64,000 nucleotides of DNA from Lepraria neglecta (lineage: Eukaryota; Ascomycota; Lecanoromycetes; Lecanorales; Stereocaulaceae), in contig CM065649.1 of assembly GCA_033220425.1 (NCBI GenBank), forward strand, positions 2,666,001 through 2,730,000. The letters are read 5' to 3'. Positions 1 through 64,000 of this stretch are shown here, piece by piece. The notes beneath the pieces were generated by a model that saw only the letters and a program-made list of their open reading frames with translations, did no database searches and was not told the origin of the DNA. Both the position numbers and the translations under genes were made by a program. Each line of letters opens with the position of its first letter. The stretch's first letter is position 1.

Positions 1-132
1 TGTTCCAGATCAATTTGAACTCGCGGACCAGACATACATCCATGTTCTTGACTTAACAATACTTTTACAACTTCATCTATACCTACAGCGGAGCTATGAA
101 TTACACACTCTAGGTTTCATTAGAACCTATGT

Positions 133-1475
133 TTGGCAAAATTCTGGCCCTCTTACCCTACTCGGTGTGACAATTTGACGCCTAAGTCATTTGTAGCGGA
201 CAAAGTATCCATACAAGGTGGTGCGCTTCCCTCCGAAGTGGGACTGCGCGAAGTTTGCTACAAGCCATTTCGAGACTCAGCCTCACTGCCTACCGATCCT
301 TCCTATGCTCAACAATACGGCTTCCAGGAAAGAATCCTGTCACAGAGGTGCTTGTATTTTATTACTGAACGAGCATTTTTCCAGTTTAGGACGACTATAT
401 TCTATATTCTCTGAGAACCGCCCAGAGTTTTTCGACCACCCAGATGATGCTCGCTGGGGCCTGTATGAGCTCAATCCCCTAATCGACGGACGAGCACACC
501 AATACCGTAAGGACAACGATAAGTTTGCCTTGTACTCGAACCTTATGACTGCTTGCTCTGGAAGAGCTTGTCTTATGATTATGATATCGCCAATGCTTTC
601 CATGGAATTTAGAAGGCTTTAGAAGACGTCGGATTCGCTGGATTCGAGAATTGCCTTCCCCAAGCGGATTTGGATTTTGTATCGTTGTAGACTTCTGTGG
701 CAGATGTCACTCGACGCCGAGGTTCTCCCTCAGGCAATAAATGTTTACCGTGTATTTTCCCAAGCTGGTCATGGATAGATTGGGTAGGAGCCGTCCACTA
801 CGAAGACATGCTAGACAAAATCATGCTTGAATTCGGTCGATATGATCGCCGCGGAATTATTGATGGTGAACTTGCTACATGCATTGGTCGTATTGAGTCC
901 ATTGAACCCAGACACTCTGGGCGATTCATCAGAAGGGAAGGCATTCATTCAGCTGCAGAGTCACACGATGAAAGCAACGCGGTCGTCGAATATGTTACTT
1001 TAACCAATAAACTTCGACCTAGCGCTGCTAGCAAAACTTCTCAACGCCAAACGCAAACAACTCTACTAAAATTCTGGGCCTCCGGTTGTGGCGCTGAAAG
1101 ACCTACCTTTGAGGGACATAAATGCGGTTCGCTAGGACTCTAGGGAGAGGAACGACAATTGGATACCATGCTATCACAACTCCCACGAGAGGTGTCGCGT
1201 GACTAGCTATGGCACGGATTCCAAACTTTTCACACGGTAGCGGAGTCTACTTTGGCATATGTACTTCTGTCAAAGTTTCGTGCAGCACATCTTGATTACA
1301 AGAATCATCTCCTTGAGAACAACGATATTTCCTCAAAAGAGAGGCAATGGACCACCTTCAACGTGATGCTGGTTGAAAAGCAGGGCTAGTATTACGAGCG
1401 ACGAGCTATCGGGCAAATTCACGAGGACGCATAGAATGCCGCACCTGTCAGAAGAGAATTGATTTAGCTAATCTG
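133..1475 (+). pseudogene. HET-domain (heterokaryon incompatibility) relic
   Basis: HET proteins trigger incompatibility or immune-type cell death in filamentous ascomycetes. Several hallmark pieces lie in order but in different frames. A GFQERILSQRCLYF block (about 325-365) matches the family's WTFQERLLSPR motif. A block near 430-590 follows. FENCLPQADLDFVSL lies near 640-690. FPSWSWIDWVG (about 755-790) matches the typical end of the HET domain. The tail block FNVMLVE...RAIGQIHEDA (about 1355-1430) matches the usual C-terminal region. The frames are broken by shifts and in-frame stops, for example a TAG just before TSVADVTRRRG, so no full product is possible. The N-terminal part of the domain is not seen and may lie before the window or be lost. 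Family call fairly sure; exact limits are not. Confidence 0.75.
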
Positions 1476-2005
1476 ACACCACCGCTGAAGATAAGTGACT
1501 TGGATGATATCGTTGACTGCTGGGTACATAATGGCGTGGTTGGAGCAGGTAGCACCTAATCAGCGTCTATGAAGATTGTTAGAGGGCTTTCACTGCTTCG
1601 ATATTAATTTGCAAAATCTTGGGGTTTGGCAAGGTAACCACATATAGAGCTGGATCTGATAGGCCTCCTTTGTGCAGAGCTGTCAAAGGGGCAATTCCTG
1701 GAGCTTCGAAGCTGCGTACATTATATTTTTGGCAATGTGGGAGCTATCACTTTGGCCGAGTCATTGAAGCGAAAGCTAACTTTTGCGTATTTCGAATACT
1801 GCGTCAGCTATACGTCTCACGATGCCAGCTATACAGACCCACTGGTAGTGATTAAATCAATGCTTTTAGTCTATGAGTGATATTATACAATGTCGCCAAA
1901 GAAACAGACAACCGTATGAAGTTCACCATGACACAACAGTCTTACAACAAGAAAATATGAGGACAAGAGCAACGAACACGGACTCGATTGCCTCATGGAA
2001 CCGCA
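1476..2005. other. intergenic, no gene seen
   Basis: About 530 bp between the HET relic and the 3' end of the transglutaminase-like gene. It is AT-rich with scattered stops in all frames. I see no domain, repeat or RNA gene. The 78-codon open frame near 1619-1855 has no recognisable content. Confidence 0.5.
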
Positions 2006-5000
2006 TCAAGAGTTAAACTGATCCGAGGTGAACCGCTCCCACTTCGCAAACCACTGATCCAGCGCGCTCGTGCGCATATCTCCATATTTCCACCAGACGA
2101 TAGGATAGTAAAGCACCGGTCCCTGAATTGCCTTCAACTCAGCAGCAGTACGACAAGGTAACTGCACCCCATTCTGATAAGCAGCACGTATACTAATCAA
2201 ATAGTACCCCTTCGCCTGAAACCCAGTGAGGTCCAATTGAGCCCTCCATCTCCGGGAAGCAGCGTCGTACACGAAAGGAATCATTTTGTTGACGTCCGGC
2301 GCATCTGTCTCAATTCCGATAGTCAGGAATAGCGGCTTAATGAGTTGCTTCTCAAAGACATGAGGGCAGGAGCCGGCGAATGAAAAGTTGACAACACCAA
2401 CACTGGTAGCTTTGATTGTGAAGGGCGCGGGCTCGATGGTTGATCTTTCGATGAATTGTGTTTTCGCGGGGTCGCCGAACATAGCTGCATCGCCGCTCCA
2501 GAATGCTTCTCTGGATATCTGCGGGTCGACGTGTTGTTGATAGGGGTTATTTGGGAAGTGATCGCGTAGGAACTCCCTGTTACCTGTAAATTTCGGGGTC
2601 AGTATTGGTCTTTGCAGCAAGAAACAAGAGTTAGAGCGAGGGTATCAAATAGTGTATTAGAGCAGGATTCTTGCCAAGGCACAAGTCTTGGGTTAAGTAT
2701 TAGCCGAACTCAAGACTCCCTCGGGTCAAGATTTGGGGTTCAAGAAGCTGTCGGAGAGCAGAGTTCGTGCAGGAAAGTACGTCTCAGGAGCAGTGGATTC
2801 ATCAGTCACTGCTCCTGGAACGTGTCTTTTGCCACGTGAGTCGCTTCGAGGCAGCTTTGATTCTGCATTCTCTGCTCCTGAGACATGAATTTCAAGGACA
2901 AGGACTCCCAGATAGCCTTTCATGCCGCATGCTCTTCTTCTGAGACTTGCCTATTCACACATTTCTGGGTCATCGAAAGTCAATGCTGACTCTGACATCC
3001 GCAGGTTGGAGCAGCGTTCGGCGCCAGTGCCGCGTTTCCAAGAAATAAATCTTGGTCAAACACTAGTCTCAGGAGCGAGATCCATGGTACGAAGGCGTTC
3101 TTAGAGCAGAATTAATGCTAGGAAACTAGTTCCACGAGCGACGATTGAACGACAGTGGGGGTTGTTAACCTGAAAAGTGTACTTACTCATGGTAAAGTAG
3201 AGCGGGTAGATGCTCGGTTCAGCCGCTACAGCTGCATTGTTGTTGCTTGGAAACTGACCAGCTGTCGCATCTGGATCCGAACCGGCAGCCCAACATGGGT
3301 CAATAACCTTCATCGTTGGTTCGTCGTCATCAGAAAGAGCGAAGGCGCTCCAGGCATGTCCTCGTTTAGGTTCATCCTGTTTCTTTGTGCCCTTCTTTGT
3401 TTTTCCGCCGATATACTGGCCCTGGTACATTGTTGGGGTGGTCCCGCGGAGGTCTGTTGTGTTGAACATCTGACGGAAAAGCTCAGTGTAACCTCCACAA
3501 ATCTCCATGCCAGTCGTTACGGTATCAGCTGTCGGCCTCGTCTTCTTCTCGATGCCCTCAGCGTTCTTAGCTTTTAAATCCATGTCGTATCGAATAGAGT
3601 ATGCAACCTACCCAAATTTCGGAGTCAGCATATCAATTCTTGGACAGAAGGAAGAGTTGTGAGACATAATTAGGGAGTACAGCCTGAGCCATAGCTCCCG
3701 CAATGGGTCTCAGGACTCAGACAATGGTCCCAATAGGAAAGACAACGCTCGGAAAATTACGTACCCAAGAGAAGAAGAGCCTGGCCCTAGCGACATGGTC
3801 ACTGGGATCAATGCCTGCCACTGCGACAAACTTCGTAAAGAGTGCTAATGCCATGTAATCGACTTGCTTGTTGCGGAGCTTGATAAATGGTGCTGCTTTG
3901 GCCACTGCATCATCATAGAGCTTCTTCTTGGCATCACGGTCGGTATTAAGAGCATTCAACTGTTTTTGCTTCGGTTCCAATTTTACATTGATCTTATCCA
4001 CCTGCAGTTTTTGGAGTCAGCAATGCTTTTTGAAGAGCCATATTTCAGCCAAAACATAAGTCTCAGGAGCGAGAAATAGAATACAGAAGGCTGTCTGGGA
4101 CTAGAATCGTGCCAAACAAGCGCGTTTCAGGGGCAGAATCTGGGCCAAGATTCAAGCTTAAGGAGCAAACAACAGCAGACAAAATTTTGCCCGGGTGTAC
4201 AATCCGTGCCAAAAGGTATGTCTTGGGAGCAACAAATGGACAGATTGGTTGGGCTTTGACTCCAAAGAGTGCACTTACAGCCGCTTGAAGTTTCTTTATG
4301 TCATCCCCAGTGGTCTTAGAAGACTGGCTAGCTAGGGCATTGACCGCAGCGAATTGCTCTTGCTTGAGAGATGAGACCTCTCCATCTAGAGGTTTGATCT
4401 GGTCATCCACCGCTTTGACTGCATCATTGTACTTGTTGACTGCGAAGATTGTGGAGTCAGCTTTGCTCTGTAAGCATGCAAAACTCTGTTGCGAAACATT
4501 TTTAGGGAGTATAGCCTAAGAAATTACTTCGGTGACAACTCTGGGGAGCACCACAGCGTTCGTAATCGGGGAAGAACGACACCGTAATGTACGTACCATT
4601 GTCGGCGAGCGGAGCGTATGCAGCCTGGATCTCAACAAGATGAAGCTTGATGGTCTTACCAGCAGCATCATCTTGTGCAATATCATTACCAACTCTTTGG
4701 ACCTGATTTTGCAGTGCATTTTGATCAGCTTTGGCAAGATGGTACTCCTCAGACAGTTTTCCAAGGTCGTGTAGAAGCTTTGTTGCATCAAAGGCTAGAT
4801 TTGAAGGGTTGTTTCCCCGGCTTTCGGGAGTCCCTGCGGAGACTACGCCCGCACTGTGAATAGTCCAAAGGTTTTGAAGCCGGCAGTCTTTGGCGAATTG
4901 ATCGATGATGGTGTAATCCTGACAGACAAGGCAGTTGTGTTCCGTTGTTTGCGAGAAGTTGTATCCTAACGGGAGTGGGTTGACAGGGTTCAATGGAATG

Positions 5001-5095
5001 GTCGTTCCTCCAGCAGATGAAGGCGGTGGTCCAGGATTGACATCGACATTTGTCTTTGCTGGGGTCTTGCTGGCAGAGGAGGAGGATGATGCCAT
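2006..5095 (-). CDS. transglutaminase-like (KY/Cyk3-type) cysteine-peptidase-fold protein
   Basis: Five exons on the minus strand: 4597-5095, 4279-4439, 3765-4001, 3187-3607 and 2006-2583. They join in phase to 1896 nt, 631 aa. Residues 1-50 are low complexity (Ser, Pro, Gly). Residues about 90-260 are charged and helical with coiled-coil character. The transglutaminase-like core follows: ARLFFSWV then VAYSIRYD, then a catalytic triad candidate of Cys in MEICGGYTELF, His in GHAWSAF and Asp in VIDPCWAAG. The C-terminal exon begins with HFPNNPYQQHVDPQISREAFW-like sequence, matching the linker after the core in KY and Cyk3-like proteins, and ends in a beta-rich segment. Proteins of this class act in septum and cytoskeleton organisation; the role here is inferred only. 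The start is the first ATG of a clean frame. All four introns are unusual: lengths 157, 277, 157 and 603 nt, mutually related, and annotated separately. The coding frame is intact despite a decayed neighbourhood. Confidence 0.75.
2785..2817. repeat. 11-bp perfect inverted repeat
   Basis: CAGGAGCAGTG at 2785-2795 and its exact reverse complement at 2807-2817 with an 11-nt loop. It marks the point where the 64-bp repeat units in intron 4 change orientation. Confidence 0.7.
2836..3004 (+). repeat. probable nested introner-like element in antisense to intron 4
   Basis: Reads as an intron on the plus strand: GTGAGT at 2836, AATGCTGACTCTGACATC then GCAG ending at 3004, about 169 nt. The end has the family branch motif TGCTGACTC, and sense-orientation repeat words (GCTCCTGAGAC near 2873, TTCTGAGACTT near 2938) lie inside. 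It sits within intron 4 of a minus-strand gene, so it would be removed with it. The left limit is less sure than the right. Confidence 0.45.
3608..3764 (-). repeat. introner-like element 3 (intron 3, 157 nt)
   Basis: Donor GTACGTAA, branch GCTGACTCCGAAATTT, acceptor GGGTAG. It is the gapless homologue of intron 1 in the same gene. It also aligns along its length with the intron at 50061-50216 in an unrelated gene on the other strand. It contains a single trace of the 64-bp unit (GTCTCAGGA on the plus strand). Confidence 0.75.
4002..4278 (-). repeat. introner-like element 2 (intron 2, 277 nt) with internal 64-bp repeat
   Basis: Donor GTAAGTGCACTCTTT, branch GCTGACTCC, acceptor CTGCAG. The interior is a degenerate tandem repeat. 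On the plus strand the word GTCTCAGGAGC or a close variant recurs at 4060, 4124, 4156 and 4220, giving a 64-bp period with a 32-bp half period. It is accompanied by CGTGCCAAA and ATGGACAGATTG. The 3' end matches introns 1 and 3; the 5' end matches intron 4 (GTAAGTRCACTYTT). Confidence 0.7.
4440..4596 (-). repeat. introner-like element 1 (intron 1, 157 nt)
   Basis: Intron 1 of the transglutaminase-like gene. Donor GTACGTAC, branch region GCTGACTCC about 20 nt before the acceptor, acceptor CGCAG. It has the same length as intron 3 and aligns with it without gaps; by hand count a little over half of all positions match. The best core, read on the plus strand, is TTAGGGAGTAYAGCCTRAG at the same offset in both. 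Neighbouring short introns elsewhere in the window do not share this sequence. Confidence 0.75.
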
Positions 5096-5899
5096 GTCGT
5101 ACGATTGGATGGTCGAACGGATTCTTTCAGCTTGTGAAATTAAGGGAGCCCAATGAGTTATTTCTGAAGGTTTAGAAGTCCAGTCAATGGTACAGAAAAG
5201 GGTAATGAGCCACAGTGATTTGTTCAGATAAGAGTTGACTGAAAAAATTCTGTTTGAAAAAGCGTTTATTTCGATCTAGAGAACGGTGAATGGAAGGAAA
5301 AGTCATCCCAACAGCGAAAAGTGCTGGCTTTTATAGATGTCTCCTACCTTGATGGATCTTCTGGCTTCACCTTAGATTCACAATCGATGCCGTTGCTTAC
5401 CTTGCATACGCCAGTAATACGATGGATGAACAAGTCACAGTACAGTCAGGCTTTTGTGGCTGAGCTAGAAGCTTGTCATAGAACGATTTGGAAGCTTTTG
5501 CAATGAATGCAACAGTGACGGTGGCTTGGAGAGGTAGAAGTTCCTAATCGTGGTTAGCAGTTGCATCTTTCAACAGCTACTCGAGAACTATCCCATGCTG
5601 CAACCAGAACCATTGATGCGAGCCACGCGATTTCGCCGTTAGTCGAGCTCCTAAGATCTTGTGTGCCCATTGTGACGAGGAAGTTGCAAACATCTTTGGC
5701 GGCTTGGGACGGATAAATATACCAAACCAGGCTAGCGGCTTCGCCTAAGGCTACCCGATTAGGCAGTCCTTGCCGGCTGCAAACCACCTAATTTGCGTTC
5801 TGTATTTAACAAGAACATGCAAACGAGTCAATTGAACCATTCTATGGTGGGCGCAAAGGCCTTCGAAGTTTCTAGAGCGTAGACTCGTTCCTCGGAAGA
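5096..5899. other. intergenic, upstream of the transglutaminase-like gene
   Basis: About 800 bp between the minus-strand start at 5095 and the SDR relic. It must hold the promoter of the minus-strand gene; I see no clear TATA box. A minus-strand frame at about 5554-5787 (77 codons, containing GTQDLRSSTNGEIAWLASM) looks protein-like but I do not recognise it. It could be a gene fragment. Confidence 0.4.
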
Positions 5900-6655
5900 A
5901 TGCCAAATATGCTCGTCGTTGGCGCAGCTTCAGGCATTGGGAAAGCCTTCGTTTGTACATACCTCCTGAGTCCCGACGACCACGTCATTGCTGCCGACCT
6001 AGCATTCGGCAACTCTTGTCAAGTGCACTCAAGGATGACTGTCGGGGTGACGTTTGCAGTAATGCGAAAGGCGAGCTCTCCCTTGTATATCCCATCGATA
6101 TATCAATGCAGAGAGATTGCTATGGGCTCGCCATACGTGTGGAGGACCTTGATGTTATAGTACACAGCGCCGGTATAAGAGGCCTCGAGCCAGATATACC
6201 TATTAGTAAGACCTCTGACGTTGCGAAAGCAGAGACCAAGGATGTGACGACCGTAGAAACACTCTAGCATACATTCCATGTGAACGCCATCGGCACCTTT
6301 CTGCTCCTCGAGGCTATGATACCACAATTGCGCCATGATGGGCATCCGAAAGTAATCATCATGGGCTCGCGAATGGGTTCAATCGGCCATAACACAACCG
6401 GTGGCGCGTATGCATATCGAGCGTCGAAAGCTGCGCTTAACGCCATCGTGAAGTTATTTTCTGTAGGATGTGCCGGAAGTGGTATTTGCAATTGTGCATA
6501 CTGACCAGGTTAAAAATGGGCTGGTGAGTGTGAAGGAGGATGAGGCAATTAGTGCTGAGGAGAGCGTTAGCGACATGTTGAAGTTGATTGAGAGACTGGG
6601 GAAAGAAGATTTAGCGAAGTTTATGGATCGATTTGGGGTGGAGGTGCCGTGGTAA
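5900..6655 (+). pseudogene. short-chain dehydrogenase/reductase, broken
   Basis: SDR enzymes are NAD(P)-dependent oxidoreductases with a Rossmann fold. Seen in order: MPNMLVVGAASGIGKAF with the cofactor motif GxxxGIG, AADL, DLDVIVHSAGI (NAG-like), FHVNAIGTFLLLEAMIPQL, IMGSRMGSIG with the catalytic Ser, and AYRASKAALN with Tyr-x-x-x-Lys. The C-terminal block, SAEESVSDMLKLIE to VEVPW, is typical of the small C-factor/sniffer-like SDRs. The frame changes once near 6000-6040 and again near 6460-6480, and there is an in-frame TAG at 6265-6267 just before HTFHVNAIG. Apart from these it would be a normal-length protein of about 250 aa. Confidence 0.8.
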
Positions 6656-6955
6656 AAGGCTGGCTGAAAGCGGAGTTCGTGCCAAAAGACCGTTTGGAAG
6701 TAGACTTCTTTTCAGGAAACACATCATTGGAGCTGAATACGTGTCACAAAAGATCGCCCCAAAGCAGAGCTCTTGCCAGGAGACGAGTCTCAAGAATGAG
6801 AAACACGGGTCTAGAAGCTGTCTGTAAGCAACAATTTTGCTCAGTGATATGTTTGAGAAGGACAACACGGGGGAATAGAAGCCCGCCAGGAAGCTGGATT
6901 CGTATCAGAAAGAATGTCTCGGGAGCGTTGTATGGACAGATTGAAAGCTGATTGG
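6656..6955 (-). repeat. free array of the 64-bp introner repeat
   Basis: Starts directly after the stop codon of the SDR relic. Words of the family recur: CGGAGTTCGTGCCAAAAGAC at 6671, then GTCTCAAGAA at 6787, GTTTGAGAAGG at 6851, GTCTCGGGAGC at 6917, and TATGGACAGATTG near 6931. The spacing is 64-66 bp. The orientation is the same as in introns 2 and 4 (sense on minus). I find no branch or acceptor motif, so it does not look like an intron here. Confidence 0.6.
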
Positions 6956-7093
6956 GAATATTTTTCTTCTCTCCAATACCACGAGACGCGCGAGTATTTA
7001 CGCGGCTCGCACCTTTCCTGATTTCGACTCAACAACCGTTCCGACTTCTAACCGACCTCCAATCTTACTCACAACTAACCCCTCATTATCGCT

Positions 7094-8824
7094 ATGCATC
7101 CACTAGTATTCCTAGTTTGTACGGTAGCACTTCTCCTACCATTCGCAATCGCTACAACATCAGCCCTACGCTCCCTTGAAAATGCACCAGTCCCGCACTT
7201 CACGCTCGCTCGTCGAGGCGGCCTACAGAACAAGCACTCGACCACGTCAACATGACTTACCTAGCTCAAGAGCTAGAGAGAACCGACAGCAGATTCAACC
7301 TTACGTAGAGACAGGTCAAAGGCAATAAGTTGGTCCGGAAAGCCAAGAGCAATGGCTCTAGCGGTGAGGAAAAGGGTCTTACAATGGGCGAGGCTACTAC
7401 CGATGGGAGCTGGTATGTTAGCCTATTAGCGGGTTGGGAGAATGAGAATTTGAGGCTGACAGCATCCTCAGGTATGCCAAAATAGATATCAGCGACCTAC
7501 CGTAAGAGATCGAGATGGATTTGAATATGCTGATTTTAGACTTCTATGTTCTCACAACCACGAGCCGCAAAGGAAGCAAATACGATGACTTCTCCAAATC
7601 CCTCCATATACTATCTTAATTTCCTGCAACAAGTCCTAGCTAACAAATCTGCAGAGAAATCGTTCGACCATCCTGACCCAACGTGCTTTCTTCCCTCAGA
7701 GTTGTTCCACCTGCCTACCGTCAATACTTCGCTTCGTCTCCCTTTCGCGTCCCTTTCGCGCTCTGCCGCCCGTCTAAGTTTGGGCCTCACACACTCGGAG
7801 CGTCTGGAAGCACCCTCGGCCTCACACCCTCCGAGAACCTCTGACTGGCTCTTAACTTCTCAAGCTACTGCTCGACAGAGAAGTCATCAAGCGCCCAATC
7901 TTCTCCCTGATAGTCATCAATGGTGAAGCAGGAGTTCTTAGTATCGGTAGGACAGCAGCGCGGGCTATCGAAATGGTGGTGAACCAGACTGAGACAGAGC
8001 TCGATCGATTCGGAGGGAAAGGGGATGTTGAGAAGCCAAAGGCCAGAAAAGAAAAAGAGCTACCTCCTTTAGTCAAGAGAGGTAGAGCCGGCAAAGGCAC
8101 TGTCAACAGGCAAGCAGATTGGGAGGAAGGCTGGGCATGGAACGGTGTTCAGGGAGCGGATGGCTGGTGGCAGCTTCTAATGCGAGGAGTGTGGATCGAT
8201 GGAAGTCGCGTGCTGCGAAATCAGGCTGTGGTCGTTGATGTGAGTGTTCTTCAAAAGCCTCTTTACACAGCGAGGGCTTGCAAGCTAAGGCCATAGCTAA
8301 CGTTGTCATAGATCAACGGCCCTTTCATCATCGCCCCACCACTCGCAGCTAAAGCGTTCAATGCCTCCGTTTCTGGCTCCCGGCTTCTAGCTCCGCCGTT
8401 CTCAAACCTCTACGTTTTCCCATGTCTGAACTCTCTTAAGCTGCATTTCGAATTCAGCGGGACCATGTTCCCATTCATGCAAGGGGGTCGAGGTGCTGAA
8501 TGATCAGGCATTCCGGGCGGGAAGTTTAGTCTAGGTAGACTGGAGGCTGGAAGTGGGTGTTGTGTGGGTGCGGTAGTCGAGACTCGCATGGGCATCAAGG
8601 AAGAGAGTGATGAGGTCGTGCAGAATGACAGGAAAGGATCTCGCTCGATCGGTGGTAGAGGACGGTTAGGAGGTAATGGCGTGAGAGACGTGTGGGTGAT
8701 TGGAGAAGGGTTCTTCAGAGGCGTTGGGGGAGTGTTCAATGTAAGTTCCCGTTGACAATGGACCACACCGTACTAAGACTTTGTTTAGTTCAAGAAGCAT
8801 AGAGTGGGGTTTCGAGCATACTAA
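7094..8824 (+). pseudogene. secreted aspartic-peptidase-like (A1 family) gene, broken
   Basis: The start ATG at 7094 opens a clear signal peptide (MHPLVFLVCTVALLLPFAIA). Downstream, in several frames, come blocks that match fungal pepsin-like proteins: SSGEEKGLTMGEATTDGSW, EIEMDLNMLILDFYVLTTTS, NGEAGVLSIGRTAARAIEM, GWWQLLMRGVWIDG, INGPFIIAPPLAAKAFNASV, SLGRLEAGSG, VWVIGEGFFRGVGGVFN and finally FKKHRVGFRAY. Introns seem preserved at about 8239-8311 and at about 8740-8788. There are several stops and frame shifts in the first half, for example TGA soon after the signal peptide. The place of the first catalytic Asp-Thr-Gly reads NML, so the ancestor may already have lacked peptidase activity. 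Confidence 0.7.
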
Positions 8825-8835
8825 GCGTGTAAGCT

Positions 8836-8880
8836 TCTCTGTAGGAGGCATACATGGACAGATTAGAGCATGGAATCGAG
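8836..8880 (-). repeat. single unit of the 64-bp introner repeat
   Basis: CTGTAGGAGGC followed by ATACATGGACAGATTAGAGC closely matches the unit at 6917-6945 (GTCTCGGGAGC then GTATGGACAGATTGAAAGC). It lies just past the stop codon of the aspartic-peptidase relic. Confidence 0.45.
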
Positions 8881-9039
8881 ATGAATAGCATACATATAGC
8901 TTTCAGATTGAATATCTCAGCGCTTTCGGATAGCAAGATAAGTGTTGTATGAAGCTCCGATCATGATAGAATTTCCGGGTTCGCTGTTATTGACATTTGC
9001 AAAATCAGAGGGTTTGAGACAATCTTGAGCGTGGTGTTA

Positions 9040-9425
9040 ACCATTTGCTCCTCAAGACCCCCAGAAAGGCCAAGCTTTGAACGAGGTCTTGATCGTTAAC
9101 AATGTAGGCTTTGTTAGGACTTTTATGCCTGGAAATGAGCACTTCTTGCTCAAGGCTATCAGAAAGGTCGAATTTTCCATGACGTTTTGAGCGTCAATAG
9201 CGTTATTTGTGGCTCAAGTCGCTCTCGCAAAGCACTTCTTAATGGGATTCATGAGCGCCGAAGTCACTGATTCCGGCTCAAGTCCCCCCAAACACTGAGG
9301 ATCTTGAGACCTCCATCTCAGACTCATGCGGCTATTTCGAGGCTCAAGTGGATCGGAAAGCACTCGTTGCTGCGATTCATGAGCCAAGAAGTCATCCGTT
9401 CTAGCTCAAAATCTTCAGAATAACT
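9040..9425 (+). repeat. degenerate tandem array, period about 64 bp
   Basis: GGCTCAAGTC or a variant recurs at 9147, 9211, 9275, 9341 and about 9403, so the spacing is 62-66 bp. Between them AAAGCACT, GATTCATGAGC and AAGTCA recur. The 5' end has GCTCCTCAAGAC, close to GCTCCTGAGAC of the introner repeat read in sense, and the period is the same. It may be a diverged relative, but I cannot prove this by eye. Confidence 0.6.
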
Positions 9426-9429
9426 CACA

Positions 9430-9895
9430 GTCGGTGTTTAATCTCCGGCTGCAACAGCCAAACGCGAAAACAGGTCAGGAGAAATCACTACTAGGTAGAC
9501 CCTGACCATTTGCCACGCACTTTCCACATGATAAGACTTTAGCTGATTAGAAAAGTTCAACCTTGCTGTCACCGTGCTCGCTGTCGCCAAAACCCCTTGA
9601 TTTTCAGCCAGAGAAACTCCTAGACGTCTAACAGTCAAACTTCAAAAACCCTCCCAGTCGGGAATAGTGCAAGAGCAGGTGGACCCTGACCATTTGCCAC
9701 CCGCCGACCGGAATCTAGCTTATCAGGAGATTGCAACCTTGGTCGTTGTCGCCCGTCGCCATGCTCGCTGTCGCCATACTGGCCTCGCTGTCACCATGCT
9801 GGCCATTTTCAGCCGGAGAAAACCAAAGACCTCCAACAGCCAAAGTTCTAAAACCTCTCCATTGAGAATAGTGCGAAAAATAGGCTTTTGCTAGC
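9430..9895 (+). repeat. direct duplication of about 183 bp, partial third copy
   Basis: CCCTGACCATTTGCCAC occurs at about 9500 and 9683. Each copy is followed by a GTCGCC/CGCTGTCGCCA-rich tract and ATTTTCAGCC-GAGAAA, then AACAG-CAAA. A partial third copy begins near 9800 (TTTTCAGCCGGAGAAAACC). The copies have diverged. No open frame runs through them. Confidence 0.6.
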
Positions 9896-10279
9896 GCCTG
9901 TCAGCGCCCCGGTCGATTTCTAACAGTCCGATGTTGGAAACCGCATTTGGGAATGGTGCTGGTCTCCGTCTATGTGGGCTTGGGTCTGTAGATAGACCCA
10001 ACGCTGGAACGGATGGCTGTATAACAGATGGTTGCATATTTCCAGGTTCGTTTGACGGAATTTCGAGGGAATGAAAAGATGAGATGGAGGAGAAGCTTCT
10101 TTTTGGGTCACGATGCACTCTTCACTGTTTGCCAATTGTATTGAAGTTATTCAAGGCTGATCGGCCTCAGTCTTCAGAATGTCCTACAGGAAGCCTTTGA
10201 TCGTCACCTCTGCATTGAAGAGGAATAACGAGCTGGACTGGGAGGCGTGTAAAAGGCTGAATGATCAAGGTTTGTGTTC

Positions 10280-10378
10280 GTATCATCATTATCATTTTCA
10301 TCATGATCATCGTCATCGTCATTCATCGTCATCATTTTTATCGCCATCGTCACTATCGTCATTCTTGCTCACGTCGCC
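10280..10378 (+). repeat. TCATCG/TCATCA-type microsatellite
   Basis: About 100 bp of imperfect TCATCG, TCATTT and TCATCA units. The open frames across it are only products of the repeat. Confidence 0.75.
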
Positions 10379-10397
10379 AAAATAATCATCCTCGTGC

Positions 10398-11662
10398 TCA
10401 TATACTGGCGTGGTGCTCCGAAACTGGCTCAGGAGCAGTTGGAAGACCTTGTGGACGTCTGTATCTAAGCATCACAGCCTGAACCAAGACAGGCACTCCA
10501 TGCTGCCATTGCGAGATTGTTCTCAGCGACCTTGTCCACATGAAGGCGGCTTTCTCCTTTACTTCAATCGCCATCGAGATGATTTGCTCGGACCAAGCAT
10601 AAAGTAGAATCACTAGGATAGTCCCCAGAGCTGCTGCTTGGTCCAGGTCTGTCAACTTGCTCGAAGTGGCCGGAAATAATGTATGTGGAGGGGCCCATAT
10701 TGTGACGGCGGCCTCTGAAGTGCGAATAATAACAAGGATCCGTGTGGATCTCAATTTTTCGAACTCAATTTCCTAGTCTTCTTGAATTAAGAGTCGAGTC
10801 AACATGATCATTACGACACAAAATGTTCCAGAGTTTGTCCACGGCCCATCGAGATACTGTTGCCCGTCTTCCTCAGAGGCAGCTTGATAGTTCGGCAGGA
10901 AAAGCATGATGACATGTAGTACATCACCCAGGGCCATTTTCTGAATGGCGTTCTTCGCTCCAGACTGGCGATTGTCATTACCAATTTCATGGACGATTCG
11001 AGAACAAAGATAGCAGCTTGACATTCAGAGTAGTTGCCTTTGCAACTGGTACCATAGGACTGTTGTACTACTGCATCGATCAATGAGGCCGCTGGGTACG
11101 CAATGGAAGCCAGTAAATCATCACCGAGTCTTTGCTTGGCTAACCGATTGACTGGCAGCGTTGAAGATAGTTGTCCAAGATGTCTGGCACCTGCAGTCAA
11201 GACTGTGATGTACCAGGTTGAATACGCCACTGGACTGTAGAATCCTGAAACACTGGATGTATTTGATGAGTAGTAAATCTGTACTCTGGCAGGAGTATCA
11301 ACGATCTAGTTTCAGAACGTTGCTCCAGCGACCACCCGAGCCGGTATGATCATCGCCGAAAATGCTGGAAATAGGTATTCCATCCAAGCCGGACAGGACG
11401 GCACATTGAGACGAAACTCTCGTAGATACTCAACAGCAAAGTTCTTTGCCCTGCGAGTCGCTTGCTGTGTTTTCTGCTCCGCAGACAATGGATGCCTACA
11501 GATATAGAATACAAGACGGAAGATCGCTCTGCAAGCAAGAAAATATGAGGCTAGTATATATAGGAGGAAGGTTATGTTGACAAAGTTGCCAAATCCTTGA
11601 GCGAAGGACGGCATGATGGCAAGGAAGTTATCGTGGCAAAGCAGGTTTTCCGCTACGTTCAT
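10398..11662 (-). pseudogene. uncharacterised multi-pass membrane protein, broken
   Basis: The minus strand from 11662 starts MNVAENLLCHDNFLAIMP and gives several hydrophobic helices, for example NITFLLYILASYFLACRAIF and later IRTSEAAVTIWAPPH and AAALGTILVILLYAWSEQI. The coherent frame is interrupted by TGA and TAG close together near 11308-11316, a frame change near 10890 and a TAG near 10772. If the stops are ignored, the frames read on into each other with sensible protein sequence (PARVQIYYSSNTSSVSGFY, MKLVMTIASLERRTPFRKWP), so this is one gene recently lost. I do not recognise the family beyond fungal integral membrane protein. Confidence 0.6.
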
Positions 11663-12119
11663 CGCAAGGGAATGGGCAGGAGGCAGTTCCGTCCTCCCCA
11701 GATCTAGCTACAGATATAGGCTGCTAAGCTGTGGTGGTCCTCAACTCAGCATCCTTGTGTGACTCCGAAGAGATGTTGTTCAAAGTTTCAACCTAGGTAT
11801 GGCGGCTGTGCCTTGCAGCAAAATGCGGCTCGGCAGGACTTCGGCAGACCTAGGATCGGCGCTAGACTATCGATATCAATCGCTCCATGCCACTTTCCAC
11901 TTTCAACTCTATACACATTCCTTTCTACAATCCCTGAAGCTTCAAACACCTTCCTTTCCTGACCACAAAACCATAGACGACTCATGTCCGAGGCCGAAGA
12001 AGCTTGCATTCAACACATGAAGCTTCAGAGCTCTTGTGTCTACCGTTACACCTTGCGCACATGAGGGAGCCTTGAGGAACAAAATCGTATAACCGTGTAG
12101 GGGTGGGAAGAGCGTGGTC
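11663..12119. other. intergenic, upstream of UPF2
   Basis: About 450 bp with no gene. It contains the 5' leader of the UPF2 homologue (pyrimidine-rich stretches near 11880-11950). Nothing else seen. Confidence 0.4.
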
Positions 12120-15100
12120 ATGGATCGCAAGAGAAAGCGTGAGCTTACTAAAACCACCGATGAACTACAAAGTTCAGAGTGTTAACACGTCCCAAAGGCG
12201 AGTTGCGCGATATTAATTCCAGAGTGTGGGCTGGCGAGACAGGTACCGTGCCTTTCTGAATATCGGCCGAGCGAGCCCGAACTTACCCACCCAGCAGATC
12301 TTTTCGACGTCAGCAAATCCCTCGACTCTTCTCTCAAGAAGAATACTGCCTTCATCAAACGCATACGAACGGCCATCACATCTGCTAGTTCGGCCACTTT
12401 CCTACAGGAGATCGGCTCCTTGTCCCTACATAAATATCTTTCGGAAGTGATCTCAGCAAGCTACGAAGGGCTATGCAGACTCAAAACACCAGGGGAGATT
12501 GCAGCCGGGGTGGAGATTGTTAGTGCACTACATCAACGATTTGGCCCTACAGATTTCACGAGCTACCTGGGATGGTTGATTGGGCGGGGCTTGAGCACGC
12601 CAGATAAAGGACAGCTTAAGAGCCTTGGTCAGGAAGCGAAGGAGAAAGAGGAGAAAGAGCGGCTGACAAGGCAAAGAGTGCTACTTAAGACCGTGACGGA
12701 GCTATGGCTTGTAGGAGTGCTCAGAAGTTTGGACGATGTGGCGCGGCCAGAAGATGCTACGGTCAAAGGAAAAGAGAACGCTGGGCCCTCAGCGGCGGCG
12801 AAGGTGAAGCCCGGGAAGTCAGACAAGAATACAGATGCGGAGCCTTTTCCACTTGAAGTACTTAAAGACCTTCTCGGCCACGACAAAGAGCACGCAAATC
12901 TTCCTTTGGTGGTCCTTTTCGTCAAAAGCTTTGGTTGGGATGTGCTGGGAATCAAATCAATAAGCGCAGATGGGCAGAAATCTGTCAAGGCTGATGGCGC
13001 CATATCTGCAACACCTGAGACTTACGATCAAAGCAGCTCTGCGGATGAATATACCACAACAGGAGCTGATGACCCTCCCTTGACAGCTTCAGAGCTTCAG
13101 CAGCGCTTCAAGAATATTCTCAACAGGTATTTCGAGGACGTCAAGCTCCACATTATCAAGGACAATAAGACAATCACCGCTCAAGGACGGCGGAATGCTG
13201 AAGCGTACGTCAAGTCCGGCGAGGTCTTTGAAGATCGTCAGGCAAACTATGACAAGCAATTGAAGGCCCAAGAAAAATTCATTGCAAATGCTCAGGTATT
13301 ATGCGATGCCTTAGAAAACCAGGAGATGCCTGATTTGAAGGAGAAGGACACGCAGGATCCTGCAGCAGCGACTGGTATTGGTCTTGTGAAGACTGGGGAC
13401 TATCTCCGAGGTCAGGTTGACGGAGCGGGCATCTGGGAGGATGATGAAGAGCGACGCTTCTACGAGAATCTGATCGATCTACAGGACAGAGTCCCGGGAG
13501 TGCTACTTGAAGATGTCAAGAAAAAGAAGCCAGAGTCAGACGAGCAAGTGGGCAAGCGAGTAGATACCAATGACGAGACGAAAGACGCAGCCGATAAGCC
13601 AGCTCCAAGCGCGGCATCGGACGATCAGTCAACAGCAATTGCTAACAAGACCGTCGGCGCCCAGGTAGATTCTCTTCTTGCTCGACTCCCGGAGCTTCAA
13701 AATAAAGAGCAGATCGATCAAGCGGCAATGGACTTTTGCTTTCTCAACTCCAAGGCGTCTCGCAACCGTTTAATCAAAGCCGTCCAAGAAGTACCCAAAG
13801 GTAGATCTGACCTGCTACCATCTTACTCCCGCCTGGTGGCAACGCTCGGAAAGTACATGCCAGACATATCTCACGGTTTGGTTTCCCATCTCGATGAAGA
13901 GTTCAGGAGCTTGCAGCGCCGCAAGCAGAAAGACTTCCTCGGCCAGGTTCGAACAGGCAACATTCGCTACCTTGCAGAACTCACCAAGTTCGGTGTGGTC
14001 CCGGAGCATGTCATCTTCCATTGCCTCAGGGTCAGCTTGGACGATTTCTCAAGGATGAATATTGAGATCATCTGCAACCTGCTGGAAAACTGCGGGCGTT
14101 ATCTGCTGCGCAACCCAGATACAGCTCCCCGAATGAGCAACTTCTTGGAAACGTTGCAACGGAAGAAAGGTGCGCAGCACCTTGGCCAGCAAGAGCGAAT
14201 GCTGATCGAGAATGCTTTGTATTATGTCAACCCACCAGAGCGGGCTGCCATCGAACAGAAGGAGAGGGACCCCGTTGAATTATACGTCTCGAAACTGGTG
14301 TACCTTGACATGAATAAGCGTACATATACTAAGGTTCTCAAGTCCCTCCGCAAGCTTCATTGGGAAGAGCCAACGGTAAGCTCCCATTCGTTAATGTCTA
14401 CGGGGCATGCTCACACACATAGATTGTCACAATGTTGGAGAAGATCTTTTCTAGGCCAGGGAAAGTGAAATATAGCAATATTCACCTGCTCGCTGTCCTG
14501 ATTGGCTCTCTCTACCGCTACCACCAGGATTTCGTGATAATGGTCATTGACAATCTCCTCGAGAACATCACTCTAGGCTTGGAGCAGAATGATTTCAAGT
14601 TCAACCAGCGTCGACTCGCAGAGGTCAAGTACCTAGGTGAATTGTACAATTACAAGATGGTCGACTCACCTATTATCTTTGATACGCTGTACCGGATCGT
14701 CTGTTTTGGCCATTGTGAGTATCTCCAGATGTATCTACCCCTTAACTGCATACTAATCAATGGTAGCCGGCGGCACGCCCACTAGGGACAAACTCAATCC
14801 TCTGGATATGCTCGATGATTTCTTTAGGATCCGCCTCGTCTGCACCCTTCTCGATACTTGTGGCCTATGCTTTGATCGTGGGGCAGCCAAGAAGAAGCTA
14901 GACTTTTTCCTGACATTCTTCCAGGTAAGATCCCTTAACTGCTTTGATAGGACGATCACTGCTTACTAGTGGCTAGTATTATATTTCCGTAAAAGAGACG
15001 CTTCCTATGGACATCGACTTCATCATCCAGGACACGTTCGCGCTGACAAGGCCACAATGGAAGCTCAATACTGATTTCGAAGAAGCAGGTCGGTTGTTTG

Positions 15101-16227
15101 CTGAGAAGGTAAAGCAAAATTACAAAACCCAGGAAGTAGAGAAGCCGATTGAAGCCGAAGAACCTGATGACGGTGGCTCCTCAGACGACGAAGCAGATGA
15201 TGAAGAGTTGGCTGTCCCAGAGATGGATGCTCAGTCTTCCAGTGACGAAGCTGAGGCCGAGGTCAGCAATGCTAGACCCATCGTTGATATTCAAGGTTTG
15301 CTAATTGAAGGTGCAGCCACTCTCGAATGGCGAACCGAAGCCTGACTCTGACTTCGAGGAGGACATTATTGTTACGCGTCAAGAGGAAGAACGAGATCCA
15401 GAAGCTGAAGCCGAGTTTGACAGAGAGCTTGCCAAGATGATGGCAGAGAGCTTAGACTCCCGCAAGTTCGACCGGAAGCCACTGTTCGATGTTTCTCTAC
15501 CAATGCGCAAAGCGCCACGAGAATCTCAAACCACTGCCGAGGATAGTGGTAACGAAGGAACCGCGACCCCTCCAAACACCAATACCATGGCCTTCTCTCT
15601 CATGACCAAGAAAGGCAACAAGCAGCAGGCGCGTGCCGTCTTTGTATTCATGATTTCTTACAACGTTGCTGACATCAAGTACAGACTCGAACAATCGAGA
15701 TGCCCTCCGACTCGCACTTCGCAATCGCCATGAAGTCCCAAAAGGAAGCTGAACGTGCAGAACAACAACGTATCAAGAGCCTCGTCTTGAACTATGATCT
15801 GCAAGACTCAAGCACAGATCAGACTGGTACAGAAAACCACCTTTACTTCGATTATTTCTCCCGTCCAAACCCCAATCTCCCCCAGGGCTCCCCTGGATTT
15901 CCTTCTTTGACAATAACCCCCGTGGACGTGAACACGCTTGCTCACAATGATTCATCTAAAGGTCTGGGTGGCGAGAAGCACCATCAGCACAATGCATCCC
16001 TGCATCAATCGTCGAACCACGCGAATGCCAGACCTGCTGACAAGTCTGGCGCAAATCGAAGCGGACATCGTGCAAGGAAGTTGCAGCTTAATGACCTTGA
16101 CTGGTATGATCAAAACCAGAAGCCCGAGCATAAGCCCGACTCTTCCCGGAGTCGCGGCCGTGGTCGTGGATCCCCCTATCGTGGTTCCCAGCGTGGTCGT
16201 GGTGGCGGCGTGAGAACTGCTGGCTGA
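12120..16227 (+). CDS. nmd2: nonsense-mediated mRNA decay factor Upf2/Nmd2
   Basis: Cytoplasmic adaptor that links Upf1 and Upf3 in nonsense-mediated decay. Eight exons join in phase to 1249 aa: 12120-12138, 12198-12242, 12295-14375, 14423-14714, 14767-14924, 14977-15261, 15311-15637 and 15685-16227. The N-terminus reads MDRKRKRELRDINSRVWAGE, then SSLKKNTAFIKRIRTAI, the usual Upf2 start. MIF4G-type helical repeats follow: the first at about residues 40-270 (KYLSEVISASYEGL, SALHQRFGPTDF), the second around 490-640 (SKASRNRLIKAVQEVPKGRS) and the third around 660-880 (IVTMLEKIFSRPGKVKYSNI, FGH then GGTPTRDKLNPLD). An acidic stretch near residues 930-960 and an Upf1-binding-type tail (FAIAMKSQKEAERAEQQR, VLNYDL) follow, ending in an RGR/RGG-rich tail. 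The first exon is only 19 nt. Two introns (15262-15310 and 15638-15684) are just 49 and 47 nt with weak GTC donors. Confidence 0.93.
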
Positions 16228-17677
16228 TCAGACCCCATGGGGTTACAGGACTTGACGACATATGATATGCCTGACATTCAGGCTCAATAGTATACCTCTT
16301 ATGATATCAACACCAGAACTGAATCTGGATATCCTCTGCGATCAGCATCGATCGAAGCCCCTCACGTGATGGCACACCCCTATTAAGGTCGCCGCTATAC
16401 GAAGACAGGCCAAGGAGGATAGGGGATATGATGGCCGCTAAATTGGGGCAAATGGTGGACGATGGTTTATCAAGCAGTATGGTGGTAGATTTGATTTAGC
16501 CGGAATCCCGGCGTTCCGCTCATTAACGCACTTTCATTTGTCTACTCATGCGTTGCTTTGAAGAAGGGTGAAGGAACAAATGGACTAATTCTGACTCTAA
16601 GACATGTGTAATTGGTTAGATCGCAGCTCGTAGCTACCCCGTTAGGGCACCACCGTCAATAGTTGCGAGTTTCTATAGGTACAAGTTAACCTTGACTGTT
16701 TACAATTTGTCAATCATGATCATGAATACGGCCCGGGTGGCAGGAAATGCCAGGATGGGGAATTTTCGAACTGCTACTTTGGCTGAAACACAACTCACTA
16801 GTCCACATTCTAAGGTCCTTGAACTGGTTGTCTGAGTTGAATGTGTGACGTTTCCGATTTGAGTTAAGCCCTGAGCACGGAATTTCTATGGCAAATACCC
16901 CGGGTTTTGGCAGATTTGGGTTACAATTGCAGCTTCATCTGTCACTAGAGCCACTCTACGTCGTCCAATTCTAGAAAAGAGCTAATACTTGGTATGAGAT
17001 TCTCTGCATATGTACCAATCAAATTCCAGCTGAAACGAGGAAGAACATTCCATATTCTACCCCTTCGAGCGGATGAAACCCCAGTATTACCCAATGTGGC
17101 GTATGTGCATCTTCCATTGCAGATCAACAGATGGTGAGGCTGAGTGATCATGTGCTCGTATGCGCACCTATCAGCGTTGTTATGCACGAAAAAGGGGGAC
17201 TGATCTAGCAAACGCAGCGAATTGAAAGAAATTTGGATAAACAAAATGCTTAATGCATTCTTGCTCTAGGGATTGGACCTTTTGTCCATTGTCCGAGTCA
17301 TCTTTAGGCCGAGTCCAAATCGCTTCATCCACGCTGCAGATTCGGTCGGTATTGGCCTAGCTGCATTGTCCAATGAACAGTGACAGGTGGATACAGCCTA
17401 ACCCCAAAATAAGGTTTCGAATGATTCAGCTGCGGTTTCAGGTGATGAAGTCTGGAATGGATAGCCTATCGCTGCGGAAAGCTAGAAGTACTGATGGAAT
17501 TCCTTGGTGCGGTTTCAGTGAGCCGTCCTGCTGCAGGTGGTTGCCACAAACCCTGGGCCCAGCCGGTGTGGCTCCTGGAATCTCCGTTCAACGTGTTTTA
17601 TGGCGTGACTTAATCATCGATGTTATCCAGGTCTTGCCTTGCTGGAAACGCTCCCCTTTCTGCAAACGCAATGCATA
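16228..17677. other. intergenic, no gene seen
   Basis: About 1.45 kb. It should hold the UPF2 3' end and the promoter of the next gene. Short frames at 16945-17244 (minus) and 17373-17678 (plus) show no recognisable domain, and I see no repeat. Confidence 0.5.
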
Positions 17678-18544
17678 ATGTCAACCCAAGCAGCGAATTT
17701 TAAGCTTCATTCAGTTTCTGGTCTGATGCAGTATACTATTGATGATGGGCTCCAGCCCGCCATCAACCCCATCATCGAGCACCACCACGAAGCTCCTCAA
17801 AGTTACAATATATCAGGGCTAGAATTAGAACAGCCACCTCTCGAGACTGACAATTCAAGACAAGTCAGCGGAAGGATTTTTGCTGGAAAAGGAACGGCCA
17901 AGAGACCGTCTAGGAAGAAAGATGACCGGCTGTGTGGCTTACAGAGATCCAGCTTCTTCCTCTTCGCCACGCTTACCACGGTCCTCGTCGTCAGCGCAGC
18001 AGTAGGCGGGGGCATAGGCAGCAGACTGAGCAGAAAAGGGGCAAAGCCCAGCTCCGGCCCTGCGAATACTGCAATGCTTAACCCAACAGTGACGGTTACA
18101 CAGCAAGACACTGCTACAATCTCCGCGGCAAGCTCGAGCTCGAATGCACCAAGAATCACCCTCGCCCCCAGCGAGAGCTACTCCGTCATCTCCTCACCTA
18201 CTCTCACCCTCTCACGCGACTGTCCCGGGAGCAACGGCACCACGGTCGTTACCAACGACGTCCCGCCGCAACCCTTTATCAAGCATTGCAGTTGGCTCTA
18301 CAAGACAACACCGTTCGTTCTTTTTGGCGAGGTGACGAGCACTCTTGACGATTGTATTGAGCTCTGCGCTGCATACACTCTCTTGAATGGAACCAGCAAT
18401 TGCTCATGGGCGGCTTGGCGTACGGACGTGACGCTGGAACTTCCGGGTTATTGTTTTGGATATAACAATAGTATTAAGGCTGGAACAGGAGCGCCTGCTT
18501 CGGGGCCTGATGGCTCGTGTGATAGTGCGTTGTTTGAGGGATGA
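17678..18544 (+). CDS. single-pass membrane protein with cysteine-rich (PAN/apple-like) outer domain
   Basis: Single exon, 288 aa. I chose the ATG at 17678 (MSTQAANFKLHSVSG) because upstream in-frame codons are not ATG. The N-terminal half is hydrophilic and basic just before one membrane helix (SSFFLFATLTTVLVVSAAVG, about residues 94-115). A Ser/Thr-rich stalk follows (TATISAASSSSN, TLAPSESYSVISS). The C-terminal domain carries cysteines at the spacing of PAN/apple or WSC-like modules: CPGSNGTT, then FIKHCSWLY, LDDCIELCAAY, NCSWAAW, GYCFGYNN and SCDSALF. The expected topology is a cytosolic N-terminus with the Cys domain outside. This layout is very common among uncharacterised surface proteins of ascomycetes; the ligand is unknown. 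Confidence 0.75.
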   Translation: MSTQAANFKLHSVSGLMQYTIDDGLQPAINPIIEHHHEAPQSYNISGLELEQPPLETDNSRQVSGRIFAGKGTAKRPSRKKDDRLCGLQRSSFFLFATLTTVLVVSAAVGGGIGSRLSRKGAKPSSGPANTAMLNPTVTVTQQDTATISAASSSSNAPRITLAPSESYSVISSPTLTLSRDCPGSNGTTVVTNDVPPQPFIKHCSWLYKTTPFVLFGEVTSTLDDCIELCAAYTLLNGTSNCSWAAWRTDVTLELPGYCFGYNNSIKAGTGAPASGPDGSCDSALFEG

Positions 18545-19783
18545 GTTGAAGACGAAGAGTATCTTTGAGGGGCGAGAGGAGACGGAAGGGAGAGCCTTGT
18601 AGCGCAGTGAGAAGGATTCGGAGTTGACGTTGTGTGAGTGTGGATTGTGGGGCTTTTGTCGTTCCTTTCTCCACGAGTGATAAATTAATGAGGTCTCTGG
18701 TCTCAGGTGGATTGTTGAATAGCTACATGATTTGATGCCTTCAACTGGGGAGAGTGGGGTAATCCTTGGTTCTATGATGGCCAGGGACAGCAGTCATCTT
18801 GGAAAGACTCTTACTTTTTTTAATCGAAATGAGAACATGGTCAGGCGTGGCTGTCCAGACCATATACTGAGCATTGAGCGATGGAAATCAGAGTTGCGTG
18901 CGAGAGTAGAAAAGGGATACTACTACTAATGAAGAGTCAAAGCCATGAAAGCACGAGTATCAGATTCTCTCATGTTCACCTATGTTGCAGAAGATGCTCT
19001 GCCCTGAGGCGCCCACCAGCCTACCAGCCATAACCATTGTGTAGGAATTAACACTAACAAATAGTCCATTGTGTCACTCCTTTGAAGTGCAGCGCGCTGT
19101 CCCCACTTTTTCTGAATTCTGGGTCATACAGCTGCAAGATAACCTTGCATCGGCAGTACCTTTCATATTCAGCCCCTCGGGAACGCACAACGAAAATTTG
19201 GGATTTCGTTTCCTTCACTTCACTCTCTAATAATTCTATGGTAGAAAGACGCTCGTTAAACGTTACACCTATTTAGCGCGCTCCTGTTGCAAAGTGAAGA
19301 GAACTCGCCACTGACGCCGACCTGACCATCTGATATTTAATTTATTTATAGACATCAAAACCATGAGTCGATGAACCGCCACGATGCAAACCTCATCAGA
19401 AGGTTTTTGAGTGCGGAATACAATTCAAGTGAGAAGAACGGTACACAGAACCAACGTCTATACCTTTCACAGTCCAAGCCAATTCCCTTACAGCACAAGG
19501 GAATGCTCGGTGTCCTTATCTGGCCAACGAGATTGCCCCCTTGCTCCTCAAGCTTATCATTCGGAGCATTATAGCTGATCTCCTCGTGTTGAATGCAGCT
19601 ACCCGCCTCGACACATATCACGCGTATCGGCGTCTGAATTTGCCGAAAGGCACTTTTGTATGACAGACAGACTTATTTCTGGCCAAACCCCGCCCTACTC
19701 CGGCTATTGCTACCTCAATGCTCAAGGGACTGTCATTACTGCTCTATACAATTCTTCTTCCTATTCAATCTTGAGACGCCAAG
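18545..19783. other. intergenic, no gene seen
   Basis: About 1.2 kb between the membrane protein and GT2. No conserved frame, repeat or RNA gene seen. The last 100 bp should contain the GT2 leader. Confidence 0.5.
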
Positions 19784-22562
19784 ATGGCTGCTTCATGGCC
19801 GCCATCAGATGTGAGTTGGCTCCGAACATCTAGAATATTAGTGCGATTGCTGACGGCCACCAGATCGTCTATGTCGCCATCATAGGCTTCGTGCTGTCTG
19901 CAGCTTTCCTTGAGTGGTTCCTCTGGCTTGCTGCCTTTCTTTACTGCTTGGTCAAGGTCTTCGTCAAGGCGGAGCACTGGAGCATTAGGCTGCTGGCCGT
20001 CATCATGATGTTTGGATTTACTCTCTTGAGGTAAGGCATGCAAGGTATGAATTGCAAAGACGATACTCACGTCTTAATAGATGCATATTCCTCCCAGTCA
20101 TGGTTGTCACCCTCCCTCTTCCTCCGCAGATCACCGAAAAGTTCCCTCACGAGATGGTCTCGTTCCTGCAATGGTTCGCCTTCTACTCCTTCGCCGGCTT
20201 ACTGATCATCCCGTGGCTGTTCTGTGTCTATCAGCTTGTTGTCAACAATCTAGGGCGCACGAAGAGAATCACCACCGCGCTAGACGAGGACTCGGCGCCC
20301 AAAACAGTCATTGTTATGCCCTGCTACAAGGAAGAACCGGACATATTAATTACAGCGATTGATTCAGTGGTGGATTGCGACTACCCTCCCTCCTGCCTCC
20401 ACGTCTTCCTCTCATTTGACGGCGATCAAGAAGACGAGCTATACCTAAAGACAATCGAAAAGCTTGGCGTACCTTTGACCCTCGAAAGCTATCCCAAGAG
20501 TATCGACGTCACATACAGAATGGCCAGAGTCACGATCTCAAGATTCCTTCATGGTGGAAAGCGGCATTGCCAGAAGTCAACGTTCAAGCTCATCGACAAG
20601 ATCTACACCGAGTATCTCAAGCGCAACGACAATCTCTTCATCTTGTTTATTGACTCGGACTGCATCCTCGACAAAGTGTGTATCCAGAACTTCATGTACG
20701 AAATGGAGCTGAAACCTGGGAGCAAGCAGAACATGTTGGCTATGACTGGGGTCATTACTTCTACAACAACGAAGAATACACTAATCACGCTTCTGCAGGA
20801 CATGGAGTACATACATGGGCAGCTCTTTGAACGTTCAGTCGAATCTGGATGTGGCTCAGTCACTTGCCTACCAGGTGCACTCACGATGCTTCGTTTCTCG
20901 GCCTTCAGGAAGATGGCAAAATACTACTTTGCGGACAAGGCGGAGCAATGTGACGATCTCTTCGACTACGGAAAATGTCACTTAGGTGAAGACCGTTGGT
21001 TGACACATCTTTTCATGATTGGTGCGAGGGAACGCTACCAGATACAGCTCTGCACAGGAGCTTTCTGCAAAACGGAAGCCGTCCAGACATATAAGAGTCT
21101 TTTGAAACAGCGCCGAAGATGGTTTTTGGGCTTCATCACCAACGAAGTCTGCATGTTGACCGACATCCGATTATGGAGGCGATACCCTCTTCTGTGCATT
21201 GTCCGCTTCATGAACAACACAATCCGGACGACGGCTTTACTCTTCTTCATCATGGTCCTCTCGGTCATTACCACGTCAAACAAGGTCAAGAATCTTCCAG
21301 TCGGCTTCATAGCTGTATCTCTTTGTTTGAATTGGCTACTCATGCTTTACTTTGGTCTTAAGCTTCGACGGTACAAGGTCTGGCTGTACCCAATCATGTT
21401 CCTAATCAACCCTTTCTTCAACTGGGTATACATGGTATACGGGATCTTCACAGCTGGACAAAGAACTTGGGGTGGCCCGAGAGCAGATGCAGGCGCTGCT
21501 GACGCACATACATCGCCGCAGCAAGTTATCGAGCATGCCAAAGCAACTGGCGACGATCTCAATGTCGTGCCAGAGACGTTTAAGCCAGCTGCGGAGGCTA
21601 GACATCCCGAGAGAGTCATTGGAACGGTCCCATTACTGCCTTCGGATCATCTCGAAGGTCGCTTTGCTCCAGCAGAGGAGCTTCCTGGAGGGTGGTTCAT
21701 ACAGAATAATGATTCCGGCTTCACTCTACCGAATATGCTTCCAAGAGATCCAAATATGCCGCGTATAGCGCTACATCCGCGAAGCTCATTCGACTCGCTC
21801 GTTTCGACTGCATCTCCCACCAACTCAGTCTATTTCCCGCGCCGCGTTGAGAGTATCATGGGCGACGAGGATCGGAGCAAATACTTCATCGCCCAGCAAG
21901 CACAACAGCAACCGCGTGGCGGTTACATGAGCGTGGTGGCTCATGAGCCTGGGCAAGTGTATGAGACGAGCGATGTTCCGGATCATAAACGCACGTGGTC
22001 AGACTCTATTGAGTATATAGGTTCAGGAGTGGACTATGTGGCGGCTTATGGCCAAGAACATGTCCGTCAGCCACGACACAGTAACCCACCTGGGGGAAAT
22101 CCGTCAGGAACTCCGCCGGTCTTCGCTCCTCGACGTCCTACTGGCGTTCCTAGGGGGGTGGATCTGGGTATCCCGGGCATGTCTTTGAACCCCGATGAAC
22201 GCTCATCTGCGATCCCCGGACGTCGGATCAGAGCCGAGCGGACCCCACTCGGTCGAGAGCCTTTGACGCGAGTGCCCACTCGTCTTGACCGCGACCGCGA
22301 TGACATGGAGATGAACCAGACGGAAGGGAAACAATCAGCCCAACAGCAAGATTCATTGATGGGACGAGGGAGGGCCGCGCGACAGCATGAGCCTCCACCG
22401 ACTGCCTATCGGCCGCCACGAGAGCAGCGTTCTTTAATGAGAGATGATACGTTGAGCATGAGGAGCTCGAGGAAGAGTTCGAGGAGTGCGGATAGGTCTG
22501 AAACCGAGAGTCAGACGAAGAGGAGAAGGGCGAAATTGACGAAGAAGCCACCGAAGAAGTAA
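19784..22562 (+). CDS. GT2: family 2 glycosyltransferase of the fungal hyphal-growth GT2 type
   Basis: Processive-type membrane glycosyltransferase. Orthologues are needed for hyphal growth on solid surfaces in Zymoseptoria tritici and Fusarium (published for the family). Three exons join in phase to 891 aa: 19784-19810, 19864-20030 and 20081-22562. The N-terminus has membrane helices (VYVAIIGFVLSAAFLEWFL and two more). The GT-A core has VIVMPCYKEEPD, the DxD-type FIDSDC, the acceptor-site motif GEDRWLTHLF and QRRRWFLGF, all intact. Further helices follow (TTALLFFIMVLSVI, VSLCLNWLLMLYFG, PIMFLINPFFNWVYMVYGIF). The last 350 residues are a disordered, Arg/Pro/Ser-rich cytosolic tail rich in possible phosphosites. 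The product polymer is not known; it resembles chitin and hyaluronan synthases. The 27-nt first exon codes MAASWPPSD. Confidence 0.92.
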
Positions 22563-23235
22563 CGGACTGATGAAGAATGGGACTGACGAAAGCATGGATA
22601 TTGTCATCAACGAGCACACTTGAGCGTAACGGCCTACGGCATTTTCATTTTTCAGCATTCAGCGAGCATATTTCAGCCAGCGCATCAGGGTGTATTTTAG
22701 CGGCATTCGGAATTAGCATAGACTCATATCTGGCATGAGGAATGTCAATACTCTGGCGAATATCAAGAGCTGATGATTATAATACAAGACAGATGGGCGT
22801 GCATAGTAATTAAACATGGAAAGATTGAATTGGCCTCCTAGCCCTGCCGGGGCGCAAATGCAGAAACGCATGCTCTTTGCGCTTAGGCGAAGGCAATTGC
22901 TGTGTCGCCTTGATGCGAAATCTTCGCCTCGCTTCGCCTGCTCGCCACAGTCCGAGCCTGTCCTAAAGCTGTCCTTAGGGTTAGGGCTAGACAAAGATCG
23001 ACAAGGTTGAGCGACAAGGCTAATGTTTTTGCCCGGTGGAAGCTTCACCGTCCTTCTAGGATTTTCGATGAACCACGAAGAATATACAACGCTTCACACT
23101 CCCCAACCAACTGCGCATGCTACCTCAAGCTTGACTGCACCTTGTCGATCGAAACCATTTTCCCCTCCCAGCAAGCTGTATACCTTCTTCCGAAACCATC
23201 TTCGTCATTTCCACTAGGCCACCAACACCGCCAAG
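22563..23235. promoter_or_regulatory. hsp88 upstream region with heat-shock-element-like and TTAGGG motifs
   Basis: GAAGCTTC at 23039-23046 is an inverted nGAAn/nTTCn pair. It is followed by TTC at 23054 and 23064 and by GAA at 23070 and 23077, an imperfect run of heat-shock-element pentamers about 160-200 bp before the ATG. Two tandem TTAGGG units lie at 22975-22986, the fungal telomere-repeat word, which in promoters can bind Tbf1-like factors. A short GC-rich inverted stretch lies near 22870-22945. Confidence 0.4.
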
Positions 23236-25823
23236 ATGAGCGTCGTTGGGGTGGACTTTGGTACGCTCAACACGGTTATAGCTGTTGCTAGGAATCGCGG
23301 TGTCGATGTTGTACGTATCCGTTTCCCGAGGAAGATCTCTGGAGGTTACCTGCTAATAGATAACACAGATCACAAATGAAGTCTCCAACCGAGCTACACC
23401 GTAAGCACCATAAGCCTTTCATAACGTTGTAGCCTAGCTAACATCTCATAGATCCCTCGTTGGATTTGGACCCAAAAGCAGATACCTCGGCGAACCCGCA
23501 AAGACCCAAGAAATCTCCAACCTCAAAAACACCGTGGGATCCCTCAAGCGACTAGCTGGGCGCACCATCACCGATCAAGATGTCCAAATTGAAAAAGAGT
23601 TCGTCTCGGCGACCATCGTCGAGATGGGGAACACAGTCGGCGCGGAGGTCACATACATGGGCGAAAAACAAAAGTTTACTGCAACGCAACTTGTCGCGAT
23701 GTTCCTCAGCAAGATCAAAGCTACGGCATCCGCGGAGCTGAAGCTTCCCGTTTCGGATATCGTCATCAGTGTTCCGGCGTGGTTTACGGATGTACAGAGG
23801 AGAGCTTTGATGGATGCAGCTGAGATCGCGGGATTGAAGCTACTGCGGCTGATCAACGACACCACTGCTACAGCTCTCGGCTACGGTATTCCAAGGACAG
23901 ACCTCCCAACGGCAGAAGAGAAGCCAAAGCGCGTTGCCTTTGTCGATATCGGCCACAGCGACTACACATGCTCGATAGTCGAGTTCAAGAAAGGCGAGCT
24001 GGCTGTCAAATCTACGGCTTACGATAGGCATTTTGGTGGTCGAGATTTCGACAAGGCGCTGATACAGCACTTCGCGAGGGAGTGGAAAGAGAAGTACAAG
24101 ATCGATATCAACACGAATCCCAAGGCTCTCGTGCGAACAGCAGCCGCTTGTGAAAAGATGAAGAAGATTTTGTCCGCCAACGCACAGGCCCCGATCAGCA
24201 TTGAATCCCTCATGAACGACATCGATGTATCGGGCATGATGAAGCGAGAAGAGCTGGAGCTGCTTGTGCAACCGCTACTGGAGCGCGCTACGATTCCCTT
24301 GGAGCAAGCCCTCCTCGAGGCCAAGATGAAAGTGGAGGATATCGACTCTATTGAGATGGTTGGTGGATGCACACGTGTGCCATCCCTGAAAGACCGGATA
24401 AGCAAGTTCTTCGGCAAGGGACTCTCATTCACGCTCAACCAAGACGAGGCTGTTGCGCGAGGCTGCGCTTTCAGCTGCGCTATCCTGTCGCCTGTCTTCC
24501 GCGTTCGCGACTTCTCGGTACACGACATTGTCAACTACCCTATCGAATTCAACTGGGAGCAATCGCCAGATATACCAGATGAGGACACCAGCTTGACCGT
24601 TTTCAACAAAGGCAATGTCATGCCTTCGACTAAGATCCTTACATTCTATCGGAAGCAACCATTCGACCTAGAAGCGAAGTATGCCAAGCCTGAATTGCTA
24701 CCCGGAAAGATGACACCTTGGATTGGGAGATTTTCAGTCAAGGGCGTGAAAGCAAACGGAGAAGACGACTTCATGATCTGCAAGCTGAAGGCTCGTCTCA
24801 ACTTACACGGTGTTCTGAATGTCGAGTCCGGCTACTACGTCGAGGATGTCGAGATAGAAGAGCCAATACCCGAGGAGAAGGAAGGAGAGAAGAAGGAAGG
24901 AGAGAAGAAGGAAACAGACAAAAAGGATGGCGAGAAGAAAGACGGTGATGTAAGTTCGGCATTCACTTCATGTCAGCCATCTATGCCTGCCAATGACGTT
25001 TTGAAGACCGCACCCCACACAAAGTTGAAGAACTTTGCCAAAGGCCTTTTCGGCAACTCAAAGCGCCCTTCATCGTCCAGCGAAACCCCGCTAACAGAGT
25101 CTTCCACCCAGGCAATGGAAACAGATCAGCCAAACGGCACTGCCGAGCCCAAGCCCAAGGTCCGAAAAGTCAAGAAGCAAGTCCGGAAGGGCGAGCTACC
25201 ACTGTCGTCCGGCACAGCTTCGATGGATCAAGCTACCAAGGACTCCATGGCAGAGAAGGAGAATTCTATGTTCATGGAAGACAAGCTGGTCGCCGACACC
25301 GAGGACAAGAAGAATGAACTCGAATCCTATATCTACGAGCTACGCGGCAAGATCGACGATCAATACTCTGAGTTCGCCAGTGATGAGGAGAAGGCGAAGC
25401 TGAAGGAGAAGTTAGAGCAGAGCGAGGTTCGTATTCGCCCTGCCAAAAACCCTATATTGCTCATCACAATACTGAAACCTTGTCGAATAGGACTGGCTCT
25501 ACGACGAAGGCGACGACGCAACCCGCGGCGTCTACGTCGCCAAGATGGACGAAATCCGCTTCGTCGCCGGCCCCATCATCGGCCGATATCAAGACAAGGT
25601 CGAGGAGGAACGACAAGCTATCCTCAAAATAGAAGAAGAGAAGGCCGCGAAGAAACGCGCAGAACTCGAGGCTAGAAAGAAGGCCGAAGAGGCAGCAAAG
25701 AAGGCGAAGGAGGGAGAGAAAGAGGAGGGCGAGACGAAGGATACCGAGATGAAAGACGCGGATATTCCCGAGACGGTACAACCAGATGGGGTTGAAGAGC
25801 CCAAGGATACCGAGATGGATTAG
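23236..25823 (+). CDS. hsp88: Hsp110-family chaperone Hsp88 (Sse1-like)
   Basis: Cytosolic nucleotide-exchange factor for Hsp70 and holdase. Five exons: 23236-23310, 23369-23400, 23452-24949, 25112-25426 and 25491-25823, giving 750 aa. The start MSVVGVDFGTLNTVIAVARN holds the ATPase phosphate-1 loop. SVPAWFTDVQRRALMDAAEI, LINDTTATALGYGI, VAFVDIGHSDYTCSI and EMVGGCTRVPSLK complete the actin-like ATPase domain (about residues 1-385). A beta-sandwich follows with a long Glu/Lys-rich loop (about 505-540), then the helical lid (SMFMEDKLVADTEDKKNELE, DWLYDEGDD) and a charged tail with TEMKDAD. The intron at 24950-25111 is exactly 162 nt and has no stop, so retention would give an in-frame form of 804 aa. 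The first small exons split the ATPase start, as in other ascomycetes. Confidence 0.93.
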
Positions 25824-26814
25824 GAGATGAGGGAGTTGATGGGCAAGAAATTGGGATGAAGGATCGGGACGGGACCCAGACCCTCCTACGGAACGATGAT
25901 GACGACCCTAGTATACATGCATAGAGGACTTCACTGCTTGCTCTTGCTATTGATGGGAAGCGTATGATAGACAGACCATTCTTCTACACTTACTTTACGA
26001 AGATAGACGGGAATGCAAATCGAAGACATTAAGCACCAGAGTGTAGGGACGTTGGCAGAGAGTTCAGTAATATTATTGCCTAGAAAGTTGCCTTTGTTGT
26101 TAAGTTATTGCTCTTGTCAACACAGAAAATGTAGGGAGCTGCGATCGTGGCCTAAGCACCTAGACAAACTACCTTAGTATTTCCAACCTCGACGCTTGCT
26201 GCACTGGACTACTCCACACAAATATGATACATGTTGTCTACTGTCTGCTTTCTGCATTTTCATTGACCATCTTTACTGGCTGTATAGTGCTAGTGCTAAA
26301 GACATACGTGTAGAGATTGAGTTGCCGCCATAAGGGACCTGCATGAGACCGTCTCGCACTTGACAGCTGCTAATGCAACTATTCGAAGTCCAGAACCCAC
26401 CATTACTGCACGAGCCCAGCCAGCCAGAGGTTCTGTCAACGCTTTCAAACTTGTGGCTGGCTGAGCCTCCACTTTATGAAACCAATGGACGTCTTGCCGG
26501 CAGCCGTCTGGTCTTATATCCAGACCATGGACGCGTCCAGATCTCTACTGTATGGGCCGAGGCCTACATTCGCCTGGTTCTCCAAGTCTATAACATTCTC
26601 TAAGCGGTGAGCTAGTTCAGAGATTCTCGGTAATTCGGAGTATGTTCTCCTCTTTAACCTGTGCTGTTGAATGTCAATCGCGTTGTTAATCTCTTTTAAT
26701 TAGCATATAGTACGCCCAATTCCCATTAACTTCTCTTTCACCCTCATCGTGCCCTGGCTACTTGGTCCAACCCCTGAGACTACATCTTCGTTGCACGTAA
26801 CACTTACATCCGAA
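25824..26814. other. intergenic, no gene seen
   Basis: About 1 kb. A short frame at 26373-26603 shows no recognisable domain. Nothing else seen. Confidence 0.45.
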
Positions 26815-29671
26815 ATGGCCCCTTCCACAGAGGATTATCTCAACTTGGTGCTTCGATTCCAGATGGACAGAGACAATAGACCAAATATCATCAGCACTGT
26901 TCTAGCAGAGATGAAGAGCTCTCTCACTTCCCAGTGCAGCTGGGAAACCTTACTGATGTCTGCACCTCTGGCTATAAGCTGTATGGGTGGCTGCTTTGTC
27001 GCTTCTGGCTTGAGTCAGGAGAGATATCAATTGAACCAGCCACTAGGAGGGTTCAAGTATCTCAAGTACTAGATGTTCACCCCTGAAGGGACGAGCTGCA
27101 GCTAAAATGACATGTAGGTTCAATCTAGTTCAGGCCAATTTAATTGAGTGTGGCAAGATAGGGCGAATGGCATTGATAGAAACTGAAAGTAGCGCCGGAC
27201 GTATCAGCCAGATATCCAAGGTCATCATGAGCAAGGTATGTGGCATCAATACCGACTTCTAGGGGATCATTGATTGATTCTCTCATCCCTAGACCAACGA
27301 CATCATCGGATTTCTTTCTGATCCGCCATCAGCGAAGAAGATGCTCAAGCCTTCGATGATGCAATTAAAACAGGGTGCTGAGCAATGTCAAGACGTAGCA
27401 GCGAATGTTGATAGGAAGTTCGAAACTTGGCTTCTGAGTACCTGCGAATTCTATGCTGCGTGCGTGCAGAAGGATTCGTCTGAGCAAGAAACGAAAGCTT
27501 CTACTGATATCAGCGCTGCTGTTGAGGGTAGCCGATTGGACTATCAAGCAGGAGCTAGTGCGAATACTGAGAAGGTTGCACATGTGTTCTGGCAACACGC
27601 TGAATACACTACGAACGTCTTCAAGCAGGCTTCTGCGCAAGGCATCGATGGGTACGTACAAACACTTCTGTCTTTAAAATTCGATGCTCTTGCCCCGTCG
27701 ATTTCTCACTGTTTTACACCTTTGAGCATAAACATTAAGTCGTTCCTTGCCCTTGCACTTGAAATACCTAGCTATTCCATACTTTCACCTGCCGTAATCA
27801 TTCCATCTCTTGTTTCTACATTGACGTTCTTGCCATGCTGTATTTCATGTTGCCAAGTACCTCTCATATGACCTGACATGAAGACTTCAGATCGGGTATT
27901 CTCAGTCAACAGATCGTCTCAAACTATACTGATTGCATGACAACCGCTCTAAATGGGGTTCTACCCCCACTCATGTCTACCGTGGTGCCAATCGTCAAGT
28001 CCACGGATGCTACAGCGCTGGCCGAGGGGCAAGCTCTGAAGAACAATGATCCCGCCTACGTACAAGTTATCAAGGACATTGTCTATCTGCATGCTCTCAA
28101 CGTGATATTGACGAGTGGCGCTGGCGGTAGTGTCGATTGGGAGAAGGCTAAGTCCGGCATATATGCAGTGAATGGCATGCTGGGGAATTCAAAAGTGTGG
28201 TTTGACGCGGTAGCGTCAAAGGAACTACCGAGCCAGACGTATACGGCTGTGCTGGCTTCTACCATTGCTGTAAGCAACCCTTCGACGTTTGTTCAGATCT
28301 CATTCTAACACGTGGACAGATCTCAGCCGCTGTAATGGCTGAGGTCACTAAAGGCTCAAAGAGTACTGCCGATGTCCAAAAGTGGCAGAATGATTTTCAG
28401 ACTCAGTATACCGCAGCTATTCAACTATACTCGGTTGCCAAAGCGCTTCCAGGTTGTGCTCCCAATAGGGTAAAAAAATCGAATGGTATAAATGCGAAAC
28501 TTTGCTAAAACATCCTTAGATTCCACTGATGTCCGATGTTGATTCATCTCAAACTTCCCAAAAGCTCGATGCGAAGAGTGTACAAGCGACTACTACACTT
28601 CAATTCGCCACCAATAGGCTCAACACGACGCAACAGATTTTCACCGCTACGCAAAAGACATATGATAGATCTACGGAGCTGCTCACTGATCAAGAAAATA
28701 CGCTGGCAGTCATTAGGGAAAGACTGGTCAAGCTATCTAGTTCAAACTATACCCCGGTGAGCCTGTCACTCCACGTCTCCAAAACAATTACTAACACACT
28801 GGCTAATCTTGTAGAAAAAGATCAAAGCCTTGCTCTTCGAACTCATCAAAGTCATCATTACCATGAAGGAGCAGATCATCATCCTCGTGCAAGGCTTCAA
28901 AGCTATCTCAGCAGTAGTTGATATCGTCATCAAATCTTACACCAACCCATTCCTTGATACCTTGAAATCACAGGACGGAACGGAAACTCCCAAAATCGGC
29001 GACTATACCCTGATAGACATGCAAAGATCTGTAAGACACCGCCACTCCAGATTCCACTTACGCAGCCGCTCACCTCACGAGTAGAACATTCTCAATGCTA
29101 TCTTGACAATTCGTTCCTACGTTGGCGTGTTTAGCGACATCCCAAAGATGTGGAACGCACTATCCGTTGAAATCGTGATACCAGGCTTAACGATGTGCGA
29201 CCAGCTCAGCATGATGGGCGATGGTAGAGAGGAAGCTAGTGATATCAAACGAAAAGCGGATTCCCTACAAGAATTTACTCAGATGTCACTAGAAAGGGTC
29301 AAAAAGACCGTTCGGCAAGTATGTCAACCTCCCTTCCATCTCACTGCTTTTACGTTACAATCAGAAGATTTTCGCATACCTGATTTGACTCATCTAAAAT
29401 AGAACCGCGAAGAAAAGTCCTCTGGTATCAGGGATAGAGTTGATGATGTCAATAGACTGATTGGCCAGCTGTATCCGCCGGCGTCGCCCGTTATGCTGGC
29501 TATTCGGGATGGTGTGGGGCAGGTGAAGGATGCGGCGGTTACGGTGATGGAGGCGAGGGCTAGGGGGAGTGCTTATGTTAGGTTTGGTATGTTTACGTCT
29601 TGATGTTTTATGGGTGACTGGGTGTTGATGATCATGTAGTTGCGAATCCGAGTATCGATGGATCAAGCTGA
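26815..29671 (+). CDS. unrecognised large helical protein, many exons
   Basis: I do not recognise the family. From the second exon on, the model is coherent: an exon ending at 27056, then 27134-27235, 27293-27651, 27891-28269, 28320-28469, 28520-28756, 28815-29030, 29085-29318, 29403-29586 and 29640-29671. All join in phase with good splice sites, giving about 660-690 aa with no internal stop. The first exon is uncertain; ATG at 26815 (MAPSTEDYLNL) is the best candidate. The protein is almost wholly helical with heptad-like stretches (KLDAKSVQATTTLQFATNRL, DYQAGASANTEKVAHVFWQH). One long hydrophobic segment (KALLFELIKVIITMKEQIII to AISAVVDIVI) could be membrane-active or a buried helix. The intron at 27652-27890 is long (239 nt) and pyrimidine-rich. 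No signal peptide is seen. The intact frame suggests a working gene. Confidence 0.6.
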
Positions 29672-32600
29672 GATGGAGATGGGAAAAATTTGGTAGCAGT
29701 TGAGGTAGAGGGAGAGATGGTTGTCTGGATTGAAGGTTGTGATTCTCTTGTGTATGAGAATGTTGAATGGCTTCTGTATAAACATAACCTATAGCCATGA
29801 ATACAGTGATGAAAACTATTCATGCCCTTGGATTTGGTTTCTATCAACGTAACTAAAACGTTACTGTGCATCAACTTCATTCAAAATCCAATATTTGGAT
29901 GGGCTCGAGTTGTGGTCCTTCCGTCAACGATCACATGAACCCGAACGTCATACCCTCTCGATACGCAGGCTGCAAGATCCTTTTCATACCGCAAAAGACT
30001 TAGATCATCACAAACAGTGTCCTATTCCCACCAGGCTCTCGCGTCGTGGGAGAGGCATGGAAGTTTTGGACGTTCCATCAAAATGGTATTAGTTGTGATC
30101 CTAATGATAGTTCTTGTCATATGAACGCGCACAGTATTAGAACCCGAATGGGTTGTGTGGTTCAAGATCAATACGAGACTGAGTATGAATATGATTGTGG
30201 ATGAGCCCGGGACGCAGATTACGCAGAATGACTGTCTGGGATCTTAGGGGGCGGTTGTTGGTGCGTGAGTGAGTGAGGACTGTGGATAAAGATGTAAAGG
30301 GAGATTAGTGATATTAGCGCGGTGCAAAAGGTGTCACGTGCGTCGAGAAGCCTAACCTCAGCTCTTTCACATGGATAGCGAATAAATATTACAACCTTCC
30401 TTACTAAACCTGCTTGGACAGCGTGACAAATTGAGCATCTCCACGGGTCAATAGATCAGAGGGTAGAATAATGAATCTTCCCCTTGTACTTTGTGGTACC
30501 TTGTCACCCTCCGGAGACAATTTCAGAGCCTTTCCAAATCATCCCCTGTACACCGGTGCAGATCTCAACAAACTTGACACTATTTCCGAGATAGTGGGAT
30601 GCGCGCAAGCCCCTCCCTGTAAGTGTTTCCAGTGCAGGGCCCGTGTTTCCTATGGCACCGTGCATCCTTAGCACGGAGAGATAAACAATGGGACATGTGA
30701 TGATCGAGATGGCTAGGTTTCAGCCAAAGAACAACATCAACTAGGGAATTCATGTATAGAGAGGATATGTAGCGGAATTGCCTGGTAGGATCAAATAAGT
30801 GCCGCGTACATTGCAAAGAATACATGCGGGACTATCACATGCGTCAACGCCATGAATCCCCAAAGGATCTGAATGCTGGTAAAATCCAAGTCCCAAACGT
30901 AAGGGAAGCAAGTATTGCCCTGATAAGCTCCCTCCGGCGCCTAGGGTGCCGCACGATTGCGGCGGTGCGCCAAAACCTATCTTGGCTGTATGAGCTGAAA
31001 GACCGACCAGAACAAGAACCTCTCAGGAAGATACAGAGAGGAAAGCTGGCGATCAGTCCGCCGGGAAAGCATCAGTGGCGATTTCACACCAGCGTAAGCT
31101 CGTCCGGGCAAACCTACTCGACAGGAGCTGAGTTGGACTGCCGTAGGTGAAATCGCTAAGACCGGGGGCTCAGGATCATTGAGAACAGGCACACCCACAG
31201 AATAAGAGCCGAGAACCGCTCTCGGTACGTATCACGGAACAGAGGTGCTCAGGATTCTCAGGCCATCCGAGACCTTGATCGATGAGAGCCAGCCAGCCTT
31301 TTTCATTAGGTACCAGAGATTACTAAGAGGAAGTTTTTGACAGTAACCAATGTTGATCTTCCTGCCCTAGGATGACTCGCTTCTATTATCTTTCATGCTA
31401 ACGACGATTTTGGGGCATCGCCCAGTGCTCATTCTGGGGACGGGAGTCGATTGTTCACAGGTGTGAGTATTCACATCGTGGACAACTCGCAATAGGGCTG
31501 TATAGATTCTGGTGGTTCCAGCGTCGAGGGCACACTTGTAACGCTCTCCGAAGGAGCAATTCTCGATGCCGATTAGGCACTAGTCAACTCAGGATTGTAA
31601 ATTAGTATGGAGGATCACCATGAGAAGCTATGGATCGTACAGTCGCCGGAGACAAATTGAATCGCAGCCGTTACTGATGTCTACAGATACTATCTAACCG
31701 TCATATCACATTGCTACTATCAACGCTGATAGTCCGCCTCTACGACTCACTCGGATCCACATTACGCTTTTTAAACTCAATCATAGGACCTTCGTGGATA
31801 GCCACAAATTTGTCCCAGCACTGAAATTCCTCCTGGCGAGCTCGATCTTCACCTAACCTCGGACAGCTCTCCCATCAAGCGCTTCCCGCTGACTTCGCAA
31901 CACCAATACCATAAGTGCAAGGGCAACGAATTCTTGAGCGGCTATGCCGTATGGCATCTTGAGGTAGTTCTGTGTGGGGATTGTGCTCAAAAAAAATAGT
32001 AAGCGTGCGTATAATGATGCACTGCAATACGACAAGACGAACTTACGTAGAATCTTGAGTGTTTTTTGAATTGACTGGGAGGGCTATAGGAGCGAAATGC
32101 CGAGAACTGGGTGACGCAATAGCCTCGCCAATTGTTTCTTGAAGCTCGGTAGGGATGGAGTTGTACCACACCATCCTTTTCCCAACGTCTAGTGACATTA
32201 AGGTTAAGGTACTGTAGAGGCAGGAGCTGAAAAAACAGGAGAAGATCTTCTCCATCCTTCGTTTTGAGCGATCGGTAATACGGCCTGCAGCTTCATGGCA
32301 CGGCTGGGAATAAGGGTAGGATTTACTTCAACGCAACGATGGCACGAAAACCGTCACCAAATAGAGAGCCTTATTTCCCCTTATCAGCTCATCGTCCGGA
32401 ATGGGGACGGATCGTTCTGAGCCTTAACTTTGATTTAGTCAGCGAATCGGCGCTATCTTCGGGGATTTATGGAAGTGTTTCTCTAGCACAGGAATGTGGA
32501 GTACTATCCATGCACGTCAGCCGCTTCCTAGGCTCAAAGATGGTGAGTTACTCTATGGGATCGAATCAAACCCTAAATTACGAGTACTAGTGTAAGAATT

Positions 32601-33269
32601 GGACACTGTTACAAAACACAGCAGGTGGTCTGGAAATTAAATACAGGATCACAAATGAATGGAAGACCACAAAGAGAGCAATCAAAGGAACACCTAAAAA
32701 CGGCCTATGTACTAGCTATTAATCGAATGCACAATCTAATCTAGCCAACTTCCCGAGTCTTCAAGACTAGCACGTTCAACGCAGCTTGAACGCCGGTCAT
32801 GCTGAAGCAAAGCCTCTGGTGACGAGTATGTCCTTGTTCGTCGCTATCGGCGAGTCAGCTTTCTATTGACTCTTAACGTCTGTCACCGTCCCTAAGCGGG
32901 TGTATGGGCCCTCACAACTTGCACTCCCATGATCGTCTCTAGTATTGCCCCACGATCTGTTTTCGCAGCTCTTGACATGCTTGAGTTCCGTGGATTTGCT
33001 CCCGTATACTTTCGAGGTTGCTTTAGTAACTCTCTCGCTGGAACGGCAACCACGGTATCGATTCCAAAGTGGTCTGTATGTGGGCAAACAAGCCGAAAAT
33101 ACGCCCACGCAGCATTCTACTGCTGATATTGTGGCACCGTCGACGTCGTCATTTGTTGCTAGTTAGGACCATCTGACATTTAGCCTGGAGCTAGGGGTAC
33201 GTACAGCTTGGATCGGTTGAGCCAACTTGTTTGACATAGAAAAGCCGAACTATGCTAATGATACAAACA
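29672..33269. other. long gene-poor stretch
   Basis: About 3.6 kb with no gene I can support. A minus-strand frame at 32043-32255 (containing KRMVWYNSIPTELQETIGEA) followed by 31853-32035 (IPTQNYLKMPYGIAAQEFVA) looks protein-like. It may be a two-exon remnant, but no family is recognised and no splice pair of normal length joins them. Frames near 30824-31150 show nothing recognisable. Confidence 0.45.
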
Positions 33270-34099
33270 CTAAATCTGATCAGTACAAGGCCCATAGTCA
33301 TTAATTGTAGGTTTAACAAACAGTCCACCCAAGGAGAACATGATCATCAACATCCACTTGCGAGATGCTGACACGTTCAGCTTCCACAGCAATGGCATAG
33401 GGAGGACAAGCATAATGACATCCGTGACGATGTTGACGATACCCATGGCCAGAACCAAAGTGCCATAGGGGACGCATTTGCCGGTTTCACTACGGTCCCA
33501 GGCGGAACTGATTGGCACGCACTGGAAGATGTCGACGAAGACCTGAGTCAGGCTGTAAGCGACAAAAAACCCGCCCAGAACGATCAAGATGCGCTTGAAC
33601 CACAGCTGGGGAAAGATTCGGTGGTATAGAAACAGAATTGACAGCTTGATGGCAATAACGCTGACATTGTAGAAGCTTTCCGCAATGATGACAGTCTAAA
33701 GAGAGTTAACATGTGAGTCAGTTTTGCTGTGAAGGGCTGGAAGCTGAGCGTCTGCATACTATAGTAAACCCTTTGACATTCGTGATTAGAATGGAATGTT
33801 TCCCTATGCCATATTTCACAGTCATGGAGTAGCTTATGACATATGCTGTGGTAAGAATCTATACCCAGTCAGCTTTCTCTTCTCTACTGGCGACTGGCTC
33901 TATGTACCAGACCACCAACTATCCACCAGTCATCTGCTTTCAGCTTTGTCTTAGCTATGCGACGGGATTCGAATCTGAGGACAACGGCCACAATAGCGGC
34001 AATTGTGAAAATGATATTTGGGGCGATGACAGTGGCCCTTCTATCATCGCCTAAGTGTGTTTCCTGGTACACAATCTCGGCCGCGGATGGAGTCGCCAT
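33270..34099 (-). pseudogene. fungal rhodopsin-like integral membrane protein, truncated
   Basis: The family has seven membrane helices and is about 350-400 aa long; some members are Pth11-like receptors. Three exons are visible: about 33916-34099 (MATPSAAEIVYQETHLGDDR, then IIFTIAAIVAVVLRF and KADDWWIV), 33760-33845 (YVISYSMTVKYGIGKHS) and one from 33695 down (TVIIAESFYNVSVIAIKLSI, FLYHRIFP, then CVPISSAWDRSETGKCVP and NIVTDVIMLVLPMPLLWKL). The conserved FSLGGL is followed by a few unrelated residues and a stop. The last helices and the cytoplasmic tail are missing, and no further exon is found down to 32.9 kb. About 220 residues remain. It is either a 3'-deleted gene or one whose last exons are too decayed to see. 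Confidence 0.65.
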
Positions 34100-35170
34100 G
34101 TAGTGCACTACAGATGTAAGAGAATATAATATTATCCGCGTGTCAACGACGACAGTTGGTAGTCCTAATCCTGTTGGTTGAGAAAGATTTATCGAGGAGC
34201 CTAGAAGGAGGCAAGTCGATTAAAACATGAAAGCTGCTGCGAAATTACCTAGGTCCTCTAGAACAATTACACGAGGTATACATAGTATCGACAGTAATTT
34301 TAGTATCATTCGCCTTGGGTGATAGCACGATGTGTATTTAGGGCAAAGGCACAACGGGCGTTAATGTTGCCCATTACGTCTAGCTGGAAGCTGTCAGCAA
34401 GCATAAGAGTGTGAGGTAATTATTTCATGCATCACAAATCCTTCAGCGGAAATAGGCATTGCTTTTTGGGGAACGATATACCGAGCTCCGCGGATGTGCA
34501 GGATTGGACTGCCCGGCTGGTTGTAACCTCGGGTACCTTGAAAGATACTTGATTTCATAGTACATTAAACTACGAAACAACGTGGCATGGAATACGTTGC
34601 CTTTGGAAAAGGGTATTATGCCACTGCGCTTGCGGAGCTCCTGACTTTGTCACTGGCTAGCAGAAGCTCGCTCAGCTCCGTGTTCGCTCCTGCAAAGCCC
34701 ATCTCGTCATTTCCCGGTACACTACATTGCAACTGATTTACCGCTGTGTATAACATTGTCAGCCATCGTATCCTTTCTCGAAACGAGGGGTGCGGTTGGT
34801 GAGATTTTGGCTCCGGCTAGAGTGCTAGCAATAGCGGATCGCGACTACGTTAGCTAACATGCTTTCCAAGGTCACACGAAACGTGCAATCATACCTCGAG
34901 TGGTGAATCGTGCCACCATGGATGTATTAGTTGCTACTGGAGAGGAGCGGCCATTTCCCTCTCAGCCCACTTCAAACATTTCCTTATCGAAGGTTGCAAA
35001 TTGACATCTTCAGTTCGTTTGGCTCTGAAAAATTTGGTGTAGCACCTTGTTCCACGAAGACAACCTCATGACTAAGAATAGTACGATGCACCAAGTACCA
35101 CAGCCCGCAGCAGTTCAAACGTCTTTGAGGGAGGCTGACATGAATAAAGCAACGGTCATTCATCTTCCAC
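34100..35170. other. intergenic, no gene seen
   Basis: About 1.07 kb. AT-rich near 34110-34450. The start of the UbiA gene should lie at the right end but is not clear. No repeat or RNA gene seen. Confidence 0.45.
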
Positions 35171-36085
35171 TTACACACTATATGGCTCTTCACCCTGAAC
35201 GACCTAAAGTCGATCGTGTGCCCGGAGACAGCATTCGCAATCTTCAGTGCTCTTTCAGGCCAAAGTCTTACAACCAACGCCACGCCATGCCTATCTGATA
35301 TCCTGGGCCGTCTGCCTCAGATTATCCTCTGGAACTGGGCGAATCTACTTCTTTTCGATGTAGCCAACCAACGCCTACCGCAATCCATACTGGAAGATAC
35401 CGTTAACAAGTCATGGCGTCCATTGCCGTCCAAGCGGCTCACAGATGACGAAGCTCGAAGTTTGTTGCTAGTACTGGTGCCCATAGTCTTCCTAGTATCC
35501 ACCTATCTAGGCGGACTTTTCGAATCAGTGGCTATGACGTCGTTAACGTGGATGTATAATGACCTAGGAGGAGCCGATGAGAATTACATAGTCCGAAATC
35601 TCATCAATGCCTGCGGCTTCGTCTGCTACAGCTCGGGAGCTACTATTGTAGCCGCAGGGTATGGGCAGAACGAGCTCAATGGGAAGGCTTGCGTTTGGCT
35701 TGCTGTTGTCGGAGCCATTGTGTCTTCGACTCTCCAGACGCAGGACATGGCTGACATGGAGGGAGACGCCGCACGAGGCCGACGTACTTTGCCGCTTTTC
35801 CATGGCGAGATCGTCGCACGATGGTCTATTGCTGTTCCTGTTGCAGCGTAGCCATTTATATGTCCAGCCTTCTGGAGATGCGGTGTCATAGGCTACGGTA
35901 TCTTCAATGCTGTTGGGAGTCTCTTGTTTGTTCGGATTCTCGTGCTGAAGGGTCGGATGGCTTATCGGAGGACATGGGCCATTTGGTGCCTCTGGACAAT
36001 GACACTTTATCTGCTGCCTCTTCTCAAAGGAAAACCATCTAACCTCAATGATGCTGTTCTCTTGGCAGCTAAGTACGTGGTTTGA
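35171..36085 (+). pseudogene. UbiA-family prenyltransferase, single internal stop
   Basis: UbiA enzymes are polytopic membrane prenyltransferases; in fungi this subgroup often serves meroterpenoid pathways. One frame reads LHTIWLFTLNDLKSIVCPET, then NWANLLLFDVANQRLPQSIL and EDTVNKSWRPLP with the first Asp-rich prenyl-diphosphate site, several helices, and the second Asp motif QTQDMADMEGDAARGRRTLP. A TAG at 35849-35851 interrupts just before PFICPAFWRCGVIGYGIFNA; the same frame then stays open to the natural TGA at 36083. Relatives usually have Trp near this place, and TGG to TAG is a single transition. Upstream of LHTIW there is a TGA in frame and no clear first exon. No other biosynthetic genes surround it. 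Probably lost recently. Confidence 0.65.
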
Positions 36086-36352
36086 GTTGGACCTGAGATA
36101 GTAAGAGAAACAAGTTGTAAAGTATTGAAAGGCAGCAGGGACGGACGAAGACTGTAGGAATAGAGATTAGCTTGGTCAGAAAATTCGATTCGATGGAACA
36201 TAGAGAATAGGCAAGGTTTTCTGTTTCATTACTCTATCAGCAATTGAGATTGGACAAACTCGAAGATCCGGGGGGTTTTGGTGTACCTATATACTTATGT
36301 CACACGCAATGCTCAATACTCAATGCTTTTCTGAAAACCATTGCAACGCAAT

Positions 36353-39300
36353 CTACCAATCAATACCCCCATTCCCACCAGCAGTAATCTCGTGCGCAGC
36401 CCTAACCTCACCAGCGCCCTCCTTGAAATGGCTATCCTGGAAAGGCTTCCTCCCCTTCATACCCTTAAGCTTCTCGTCCAACTTACCAAATTGTCCGTTG
36501 GTTTCGCCTGCCTTGACTTTCCATTGGCTGGTACCGAGTCTGGCATCAAGCTCGTCGATTGGGGGAAGTTTGAGGTACACCCATCCATCCCCCTTTTCCT
36601 CAACGGGGAAGACGGCGATGTTGACTTCGGCGTCATTACTACATTTGCCCGCATCGTCGCCGTTGAGCGTGAAGTTCTTCTTGTGGAAGGGGCAGGAAAC
36701 CCAGAGTTTGTCTGTTTTGGCGTCATCGCCTAGAAGGCCTTCGGAAAGGGCGAATGTGCGTTTGTGGGGGCACATTTGTTGCGAGGCGTACCACTTCCCC
36801 TTGATTTTGAAGACAGCGAGCTGAGTGTCTCCGCGCTTGACGTTCTTAGAGCTACCGGTAGGCGTATCAACGAAGTGTTTCGCTTCGATAATCGGCTGCC
36901 ATGTCAAGCTCGACCATTTCGTGCCGCGGAAGTCCTCGGTAACAGATTCTTTAGGCCAGTAAGCGGGGTGTTGTTGACCGCGCACATCAACGGGCTCGAC
37001 GACGGAGAGCGTATCTTCTGTGTTGCCGAATTGTTTGAAGTGGCTACGTCGGGTGGGGTCGTTGATTGCTTCTGTCCATTCGCAGAAGAACGTCCCGACG
37101 AGTTCGTTCATTTGTTTTTCGAGCTCGGCTGCTATGCCGAGTTTGTCTTCGAGAACGACTTCGCGAAGATATTTGATGCCGCCGGGAAGTTGCTCGACCC
37201 AGCGCGCTGTGCGTTGGAGTTTGTCTGCTGTGCGGATGTAGAACATGAGGTAGCGGTCAAGGATGGGAATGACATCGTCGGGTGGTACGTCTTTGGCAAG
37301 GAGTTCGCTATGCCTAGGCTTCGCGCCGCCATTGCCACCGACGAAGACATTGAAGCCCTTCTCTGTGGCAATGAGACCGAAATCCTTATTTTGCGCCTCA
37401 GCGCACTCACGAACGCAGCCAGACACGCCGCCTTTCATTTTGTGTGGGGAGCGGATCGACTTGTAGCGTTCTTCGAGGCGGACGGCCATGCCTACGCTGT
37501 CGCCGATGCCGAAACGACACCAGGTTGTGCCGACGCAGGATTTGACAGTTCGCAAGGATTTGGCGTATGCGTGGCCGGATTCCATGCCTGCATTTACGAG
37601 TGCGGTCCAGATGTCGATGAGATCTTCTTTCTTGGCGCCGAACATGTCGATGCGTTGACCGCCGGTGATTTTGCAGTAGAGGTTGTATTTTTTGGCTACG
37701 GTTCCGATGACGATGAGTTTTTCGGGTGTAATTTCTCCGGCTGCTACTCTTGGAATGACCGAGAAGGTGCCGTTGCGTTGGATGTTGGCTAGAAATCTGT
37801 CGTTGGTATCTTGAAGGCCGTGTAATGGCTTGTCTATTATGTGCTGATTGTAAAGGGATGCAAGGATGGACCCCACGGCTGGTTTGCAGGCTTCGCAGCC
37901 CAAAGAGTCTTGATCCTTCCCACACTCCTTCATGATCTCTGGGAACGACTTCAATTTCTTGACGTAGATGATGTTGAAGAGATCGGCTCGTGAATAGGCG
38001 AAATGAGGACACAGGTGATTGAGCACTTCACTTCCCTGTGCTTTCATCTCCGTATTGAAGATTGTCTGAACCAAAGGCATACAGCCACCGCAGCCCGTGC
38101 CAGCCTTGGTGCATGATTTGACGTCCCCAATACTCTTGCATGTCCCATCCTTGACGGTTTTCGCTATATCTCCTTTAGTCACATTATGGCACGAGCAAAC
38201 CTGCGTGTCATCTGTCAAATCATTTGCGTCGTCTTCACCGTCCTTAGTGGCTCCCAGGATAAATTGGCTTGGCGGTACTTCTAAGGCTGTTTGGTTCTTG
38301 ACCATCGGTACCAATTTGACGTAGTCTTTAGTGTCACCAATCATCATACCGCCCAATAAGTGCTTGCCATCCAATGTGAAGAGGTACTTCTTGTACACAG
38401 CCTGGAATGGATCTTTATAAGTCAAAGCTTTCACTGGCGGCGGCGGTGGGCCATCGGTGATATTCTTCACCCTCTCTTCTGCTCCTTCTTTCACCTCCTT
38501 TTTAGCTCCATGTCTCTTGACTGGTAGCTCCTTAGGCCCGTCCCGGTCTGCGAAGAAGTCCCCGAAACTGGCAACTTCCACGCCGAGTAACTTCAACTTT
38601 GTACTTAGGTCGGGCCTCTTGAATTTTCTTGGAGCATGGACCTTTGCTTGTGTCATGTTGAAGGCAAGGACTTCCGCCATCTCGATTCCGGGCGCGATTA
38701 AGCCAAAGGTCTGACTTTCCCAGCTGGCACACTCCCCAATGGCATAAATGCCGTCTTCGCTTGTCTTGAGGCTCGGGTCAATGACGATACCTCCGCCTCT
38801 GTCGGCACACTTGATTCCAGATCGTCTGGCAAGCTCATCTCGAGCTTTAATGCCAATGCCGAACATTAGACATTTGCAATCCATCCTTTCTCCGTCCTCA
38901 AACTGTACCCCTTTGACGGCATTGTCCTCATTCACCTCAATCTTGCCGACTCTTTTGCTGAGGAGCACGTCCAGTCCTAATTTTGACACAAGGTCTACTA
39001 CCATACTGCCAGCATCGCTGTCAAGCTGACGGCTGAGGACCCATCGATTTCGCTCGATGAGCTTGACCTGGCCGAAGCTTTCGAGGTCCATCATTGCCTT
39101 TGCTGCTTCCAGTCCTAGCAGACCTCCACCCACCACAGCACCCGTGCTGCCTTTGCAAGTCTCTGAGTATCTAATTAGCTTTTCTAGGTCTTCGATGGTA
39201 CGGTAGACAAAGACCCCTTTTGCGTCATGTCCAGGTGTGTGCCGCGGCAGAAGTGCATCAGAGCCGGTAGCGAGGACAAGGATATCGTAAGGGACAGTCT

Positions 39301-39837
39301 CGCCCGTAGATGTGGATACGACTTTGTCTTTGGGATGTATATCTGTGACCGTGGTATTGAGGTGGTAATTGAGAGATCCTTCAGGCATTCCGGAATACTG
39401 CACGAATTCTACTGTCAGTGGATAGTCTGTGGACTCGTCATAGACGGGCATGACGTACCCATTCCTTTGGATTCAAGTACAAGTTTTCAGCTTTCCGATG
39501 CTGGAAGAAGCTTGTCAACCCGACTCGATTGTATGCTAGATGCGCCTCCTCTCCTATGACCACCACATCGTATTCCCTTCTCCTTGCGTCCATCTTCAGG
39601 AGCTTTTCACTACTCAGGGCAGCCATCAGCAGTTGCTACAATGGCTTTGAAATGGGTAGTAAGAACTGGCGGTAGAACTCACATGAATGCAATGCCCACC
39701 ATGCCTAGTCCTACGACAACGACCTTCGTCCTCTGTCCCTTGGGCCTTGGATATCGTGCTACATTCTCTTCTGGATCATGACCATTGACGGGCACCTTGC
39801 CGGCCTGCATGCTAGGCGAGGACTCTGCCCAAGACAT
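36353..39837 (-). CDS. niiA: assimilatory nitrite reductase [NAD(P)H]
   Basis: Reduces nitrite to ammonium in the cytosol, the second step of nitrate assimilation. Three exons: 39683-39837, 39459-39612 and 36353-39397, joining in phase to 1117 aa, the usual length. Domain order: a FAD/NAD(P) fold with [14 protein letters not shown], then DVVVIGEE and [17 protein letters not shown], up to about residue 400. A BFD-type [2Fe-2S] site follows ([10 protein letters not shown], then GCGGCMP). The siroheme/[4Fe-4S] half domains carry [15 protein letters not shown] and [14 protein letters not shown] (about 760-820). The C-terminal Rieske-type [2Fe-2S] domain has CPHKRTFA and SCPFHKKNF. The start ATG gives [19 protein letters not shown]. 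It is divergent from niaD, sharing the 1.6 kb promoter to its right, so co-induction by nitrate and repression by ammonium are expected. No defect seen. Confidence 0.96.
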
Positions 39838-40560
39838 CTTGAAGGTATTAATTCAAGTAGCTCGAGTGGCAGTCCGAATGCCAGGTTAGTAGCACTGCAG
39901 TCAGTCTTCGAGAACGCGGTATCGTACAGCTAAGCAGACACCATGTGGAGTTACAGACAGCACAATCGCGACTGAGAATTGAGAAAAAAGAATGGGATCT
40001 CAATCAAGACATCGACAGAGGCAAATTAAGAGGCTAGGAAATGCATAAGCATAGAAAGCTCCTGGAGCTCACTGATGCACTCCCCACCAGAGCCCGCGGG
40101 CAACGCCACATGCTTCATGGCGGAAACTTATCGCGGTGCATGGTGAGGCTCTTGGCCATACAAGATGGGCTTTTAGGAATTGCAAAAGGCAATTGATGAG
40201 CTTCTCCTCGGGCCCGTTGGATTTCGTGGTTGATGTCTGCCCGCTATTGCTGAATGCGGCGTGGAAAGATAAGAGATGCGGGTTTGATACGTCGTGGAGA
40301 GATAAAGCTGGACGCGCTAAGCCATTAGGAGCTAATTCCCCGGATCACAGGGACTCGTCCTCGTCTTTGGTGAGACTTCGACGTCAAACCACAAGAAAGG
40401 TCTTTACTTTTTTTGATCCACCGGACGAAAGAATGGTGTAGTAGGCTACTTGCAGCACTTGCAGCAAGAGTGGCACTCACTGGGCTTCTGGCTCCGGAGA
40501 AGACCAGCAAAGCAGAGATCCGCGGACTTTCCCTACAGCTCGCGTGCTGGCGTGAACTCC

Positions 40561-40832
40561 CTCGGTGTCGTAAAAATAAACTGGGCCCCCACCAAATAAT
40601 CGAGTTTAAGGCCCACCCCACCAAAATTACGCCTATACATCCTCAAATCGACCCAAATTACTGCTAGACTCGGTGGCAATTTGAAGCTATACAAAATGGT
40701 AAATTTGATGGTAGATTTCATTTGTATGGATGGCATAATAGTGTGCTTTTGGCGGTGGTGGAGTGGAAAAAGTGGTTCAGGGGCAGACCTCGCTTATTTG
40801 GTGGGGGCCCAGTTTATTTTTACGACACCGAG
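40561..40832. mobile_element. fold-back MITE in the nitrate promoter
   Basis: 272 bp. Terminal inverted repeats of 39 bp (40561-40599 and 40794-40832), beginning CTCGGTGTCGTAAAAATAAA, are exact reverse complements. ACTCC at 40556-40560 and again at 40833-40837 looks like a 5-bp target-site duplication. The interior also folds back imperfectly (AAATT-GATGGT against its complement), so almost the whole element is one palindrome. There is no open frame, so it is a non-autonomous DNA element. Perfect TIRs suggest a young insertion. The parent superfamily is not identifiable from this copy, and I see no other copy in the window. Confidence 0.9.
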
Positions 40833-41149
40833 ACTCCTTACTGAAGCATATAAATTCCGAGGCTTCTTGCTCAATGCCGAGACAGGCACCACCATCCCCG
40901 GAGAGATCTGACGGGCTCGATTAGCACTAGTGACCATGTGTTGTGTATATGGCCGTGGCAGTCAATTTTGGTTTCCGCTGCTTCCAACCGAAGCCTGCCT
41001 CCTCCGGGTTTTAGGTACACACCGCTTATCAACGACGCTAATGGATAAGGATTTCAATGATGACTTTACGTCTAATTTGTGGCCTCTTGGCTCGAAGAAA
41101 GGCTGATGCAAGCAGGAATATTGCGGGAAATTTTCCACTGTTGACGTAC

Positions 41150-41157
41150 CTCCGCGG
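41150..41157 (+). promoter_or_regulatory. NirA-type binding site CTCCGCGG
   Basis: Exact match to the CTCCGHGG consensus known from Aspergillus niiA-niaD, 295 bp upstream of the niaD ATG. Confidence 0.55.
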
Positions 41158-41451
41158 ACTACTGTTCAGCTACTATTCATGACCATGGGCTGGCATTGTC
41201 CGACCTCATTGGGTACAAGCCTCGCTTGAACCCATTGTCTGAAGTTAGTACAACGAGAATCGTGATTTCACTTGTGCCTATCAAAATATCATTGGCTTCA
41301 TGCTAACGTAGCATGCGGTGCCTTGTGGAACATGGCAGGCGCGCTGGGTAAAATAGTTTAACACCCTCCTTTAATGGCATACGTATATGCCGTTTCATCA
41401 CCACGTCTCTATACTTTCCATGTATATATATACTTTTTACACATTCACATA

Positions 41452-44176
41452 ATGGAGGATCCAGCTCAAGACAGACATTCCCGAAGCATCGTTGAGAAAC
41501 ACGAAGAACTACCGCCATCCCCGGCCCAGACTGAAGAGAATGACTCCGAGTCCAGCGAAGAAGTCGATATCCCACTGCCACCACCTACCACCATACCCAC
41601 AGAGACCCTCGACGTTGACAAGAAGACCCCAGACGCTCACGTACCCCGAGATCCCAGGCTAATACGATTGACTGGAGTTCACCCTTTCAACGTCGAAGCA
41701 CCCCTATCAGCACTATTCAACGAAGGCTTCTTGACCAGTGCCGAGCTATTCTACGTCCGAAACCATGGTGCTGTGCCCAAAGTCAAAGACGAGGAAATCC
41801 CGGATTGGGAATTCTCAGTGGAAGGGTTTCTCGATGCTACACCCCCACCACCAGTGTCAATTGACTGACATGGACAATGACAGGCTCGTCCGAAAGCCCC
41901 TCACCCTCACCCTTCGCCAGCTCATCGCCGAGTATGAGCAGATCACCTGTCCCATAACACTTGTCTGCGCAGGCAACAGAAGAAAAGAGCAGAATCAAGT
42001 CAGGAAAAGCAAAGGGTTCTCATGGGGACCAGCTGGTGTGTCCACGGCACTCTTCACAGGCGTTGCCATGTCAGAGTTGATAAAGAGAGCTCGCCCGAAG
42101 AAAAAGGCGAGATACGTGTGCATGGAAGGCGCGGACAAGCTTGTATGGTAATCTAATAAGTGGGGACGAGACCTACCGTTGGCTGACATTGGGTAGCCCA
42201 ACGGATTCTACGGCACATCGGTCAAGCTCAACTGGGTCATGGACCCCAATAAAGGCATGATGCTGTCATACAAAATGAACGGCGAGATGTTGCGACCCGA
42301 TCATGGCAAACCCTTGCGAGCCGTCATACCTGGACAAATTGGAGGACGCAGTGTGAAGTGGCTGAAGAAGCTGATAGTCACTGCAGCCCCGAGCGACAAT
42401 TGGTACCATATCTACGACAACCGAGTGTTACCTACTATGGTCAGTCCTGACGAGTCTGCGAATGATCCCAAATGGTGGATGGACGATAGATACGCTATAT
42501 ACGATTTAAGCACCAACTCAGCCATTGCATACCCCGCACATGAGGAGCAGGCTTGCTTAGTCGGTGGACCAGAGAAATACCGAGCCAAAGGCTATGCTTA
42601 CGGCGGTGGCGGAAGAAGAGTTACCAGAGTCGAGCTCTCACTCGATAAAGGCCGGACGTGGCGATTGGCTAACATCGACTACCCTGAAGATAGATATCGA
42701 GACGCCGAGCAGATTTTGTATGGAGGGCGCCTCGATATGTCGTGGAGGGAAAGCTGCTTCTGCTGGTGTCAATGGTCCTTGGATTTTCGAGTCTCTGAGC
42801 TGGCAGATGCCAAAGATATCGTCGTAAGAGCAATGGACGAGAGTATGAATATACAGCCGAAGGAAATGTACTGGAGCGTCCTCGGCATGATGAACAACCC
42901 CTGGTTTCGCGTCACTATAAGCAAGGAAGGCGACTACCTCCGCTTCGAGCACCCAACACAACCAGCACTAATGCCCGGAGGTTGGATGGAACGGGTCAAA
43001 AAAGCCGGAGGTAACCTAATGAACGGCCAGTGGGGCGAAAAGCTTGCAGGCGAAGAAGTACAAACTGCCTTTCAAGAGGTAGCAAAAGAAGTCCCCATGA
43101 CAAAACCAGATCTCAAACACGAAATTACGATTGACGAATTACGAAAACATGACAATGACACCGACCCCTGGTTTGTCGTAAACAATGAAGTCTACTCCGG
43201 CACCGCATTCCTCAAAGACCACCCTGGCGGCGCCCAGTCCATCGTTTCGGCCGCCGGCCTCGACACCACGGACGAGTTCATGGCCATCCACTCCGAAACC
43301 GCAAAAGCAATGATGCCAACCTACCACCTCGGCACCCTCGACTCTGCCGCTAAAATCGCCCTCTCAGAACCGCAATCCGAGACCGCCTCGAACGAGCCCC
43401 GCGATACCTTCCTCAACCCCAGATCCTGGACTAAAGCAGTCCTTTCCTCCAAGAAAAAGATATCCGCAGACACCGTCATCTTCACCTTCACCCTCGAGCA
43501 CAAGACTCAAATGCTCGGCCTTCCCGTAGGCCAACATCTAATGATCCGGCTCCGGGACCCCGTCCAGCGCGAAGCCATCATACGACCATACACACCCATC
43601 TCCGAAATGAATTCCAAAGGCCGCCTCGACGTGTTGATAAAACTCTACCTCGAAGGTGATATAGGCGGGAAGATGAGCAAGGCGATGAACTCCCTCCCCG
43701 TCGGCCACGGCGTGGACTTTAAGGGACCAATTGGGAAGTTTACGTACTTGGGGAAGGGACTTTGCTCCATTAATGGTACCGAGAAGAAGGTGAAGAAATT
43801 TGCTATGATCTGTGGTGGCTCGGGAATCACGCCCATCTTCCAGGTCTTCCGCGCTGTGATGCGCGACAAGGACGATCCTACGACTTGTACGGTGCTCAAT
43901 GGGAACCGCCTCTTTGAAGACATATTATGTAAGGAAGACTTGGATGCGTTGCTAACGGGTAACGAAGACCGAGGGGAGGTCATCCACACCCTGACCAAAG
44001 CCCCTGAGACGTGGAAAGGGCTCCGAGGCCGCATCAACGGCGAGCTTGTGCAAAAGCATTGTGAGTGCCATGAAGAGACGCTGGTGCTAGTTTGTGGGCC
44101 GGAAGCGCTGGAGAAGAGTATTCATGTTGCGCTCAAGGAGCAGGGGTGGAGTGATGATCAGATTTTATTCTTCTGA
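41452..44176 (+). CDS. niaD: assimilatory nitrate reductase [NADPH]
   Basis: Reduces nitrate to nitrite; cytosolic molybdenum enzyme. Three exons: 41452-41825, 41884-42142 and 42197-44176, joining in phase to 870 aa, as in other ascomycetes. An acidic, Pro-rich leader (MEDPAQDRHSRSIVEKHEEL) is followed by the molybdopterin domain (FYVRNHGAVP; VCAGNRRKEQN with the Mo-ligand Cys; GFSWGPAGVST; CMEGADKL) and the dimerisation domain up to about residue 490. The cytochrome b5 domain has haem ligands in LKDHPGGAQS and AIHSETAK (about 530-600). The FAD domain has RPYTPIS, and the NADPH domain has GGSGITPIFQ and VCGPEALEKS. The C-terminus is DDQILFF. I chose the ATG at 41452; a more upstream in-frame ATG lies in the leader at 41374 but gives no homologous sequence. 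No defect seen. Confidence 0.96.
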
Positions 44177-44766
44177 TGTAGGATTGTTTGGATATGGTAA
44201 TTTGATTATCTTACTGGATATGGACATGGCAGCTTGACGAAAAAGGGTTTACAGGTACATAGCGTTTGGGTATCTGGGTTCTACTGGGTTGGGTTTTGGT
44301 TTGTCGAGTAGATAGGGGTACATATGCTTGAGTGTGAGAAGCCTTGGATGGCGGTATATATACGACAAATGGATTGATAAATGGTTGATGTGGATAAAGC
44401 AAATGGTAGAGATTTCGAATTCATTGTGACCATGTACTTGCATAGGCTGTCTGTCATTGAGGCTACATTCGTTAGCATCATCACGAGTGGGCAGGTCTTG
44501 GGACGTATGGATGGGTGAAACATAAATGGTCATGATGAGAGGATGAAGTTCATTTGATTATGCACATACTAAGGTAGCTCGATGATCTCCGTTAGCTGTC
44601 TCCACGCTTCAATGTTAATGCTTGCTCTGTGAAAAGGAATCTCGTTATGCATCATCAATTCATATCTTCATTCCCATCATCCCTGGCATAACACAGCTAC
44701 GGCATCCGAAGTTCTGAAGGTCTGTCAAGTCATGTAATGATCACGAACCTACCTACTCGTGATGCC
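44177..44766. other. intergenic between converging niaD and FAD-oxidase genes
   Basis: About 590 bp between two converging 3' ends. AT-rich, with no gene or repeat seen. Confidence 0.5.
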
Positions 44767-46511
44767 TCAATTCCCAATAGACTGGGGATTCCAGAACACA
44801 TGCCCCGGATCCACAACCTGCTTAATGGCAAGGAGCTTAGCGTACATGTCAGCACCATAGTACAACGTGTGGGCCTGCGCAGCGGTCAAGCTCGGATCCA
44901 CATAGATCAGATACGCGCCGAATGTCGTGTCCGGCATCGCACTCGTTATTGCAGTGTTGAGTCCGTTAATGAAATTGAGGGTGCGGGGTGGGAATGGATC
45001 AGTAGTTTCCGTCGTGTCGCCATAGTGTTGCAGCACCCATAGCGCGGTGCGATCACTGTAGGCAGACGAGGACGGCGAAGGAACATTGATCTTGCTATCC
45101 GGGCCGCCGTAAAGGTTGATGATGCTGAACCAAGGGCTTGGCAGGTTGACGCCGTTTTCACTTATGTAGCTGAAGTAGCTGTTCAGGGCATCTGTGGTTA
45201 GAGGAGCGGACGAAGGCACAACGAGGCTTTTTGCGAAGAAGTCGTCGTGGAGATTGTAGCCTAGGGTTGGTTGCTGGAGAGTGTTTGGGGAGGCGAGGAG
45301 GGAAAGGGAGGTGATCCAGTCTACGGCTTGGATGGATGAGGAAGAGGGAGTAGGCAGGCCGCTGAGTAGAGCGAGGGCGATGGCATTGGTAAAGGTTTCG
45401 AGGTCACCGAGATATGTCCCAGAGATAGAGAAAGATTGGCCATCGAGGTGGACGCCGAAGCCAAGTTTGCCGTCGACGACGGATGCGTTGAGGGCGAAGT
45501 TCTGGATGTGCGTGAAGGCTGCTGTGGGGGCAGCGGCTGAATTGTACATGCCTGGAAGGGTGTAGGCCCAGTTGACAACTGAAGCTGGGGATGGCTGGGT
45601 CTGTAGGTGAAAGGTTGTGATTATGCCGAAGGAGTCAGCAGCGCCGCGGAGGGCGTAGCAGATGTCTGGGTATGTCGTCTCGGTAGCGTGGATGAAGCTA
45701 CCGTTGGCGAGTACGACGTCGAGAGCAACAATCGTATCCAGCGTAATGCCCCATAGTCGAGAGGTGTAGCCAAATCCTCCATGACTCGCATGACCGCCGA
45801 TGCCAATTCCTGGACTGGTTCCATGGGGCAGAGCACGCTGAGATTGGTTGTAGATAGCCAATACCATATCCCCCAGTCTAACGCCTCCACCGATTTGTGC
45901 AATCCCGCTCTCATCGACACTGATATCTTGGACATTTTCGAGGTCAATCACCATGCTCCCGTCCTGACCTCCGCTGCTGAAGCTCGCGTAGGAGTGGCCA
46001 CCGCTCTTGGCTTGAAATTTGACATTGTTCTGAGCGGCGCAGAGCACAGCATTCGCGATGTCCTGCGTGGATGTTGGGAGAACGATCACTGCTGGGATGT
46101 GTTGCAGGCGCAGATTGAAAGGTTCAGCGAGCTGCCCGAAGGCTGAAGAGGGAGCGTAGACGGTGGGAACATTCTTGGCGGCTAAGCAGTCTAGCAAAGC
46201 TGTAGAGGGAGGCGAGTTGCATTTGCCGAATGCAGGCTGACATCCAGTGATGCAGTAGTCTTCTGATGAACCACTATGAGAAGGCATCAGTAGCTGTTTC
46301 AGCAGTGGGGTCTTGAGACTTACCAGTAGCCATATTGACTGCAACATTCTCCGGTTGGACAGGTGTTTCCATTGGTGCCCCCACAAGTCTCATCAGGTGA
46401 CACAACTCTCTTGGTCAGGGTTTGCAAGACATCGTTAGCTTTGGGTTCGAAGAAGGGATTGGCAATGGCTGTAGCGGTCAAAGTGAGCAGGGTTAGGAAG
46501 TAGTAATGCAT
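44767..46511 (-). CDS. secreted FAD-linked oligosaccharide oxidase with N-terminal chitin-binding module
   Basis: Berberine-bridge/vanillyl-alcohol-oxidase-type flavoenzyme, probably oxidising (chito)oligosaccharides outside the cell. Two exons (46324-46511 and 44767-46273), 564 aa. The signal peptide is MHYYFLTLLTLTATAIA. A CBM18-type chitin-binding domain follows: CGGTNGNTCPTGECCSQYGY joined across the intron to CGSSEDYC. The FAD-binding domain has IPAVIVLPTSTQDIANAV, KSGGHSYASFSSGG (His for covalent flavin) and HGTSPGIGIGGHASHGGFG. In glucooligosaccharide and chitooligosaccharide oxidases the second covalent link is a Cys in HGTCP; here it is Ser. The BBE motif at the end (VDPGHVFWNPQSIG) is intact. 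The CBM18 suggests chitin as target. The frame is clean and the gene looks functional. Confidence 0.88.
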
Positions 46512-47407
46512 TCTGAACGGGACTGAAGCACATTTGCTTCAATGAGAGAAGATAGGAAGAATGCAGCTAAGGCAATGTCTGGAGGACCCAGCTCATCATA
46601 ACGATCTTGCTCGGACATAGGCAGCAGGAAAGCCAAGAAGAATGGCGCCATCATAAGACTACTGTACGGAGCTATACGAGACATTCAGGGCTATGCTACC
46701 CTAGCATTGGTTATTGTTGTAAGCCGTGACATGAAGTGACATGAGGTCCTTGGAGATGGTCAGCAAGGGAAAGTGAAGGCTGATCGGGCTCGTCCCCTAG
46801 ATTTCTTGGCAACCCGGGAACTAGTTAGAAAGAGGACTCGCCTTCCCGATATCCCTGTCATTCATCCTCAAGCTCCTCCACCGCCTTCTGCTCCATGTCG
46901 CAGCCTCAACTGCTTCTGATGTGGACTTTTCAGCAGAATCCTGGTTGTCTGAAACCCCAACCGGTGCTCTAAACTACCATGTTCCATCATCGATTGGCCA
47001 TTCTGCAGCTAGAGACAGCGCTCCGCGCAGTGGTAGACTCATGTCTTTCTTTTACAGTCGTCTATTGCCTTGCGCCTGCTTGCGCTAGCGGACTCGTCTT
47101 CTCTCTCTATAGAATACGCATAATCCATAGCCTTCGCGATTTAGGCGCCTAGGCATGATTCGATGGCTACGCGCTTCTGGCTGCCATGCGCTTACCTGCG
47201 TTTCAGCTTCTCGATGTATAATCACCATGTCGCTGCCCTTCAGTGTTTTCAAATTCTCTGCGAAAGCTAAGAATCCTCCCCGAATCTTTCTGTTTCGGTC
47301 AACCCGAAAATTTCCTCCTTGAACTTCCTATTGTGCTCAACGGTTCCTTTAGGAAGCGTGCGTTTCATCATCAGAGCCTCGGACATTATTGGGCGTTTCT
47401 TACAAGG
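46512..47407. other. intergenic between two divergent secreted-protein genes
   Basis: About 900 bp, a shared upstream region for the FAD oxidase (minus) and the metallopeptidase-like gene (plus). Short frames in it have no recognisable content. CT-rich near 46860-46900 and 47090-47110. Confidence 0.45.
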
Positions 47408-48537
47408 ATGTTCAAATTCGTCAATCAAAGTTTTGCTGTCGTCATGGCTCAGTTTGTTCTTGCATCGGCTTTGCCTGCATCCTCTGGTACGTGCCCAAGC
47501 CTCGTTAACGCTAGTACTGATTAGACTGACCGAATCCAAGGCCTCACTTCAGACAAAATAATGCTCGGCAACAGCACTGTCTCTGAGGCCACAAATTCCA
47601 CAAATCTTACGAATCCTGACCGCGAGCCGTATGTACACGGCTGTATTTTTACTACTGCGATAGTTGAGCATGCATATTACCTCGCGAAAGGTGCTGTGAA
47701 TGTAGCCAGAAACGACGTGGATCATGGCCTCTATAGCACGCACGGATTCAAGGCATTATTCAAAGATGCAAGCTCAGTATACCCCATCAAATACTATCTT
47801 AACAACATGTACGACTACAAAGGGATGATGGGCCTCAAGCCTTCTCCGACAATGTTTCTCAGGCCGAATCTCGTCTGCGTAACGGCGACGACATACATCC
47901 ATTACAAAGGCCTACGGTTGGGGTACGACCCGTGGGTGAGATGTCAACATCCATATCTAGCGGGGCAGCCTCCGCAAGCATTCTACGCCGAGGGAACCGC
48001 ATTTATATTTCTCTGTCCGGGCTTTCTTACGCAATCCCCAGTACCGGCGCCTCATAATTGCCCGGAAGTCATGCACAATACGTGGGTAGGAAACGCCGAT
48101 ATCTTTTACCGGAATTACCAAGTCTACACGCTTCTTTACGAGCTTATTCGCTTCTACCTTGGACCCAACGCCCTTAGCCCGTACACACTGCCAAGCGAAC
48201 AGTTCGAATGGAACTCTTGTGTTTACTATAGCGCCGTACCATCGGTGAAAAACCCAACAAATTTGCTCCTCTATGTGGCCTGTAAGTTCATTCTAGGAAA
48301 TCATGTTCTTCCTCATCCTACTCTAGAACGGGGGTTGTGGTTGGGATTCCTGCTGACTAAAGTGATGGATGTTCAGTGGCGAAGCAACAATGCACGGCAG
48401 CGCCCGACCCTGACAAACCACCTTTCTCTCCACCTAGGCTAACACAGACGCCTGCAGCTTTAGATAATGGGACTCTAACTTTGCCAGAGACACTAGCACC
48501 ATTCAACGCGACGGCTTTAGATGCTGCCACTTCTTGA
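47408..48537 (+). CDS. secreted metallopeptidase-like protein lacking the zinc motif
   Basis: Three exons (47408-47486, 47541-48281 and 48377-48537) join in phase to 326 aa. The start MFKFVNQSFAVVMAQFVLAS with LPASS after it is a signal peptide, followed by an Asn/Thr-rich, glycosylation-prone linker (LGNSTVSEATNSTNLTN). The body has paired cysteines (HGCIFTT, LVCVTAT, RCQHPY, LCPGF, HNCPEV, WNSCVYY, KQQC). The block YTLLYELIRFYLGPNALSP lies where deuterolysin or M35-like fungal secreted proteins carry LLHELVHFYLG. The HExxH is thus replaced by YELIR, so both zinc histidines are gone. The C-terminus is Pro/Thr-rich. It probably has a binding or decoy role rather than catalysis; this is inferred. 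The reading frame is intact. Confidence 0.65.
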
Positions 48538-48702
48538 GGTCTTTCTCTGTTATATCTTCTTTTGGAAGCAGTGGCACCAATCCTCACTACGAGGAGAAAA
48601 AAATATGAGCCAACATATCAGATCTTCATTGACCACCGCTCGTCACTCATTACCAAAAATTTAAAGGGTTAACTATAGTAAGACTAAATGGGCGAATTCC
48701 AC

Positions 48703-49311
48703 CTAATTAGGTTCCTGGCAATACCTAGCTAGAAGCATAAGACCCTTCTTGACGTACTCATCATCATTCCAAAACTCGTTCGGCAAAACGCCCAGTCTTA
48801 CAAGCATAAGCCTCATTGTGTTGATCTTGAGATTATCAAAGCTTCTCAGTACACCATTATCGAGATTCTCCGAAGAGGTGTTTTTGCCTAAAGATTTTGA
48901 CCGTCTAGGCCTATCAAAGCATCTGAATTCAATCGGGGTTGCCTGCATGCTACGTTATCCAATACTGTCGTACACTCATCTTTCCCCAAGCAGCCAAAAC
49001 TCGGGATACCATCAGAGCTTCGCCTTGACATCCCCTCCAGTAAACGGTTCCATAATCCGGCTTCTCTCTCTCATTCGCACCAACGCCTTCGCCGACGTCA
49101 ACTTCGTCAACTCCCTAACATCCGCCCCCTTCTCCCTCAACCCCTCAAACTCAACCACCACGCCCCGGCTCTCAATCTCATTAGCATTATAAACAAACCG
49201 CCGAAAAGCCCTTGCCCAACTATCCAAGCATCTCACAGAGTGCGGCCAATCATGCCATAGATAAGCCCGTGCATGCGCCCTTTGCGGTTTCTCAGATCTT
49301 CCACAGCACAT
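48703..49311 (-). pseudogene. unrecognised decayed coding fragment
   Basis: Minus-strand frames give protein-like sequence (WPHSVRCLDSWARAFRRFVY, then ELTKLTSAKALVRMRERSRI, and in another frame NTMRLMLVRLGVLPNEFWND and DEYVKKGLMLLARYCQEP). I do not recognise a family. The pieces lie in different frames with stops between them, so this is probably a broken gene. Confidence 0.4.
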
Positions 49312-49331
49312 TCGCTCTTAACATTTACATC

Positions 49332-51412
49332 ATGGCTGGGGGCAATCTCATTACCGGAACGACTGACACGTCGCGCATTGAGGCGCTCGCCACTATCAAA
49401 GCCTACATAATATGTGCTTTCGCTGCTTTCGGCAGCATTTTCTTCGGCTATGATACTGCCATCCCTACCTGATCCCAACGATGCAATCATCGTAGCAAAT
49501 TTCCATCTCACTGCGCGAGATTAATCATTAACAACATCGGTTCTCTCAGCCGGTACTTTCTTTGGGACTATTATTGCGGGAGACGTTGCGGACTTCGTTG
49601 GACGCCGCATTACCATTATTGCCGGTTGCTTTATCTTTTTCATTGGGTGCGTTCTTGAAACTGCTTCCACTGGTCGCCCTGTCACGGTATTTGGTCGCGT
49701 GATTGCAGGTTTCGGGGTTGGGTTTATCTCTGCCATTGTTATACTCTACATGTTGGTAAGTAAACTTGGCTTATACACTCCGACTGCCTTTTAGGTGGCC
49801 TTCGGCCATGGCTTTACTAAAGCCAAGCCACTTAGGAAATCTCCCCCAAGAAGGTCCGCGGCGCGCTCGTGGCTAGTTATCAATTCTGTATCACAATCGG
49901 TATTCTTCTGGCAAATTGTGTCTGCTACGCTACTCAGAATCGCGACGACACTGGGTCTTATCGGATTCCGATTGCAATTCAGTTCTTGTGGGCTATAATC
50001 CTAGCGACCGAGCTATTCCTCCTTCCTGAGTCCCCACGATATATTGTCAAGAAAGGCAAGATACGTCTTTTCGGAGCTCGTTCTCTCCCTCTGAGATTTT
50101 CTTTGAAGTCGAAAGACATGTTTCAGGAGCATCTGCTCCTGATATACTCTCTTGGCATGTCTCGCGACTCGTTAGACATTTCAGAAATGCACTGCTGACT
50201 CTGGAACGATGAATAGTTAGAGCGGGCTGTACAGGCTTTAGGCTTTGTTCGTGGACAGCCGATTGAGTCCAATTATTTTCAAGACGAGCTTGCTGAGATT
50301 ATCGCTAATCACGAGTACGAGCAACAAGTCATTCCGCAAACAAGCTACCTAGGTGGCTAGGCCAATTGTTTCAAAGGCTGTCTTCGAAGACGGCAGTAGT
50401 TGCCGATGTGCTAAAGTTGGTTTGTAACATCCTTAATCCTTTTAATATTTGGAGCCTAGCTAACTGTCTCTTACTATCTTAGGTATATTTGTGCAGATAT
50501 GCAGCAGCTAACCAGGATTAACTTTATATTCTACTTCTGAGCAATCTTCTTCACGAGCTTGGGTACTATCAAGAATGTTTTTCTAATCGTCTTGACTACT
50601 ATGCTCTGTAATGTGTGTTCTACGCCCGTATCTTTCTAACTGATTGAGAAGTTCGGTCGACGCAAGATCCTTGTTCTCGGCGACTCAGGCATGGTCGTCT
50701 CTCAATTTATTGTCGCTATCATCGGCGCCACTGCGAGTATGTACTTTCCCAATGCTTTATTCCGATTCATGTGGTATTTTTCGCGAGCACTTCAACTTTT
50801 TAATCATCAAAAAAGAATTCTCACTGTTCAAACGTGGTCTAAGAGAAACGCTGACTTCGAAAACTCAATCAGGTATAACATCCGCCCACAATACCGCCGC
50901 TATCTCCGCTGTAATCCCTTTCATCTGCCTCAACATGTCCTGATTCGCCATGACATTGGGGTACTTCAGCCTGGGTAGTCGTCGGCGATATCTTCCCTCT
51001 CCCCATCCGTTCCCGAGGTGTCGGTCTATCCACTGCATCAAATTGGTTCTGGAACTGCGTATGCCACCCCAACCTCATATCCCCTGGGCCCCCTCCTTCC
51101 CACTTGACTAACAAACCACCACAAATCCAGATCATCGCAGTGATAACCCCCTACTTAGTCGGCACAGCCAAAGGCGATGCCGATCTCGGCGCCAAAGTCA
51201 TCTTCCTCTGGGGCTCGCTCTGCTGCTTATCCCTCATGTTTGCGTACTTTTTAGTTCCTGAGATGAAGGGGCTTTCGCTCGAGCAGATTGATAGGACGCT
51301 GGAGGAGACTACGCCGAGGAAATCGAGCAAGTGAATGCCATATTCTATCTTTGCGAAGGATATGGGGATGACTAGGAAGGGCATTGTGCTTGAGAATGAG
51401 AAGACGGAGTGA
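49332..51412 (+). pseudogene. MFS hexose/quinate-type sugar transporter, broken
   Basis: Sugar porters import hexoses through 12 membrane helices. The start MAGGNLITGTTDTSR leads into ICAFAAFGSIFFGYDTA. LSAGTFFGTIIAGDVADFVG with RRITIIAGC follows, then GRPVTVFGRVIAGFGVGFIS, KVRGALVASYQFCITIGILL, FLLPESPRYIVKKGK, LERAVQALGFVRGQP, QDELAEIIANHEYE, FIVAIIGATA and the C-terminal VPEMKGLSLEQIDRTLEET. Many breaks: a TGA after FGYDTAIPT, frame changes near 49500, 49800, 50370 and 50800, and stops near 50535. A 156-nt intron at 50061-50216 belongs to the introner-like family. Full-length relatives are about 530 aa. Confidence 0.8.
50061..50216 (+). repeat. introner-like element 5, in a transporter pseudogene
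   Basis: Splits the codons exactly between VKKGK and LERAVQALG of the transporter, which are adjacent in relatives. Length 156 nt. It begins ATACGTC, one transition from the GTACGT donor, and ends TGCTGACTC plus GGAACGATGAATAG. Over its whole length it aligns with intron 3 of the transglutaminase-like gene: TACGT, TTTTC-GAGC, ATACTCTCT against GTACTCCCT, ATGTCTCGCGACTC against ATGTCTCACAACTC, and TGCTGACTC. Confidence 0.75.
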
Positions 51413-52109
51413 TTGTGACTATGGATTTTTGGAGGAGATCGTGAGGGAGGTCGAGACTGGACTCAAGCAGAGTGGAGAGCAAACATGGTGGTATAAGGGG
51501 TTTTGAGTTTCGTTGGTGGTAAGTACCTTAGCTATCTAAACATATCTGGGAAACAAACTCTGCAAGACGAATTCAGCCCTAAAGATGTCCTACTCAATCG
51601 AATAAGATTTAACAAGCTGAATCACAATCTAATGCAAAACATCATCATCTTATTGCTCATTACACCGACGAAGAAACCTTGCTTCCGAGCAGCAGTACAG
51701 TCGAGATACTACTGAAATGGGGATGAAGCCCGTTAATAAATACAGCCTTATTACAGGACATAAGTGGCGACCAGAATAGCCGACAAAGCGAGGTGCGTTA
51801 CTGCTCTTCTTATGTGAATTTTGTGTTGCACCAATTGTTAATTTCGAATATTCGGCGCTTATTGTGCCCGTTCTCCTAACCAAAATTTCTTCCTCTTACT
51901 TCTATCATCTCCATTCATCCTCTCCTCAACTTCGTCCTTGCTCCTGCTCAAGCTGGAAGGCCCCAGGATCGACTGTTCTAGTTCCACCATGTCGTCCTTT
52001 CTCACTCTACTTATTACACCTCCGACCTAATCTTAACGCCCACCACCTTTCTGCATGACACGCGCAGCTGAGGTTTATATGTTAAGGTACAGAAGAGCTT
52101 CTAGATCAG
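51413..52109. other. intergenic, no gene seen
   Basis: About 700 bp, pyrimidine-rich at 51880-52040, as in a leader of the following F-box gene. Nothing else seen. Confidence 0.4.
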
Positions 52110-53474
52110 CTCGAGACGAGTGCCAAACACTCGCCTTGAAGATCTCCCCACAAAATTGTTCAGAGAGATCTTCCTCAAACTTCCCTCTGACGATCTAGCA
52201 AGATTAGCGAGGGTATCGCATCATTTCAAGGCAGAGGTCGAATCGATCCTCTACCACACTATCGGCTTGCAGATCTGTCGGAAACAGGATGCATAAATTT
52301 CTTTAGGGGCACCCAGGCCTGCTTCTTCTTGGCGACATTGGGCTGGAGGTCAACTCTCTTCCGCCACGGGATCTCAGCATCAGCAACACTATAGCGCAGC
52401 GAACTTTACGCAAAGTCCCTCACTCTACTCCCATGTCAGGGCCCTGTATTTGTCAGTAGCTACTGCCCCTCTCAATTATCATTTCTACCTAAATGGATAC
52501 GTTGAGGGTCTTGACCGACGCTTGATCCAGAGACACACTCAAACCCTTGGCTTATTCACCTCGCTGCAGGAGCTCACGCTTATGCCTAACTACAATCGCA
52601 AAAGTCTCGTGGACATGCCAACTCTGACAACCCTGACGTTGAATTTCGAAAAGCCACGCTTTATGAATATGGACTCGGATCTATCAGAAATGTCATCGTA
52701 CTTCTGAATACCTTCGCTTCGCAAGCTGGAGGCCAGGAAAATATCCGCAGCATTTAGAAAGGACCACAATTCAGGTCCCAAAGATCGGTATAGGACATCA
52801 CTTATAGAAGATCTCCGGATCAGCCAAACCATTGAGGCTGGTTTCGGCAACTTGCTGGCCCCGCTTGTTTGGTTCAAGAAATTGAAACGCTTCGTCCACG
52901 AAACGCGAGTTGTAGACAACTGTGGCTTTTTAATCGGCATGCGTGGGTCTCGGCGGTTTATCGATCAAAAATTTGGCCTGGACATACACGTCCATGAAGA
53001 CTCATTAAAAGACTTGATCAGAGCTTGCGAGGATTACTACGTTGAATATGGCAATCCTTCAGTCGGTCCTTTGAATGGCCATGCCAGCCTCTCGCTATGC
53101 CAGCTACATTCTTTGACCTTGGCGCGAACTTCATGAGTCTGCACTCGGTGCTGCCGCAGAAATTGGAGGTGCTACAGCTGCAATTTTACTTCGATATCTA
53201 CCAAGAAGAGGAAGATCATGAGACTAGAAAAGCTGGATTGCTGAGTCTGGCTCATAATAAGACTGTGTTCTTACCCCGACTGAAGCGCGTCATTTGGTGG
53301 ATGCAGAGAGAAAAGGATATTGGTATCATTATCAGGAAATCAAACGCGAGCTACGATTGGCCGCAAATGAAAGGTCTGAGATCGGCGTTCAAGGATGTTG
53401 GTGTGGGGTTTGAATGGATCGAGACCCGTGGTTTGGCTGATACGCCTATGGAGAAGCTTTTGGAAATGAGGTAG
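52110..53474 (+). pseudogene. F-box protein gene A, broken
   Basis: F-box proteins recruit substrates to SCF ubiquitin ligases. The F-box is plain: RLEDLPTKLFREIFLKLPSD then DLARLARVSHHFKAEVESIL (about 52125-52260). Leucine-rich blocks follow (LFTSLQELTLMPNYN, MPTLTTLTLNFEKP, FKKLKRFVHETRVV, LEVLQLQFYFDIYQEEE, FLPRLKRVIWWMQ), and the last block is AFKDVGVGFEWIETRG. Stops or shifts lie near 52295, 52340, 52706 and 53100. The layout matches the neighbour at 53997-55333, so the two arose by tandem duplication. Confidence 0.7.
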
Positions 53475-53996
53475 CGAGGTGGAGTTTATCGATACTCTGA
53501 TCAGGAACGGGATCTTGGTATCCATCATGGCGCCAAACACTTTTCGTACAAGCTGTAAATCTACGCTTGCAAACGCAAGTTGGCAGAGCCTGAATTAGGT
53601 AAAGCCTGACAAAGAATCCTTCTACGGCGTGTGTTTTATGTGGGCATATTGCCAATTCCTTTATAGGCCCATGATGCTGGCTTGTACATGTCATCAGAAC
53701 GCAATTACGCTCTATTAAACTTTGTGTCATGATAAACTCGTGTTGACTCAGCCTGTCAATTTTCCTTCGCCAACACCTCCGCTAACACTGATAACAATGC
53801 TTATCATACACCGCCATTAACACCGTTCCTCCCTCGAAAATATCACATCGATGACCTCACTTCCTTCATAAACCCTTCCATTGTCAACTGCTAACTGTCA
53901 ACTGTGCAAAACCATCAAGATTACTTCATCTCGAGGCTCTTACGCCAGATAACCTCACTGCCCGGTCTTCCTGACATCATGTAACAGACCCTCACC
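53475..53996. other. intergenic between the two F-box relics
   Basis: About 520 bp with no gene. It should be the promoter of the second F-box gene. Confidence 0.4.
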
Positions 53997-55333
53997 ATGG
54001 CACAGCCTCTCCGTGCCCAACAGCCTAGTGAGCAGTCGCGTTACAAATATTCATTTGAGGAACTACCAACAGAGTTCCTAGATGCAATCTTTCTCAAATT
54101 ATCCCATCGTGACCAAAAAAGTGTGGTGAGGGTTTGCCAACACTTCAAAGTCGCTGTCGAGCCAATCTTCTACCGCTCCATCAATGCCTTCCTAGACCTC
54201 TGTCCAGGCGAGCGAGAAGCCTTGAGACCATTCCATAGTGCCGACCTTGCTCTCGCAAAGAATCTTGGACTCTGCTCGCATGTTAAGAACCTCTCGATCA
54301 ACTTTGTGACGATTAAACCCTACCGCCGAACGGAAGGAAAAACCCGAGAAGAACACCTTGCATCCGGTTACAACAACATTCTTAGCAAATTCCTCTCAAC
54401 GTAACACCTCTCGCTTGCCCCTCCTGTGCCCGGCCTCAAGCTGGAAGAGAGCACGAACCCTACAAAGTTGTCCATGGATTTCATGCAATCCCCGTTATGG
54501 CCATCAGGGTTGGCCTGAAAAAGAGCGCTCTGCAGACTATGGCTTTGCATTTCTGGATACCTTCGCTCCGACAAGTGCAGATCAACAACATTAATATGGG
54601 ACTTCCAAGGCTGTAACAAAGCATCGATATACCGACAAATCGTGACAGGACGTCGCCAGTCGAGGATTTACGAGTTCTTTCAAGGGCTAAAGCATTGCCT
54701 GTTCCGCTCCGTTGGATCAAGTGGCTGAAACGCTTCGTTTACGAGGCCCAAGACTGGAATGTAAAAGTCCTTGATTCCGAGCCTGGCGAGGTAAATGAAC
54801 CCATTCCACTTCCCGCCAACGAATTCTTAGATGCACTGAAACCCCATGAAGAATCTCGCGAAGACGTCATGGTTGGTATATCGGACGACTTGGCGATGTT
54901 TCCGACCCAGTCCATCTGGTAGTTGATGGGCTATCATTGCCTCAAACGTCTGGTGATTCCTGAGTATTGGCTCATTCAACCCGCAAGTGCCATGGGTATA
55001 CATGCTCTACTACTTCGGCATATAGAAGAGCTATAGATTCAGTATTCTTCTTGTTTAGACAACATGCAACGACGTATTCGAAGAGAGAGACTGCTTTGCC
55101 ATGCGCAGAATAAGGGAGCTCACCTACCAGCTTTGAAGCTAGTGGCCCCGTGGTATCAGGGTACCATATATGTGGAAGTATTTGCTTCCTGGGAAGAAAA
55201 TGATCTAAGTGGAGACAGAAATGGACACGAGCCTGCAAAAGCTGCTTTGGAGGATGTTGGTGTGCGATGTGAGGCACTCTGGTCGGAAAATCTTGAAGAC
55301 ACACCGCTGGGTAAGGCAGTGGGGATGAAATGA
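53997..55333 (+). pseudogene. F-box protein gene B, broken
   Basis: Starts cleanly (MAQPLRAQQPSEQSRYKYS) with the F-box YSFEELPTEFLDAIFLKLSH then KSVVRVCQHFKVAVEPIFYR. The frame is open to 54404, with the block SADLALAKNLGLCSHVKNLS. Beyond it, coherent pieces are spread over frames with several stops: LHFWIPSLRQVQINNINMG, LRWIKWLKRFVYEAQDW, then the end block AALEDVGVRCEALWSENLED, which parallels the end of gene A. The first 130 codons are in good order, so this copy may still give a short F-box-only product. Confidence 0.65.
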
Positions 55334-56789
55334 TGCTGATAGGGTCAGAGGGACGGTTGGCGAATACTGTGCAAATAGTGGCGTGGGTGTCTACCCCAGT
55401 GGCGCTTGGTATGTTTCTTTTCAACAATATCGACAAGCATGCATGTAAAATAATTTACTCAGTCTGAAATCTAGCTTCGGTCCATTTTGAGATAGGAGCA
55501 AATAGGAGCAAGGACTCTGGCAAAATCTTACTCCAACACCCGACAAAAACCATGTGTATCAACAAATGATAGAATGCGTAGCCCTGTTGTAGTGTGAACC
55601 CTGTATAGAGAGATTGGTATCGGCGGAGTCTCCTCCATCCCCGTCCAGGGTTCAAATCGATCAGCCAGCACTTGCAGACGTCTAAGATAGCAGCAACATG
55701 TTTTGCTAGAGAGAAATCTTGGGCAATAATGCCATTGCCCCACAGCTATCAGTGACATAAGGTAGTCCAAAGACCCAACCGCATCACACGTGTCTTTGCA
55801 CCCGCGAACCTCACTTGATCCAAAACGTCATCGATTTCTTCTTCCAATCTCAACAGCCTTGTCAGTAGACTACTGATAGTATTCTACCCGCCAGCCAATT
55901 ACGTCGAACGGCGTCATGCAGCAGTCGAAACAGTCACAGGTTTGAAGGTAAGTCCTTAATCACACCTTGTTTTCCACTTAGCCACTAGAGCCCGTATAGT
56001 TGAAGTCATGCGCGCTGTTGATACTCTCGTATCCCGTCAATGGCACCTTAAGTGCAAGGATGGCGCTTGATGGCAATGATGATACTACCGATAATGAGAA
56101 GTTGGAAACTTTTGGAGGCGGTTCAAAATCAGGATGAGGGGATTCCGATGCCTCAATTAATCCACACCTCTGGTATTGGGGCATCCCGTCAGCTGTATGT
56201 CGAAATCATGGATGGTGAAGATGGTGATGATTATTGATAGCCAATGATGGCTAGCGCTGTCGTATCCCATAACGACAGGTTTCCTGATACTTGTTTAACA
56301 TTCATCCCAGGCACACATGATGATGATCAAAAGTATGAATAGTGTGCGGGAAGTCATGGAGGCGCGTTGCAGATCGTGGGGAAAGTGCTGTTCTGATGCA
56401 AGTCGAGCGCTTATACATGAAAATCGATCTGGGACGCTAAAGGAAAGCATGCGGCATCCCGCGTTTCTCTCCCCAAACATGCCGCGGACTCAAATCACCC
56501 ACTGCTGATCTGCACGAGGCTCTGCTCGCTCCCGCTGCATTGTCATGTGGCATCCAGGTCCAATTCTCCGACACGATGACGTAGGGTCGTTGTGGAGAGT
56601 GGACTTCTGTTGCCGGAGACACTCCACGTGCAGATATAAAAATCATCATTTCCCTGGTAATCCGTCTATGGGCAGTATCAAGAGTCTCGTCCGTGACTAA
56701 GAAACCGTTTGTCTCAACTTCAACTTTAACTTAAGAACATACTTCAAGAAACAGTCGCCGTACACAAACCTAACAACCCAGGATCCACC
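55334..56789. other. intergenic, no gene seen
   Basis: About 1.45 kb. A frame at 55978-56184 (minus) and others show no recognisable content. The last 100 bp look like a leader (CAACTTCAACTTTAAC). Confidence 0.45.
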
Positions 56790-57080
56790 ATGAAGTTCCT
56801 CCTCCCCATAACCCTCCCCCTCACCCCACTCACCACCGCCCTCCCAACCTGCCCCTCAAACACCCAACTCCAACCCCGCCAAATCGCCATAGGCGGCGAC
56901 GTATTCCAAGAACAAGGCCCACCACCCTCCCCTCCTCCCAGTGGTGGCGACAGCAGTGGTAACGACGCTCCAGGCGAAGCATCAGGAAACGCGGCAGGTA
57001 CCGGGAATGGACAAAATGCGGATCAACAAATGCCTCTTCCGGAGAAGAACGCTGAGATGGCGATGGCGGCTGGGGGATAG
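56790..57080 (+). CDS. small secreted protein, 96 aa
   Basis: Single exon. The signal peptide MKFLLPITLPLTPLTTALP is followed by a possible Kex2-like site (LQPRQ). The mature part is only about 65 residues, rich in Gly, Ser, Pro, Asn and Ala (PPPSPPPSGGDSSGNDAPGE, then AAGTGNGQNADQQMPLPEKN). There is a single Cys, so it is not a Cys-knot effector. The sequence before the ATG (ACAACCCAGGATCCACC) fits a good start context. Possible roles are a wall or surface peptide; nothing specific can be said. Confidence 0.6.
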   Translation: MKFLLPITLPLTPLTTALPTCPSNTQLQPRQIAIGGDVFQEQGPPPSPPPSGGDSSGNDAPGEASGNAAGTGNGQNADQQMPLPEKNAEMAMAAGG

Positions 57081-57757
57081 GATTTGGAGCATTAGTGAGG
57101 GGATGAGATCAAGAGGCTCTTTGGAGTGACGGCTGAACTTAGCACAGCGAGCATAGCGAGAGAGAATTTTATTAAAATGAAGTGGCGTTGATGAGTAAAT
57201 CTATCTTTTGACCTCTGACCTTCTTTTGGATGATTCATGGCGTGAAGCAGCTTCTTCTATTCAGCTGGTTTTCTGTACAAGGCTTCGTCTGTGACGGACA
57301 AGTGTATCTTGAGCTCTTCCATAAATATTTGGAAGCTGCTGTCACGGGCTGCCTTTCGAGGGGTTTCACCCGATCTTCCTTAATTACTTCAAACCGTCGA
57401 ATGTCCCCTCACCGTTATCAAAGACTTTTTGACGAGGGTTCGACTTGTGCCTCTTTCTTCTCTCTATCTCTATGTAGAGAACTTGTGTGCTAACAACAGC
57501 TGTTATGGCTGACAACATACCCAGCAAATTTTGAGTGGAGCTGGATGAGATTTTCGTTCCTCAGGCGAATTTGGTTTTCCACACTAGCTATTCCGGGTTA
57601 GTGTCAGAACGGGACAAATTCGCCGGGCCCCGAAGATGTCAAAATCTGAAGCTCACCAAAGGGTCCAGCTTTCATCCATTAGATCGCTTGTCACCGCCAT
57701 CAATTGCTCTCCTCTCAACTCGTCTCTCTTCCCAGTTTTGTATAGACAGATCTCATC
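57081..57757. other. intergenic, upstream of malate dehydrogenase
   Basis: About 680 bp. No gene or repeat seen. The last 60 bp are a pyrimidine-rich leader. Confidence 0.45.
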
Positions 57758-59041
57758 ATGCTCGCATCACGACAGATCTTCAACGCCTGCCAGCGGAGAG
57801 CTTTCTCTGCCTCGGCCAGACAGGTGAGAAACACCCACAGCTCGGCCCAATTCAATTGCCCAGCCTTGACCTCGTTGTACCTAGGCGAAACACTAACGCT
57901 GATATACAGGCGTCGAAAGTCACCGTTCTCGGTGGTGCAGGAGGCATTGGACAGCCATTGTCACTGCTGATGAAGTTAAACCCTCGAGTCACCGAGCTTG
58001 CCCTCTACGACATCAAAGGCGGACCCGGTAGGATCCACTTTCACAATCAGAGATCGAAAGAGGCTTGCTAAAGGCCAGTTAGGTGTCGCTGCCGACATCG
58101 GTCACATAAACACCAAGAGCGTTGTCACCGGCTACCAACCTGACGCCGATGGCCTGAAAAAAGCTCTCACCGGCGCAGAGATTGTCCTCGTCCCAGCCGG
58201 TGTACCTCGAAAGCCAGGCATGACCCGTGATGGTATGCACTGAATTCAAATGGAGCACTTGCAATGCAAGCTAATCCATTTCGCATAGACCTTTTCAATA
58301 CCAACGCCTCCATCGTCCGCGACCTTGCCAAAGCCTGTGCCGACGCTTGCCCCGATGCCAACATCCTCGTCATCTCCAACCCCGTCAACTCCACCGTACC
58401 AATCTGCGCTGAAATCTTCAAATCGAAAGGCATCTACAACCCTAAGCGACTTTTCGGCGTGACCACTCTCGATGTTGTCCGAGCCAGCCGCTTCATCTCC
58501 CAGCACAAGGGCACTGATCCCGCCGATGAAAACATCACTGTCATTGGAGGACACTCGGGCGCCACTATCGTACCTCTACTCTCGCAATCCGGCTACAGCC
58601 TCTCGGGCAAGGACCTCGACGATTTCGTATACCGCGTCCAATTCGGTGGTGATGAGGTCGTGAAGGCCAAGGATGGTGCTGGATCAGCTACACTCTCGAT
58701 GGCCATGGCTGGTGCTCGTTTCGCCGAGAGCTTGCTCAAGGCCGCACAAGGCCAAAAGGGCGTCGTCGAGCCAACTTTCGTCGACAGCCCACTTTACAAG
58801 GACCAAGGTATCGACTTCTTCTCGTCGAAGGTTGAGCTCGGACCAAATGGTGTGGAGAAGATCCATGAGGTCGGCAAGATTACGCCAGAAGAGCAGAAGC
58901 TGTTGGATGCTTGTTTGGTGGACTTGAAGAAGAACATTGCCAAGGGTATGACATCAGGCCCAAAAATTTCCATTGCCCGATATGCAGAGAAAGTACTAAT
59001 TCGTCTCTACAGGTGTGGAGTTCGTCAAGCAAAATCCATAG
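57758..59041 (+). CDS. mdhA: mitochondrial malate dehydrogenase
   Basis: NAD-dependent malate-oxaloacetate conversion in the TCA cycle. Five exons (57758-57823, 57910-58027, 58083-58232, 58289-58945 and 59013-59041) join in phase to 339 aa. Residues 1-22 ([20 protein letters not shown]) form an amphipathic, Arg-rich mitochondrial presequence ending at the first intron. Then [19 protein letters not shown] (NAD-binding Gly motif), [20 protein letters not shown] (substrate Arg), [32 protein letters not shown] (Asp-Arg pair) and [18 protein letters not shown] with the catalytic His. The last exon codes only GVEFVKQNP and the stop. All catalytic residues are present. Confidence 0.95.
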
Positions 59042-59435
59042 ACGGTGCAAAAAGTGTTGCGGGATCAAGCTTGGAGCCAGAATTGACTTTCTAGATGTAG
59101 CAATAACAATCGCATTACCATTTCGGTCGACGAGAGCGTGAACAGCCAATGATCCAGAGCCCGCTTGCCCTTGGTTCTAACGATTCGTGATTTCAGTATA
59201 CCTCCATCAATATGCTTTGAAGGCGCAGATCCACACGTAGGCCAAATCATGGTTCGCGCTGTTATCTCATTCCGCCAAGCGCGCCAAGTAACGATATGCA
59301 ACAACGCGCGTCTTTCCGACTCCTTGTTCTTCGCAGAATTTTCCATATACTGATTGTACTCTGCCAATAGTCTCTTCTACCTATTTATACTAATCCTCTC
59401 ACGATACCCCCTAACTTCTAACCACCACCGCCATT
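59042..59435. other. intergenic, no gene seen
   Basis: About 390 bp between malate dehydrogenase and the NmrA-like gene. Nothing recognised. Confidence 0.45.

Positions 59436-64000: not shown

What the first reader, a model, noticed from the sequence alone, without database searches (positions are those of the whole stretch)
3608..50216. Introner-like elements: near-identical-length introns shared by two unrelated genes
Introns 1 (4440-4596) and 3 (3608-3764) of the transglutaminase-like gene are both exactly 157 nt and align without gaps from donor to acceptor, with a little over half of positions equal by hand count. A 156-nt intron at 50061-50216 in a hexose transporter pseudogene on the opposite strand aligns with them end to end. 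Ordinary introns of unrelated genes do not share sequence. Introner-like elements are known in some Dothideomycetes; this would be a family in this genome.
Basis: partly seen in the sequence, partly recalled or inferred. Interest (0 to 1): 0.92.

Follow-up and report, generated by a model that had tools for sequence, protein, structure and literature searches.

The report
Spreading introns in a lichen fungus
Introns in unrelated genes of this lichen-type fungus are copies of a few self-spreading sequences that appear to drop into genes and be spliced back out, and relatives lack them at the sites checked, so they offer a view of how new introns are born.

Summary
The two 157-nt introns and the 156-nt one are diverged copies of one family: intron 3 alone finds 31 places in the 42-Mb genome, itself included, E 1.1e-8 or better, on seven contigs. 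Sister families (B, C, thinner D-F) share the 3' module GCTGACTCCGAAA; 137 copies of A-C lie in the 229 kb fetched. Similarity ends at the splice sites and the reading frame agrees only if the copy is removed. Orthologues lack the introns: 119 of 120 listed AlkA relatives cross the site without gap, while the closest (93%) ends with a 15-residue tail that is the introner read through. P0241, a relative of the window gene, crosses all four of its intron sites. The host is a lecanoromycete. No target-site duplication was found; consensus copies fold into hairpins that decay without covariation. Introner-like elements are a known kind; I found none reported in lichen fungi. Reverse splicing is likeliest but inferred; no RNA data.

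The parts
4440..4596 (-). Intron 1 of the window gene: diverged family A introner, 157 nt, phase 1 after residue 166
   Evidence: 122.8 bits with the family model it helped to build; 2 other genome matches by blastn; 1 of 1 homologue reaching the site crosses it without gap
3608..3764 (-). Intron 3: family A introner, 157 nt, phase 0 after residue 299
   Evidence: 31 genome places incl. itself; 88% identical to the typed family consensus; 3 of 3 homologues cross the site without gap
4002..4278 (-). Intron 2: long introner-like intron (family F), 277 nt, phase 0 after residue 220, inverted repeats near both ends
   Evidence: one other genome copy, 70% over 4-278 of 278; arms 4003-4019/4257-4273 88% complementary; 2 of 2 homologues reaching the site cross it without gap
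2584..3186 (-). Intron 4: 603 nt, introner-type ends (GTAAGTACACTTTTCAGG .. TACTGACCCCGAAATTTACAG) with internal inverted repeats, perhaps nested insertions; phase 1 after residue 439
   Evidence: sequence, spliced frame, repeats; 3 of 3 homologues cross the site without gap
50061..50216 (+). Family A introner in a sugar-transporter pseudogene, donor mutated to AT
   Evidence: 95.9 bits with the model it helped to build; one other match, 75% at C3:3404453; flanking exons open in phase 0 on both sides
50737..50872 (+). Possible further, strongly degenerate introner in the same pseudogene (ends GCTGACTTCGAAAACTCAATCAG)
   Evidence: 22.9 bits, rough E 8e-4; less stable than shuffles, z 1.62: weak
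2006..5095 (-). Host gene, five exons (5095-4597, 4439-4279, 4001-3765, 3607-3187, 2583-2006), 631 aa
   Evidence: spliced translation open to the stop; co-linear with P0241, 66% identity
50001..50060 (+). Sugar-transporter-like exon before the element
   Evidence: translation
50217..50357 (+). Sugar-transporter-like exon after the element
   Evidence: translation in the same phase

Best explanation
These are introner-like elements: spliceosomal introns of about 136-157 nt (some longer) that have multiplied in the genome of a lecanoromycete fungus. Each intact copy carries its own donor (GTACGT or GTAAGC), branch point (CTGAC) and acceptor, lies exactly between two exon bases without a target-site duplication, runs in the sense direction of a gene, and is removed by the spliceosome, so the host protein is unchanged. 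Shown here: one superfamily of sequences with sharp ends at the splice sites in unrelated genes; frame restored only by exact removal; absence at the same sites in relatives (protein evidence) and presence in one close relative; no detectable target-site duplication; a long hairpin in the consensus that decays in the copies. Inferred: that splicing occurs; that the copies spread through RNA (an excised intron reverse-spliced into a transcript or R-loop and fixed in DNA); and that the hairpin served spreading rather than splicing.
For: Ends: 99 of 100 full-length copies GT..AG ('full length' itself favours intact ends); in 77 pairs with element identity 0.80 or more the 50-nt flanks are 0.25 and 0.26 identical. 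Frame: of 23 copies with one open frame on each side 20 share the phase (P 1.6e-7), against 2 of 23 and 3 of 25 with the acceptor moved by 1 or 2; keeping the copy breaks the frame in 20 of 20. Strand: same-phase frame of 100 nt or more on both sides in 32 of 37 sense, 8 of 37 antisense. Exactness: joined exons align without gap at the junction to solved DPP3 and sirtuin structures and, with the split codon as X, to fft3. Gain: AlkA 119 of 120 and DPP3 120 of 120 listed relatives uninterrupted; P0121 tail VRNFRSVVFPIGTIV against VRTFRSVVFPIGTIV from our element; window gene P0241. No TSD signal for k 2-11 over 81 copies.
Against: No RNA data. Copies are moderately diverged (best pairwise 0.91, 0.93, 0.90 within A, B, C), so current activity is not shown; one D pair reaches 95.6%. 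Over 71 places above 25 bits in the first family A scan only 53 were GT..AG, the rest being degenerate, truncated or misplaced ends. The looser frame test is weak: 67 of 73 share a phase against 0.638 expected, and permuted flanks reach 21.5 of 37 on average in the 300-nt test. RNAalifold on the 31-copy alignment found 4 pairs only; single copies fold only moderately better than mononucleotide shuffles (z below -2 in 20 of 49 A, 8 of 20 B, 7 of 12 C, control 4 of 49; intron 1 only -0.56); self-complementarity of single copies exceeds z 3 in 26 of 49, 5 of 20 and 6 of 12. 'No intron' in a relative rests on the inference that those database proteins are plain reading frames; annotated ncbi proteins in the lists do not carry that inference, and the DPP3 search could have missed relatives cut short by the intron because of its length limits. 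The reverse-splicing step is not tested.
Confidence: 0.93

Rival explanations
1. The copies are a non-autonomous DNA transposon (MITE-like) with terminal inverted repeats that happens to be spliced, as in some algal introners.
For: Family A consensus ends pair over 16 bases (GTACGTACATTTCGGAGTC .. GACTCCGAAATGTGCGCAG), and the whole consensus matches its own reverse complement (score 94, highest of 1000 shuffles 40).
Against: No target-site duplication signal at k 2-11 over 81 copies; copy ends coincide with GT and AG; sense excess. No transposase was looked for.
Confidence: 0.2
2. An excised hairpin intron (or its double-stranded copy) is captured at blunt double-strand breaks by end joining, as proposed for symmetrical Hypoxylaceae stwintrons.
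For: Internal symmetry of the consensus, absence of TSD and seamless insertion all fit; the model is in PMC8469720 (passages seen).
Against: Capture at random breaks should also give antisense and intergenic copies and small exon losses; 32 of 37 sense against 8 of 37 antisense and 119 of 119 gapless AlkA junctions argue against, in a sample that is not a census.
Confidence: 0.22
3. Ordinary introns alike by chance, shared splice signals, gene conversion or gene duplication.
For: Fungal introns share short splice motifs (recalled knowledge).
Against: 0 of 500 shuffles reach any of the three pair scores; end-to-end genome hits to 4e-60 with the consensus; flanks of similar copies unrelated; absent in orthologues.
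Confidence: 0.01

Closest known systems
Introner-like elements (ILEs) of Dothideomycetes (van der Burgt 2012, not read, known from citations; Collemare 2015, PMC4457414, parts 1 and 2 of 4 read)
   Same: Canonical spliceosomal introns, similar copies in unrelated genes, several families per genome, decay toward ordinary introns, absent in relatives.
   Different: Other class (Lecanoromycetes); no sequence comparison with their families was made; identity lower than the 98-99% of the families they call likely active, nearer to their inactive Dothistroma case.
Symmetrical sister introns and stwintrons of Hypoxylaceae (PMC8469720 and PMC9024468, passages seen)
   Same: Self-complementary introns with terminal inverted repeats and palindromes, seamless insertion, no flanking duplication, decay of symmetry in divergent copies.
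   Different: Theirs are nested donor-disrupted stwintrons or cropped forms of them, in Sordariomycetes; their palindrome WTTCTAGAAA is not in our three consensuses by eye, where AGACATGTCT occurs in B and C. Nested donor structure was not tested here.
Introners of diverse eukaryotes (Gozashti 2022, PMC9860276, section 8 and passages seen)
   Same: Intron families spread through genes.
   Different: Most families there carry TSD or TIR and are read as DNA transposons; that paper calls ascomycete introners free of both. Here TSD is not found but consensus family A has terminal inverted repeats.

Membership tests
Fungal introner-like elements | Similar introns in many unrelated genes, similarity ending at the splice sites | tested here: met
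Fungal introner-like elements | Hundreds of near-identical copies | tested here: inconclusive
   at least 137 A-C copies in the fetched 229 kb, lower bound; mean identity 0.66-0.74
Fungal introner-like elements | Absent at orthologous sites in relatives (recent gain) | tested here: met
   3 genes, protein-level evidence
Fungal introner-like elements | Predicted stable secondary structure | tested here: inconclusive
   consensus A -59.5, B -37.2, C -68.6 kcal/mol; single copies moderate; RNAalifold 4 pairs
Fungal introner-like elements | No target-site duplication | tested here: met
   81 copies
Fungal introner-like elements | Spliced out of mRNA | not testable with these tools
   frame and protein continuity only
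DNA transposon (MITE-like) | Target-site duplication | tested here: not met
DNA transposon (MITE-like) | Terminal inverted repeats | tested here: inconclusive
   clear in consensus A; ungapped identity of the terminal 19 nt median 0.63 in A, 0.26 in B and C
[D1,2] stwintrons | Internal intron splitting the donor of an external intron | not tested
   -

The most novel reading that the evidence does not exclude
A separate introner invasion in lichen-forming fungi: a superfamily (A-F) built from one palindromic module whose long hairpin was required for RNA-based spreading but not for splicing, so it drops out of selection once a copy has landed. That would make hairpin-bearing, TSD-free introners a general ascomycete mode of intron birth beyond the groups named in the papers seen (Dothideomycetes, Hypoxylaceae and relatives).
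Probability: 0.4. Interest if true: 0.75.

Novelty: new member of a known kind. Interest (0 to 1): 0.62.

Why it matters
Where new spliceosomal introns come from is a long-standing question. Here is a fungal class in which, in the open-licence papers I could search, introners have not been described, with copies of graded divergence, one site seen as occupied in a close relative and empty in the others listed, and a window gene whose four introns all look gained. The lack of covariation in the consensus hairpin suggests a split between 'needed to spread' and 'needed to splice', which can be tested directly.

Tried and rejected
Rejected: chance or duplicated genes. Terminal hairpin kept by selection: paired cells 0.718 against 0.720 with shuffled partners, so not supported. 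Target-site duplication: no signal. Searches with intron 1 or the hexose element alone gave only 3 and 2 places: they are old copies. Long family F: intron 2 has one relative, L118 one partial, so F is thin. Rfam and ARAGORN found nothing in the window. Pfam did not confirm 'transglutaminase'. Rows dropped before counts: places below 25 bits; of the 100 full-length copies the 19 without 99-nt upstream and 58-nt downstream flank; full-length copies without 300-nt flanks in the 37-copy test.
Full report
1. Check. Intron 1 (4440-4596) and intron 3 (3608-3764) are each 157 nt and match at 88 of 157 positions ungapped; the hexose element (50061-50216) is 156 nt and starts AT instead of GT. All three pairwise scores beat 500 of 500 dinucleotide shuffles. 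Intron 2 does so against intron 1, but not against intron 3 or the hexose element (25 and 64 of 500 shuffles reach its local score, with its range one base too long).

2. Genome. The window is G000:C4:2666001-2730000 of a 42.0-Mb, 11-contig genome. Intron 3 as query: 31 places including itself, worst E 1.1e-8, 14 of them over the whole 1-157. Intron 1: 3 places; hexose element: 2 (itself included). The 3' pattern GCTGACTCCGAAATNTNCGYAG with up to 2 mismatches: 48 places, 0 for the reversed control; GCTGACTCCGAAA with up to 1: 240 against 61, 53 of them exact; the 5' pattern with up to 2: 83 against 25, some of the 83 being 3' ends read in reverse, since the ends are inverted repeats. These tools give lower bounds.

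3. Sister families. Of the 53 exact 3' ends I fetched the 35 that were neither among the family A places known by then nor in stretches already held, with four other places. They include family B (about 136 nt), C (about 156 nt), a pair D (95.6% identical), a trio E, and a long, loose F that includes window intron 2; a few fit none well. The B consensus search gave 40 places at E 9e-16 or better, the C search 41 rows, 40 places, at E 6.4e-12 or better; the lists overlap because B and C share their 3' half. Profiles of A, B and C over 228,562 fetched bases find 137 non-overlapping copies (75, 33, 29) at E 1e-6; of 100 full-length ones 99 are GT..AG, a share that is favoured by asking for full length. 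In the earlier, laxer scan 53 of 71 were GT..AG. This is a selected sample, not a census. Some copies lie within 0.6 kb of each other, of different families in some cases (C3:4045063 B and C3:4045606 C; C8:4215023 and C8:4215387 both A).

4. They behave as introns. Similarity stops at the splice sites: in 77 pairs of copies at 0.80 identity or more, 50-nt flanks are 0.25 and 0.26 identical on average, at most 0.42. With one open frame on either side, 20 of 23 share the phase; moving the acceptor by 1 or 2 leaves 2 of 23 and 3 of 25; retention would break the frame in 20 of 20; phases 0, 1, 2 number 8, 5, 7. The looser version of this test is weak, since 99-nt stretches are often open: 67 of 73 share a phase against 0.638 expected. 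In 37 full-length copies with 300-nt flanks a same-phase frame of 100 nt or more is found sense in 32, antisense in 8; permuted pairing gives 21.5 on average, at most 28. Joined exons align without gap at the junction to solved DPP3 and SIRT5-type sequences, and to an fft3 sequence with the split codon as X.

5. They are gained. In the AlkA-type gene (copy at C2:1877470-1877626) 119 of the 120 listed relatives (of 1972 found) cross the junction with no gap within 8 residues; the one exception, P0121, is the closest (93%) and ends there with VRNFRSVVFPIGTIV; our element translates from its first base as VRTFRSVVFPIGTIV followed by a stop. So that relative's protein looks like a plain reading frame running into the same introner. 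If proteins of that source (ena) are called without regard to introns, as this one is, then uninterrupted ones such as P0123 (82%) have no intron there; the step from one protein to the source is inference. In DPP3 120 of the 120 listed (of 3732 found) cross, among them P0088 (87%, ena) and P0001 (84%, jgi); a relative cut at the intron could have fallen out of that search's length limits. For the window gene the search returned only 3 relatives: P0241 (66%, full length, ena) crosses all four junctions without a gap; totals are 1 of 1, 2 of 2, 3 of 3 and 3 of 3 among those that reach introns 1, 2, 3 and 4.

6. Host. The best named relatives of DPP3 and AlkA are lichen-forming fungi: Letharia (75 and 83%), Lecanora helva (74 and 80%), Usnea florida (75%, DPP3), Psora testacea (72%, AlkA). 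Letharia and Psora are Lecanoromycetes by the taxonomy tool; the rest is recalled. Relatives without a species name reach 84-93%. The species of the window is not identified.

7. Anatomy and mechanism. The family A consensus resembles its own reverse complement end to end (94 against at most 40 in 1000 mononucleotide shuffles); its ends pair over 16 bases, taking in the branch-point side. The C consensus folds into a hairpin of about 24 bp holding AGACATGT motifs, -68.6 kcal/mol; B -37.2; A -59.5. In the family A copies the stems decay: terminal-stem cells paired 0.718, with shuffled partners 0.720 (197 of 300 shuffles as high); inner stems 0.727 against 0.723 (42 of 300). Single copies are only moderately more stable than shuffles, and RNAalifold on 31 copies gave 4 pairs. 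I read this as a hairpin that belonged to the spreading element and is not kept for splicing. No TSD signal for 2-11 bases over 81 copies: exact 4-mers 2 against 0.33 expected, all other lengths at or below expectation; the diagonal scan stays below the 95% line of the null except for one 4-base window inside the element's own ends (3.74 against 3.57, null maximum 4.34). Exon base -1 is G or C in 57 of 81, +1 is C in only 5 of 81: a weak preference, not AG|GT. I take reverse splicing of an excised intron into a transcript or R-loop as most likely (about 0.5), break capture and DNA transposition as rivals (about 0.2 each).

8. Known work. Introner-like elements were described in Dothideomycetes (PMC4457414, parts 1-2 of 4 read) and symmetrical introns in Hypoxylaceae (PMC8469720, PMC9024468, passages). 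PMC9860276 (section 8 and passages) states that ascomycete introners have neither TSD nor TIR; its SI was not seen. In the held open-licence library 'introner' with 'lichen' gave 2 papers, on Pleosporales and on a plant; with 'Lecanoromycetes' 0; 'introners' since 2021 15; 'intron gain' with 'lichen-forming' 11; of the last two lists, seen as titles and abstract starts only, none names introners in lichen fungi.

Noticed in passing
2584-3186 (-): Intron 4 (603 nt) holds inverted repeats and an antisense piece like an introner 3' end (2983-2998), as if introners had inserted into an introner.
   Followed up: partly
36356-46386: Nitrite reductase (-) and nitrate reductase (42239-44173, +) genes lie close together, with a BBE-type FAD oxidase (44770-46386, -) beside them and the sugar-transporter pseudogene beyond.
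   Followed up: no
L104, L110: Two introners on C2 and C4 are 95.6% identical over 136 nt (family D), the most similar pair in that comparison.
   Followed up: no
L116 / L163 (C4:4182305-4182414): A family C copy with 96-97% identity to the consensus in two pieces, lacking 44 consensus positions between them.
   Followed up: no
L003:1501-1637 and L007:1501-1657: Some family A copies have lost or shifted ends (GT..AA at C1:5589674; a GTACGTAC just before the aligned start at C7:3139157), likely relics or sliding sites.
   Followed up: no
2006-5095 (-): The host gene of four introners has only three relatives at E 0.001 among the 7996 candidates scored in a 5.8-billion-protein search, and no Pfam family above cut-off.
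   Followed up: partly
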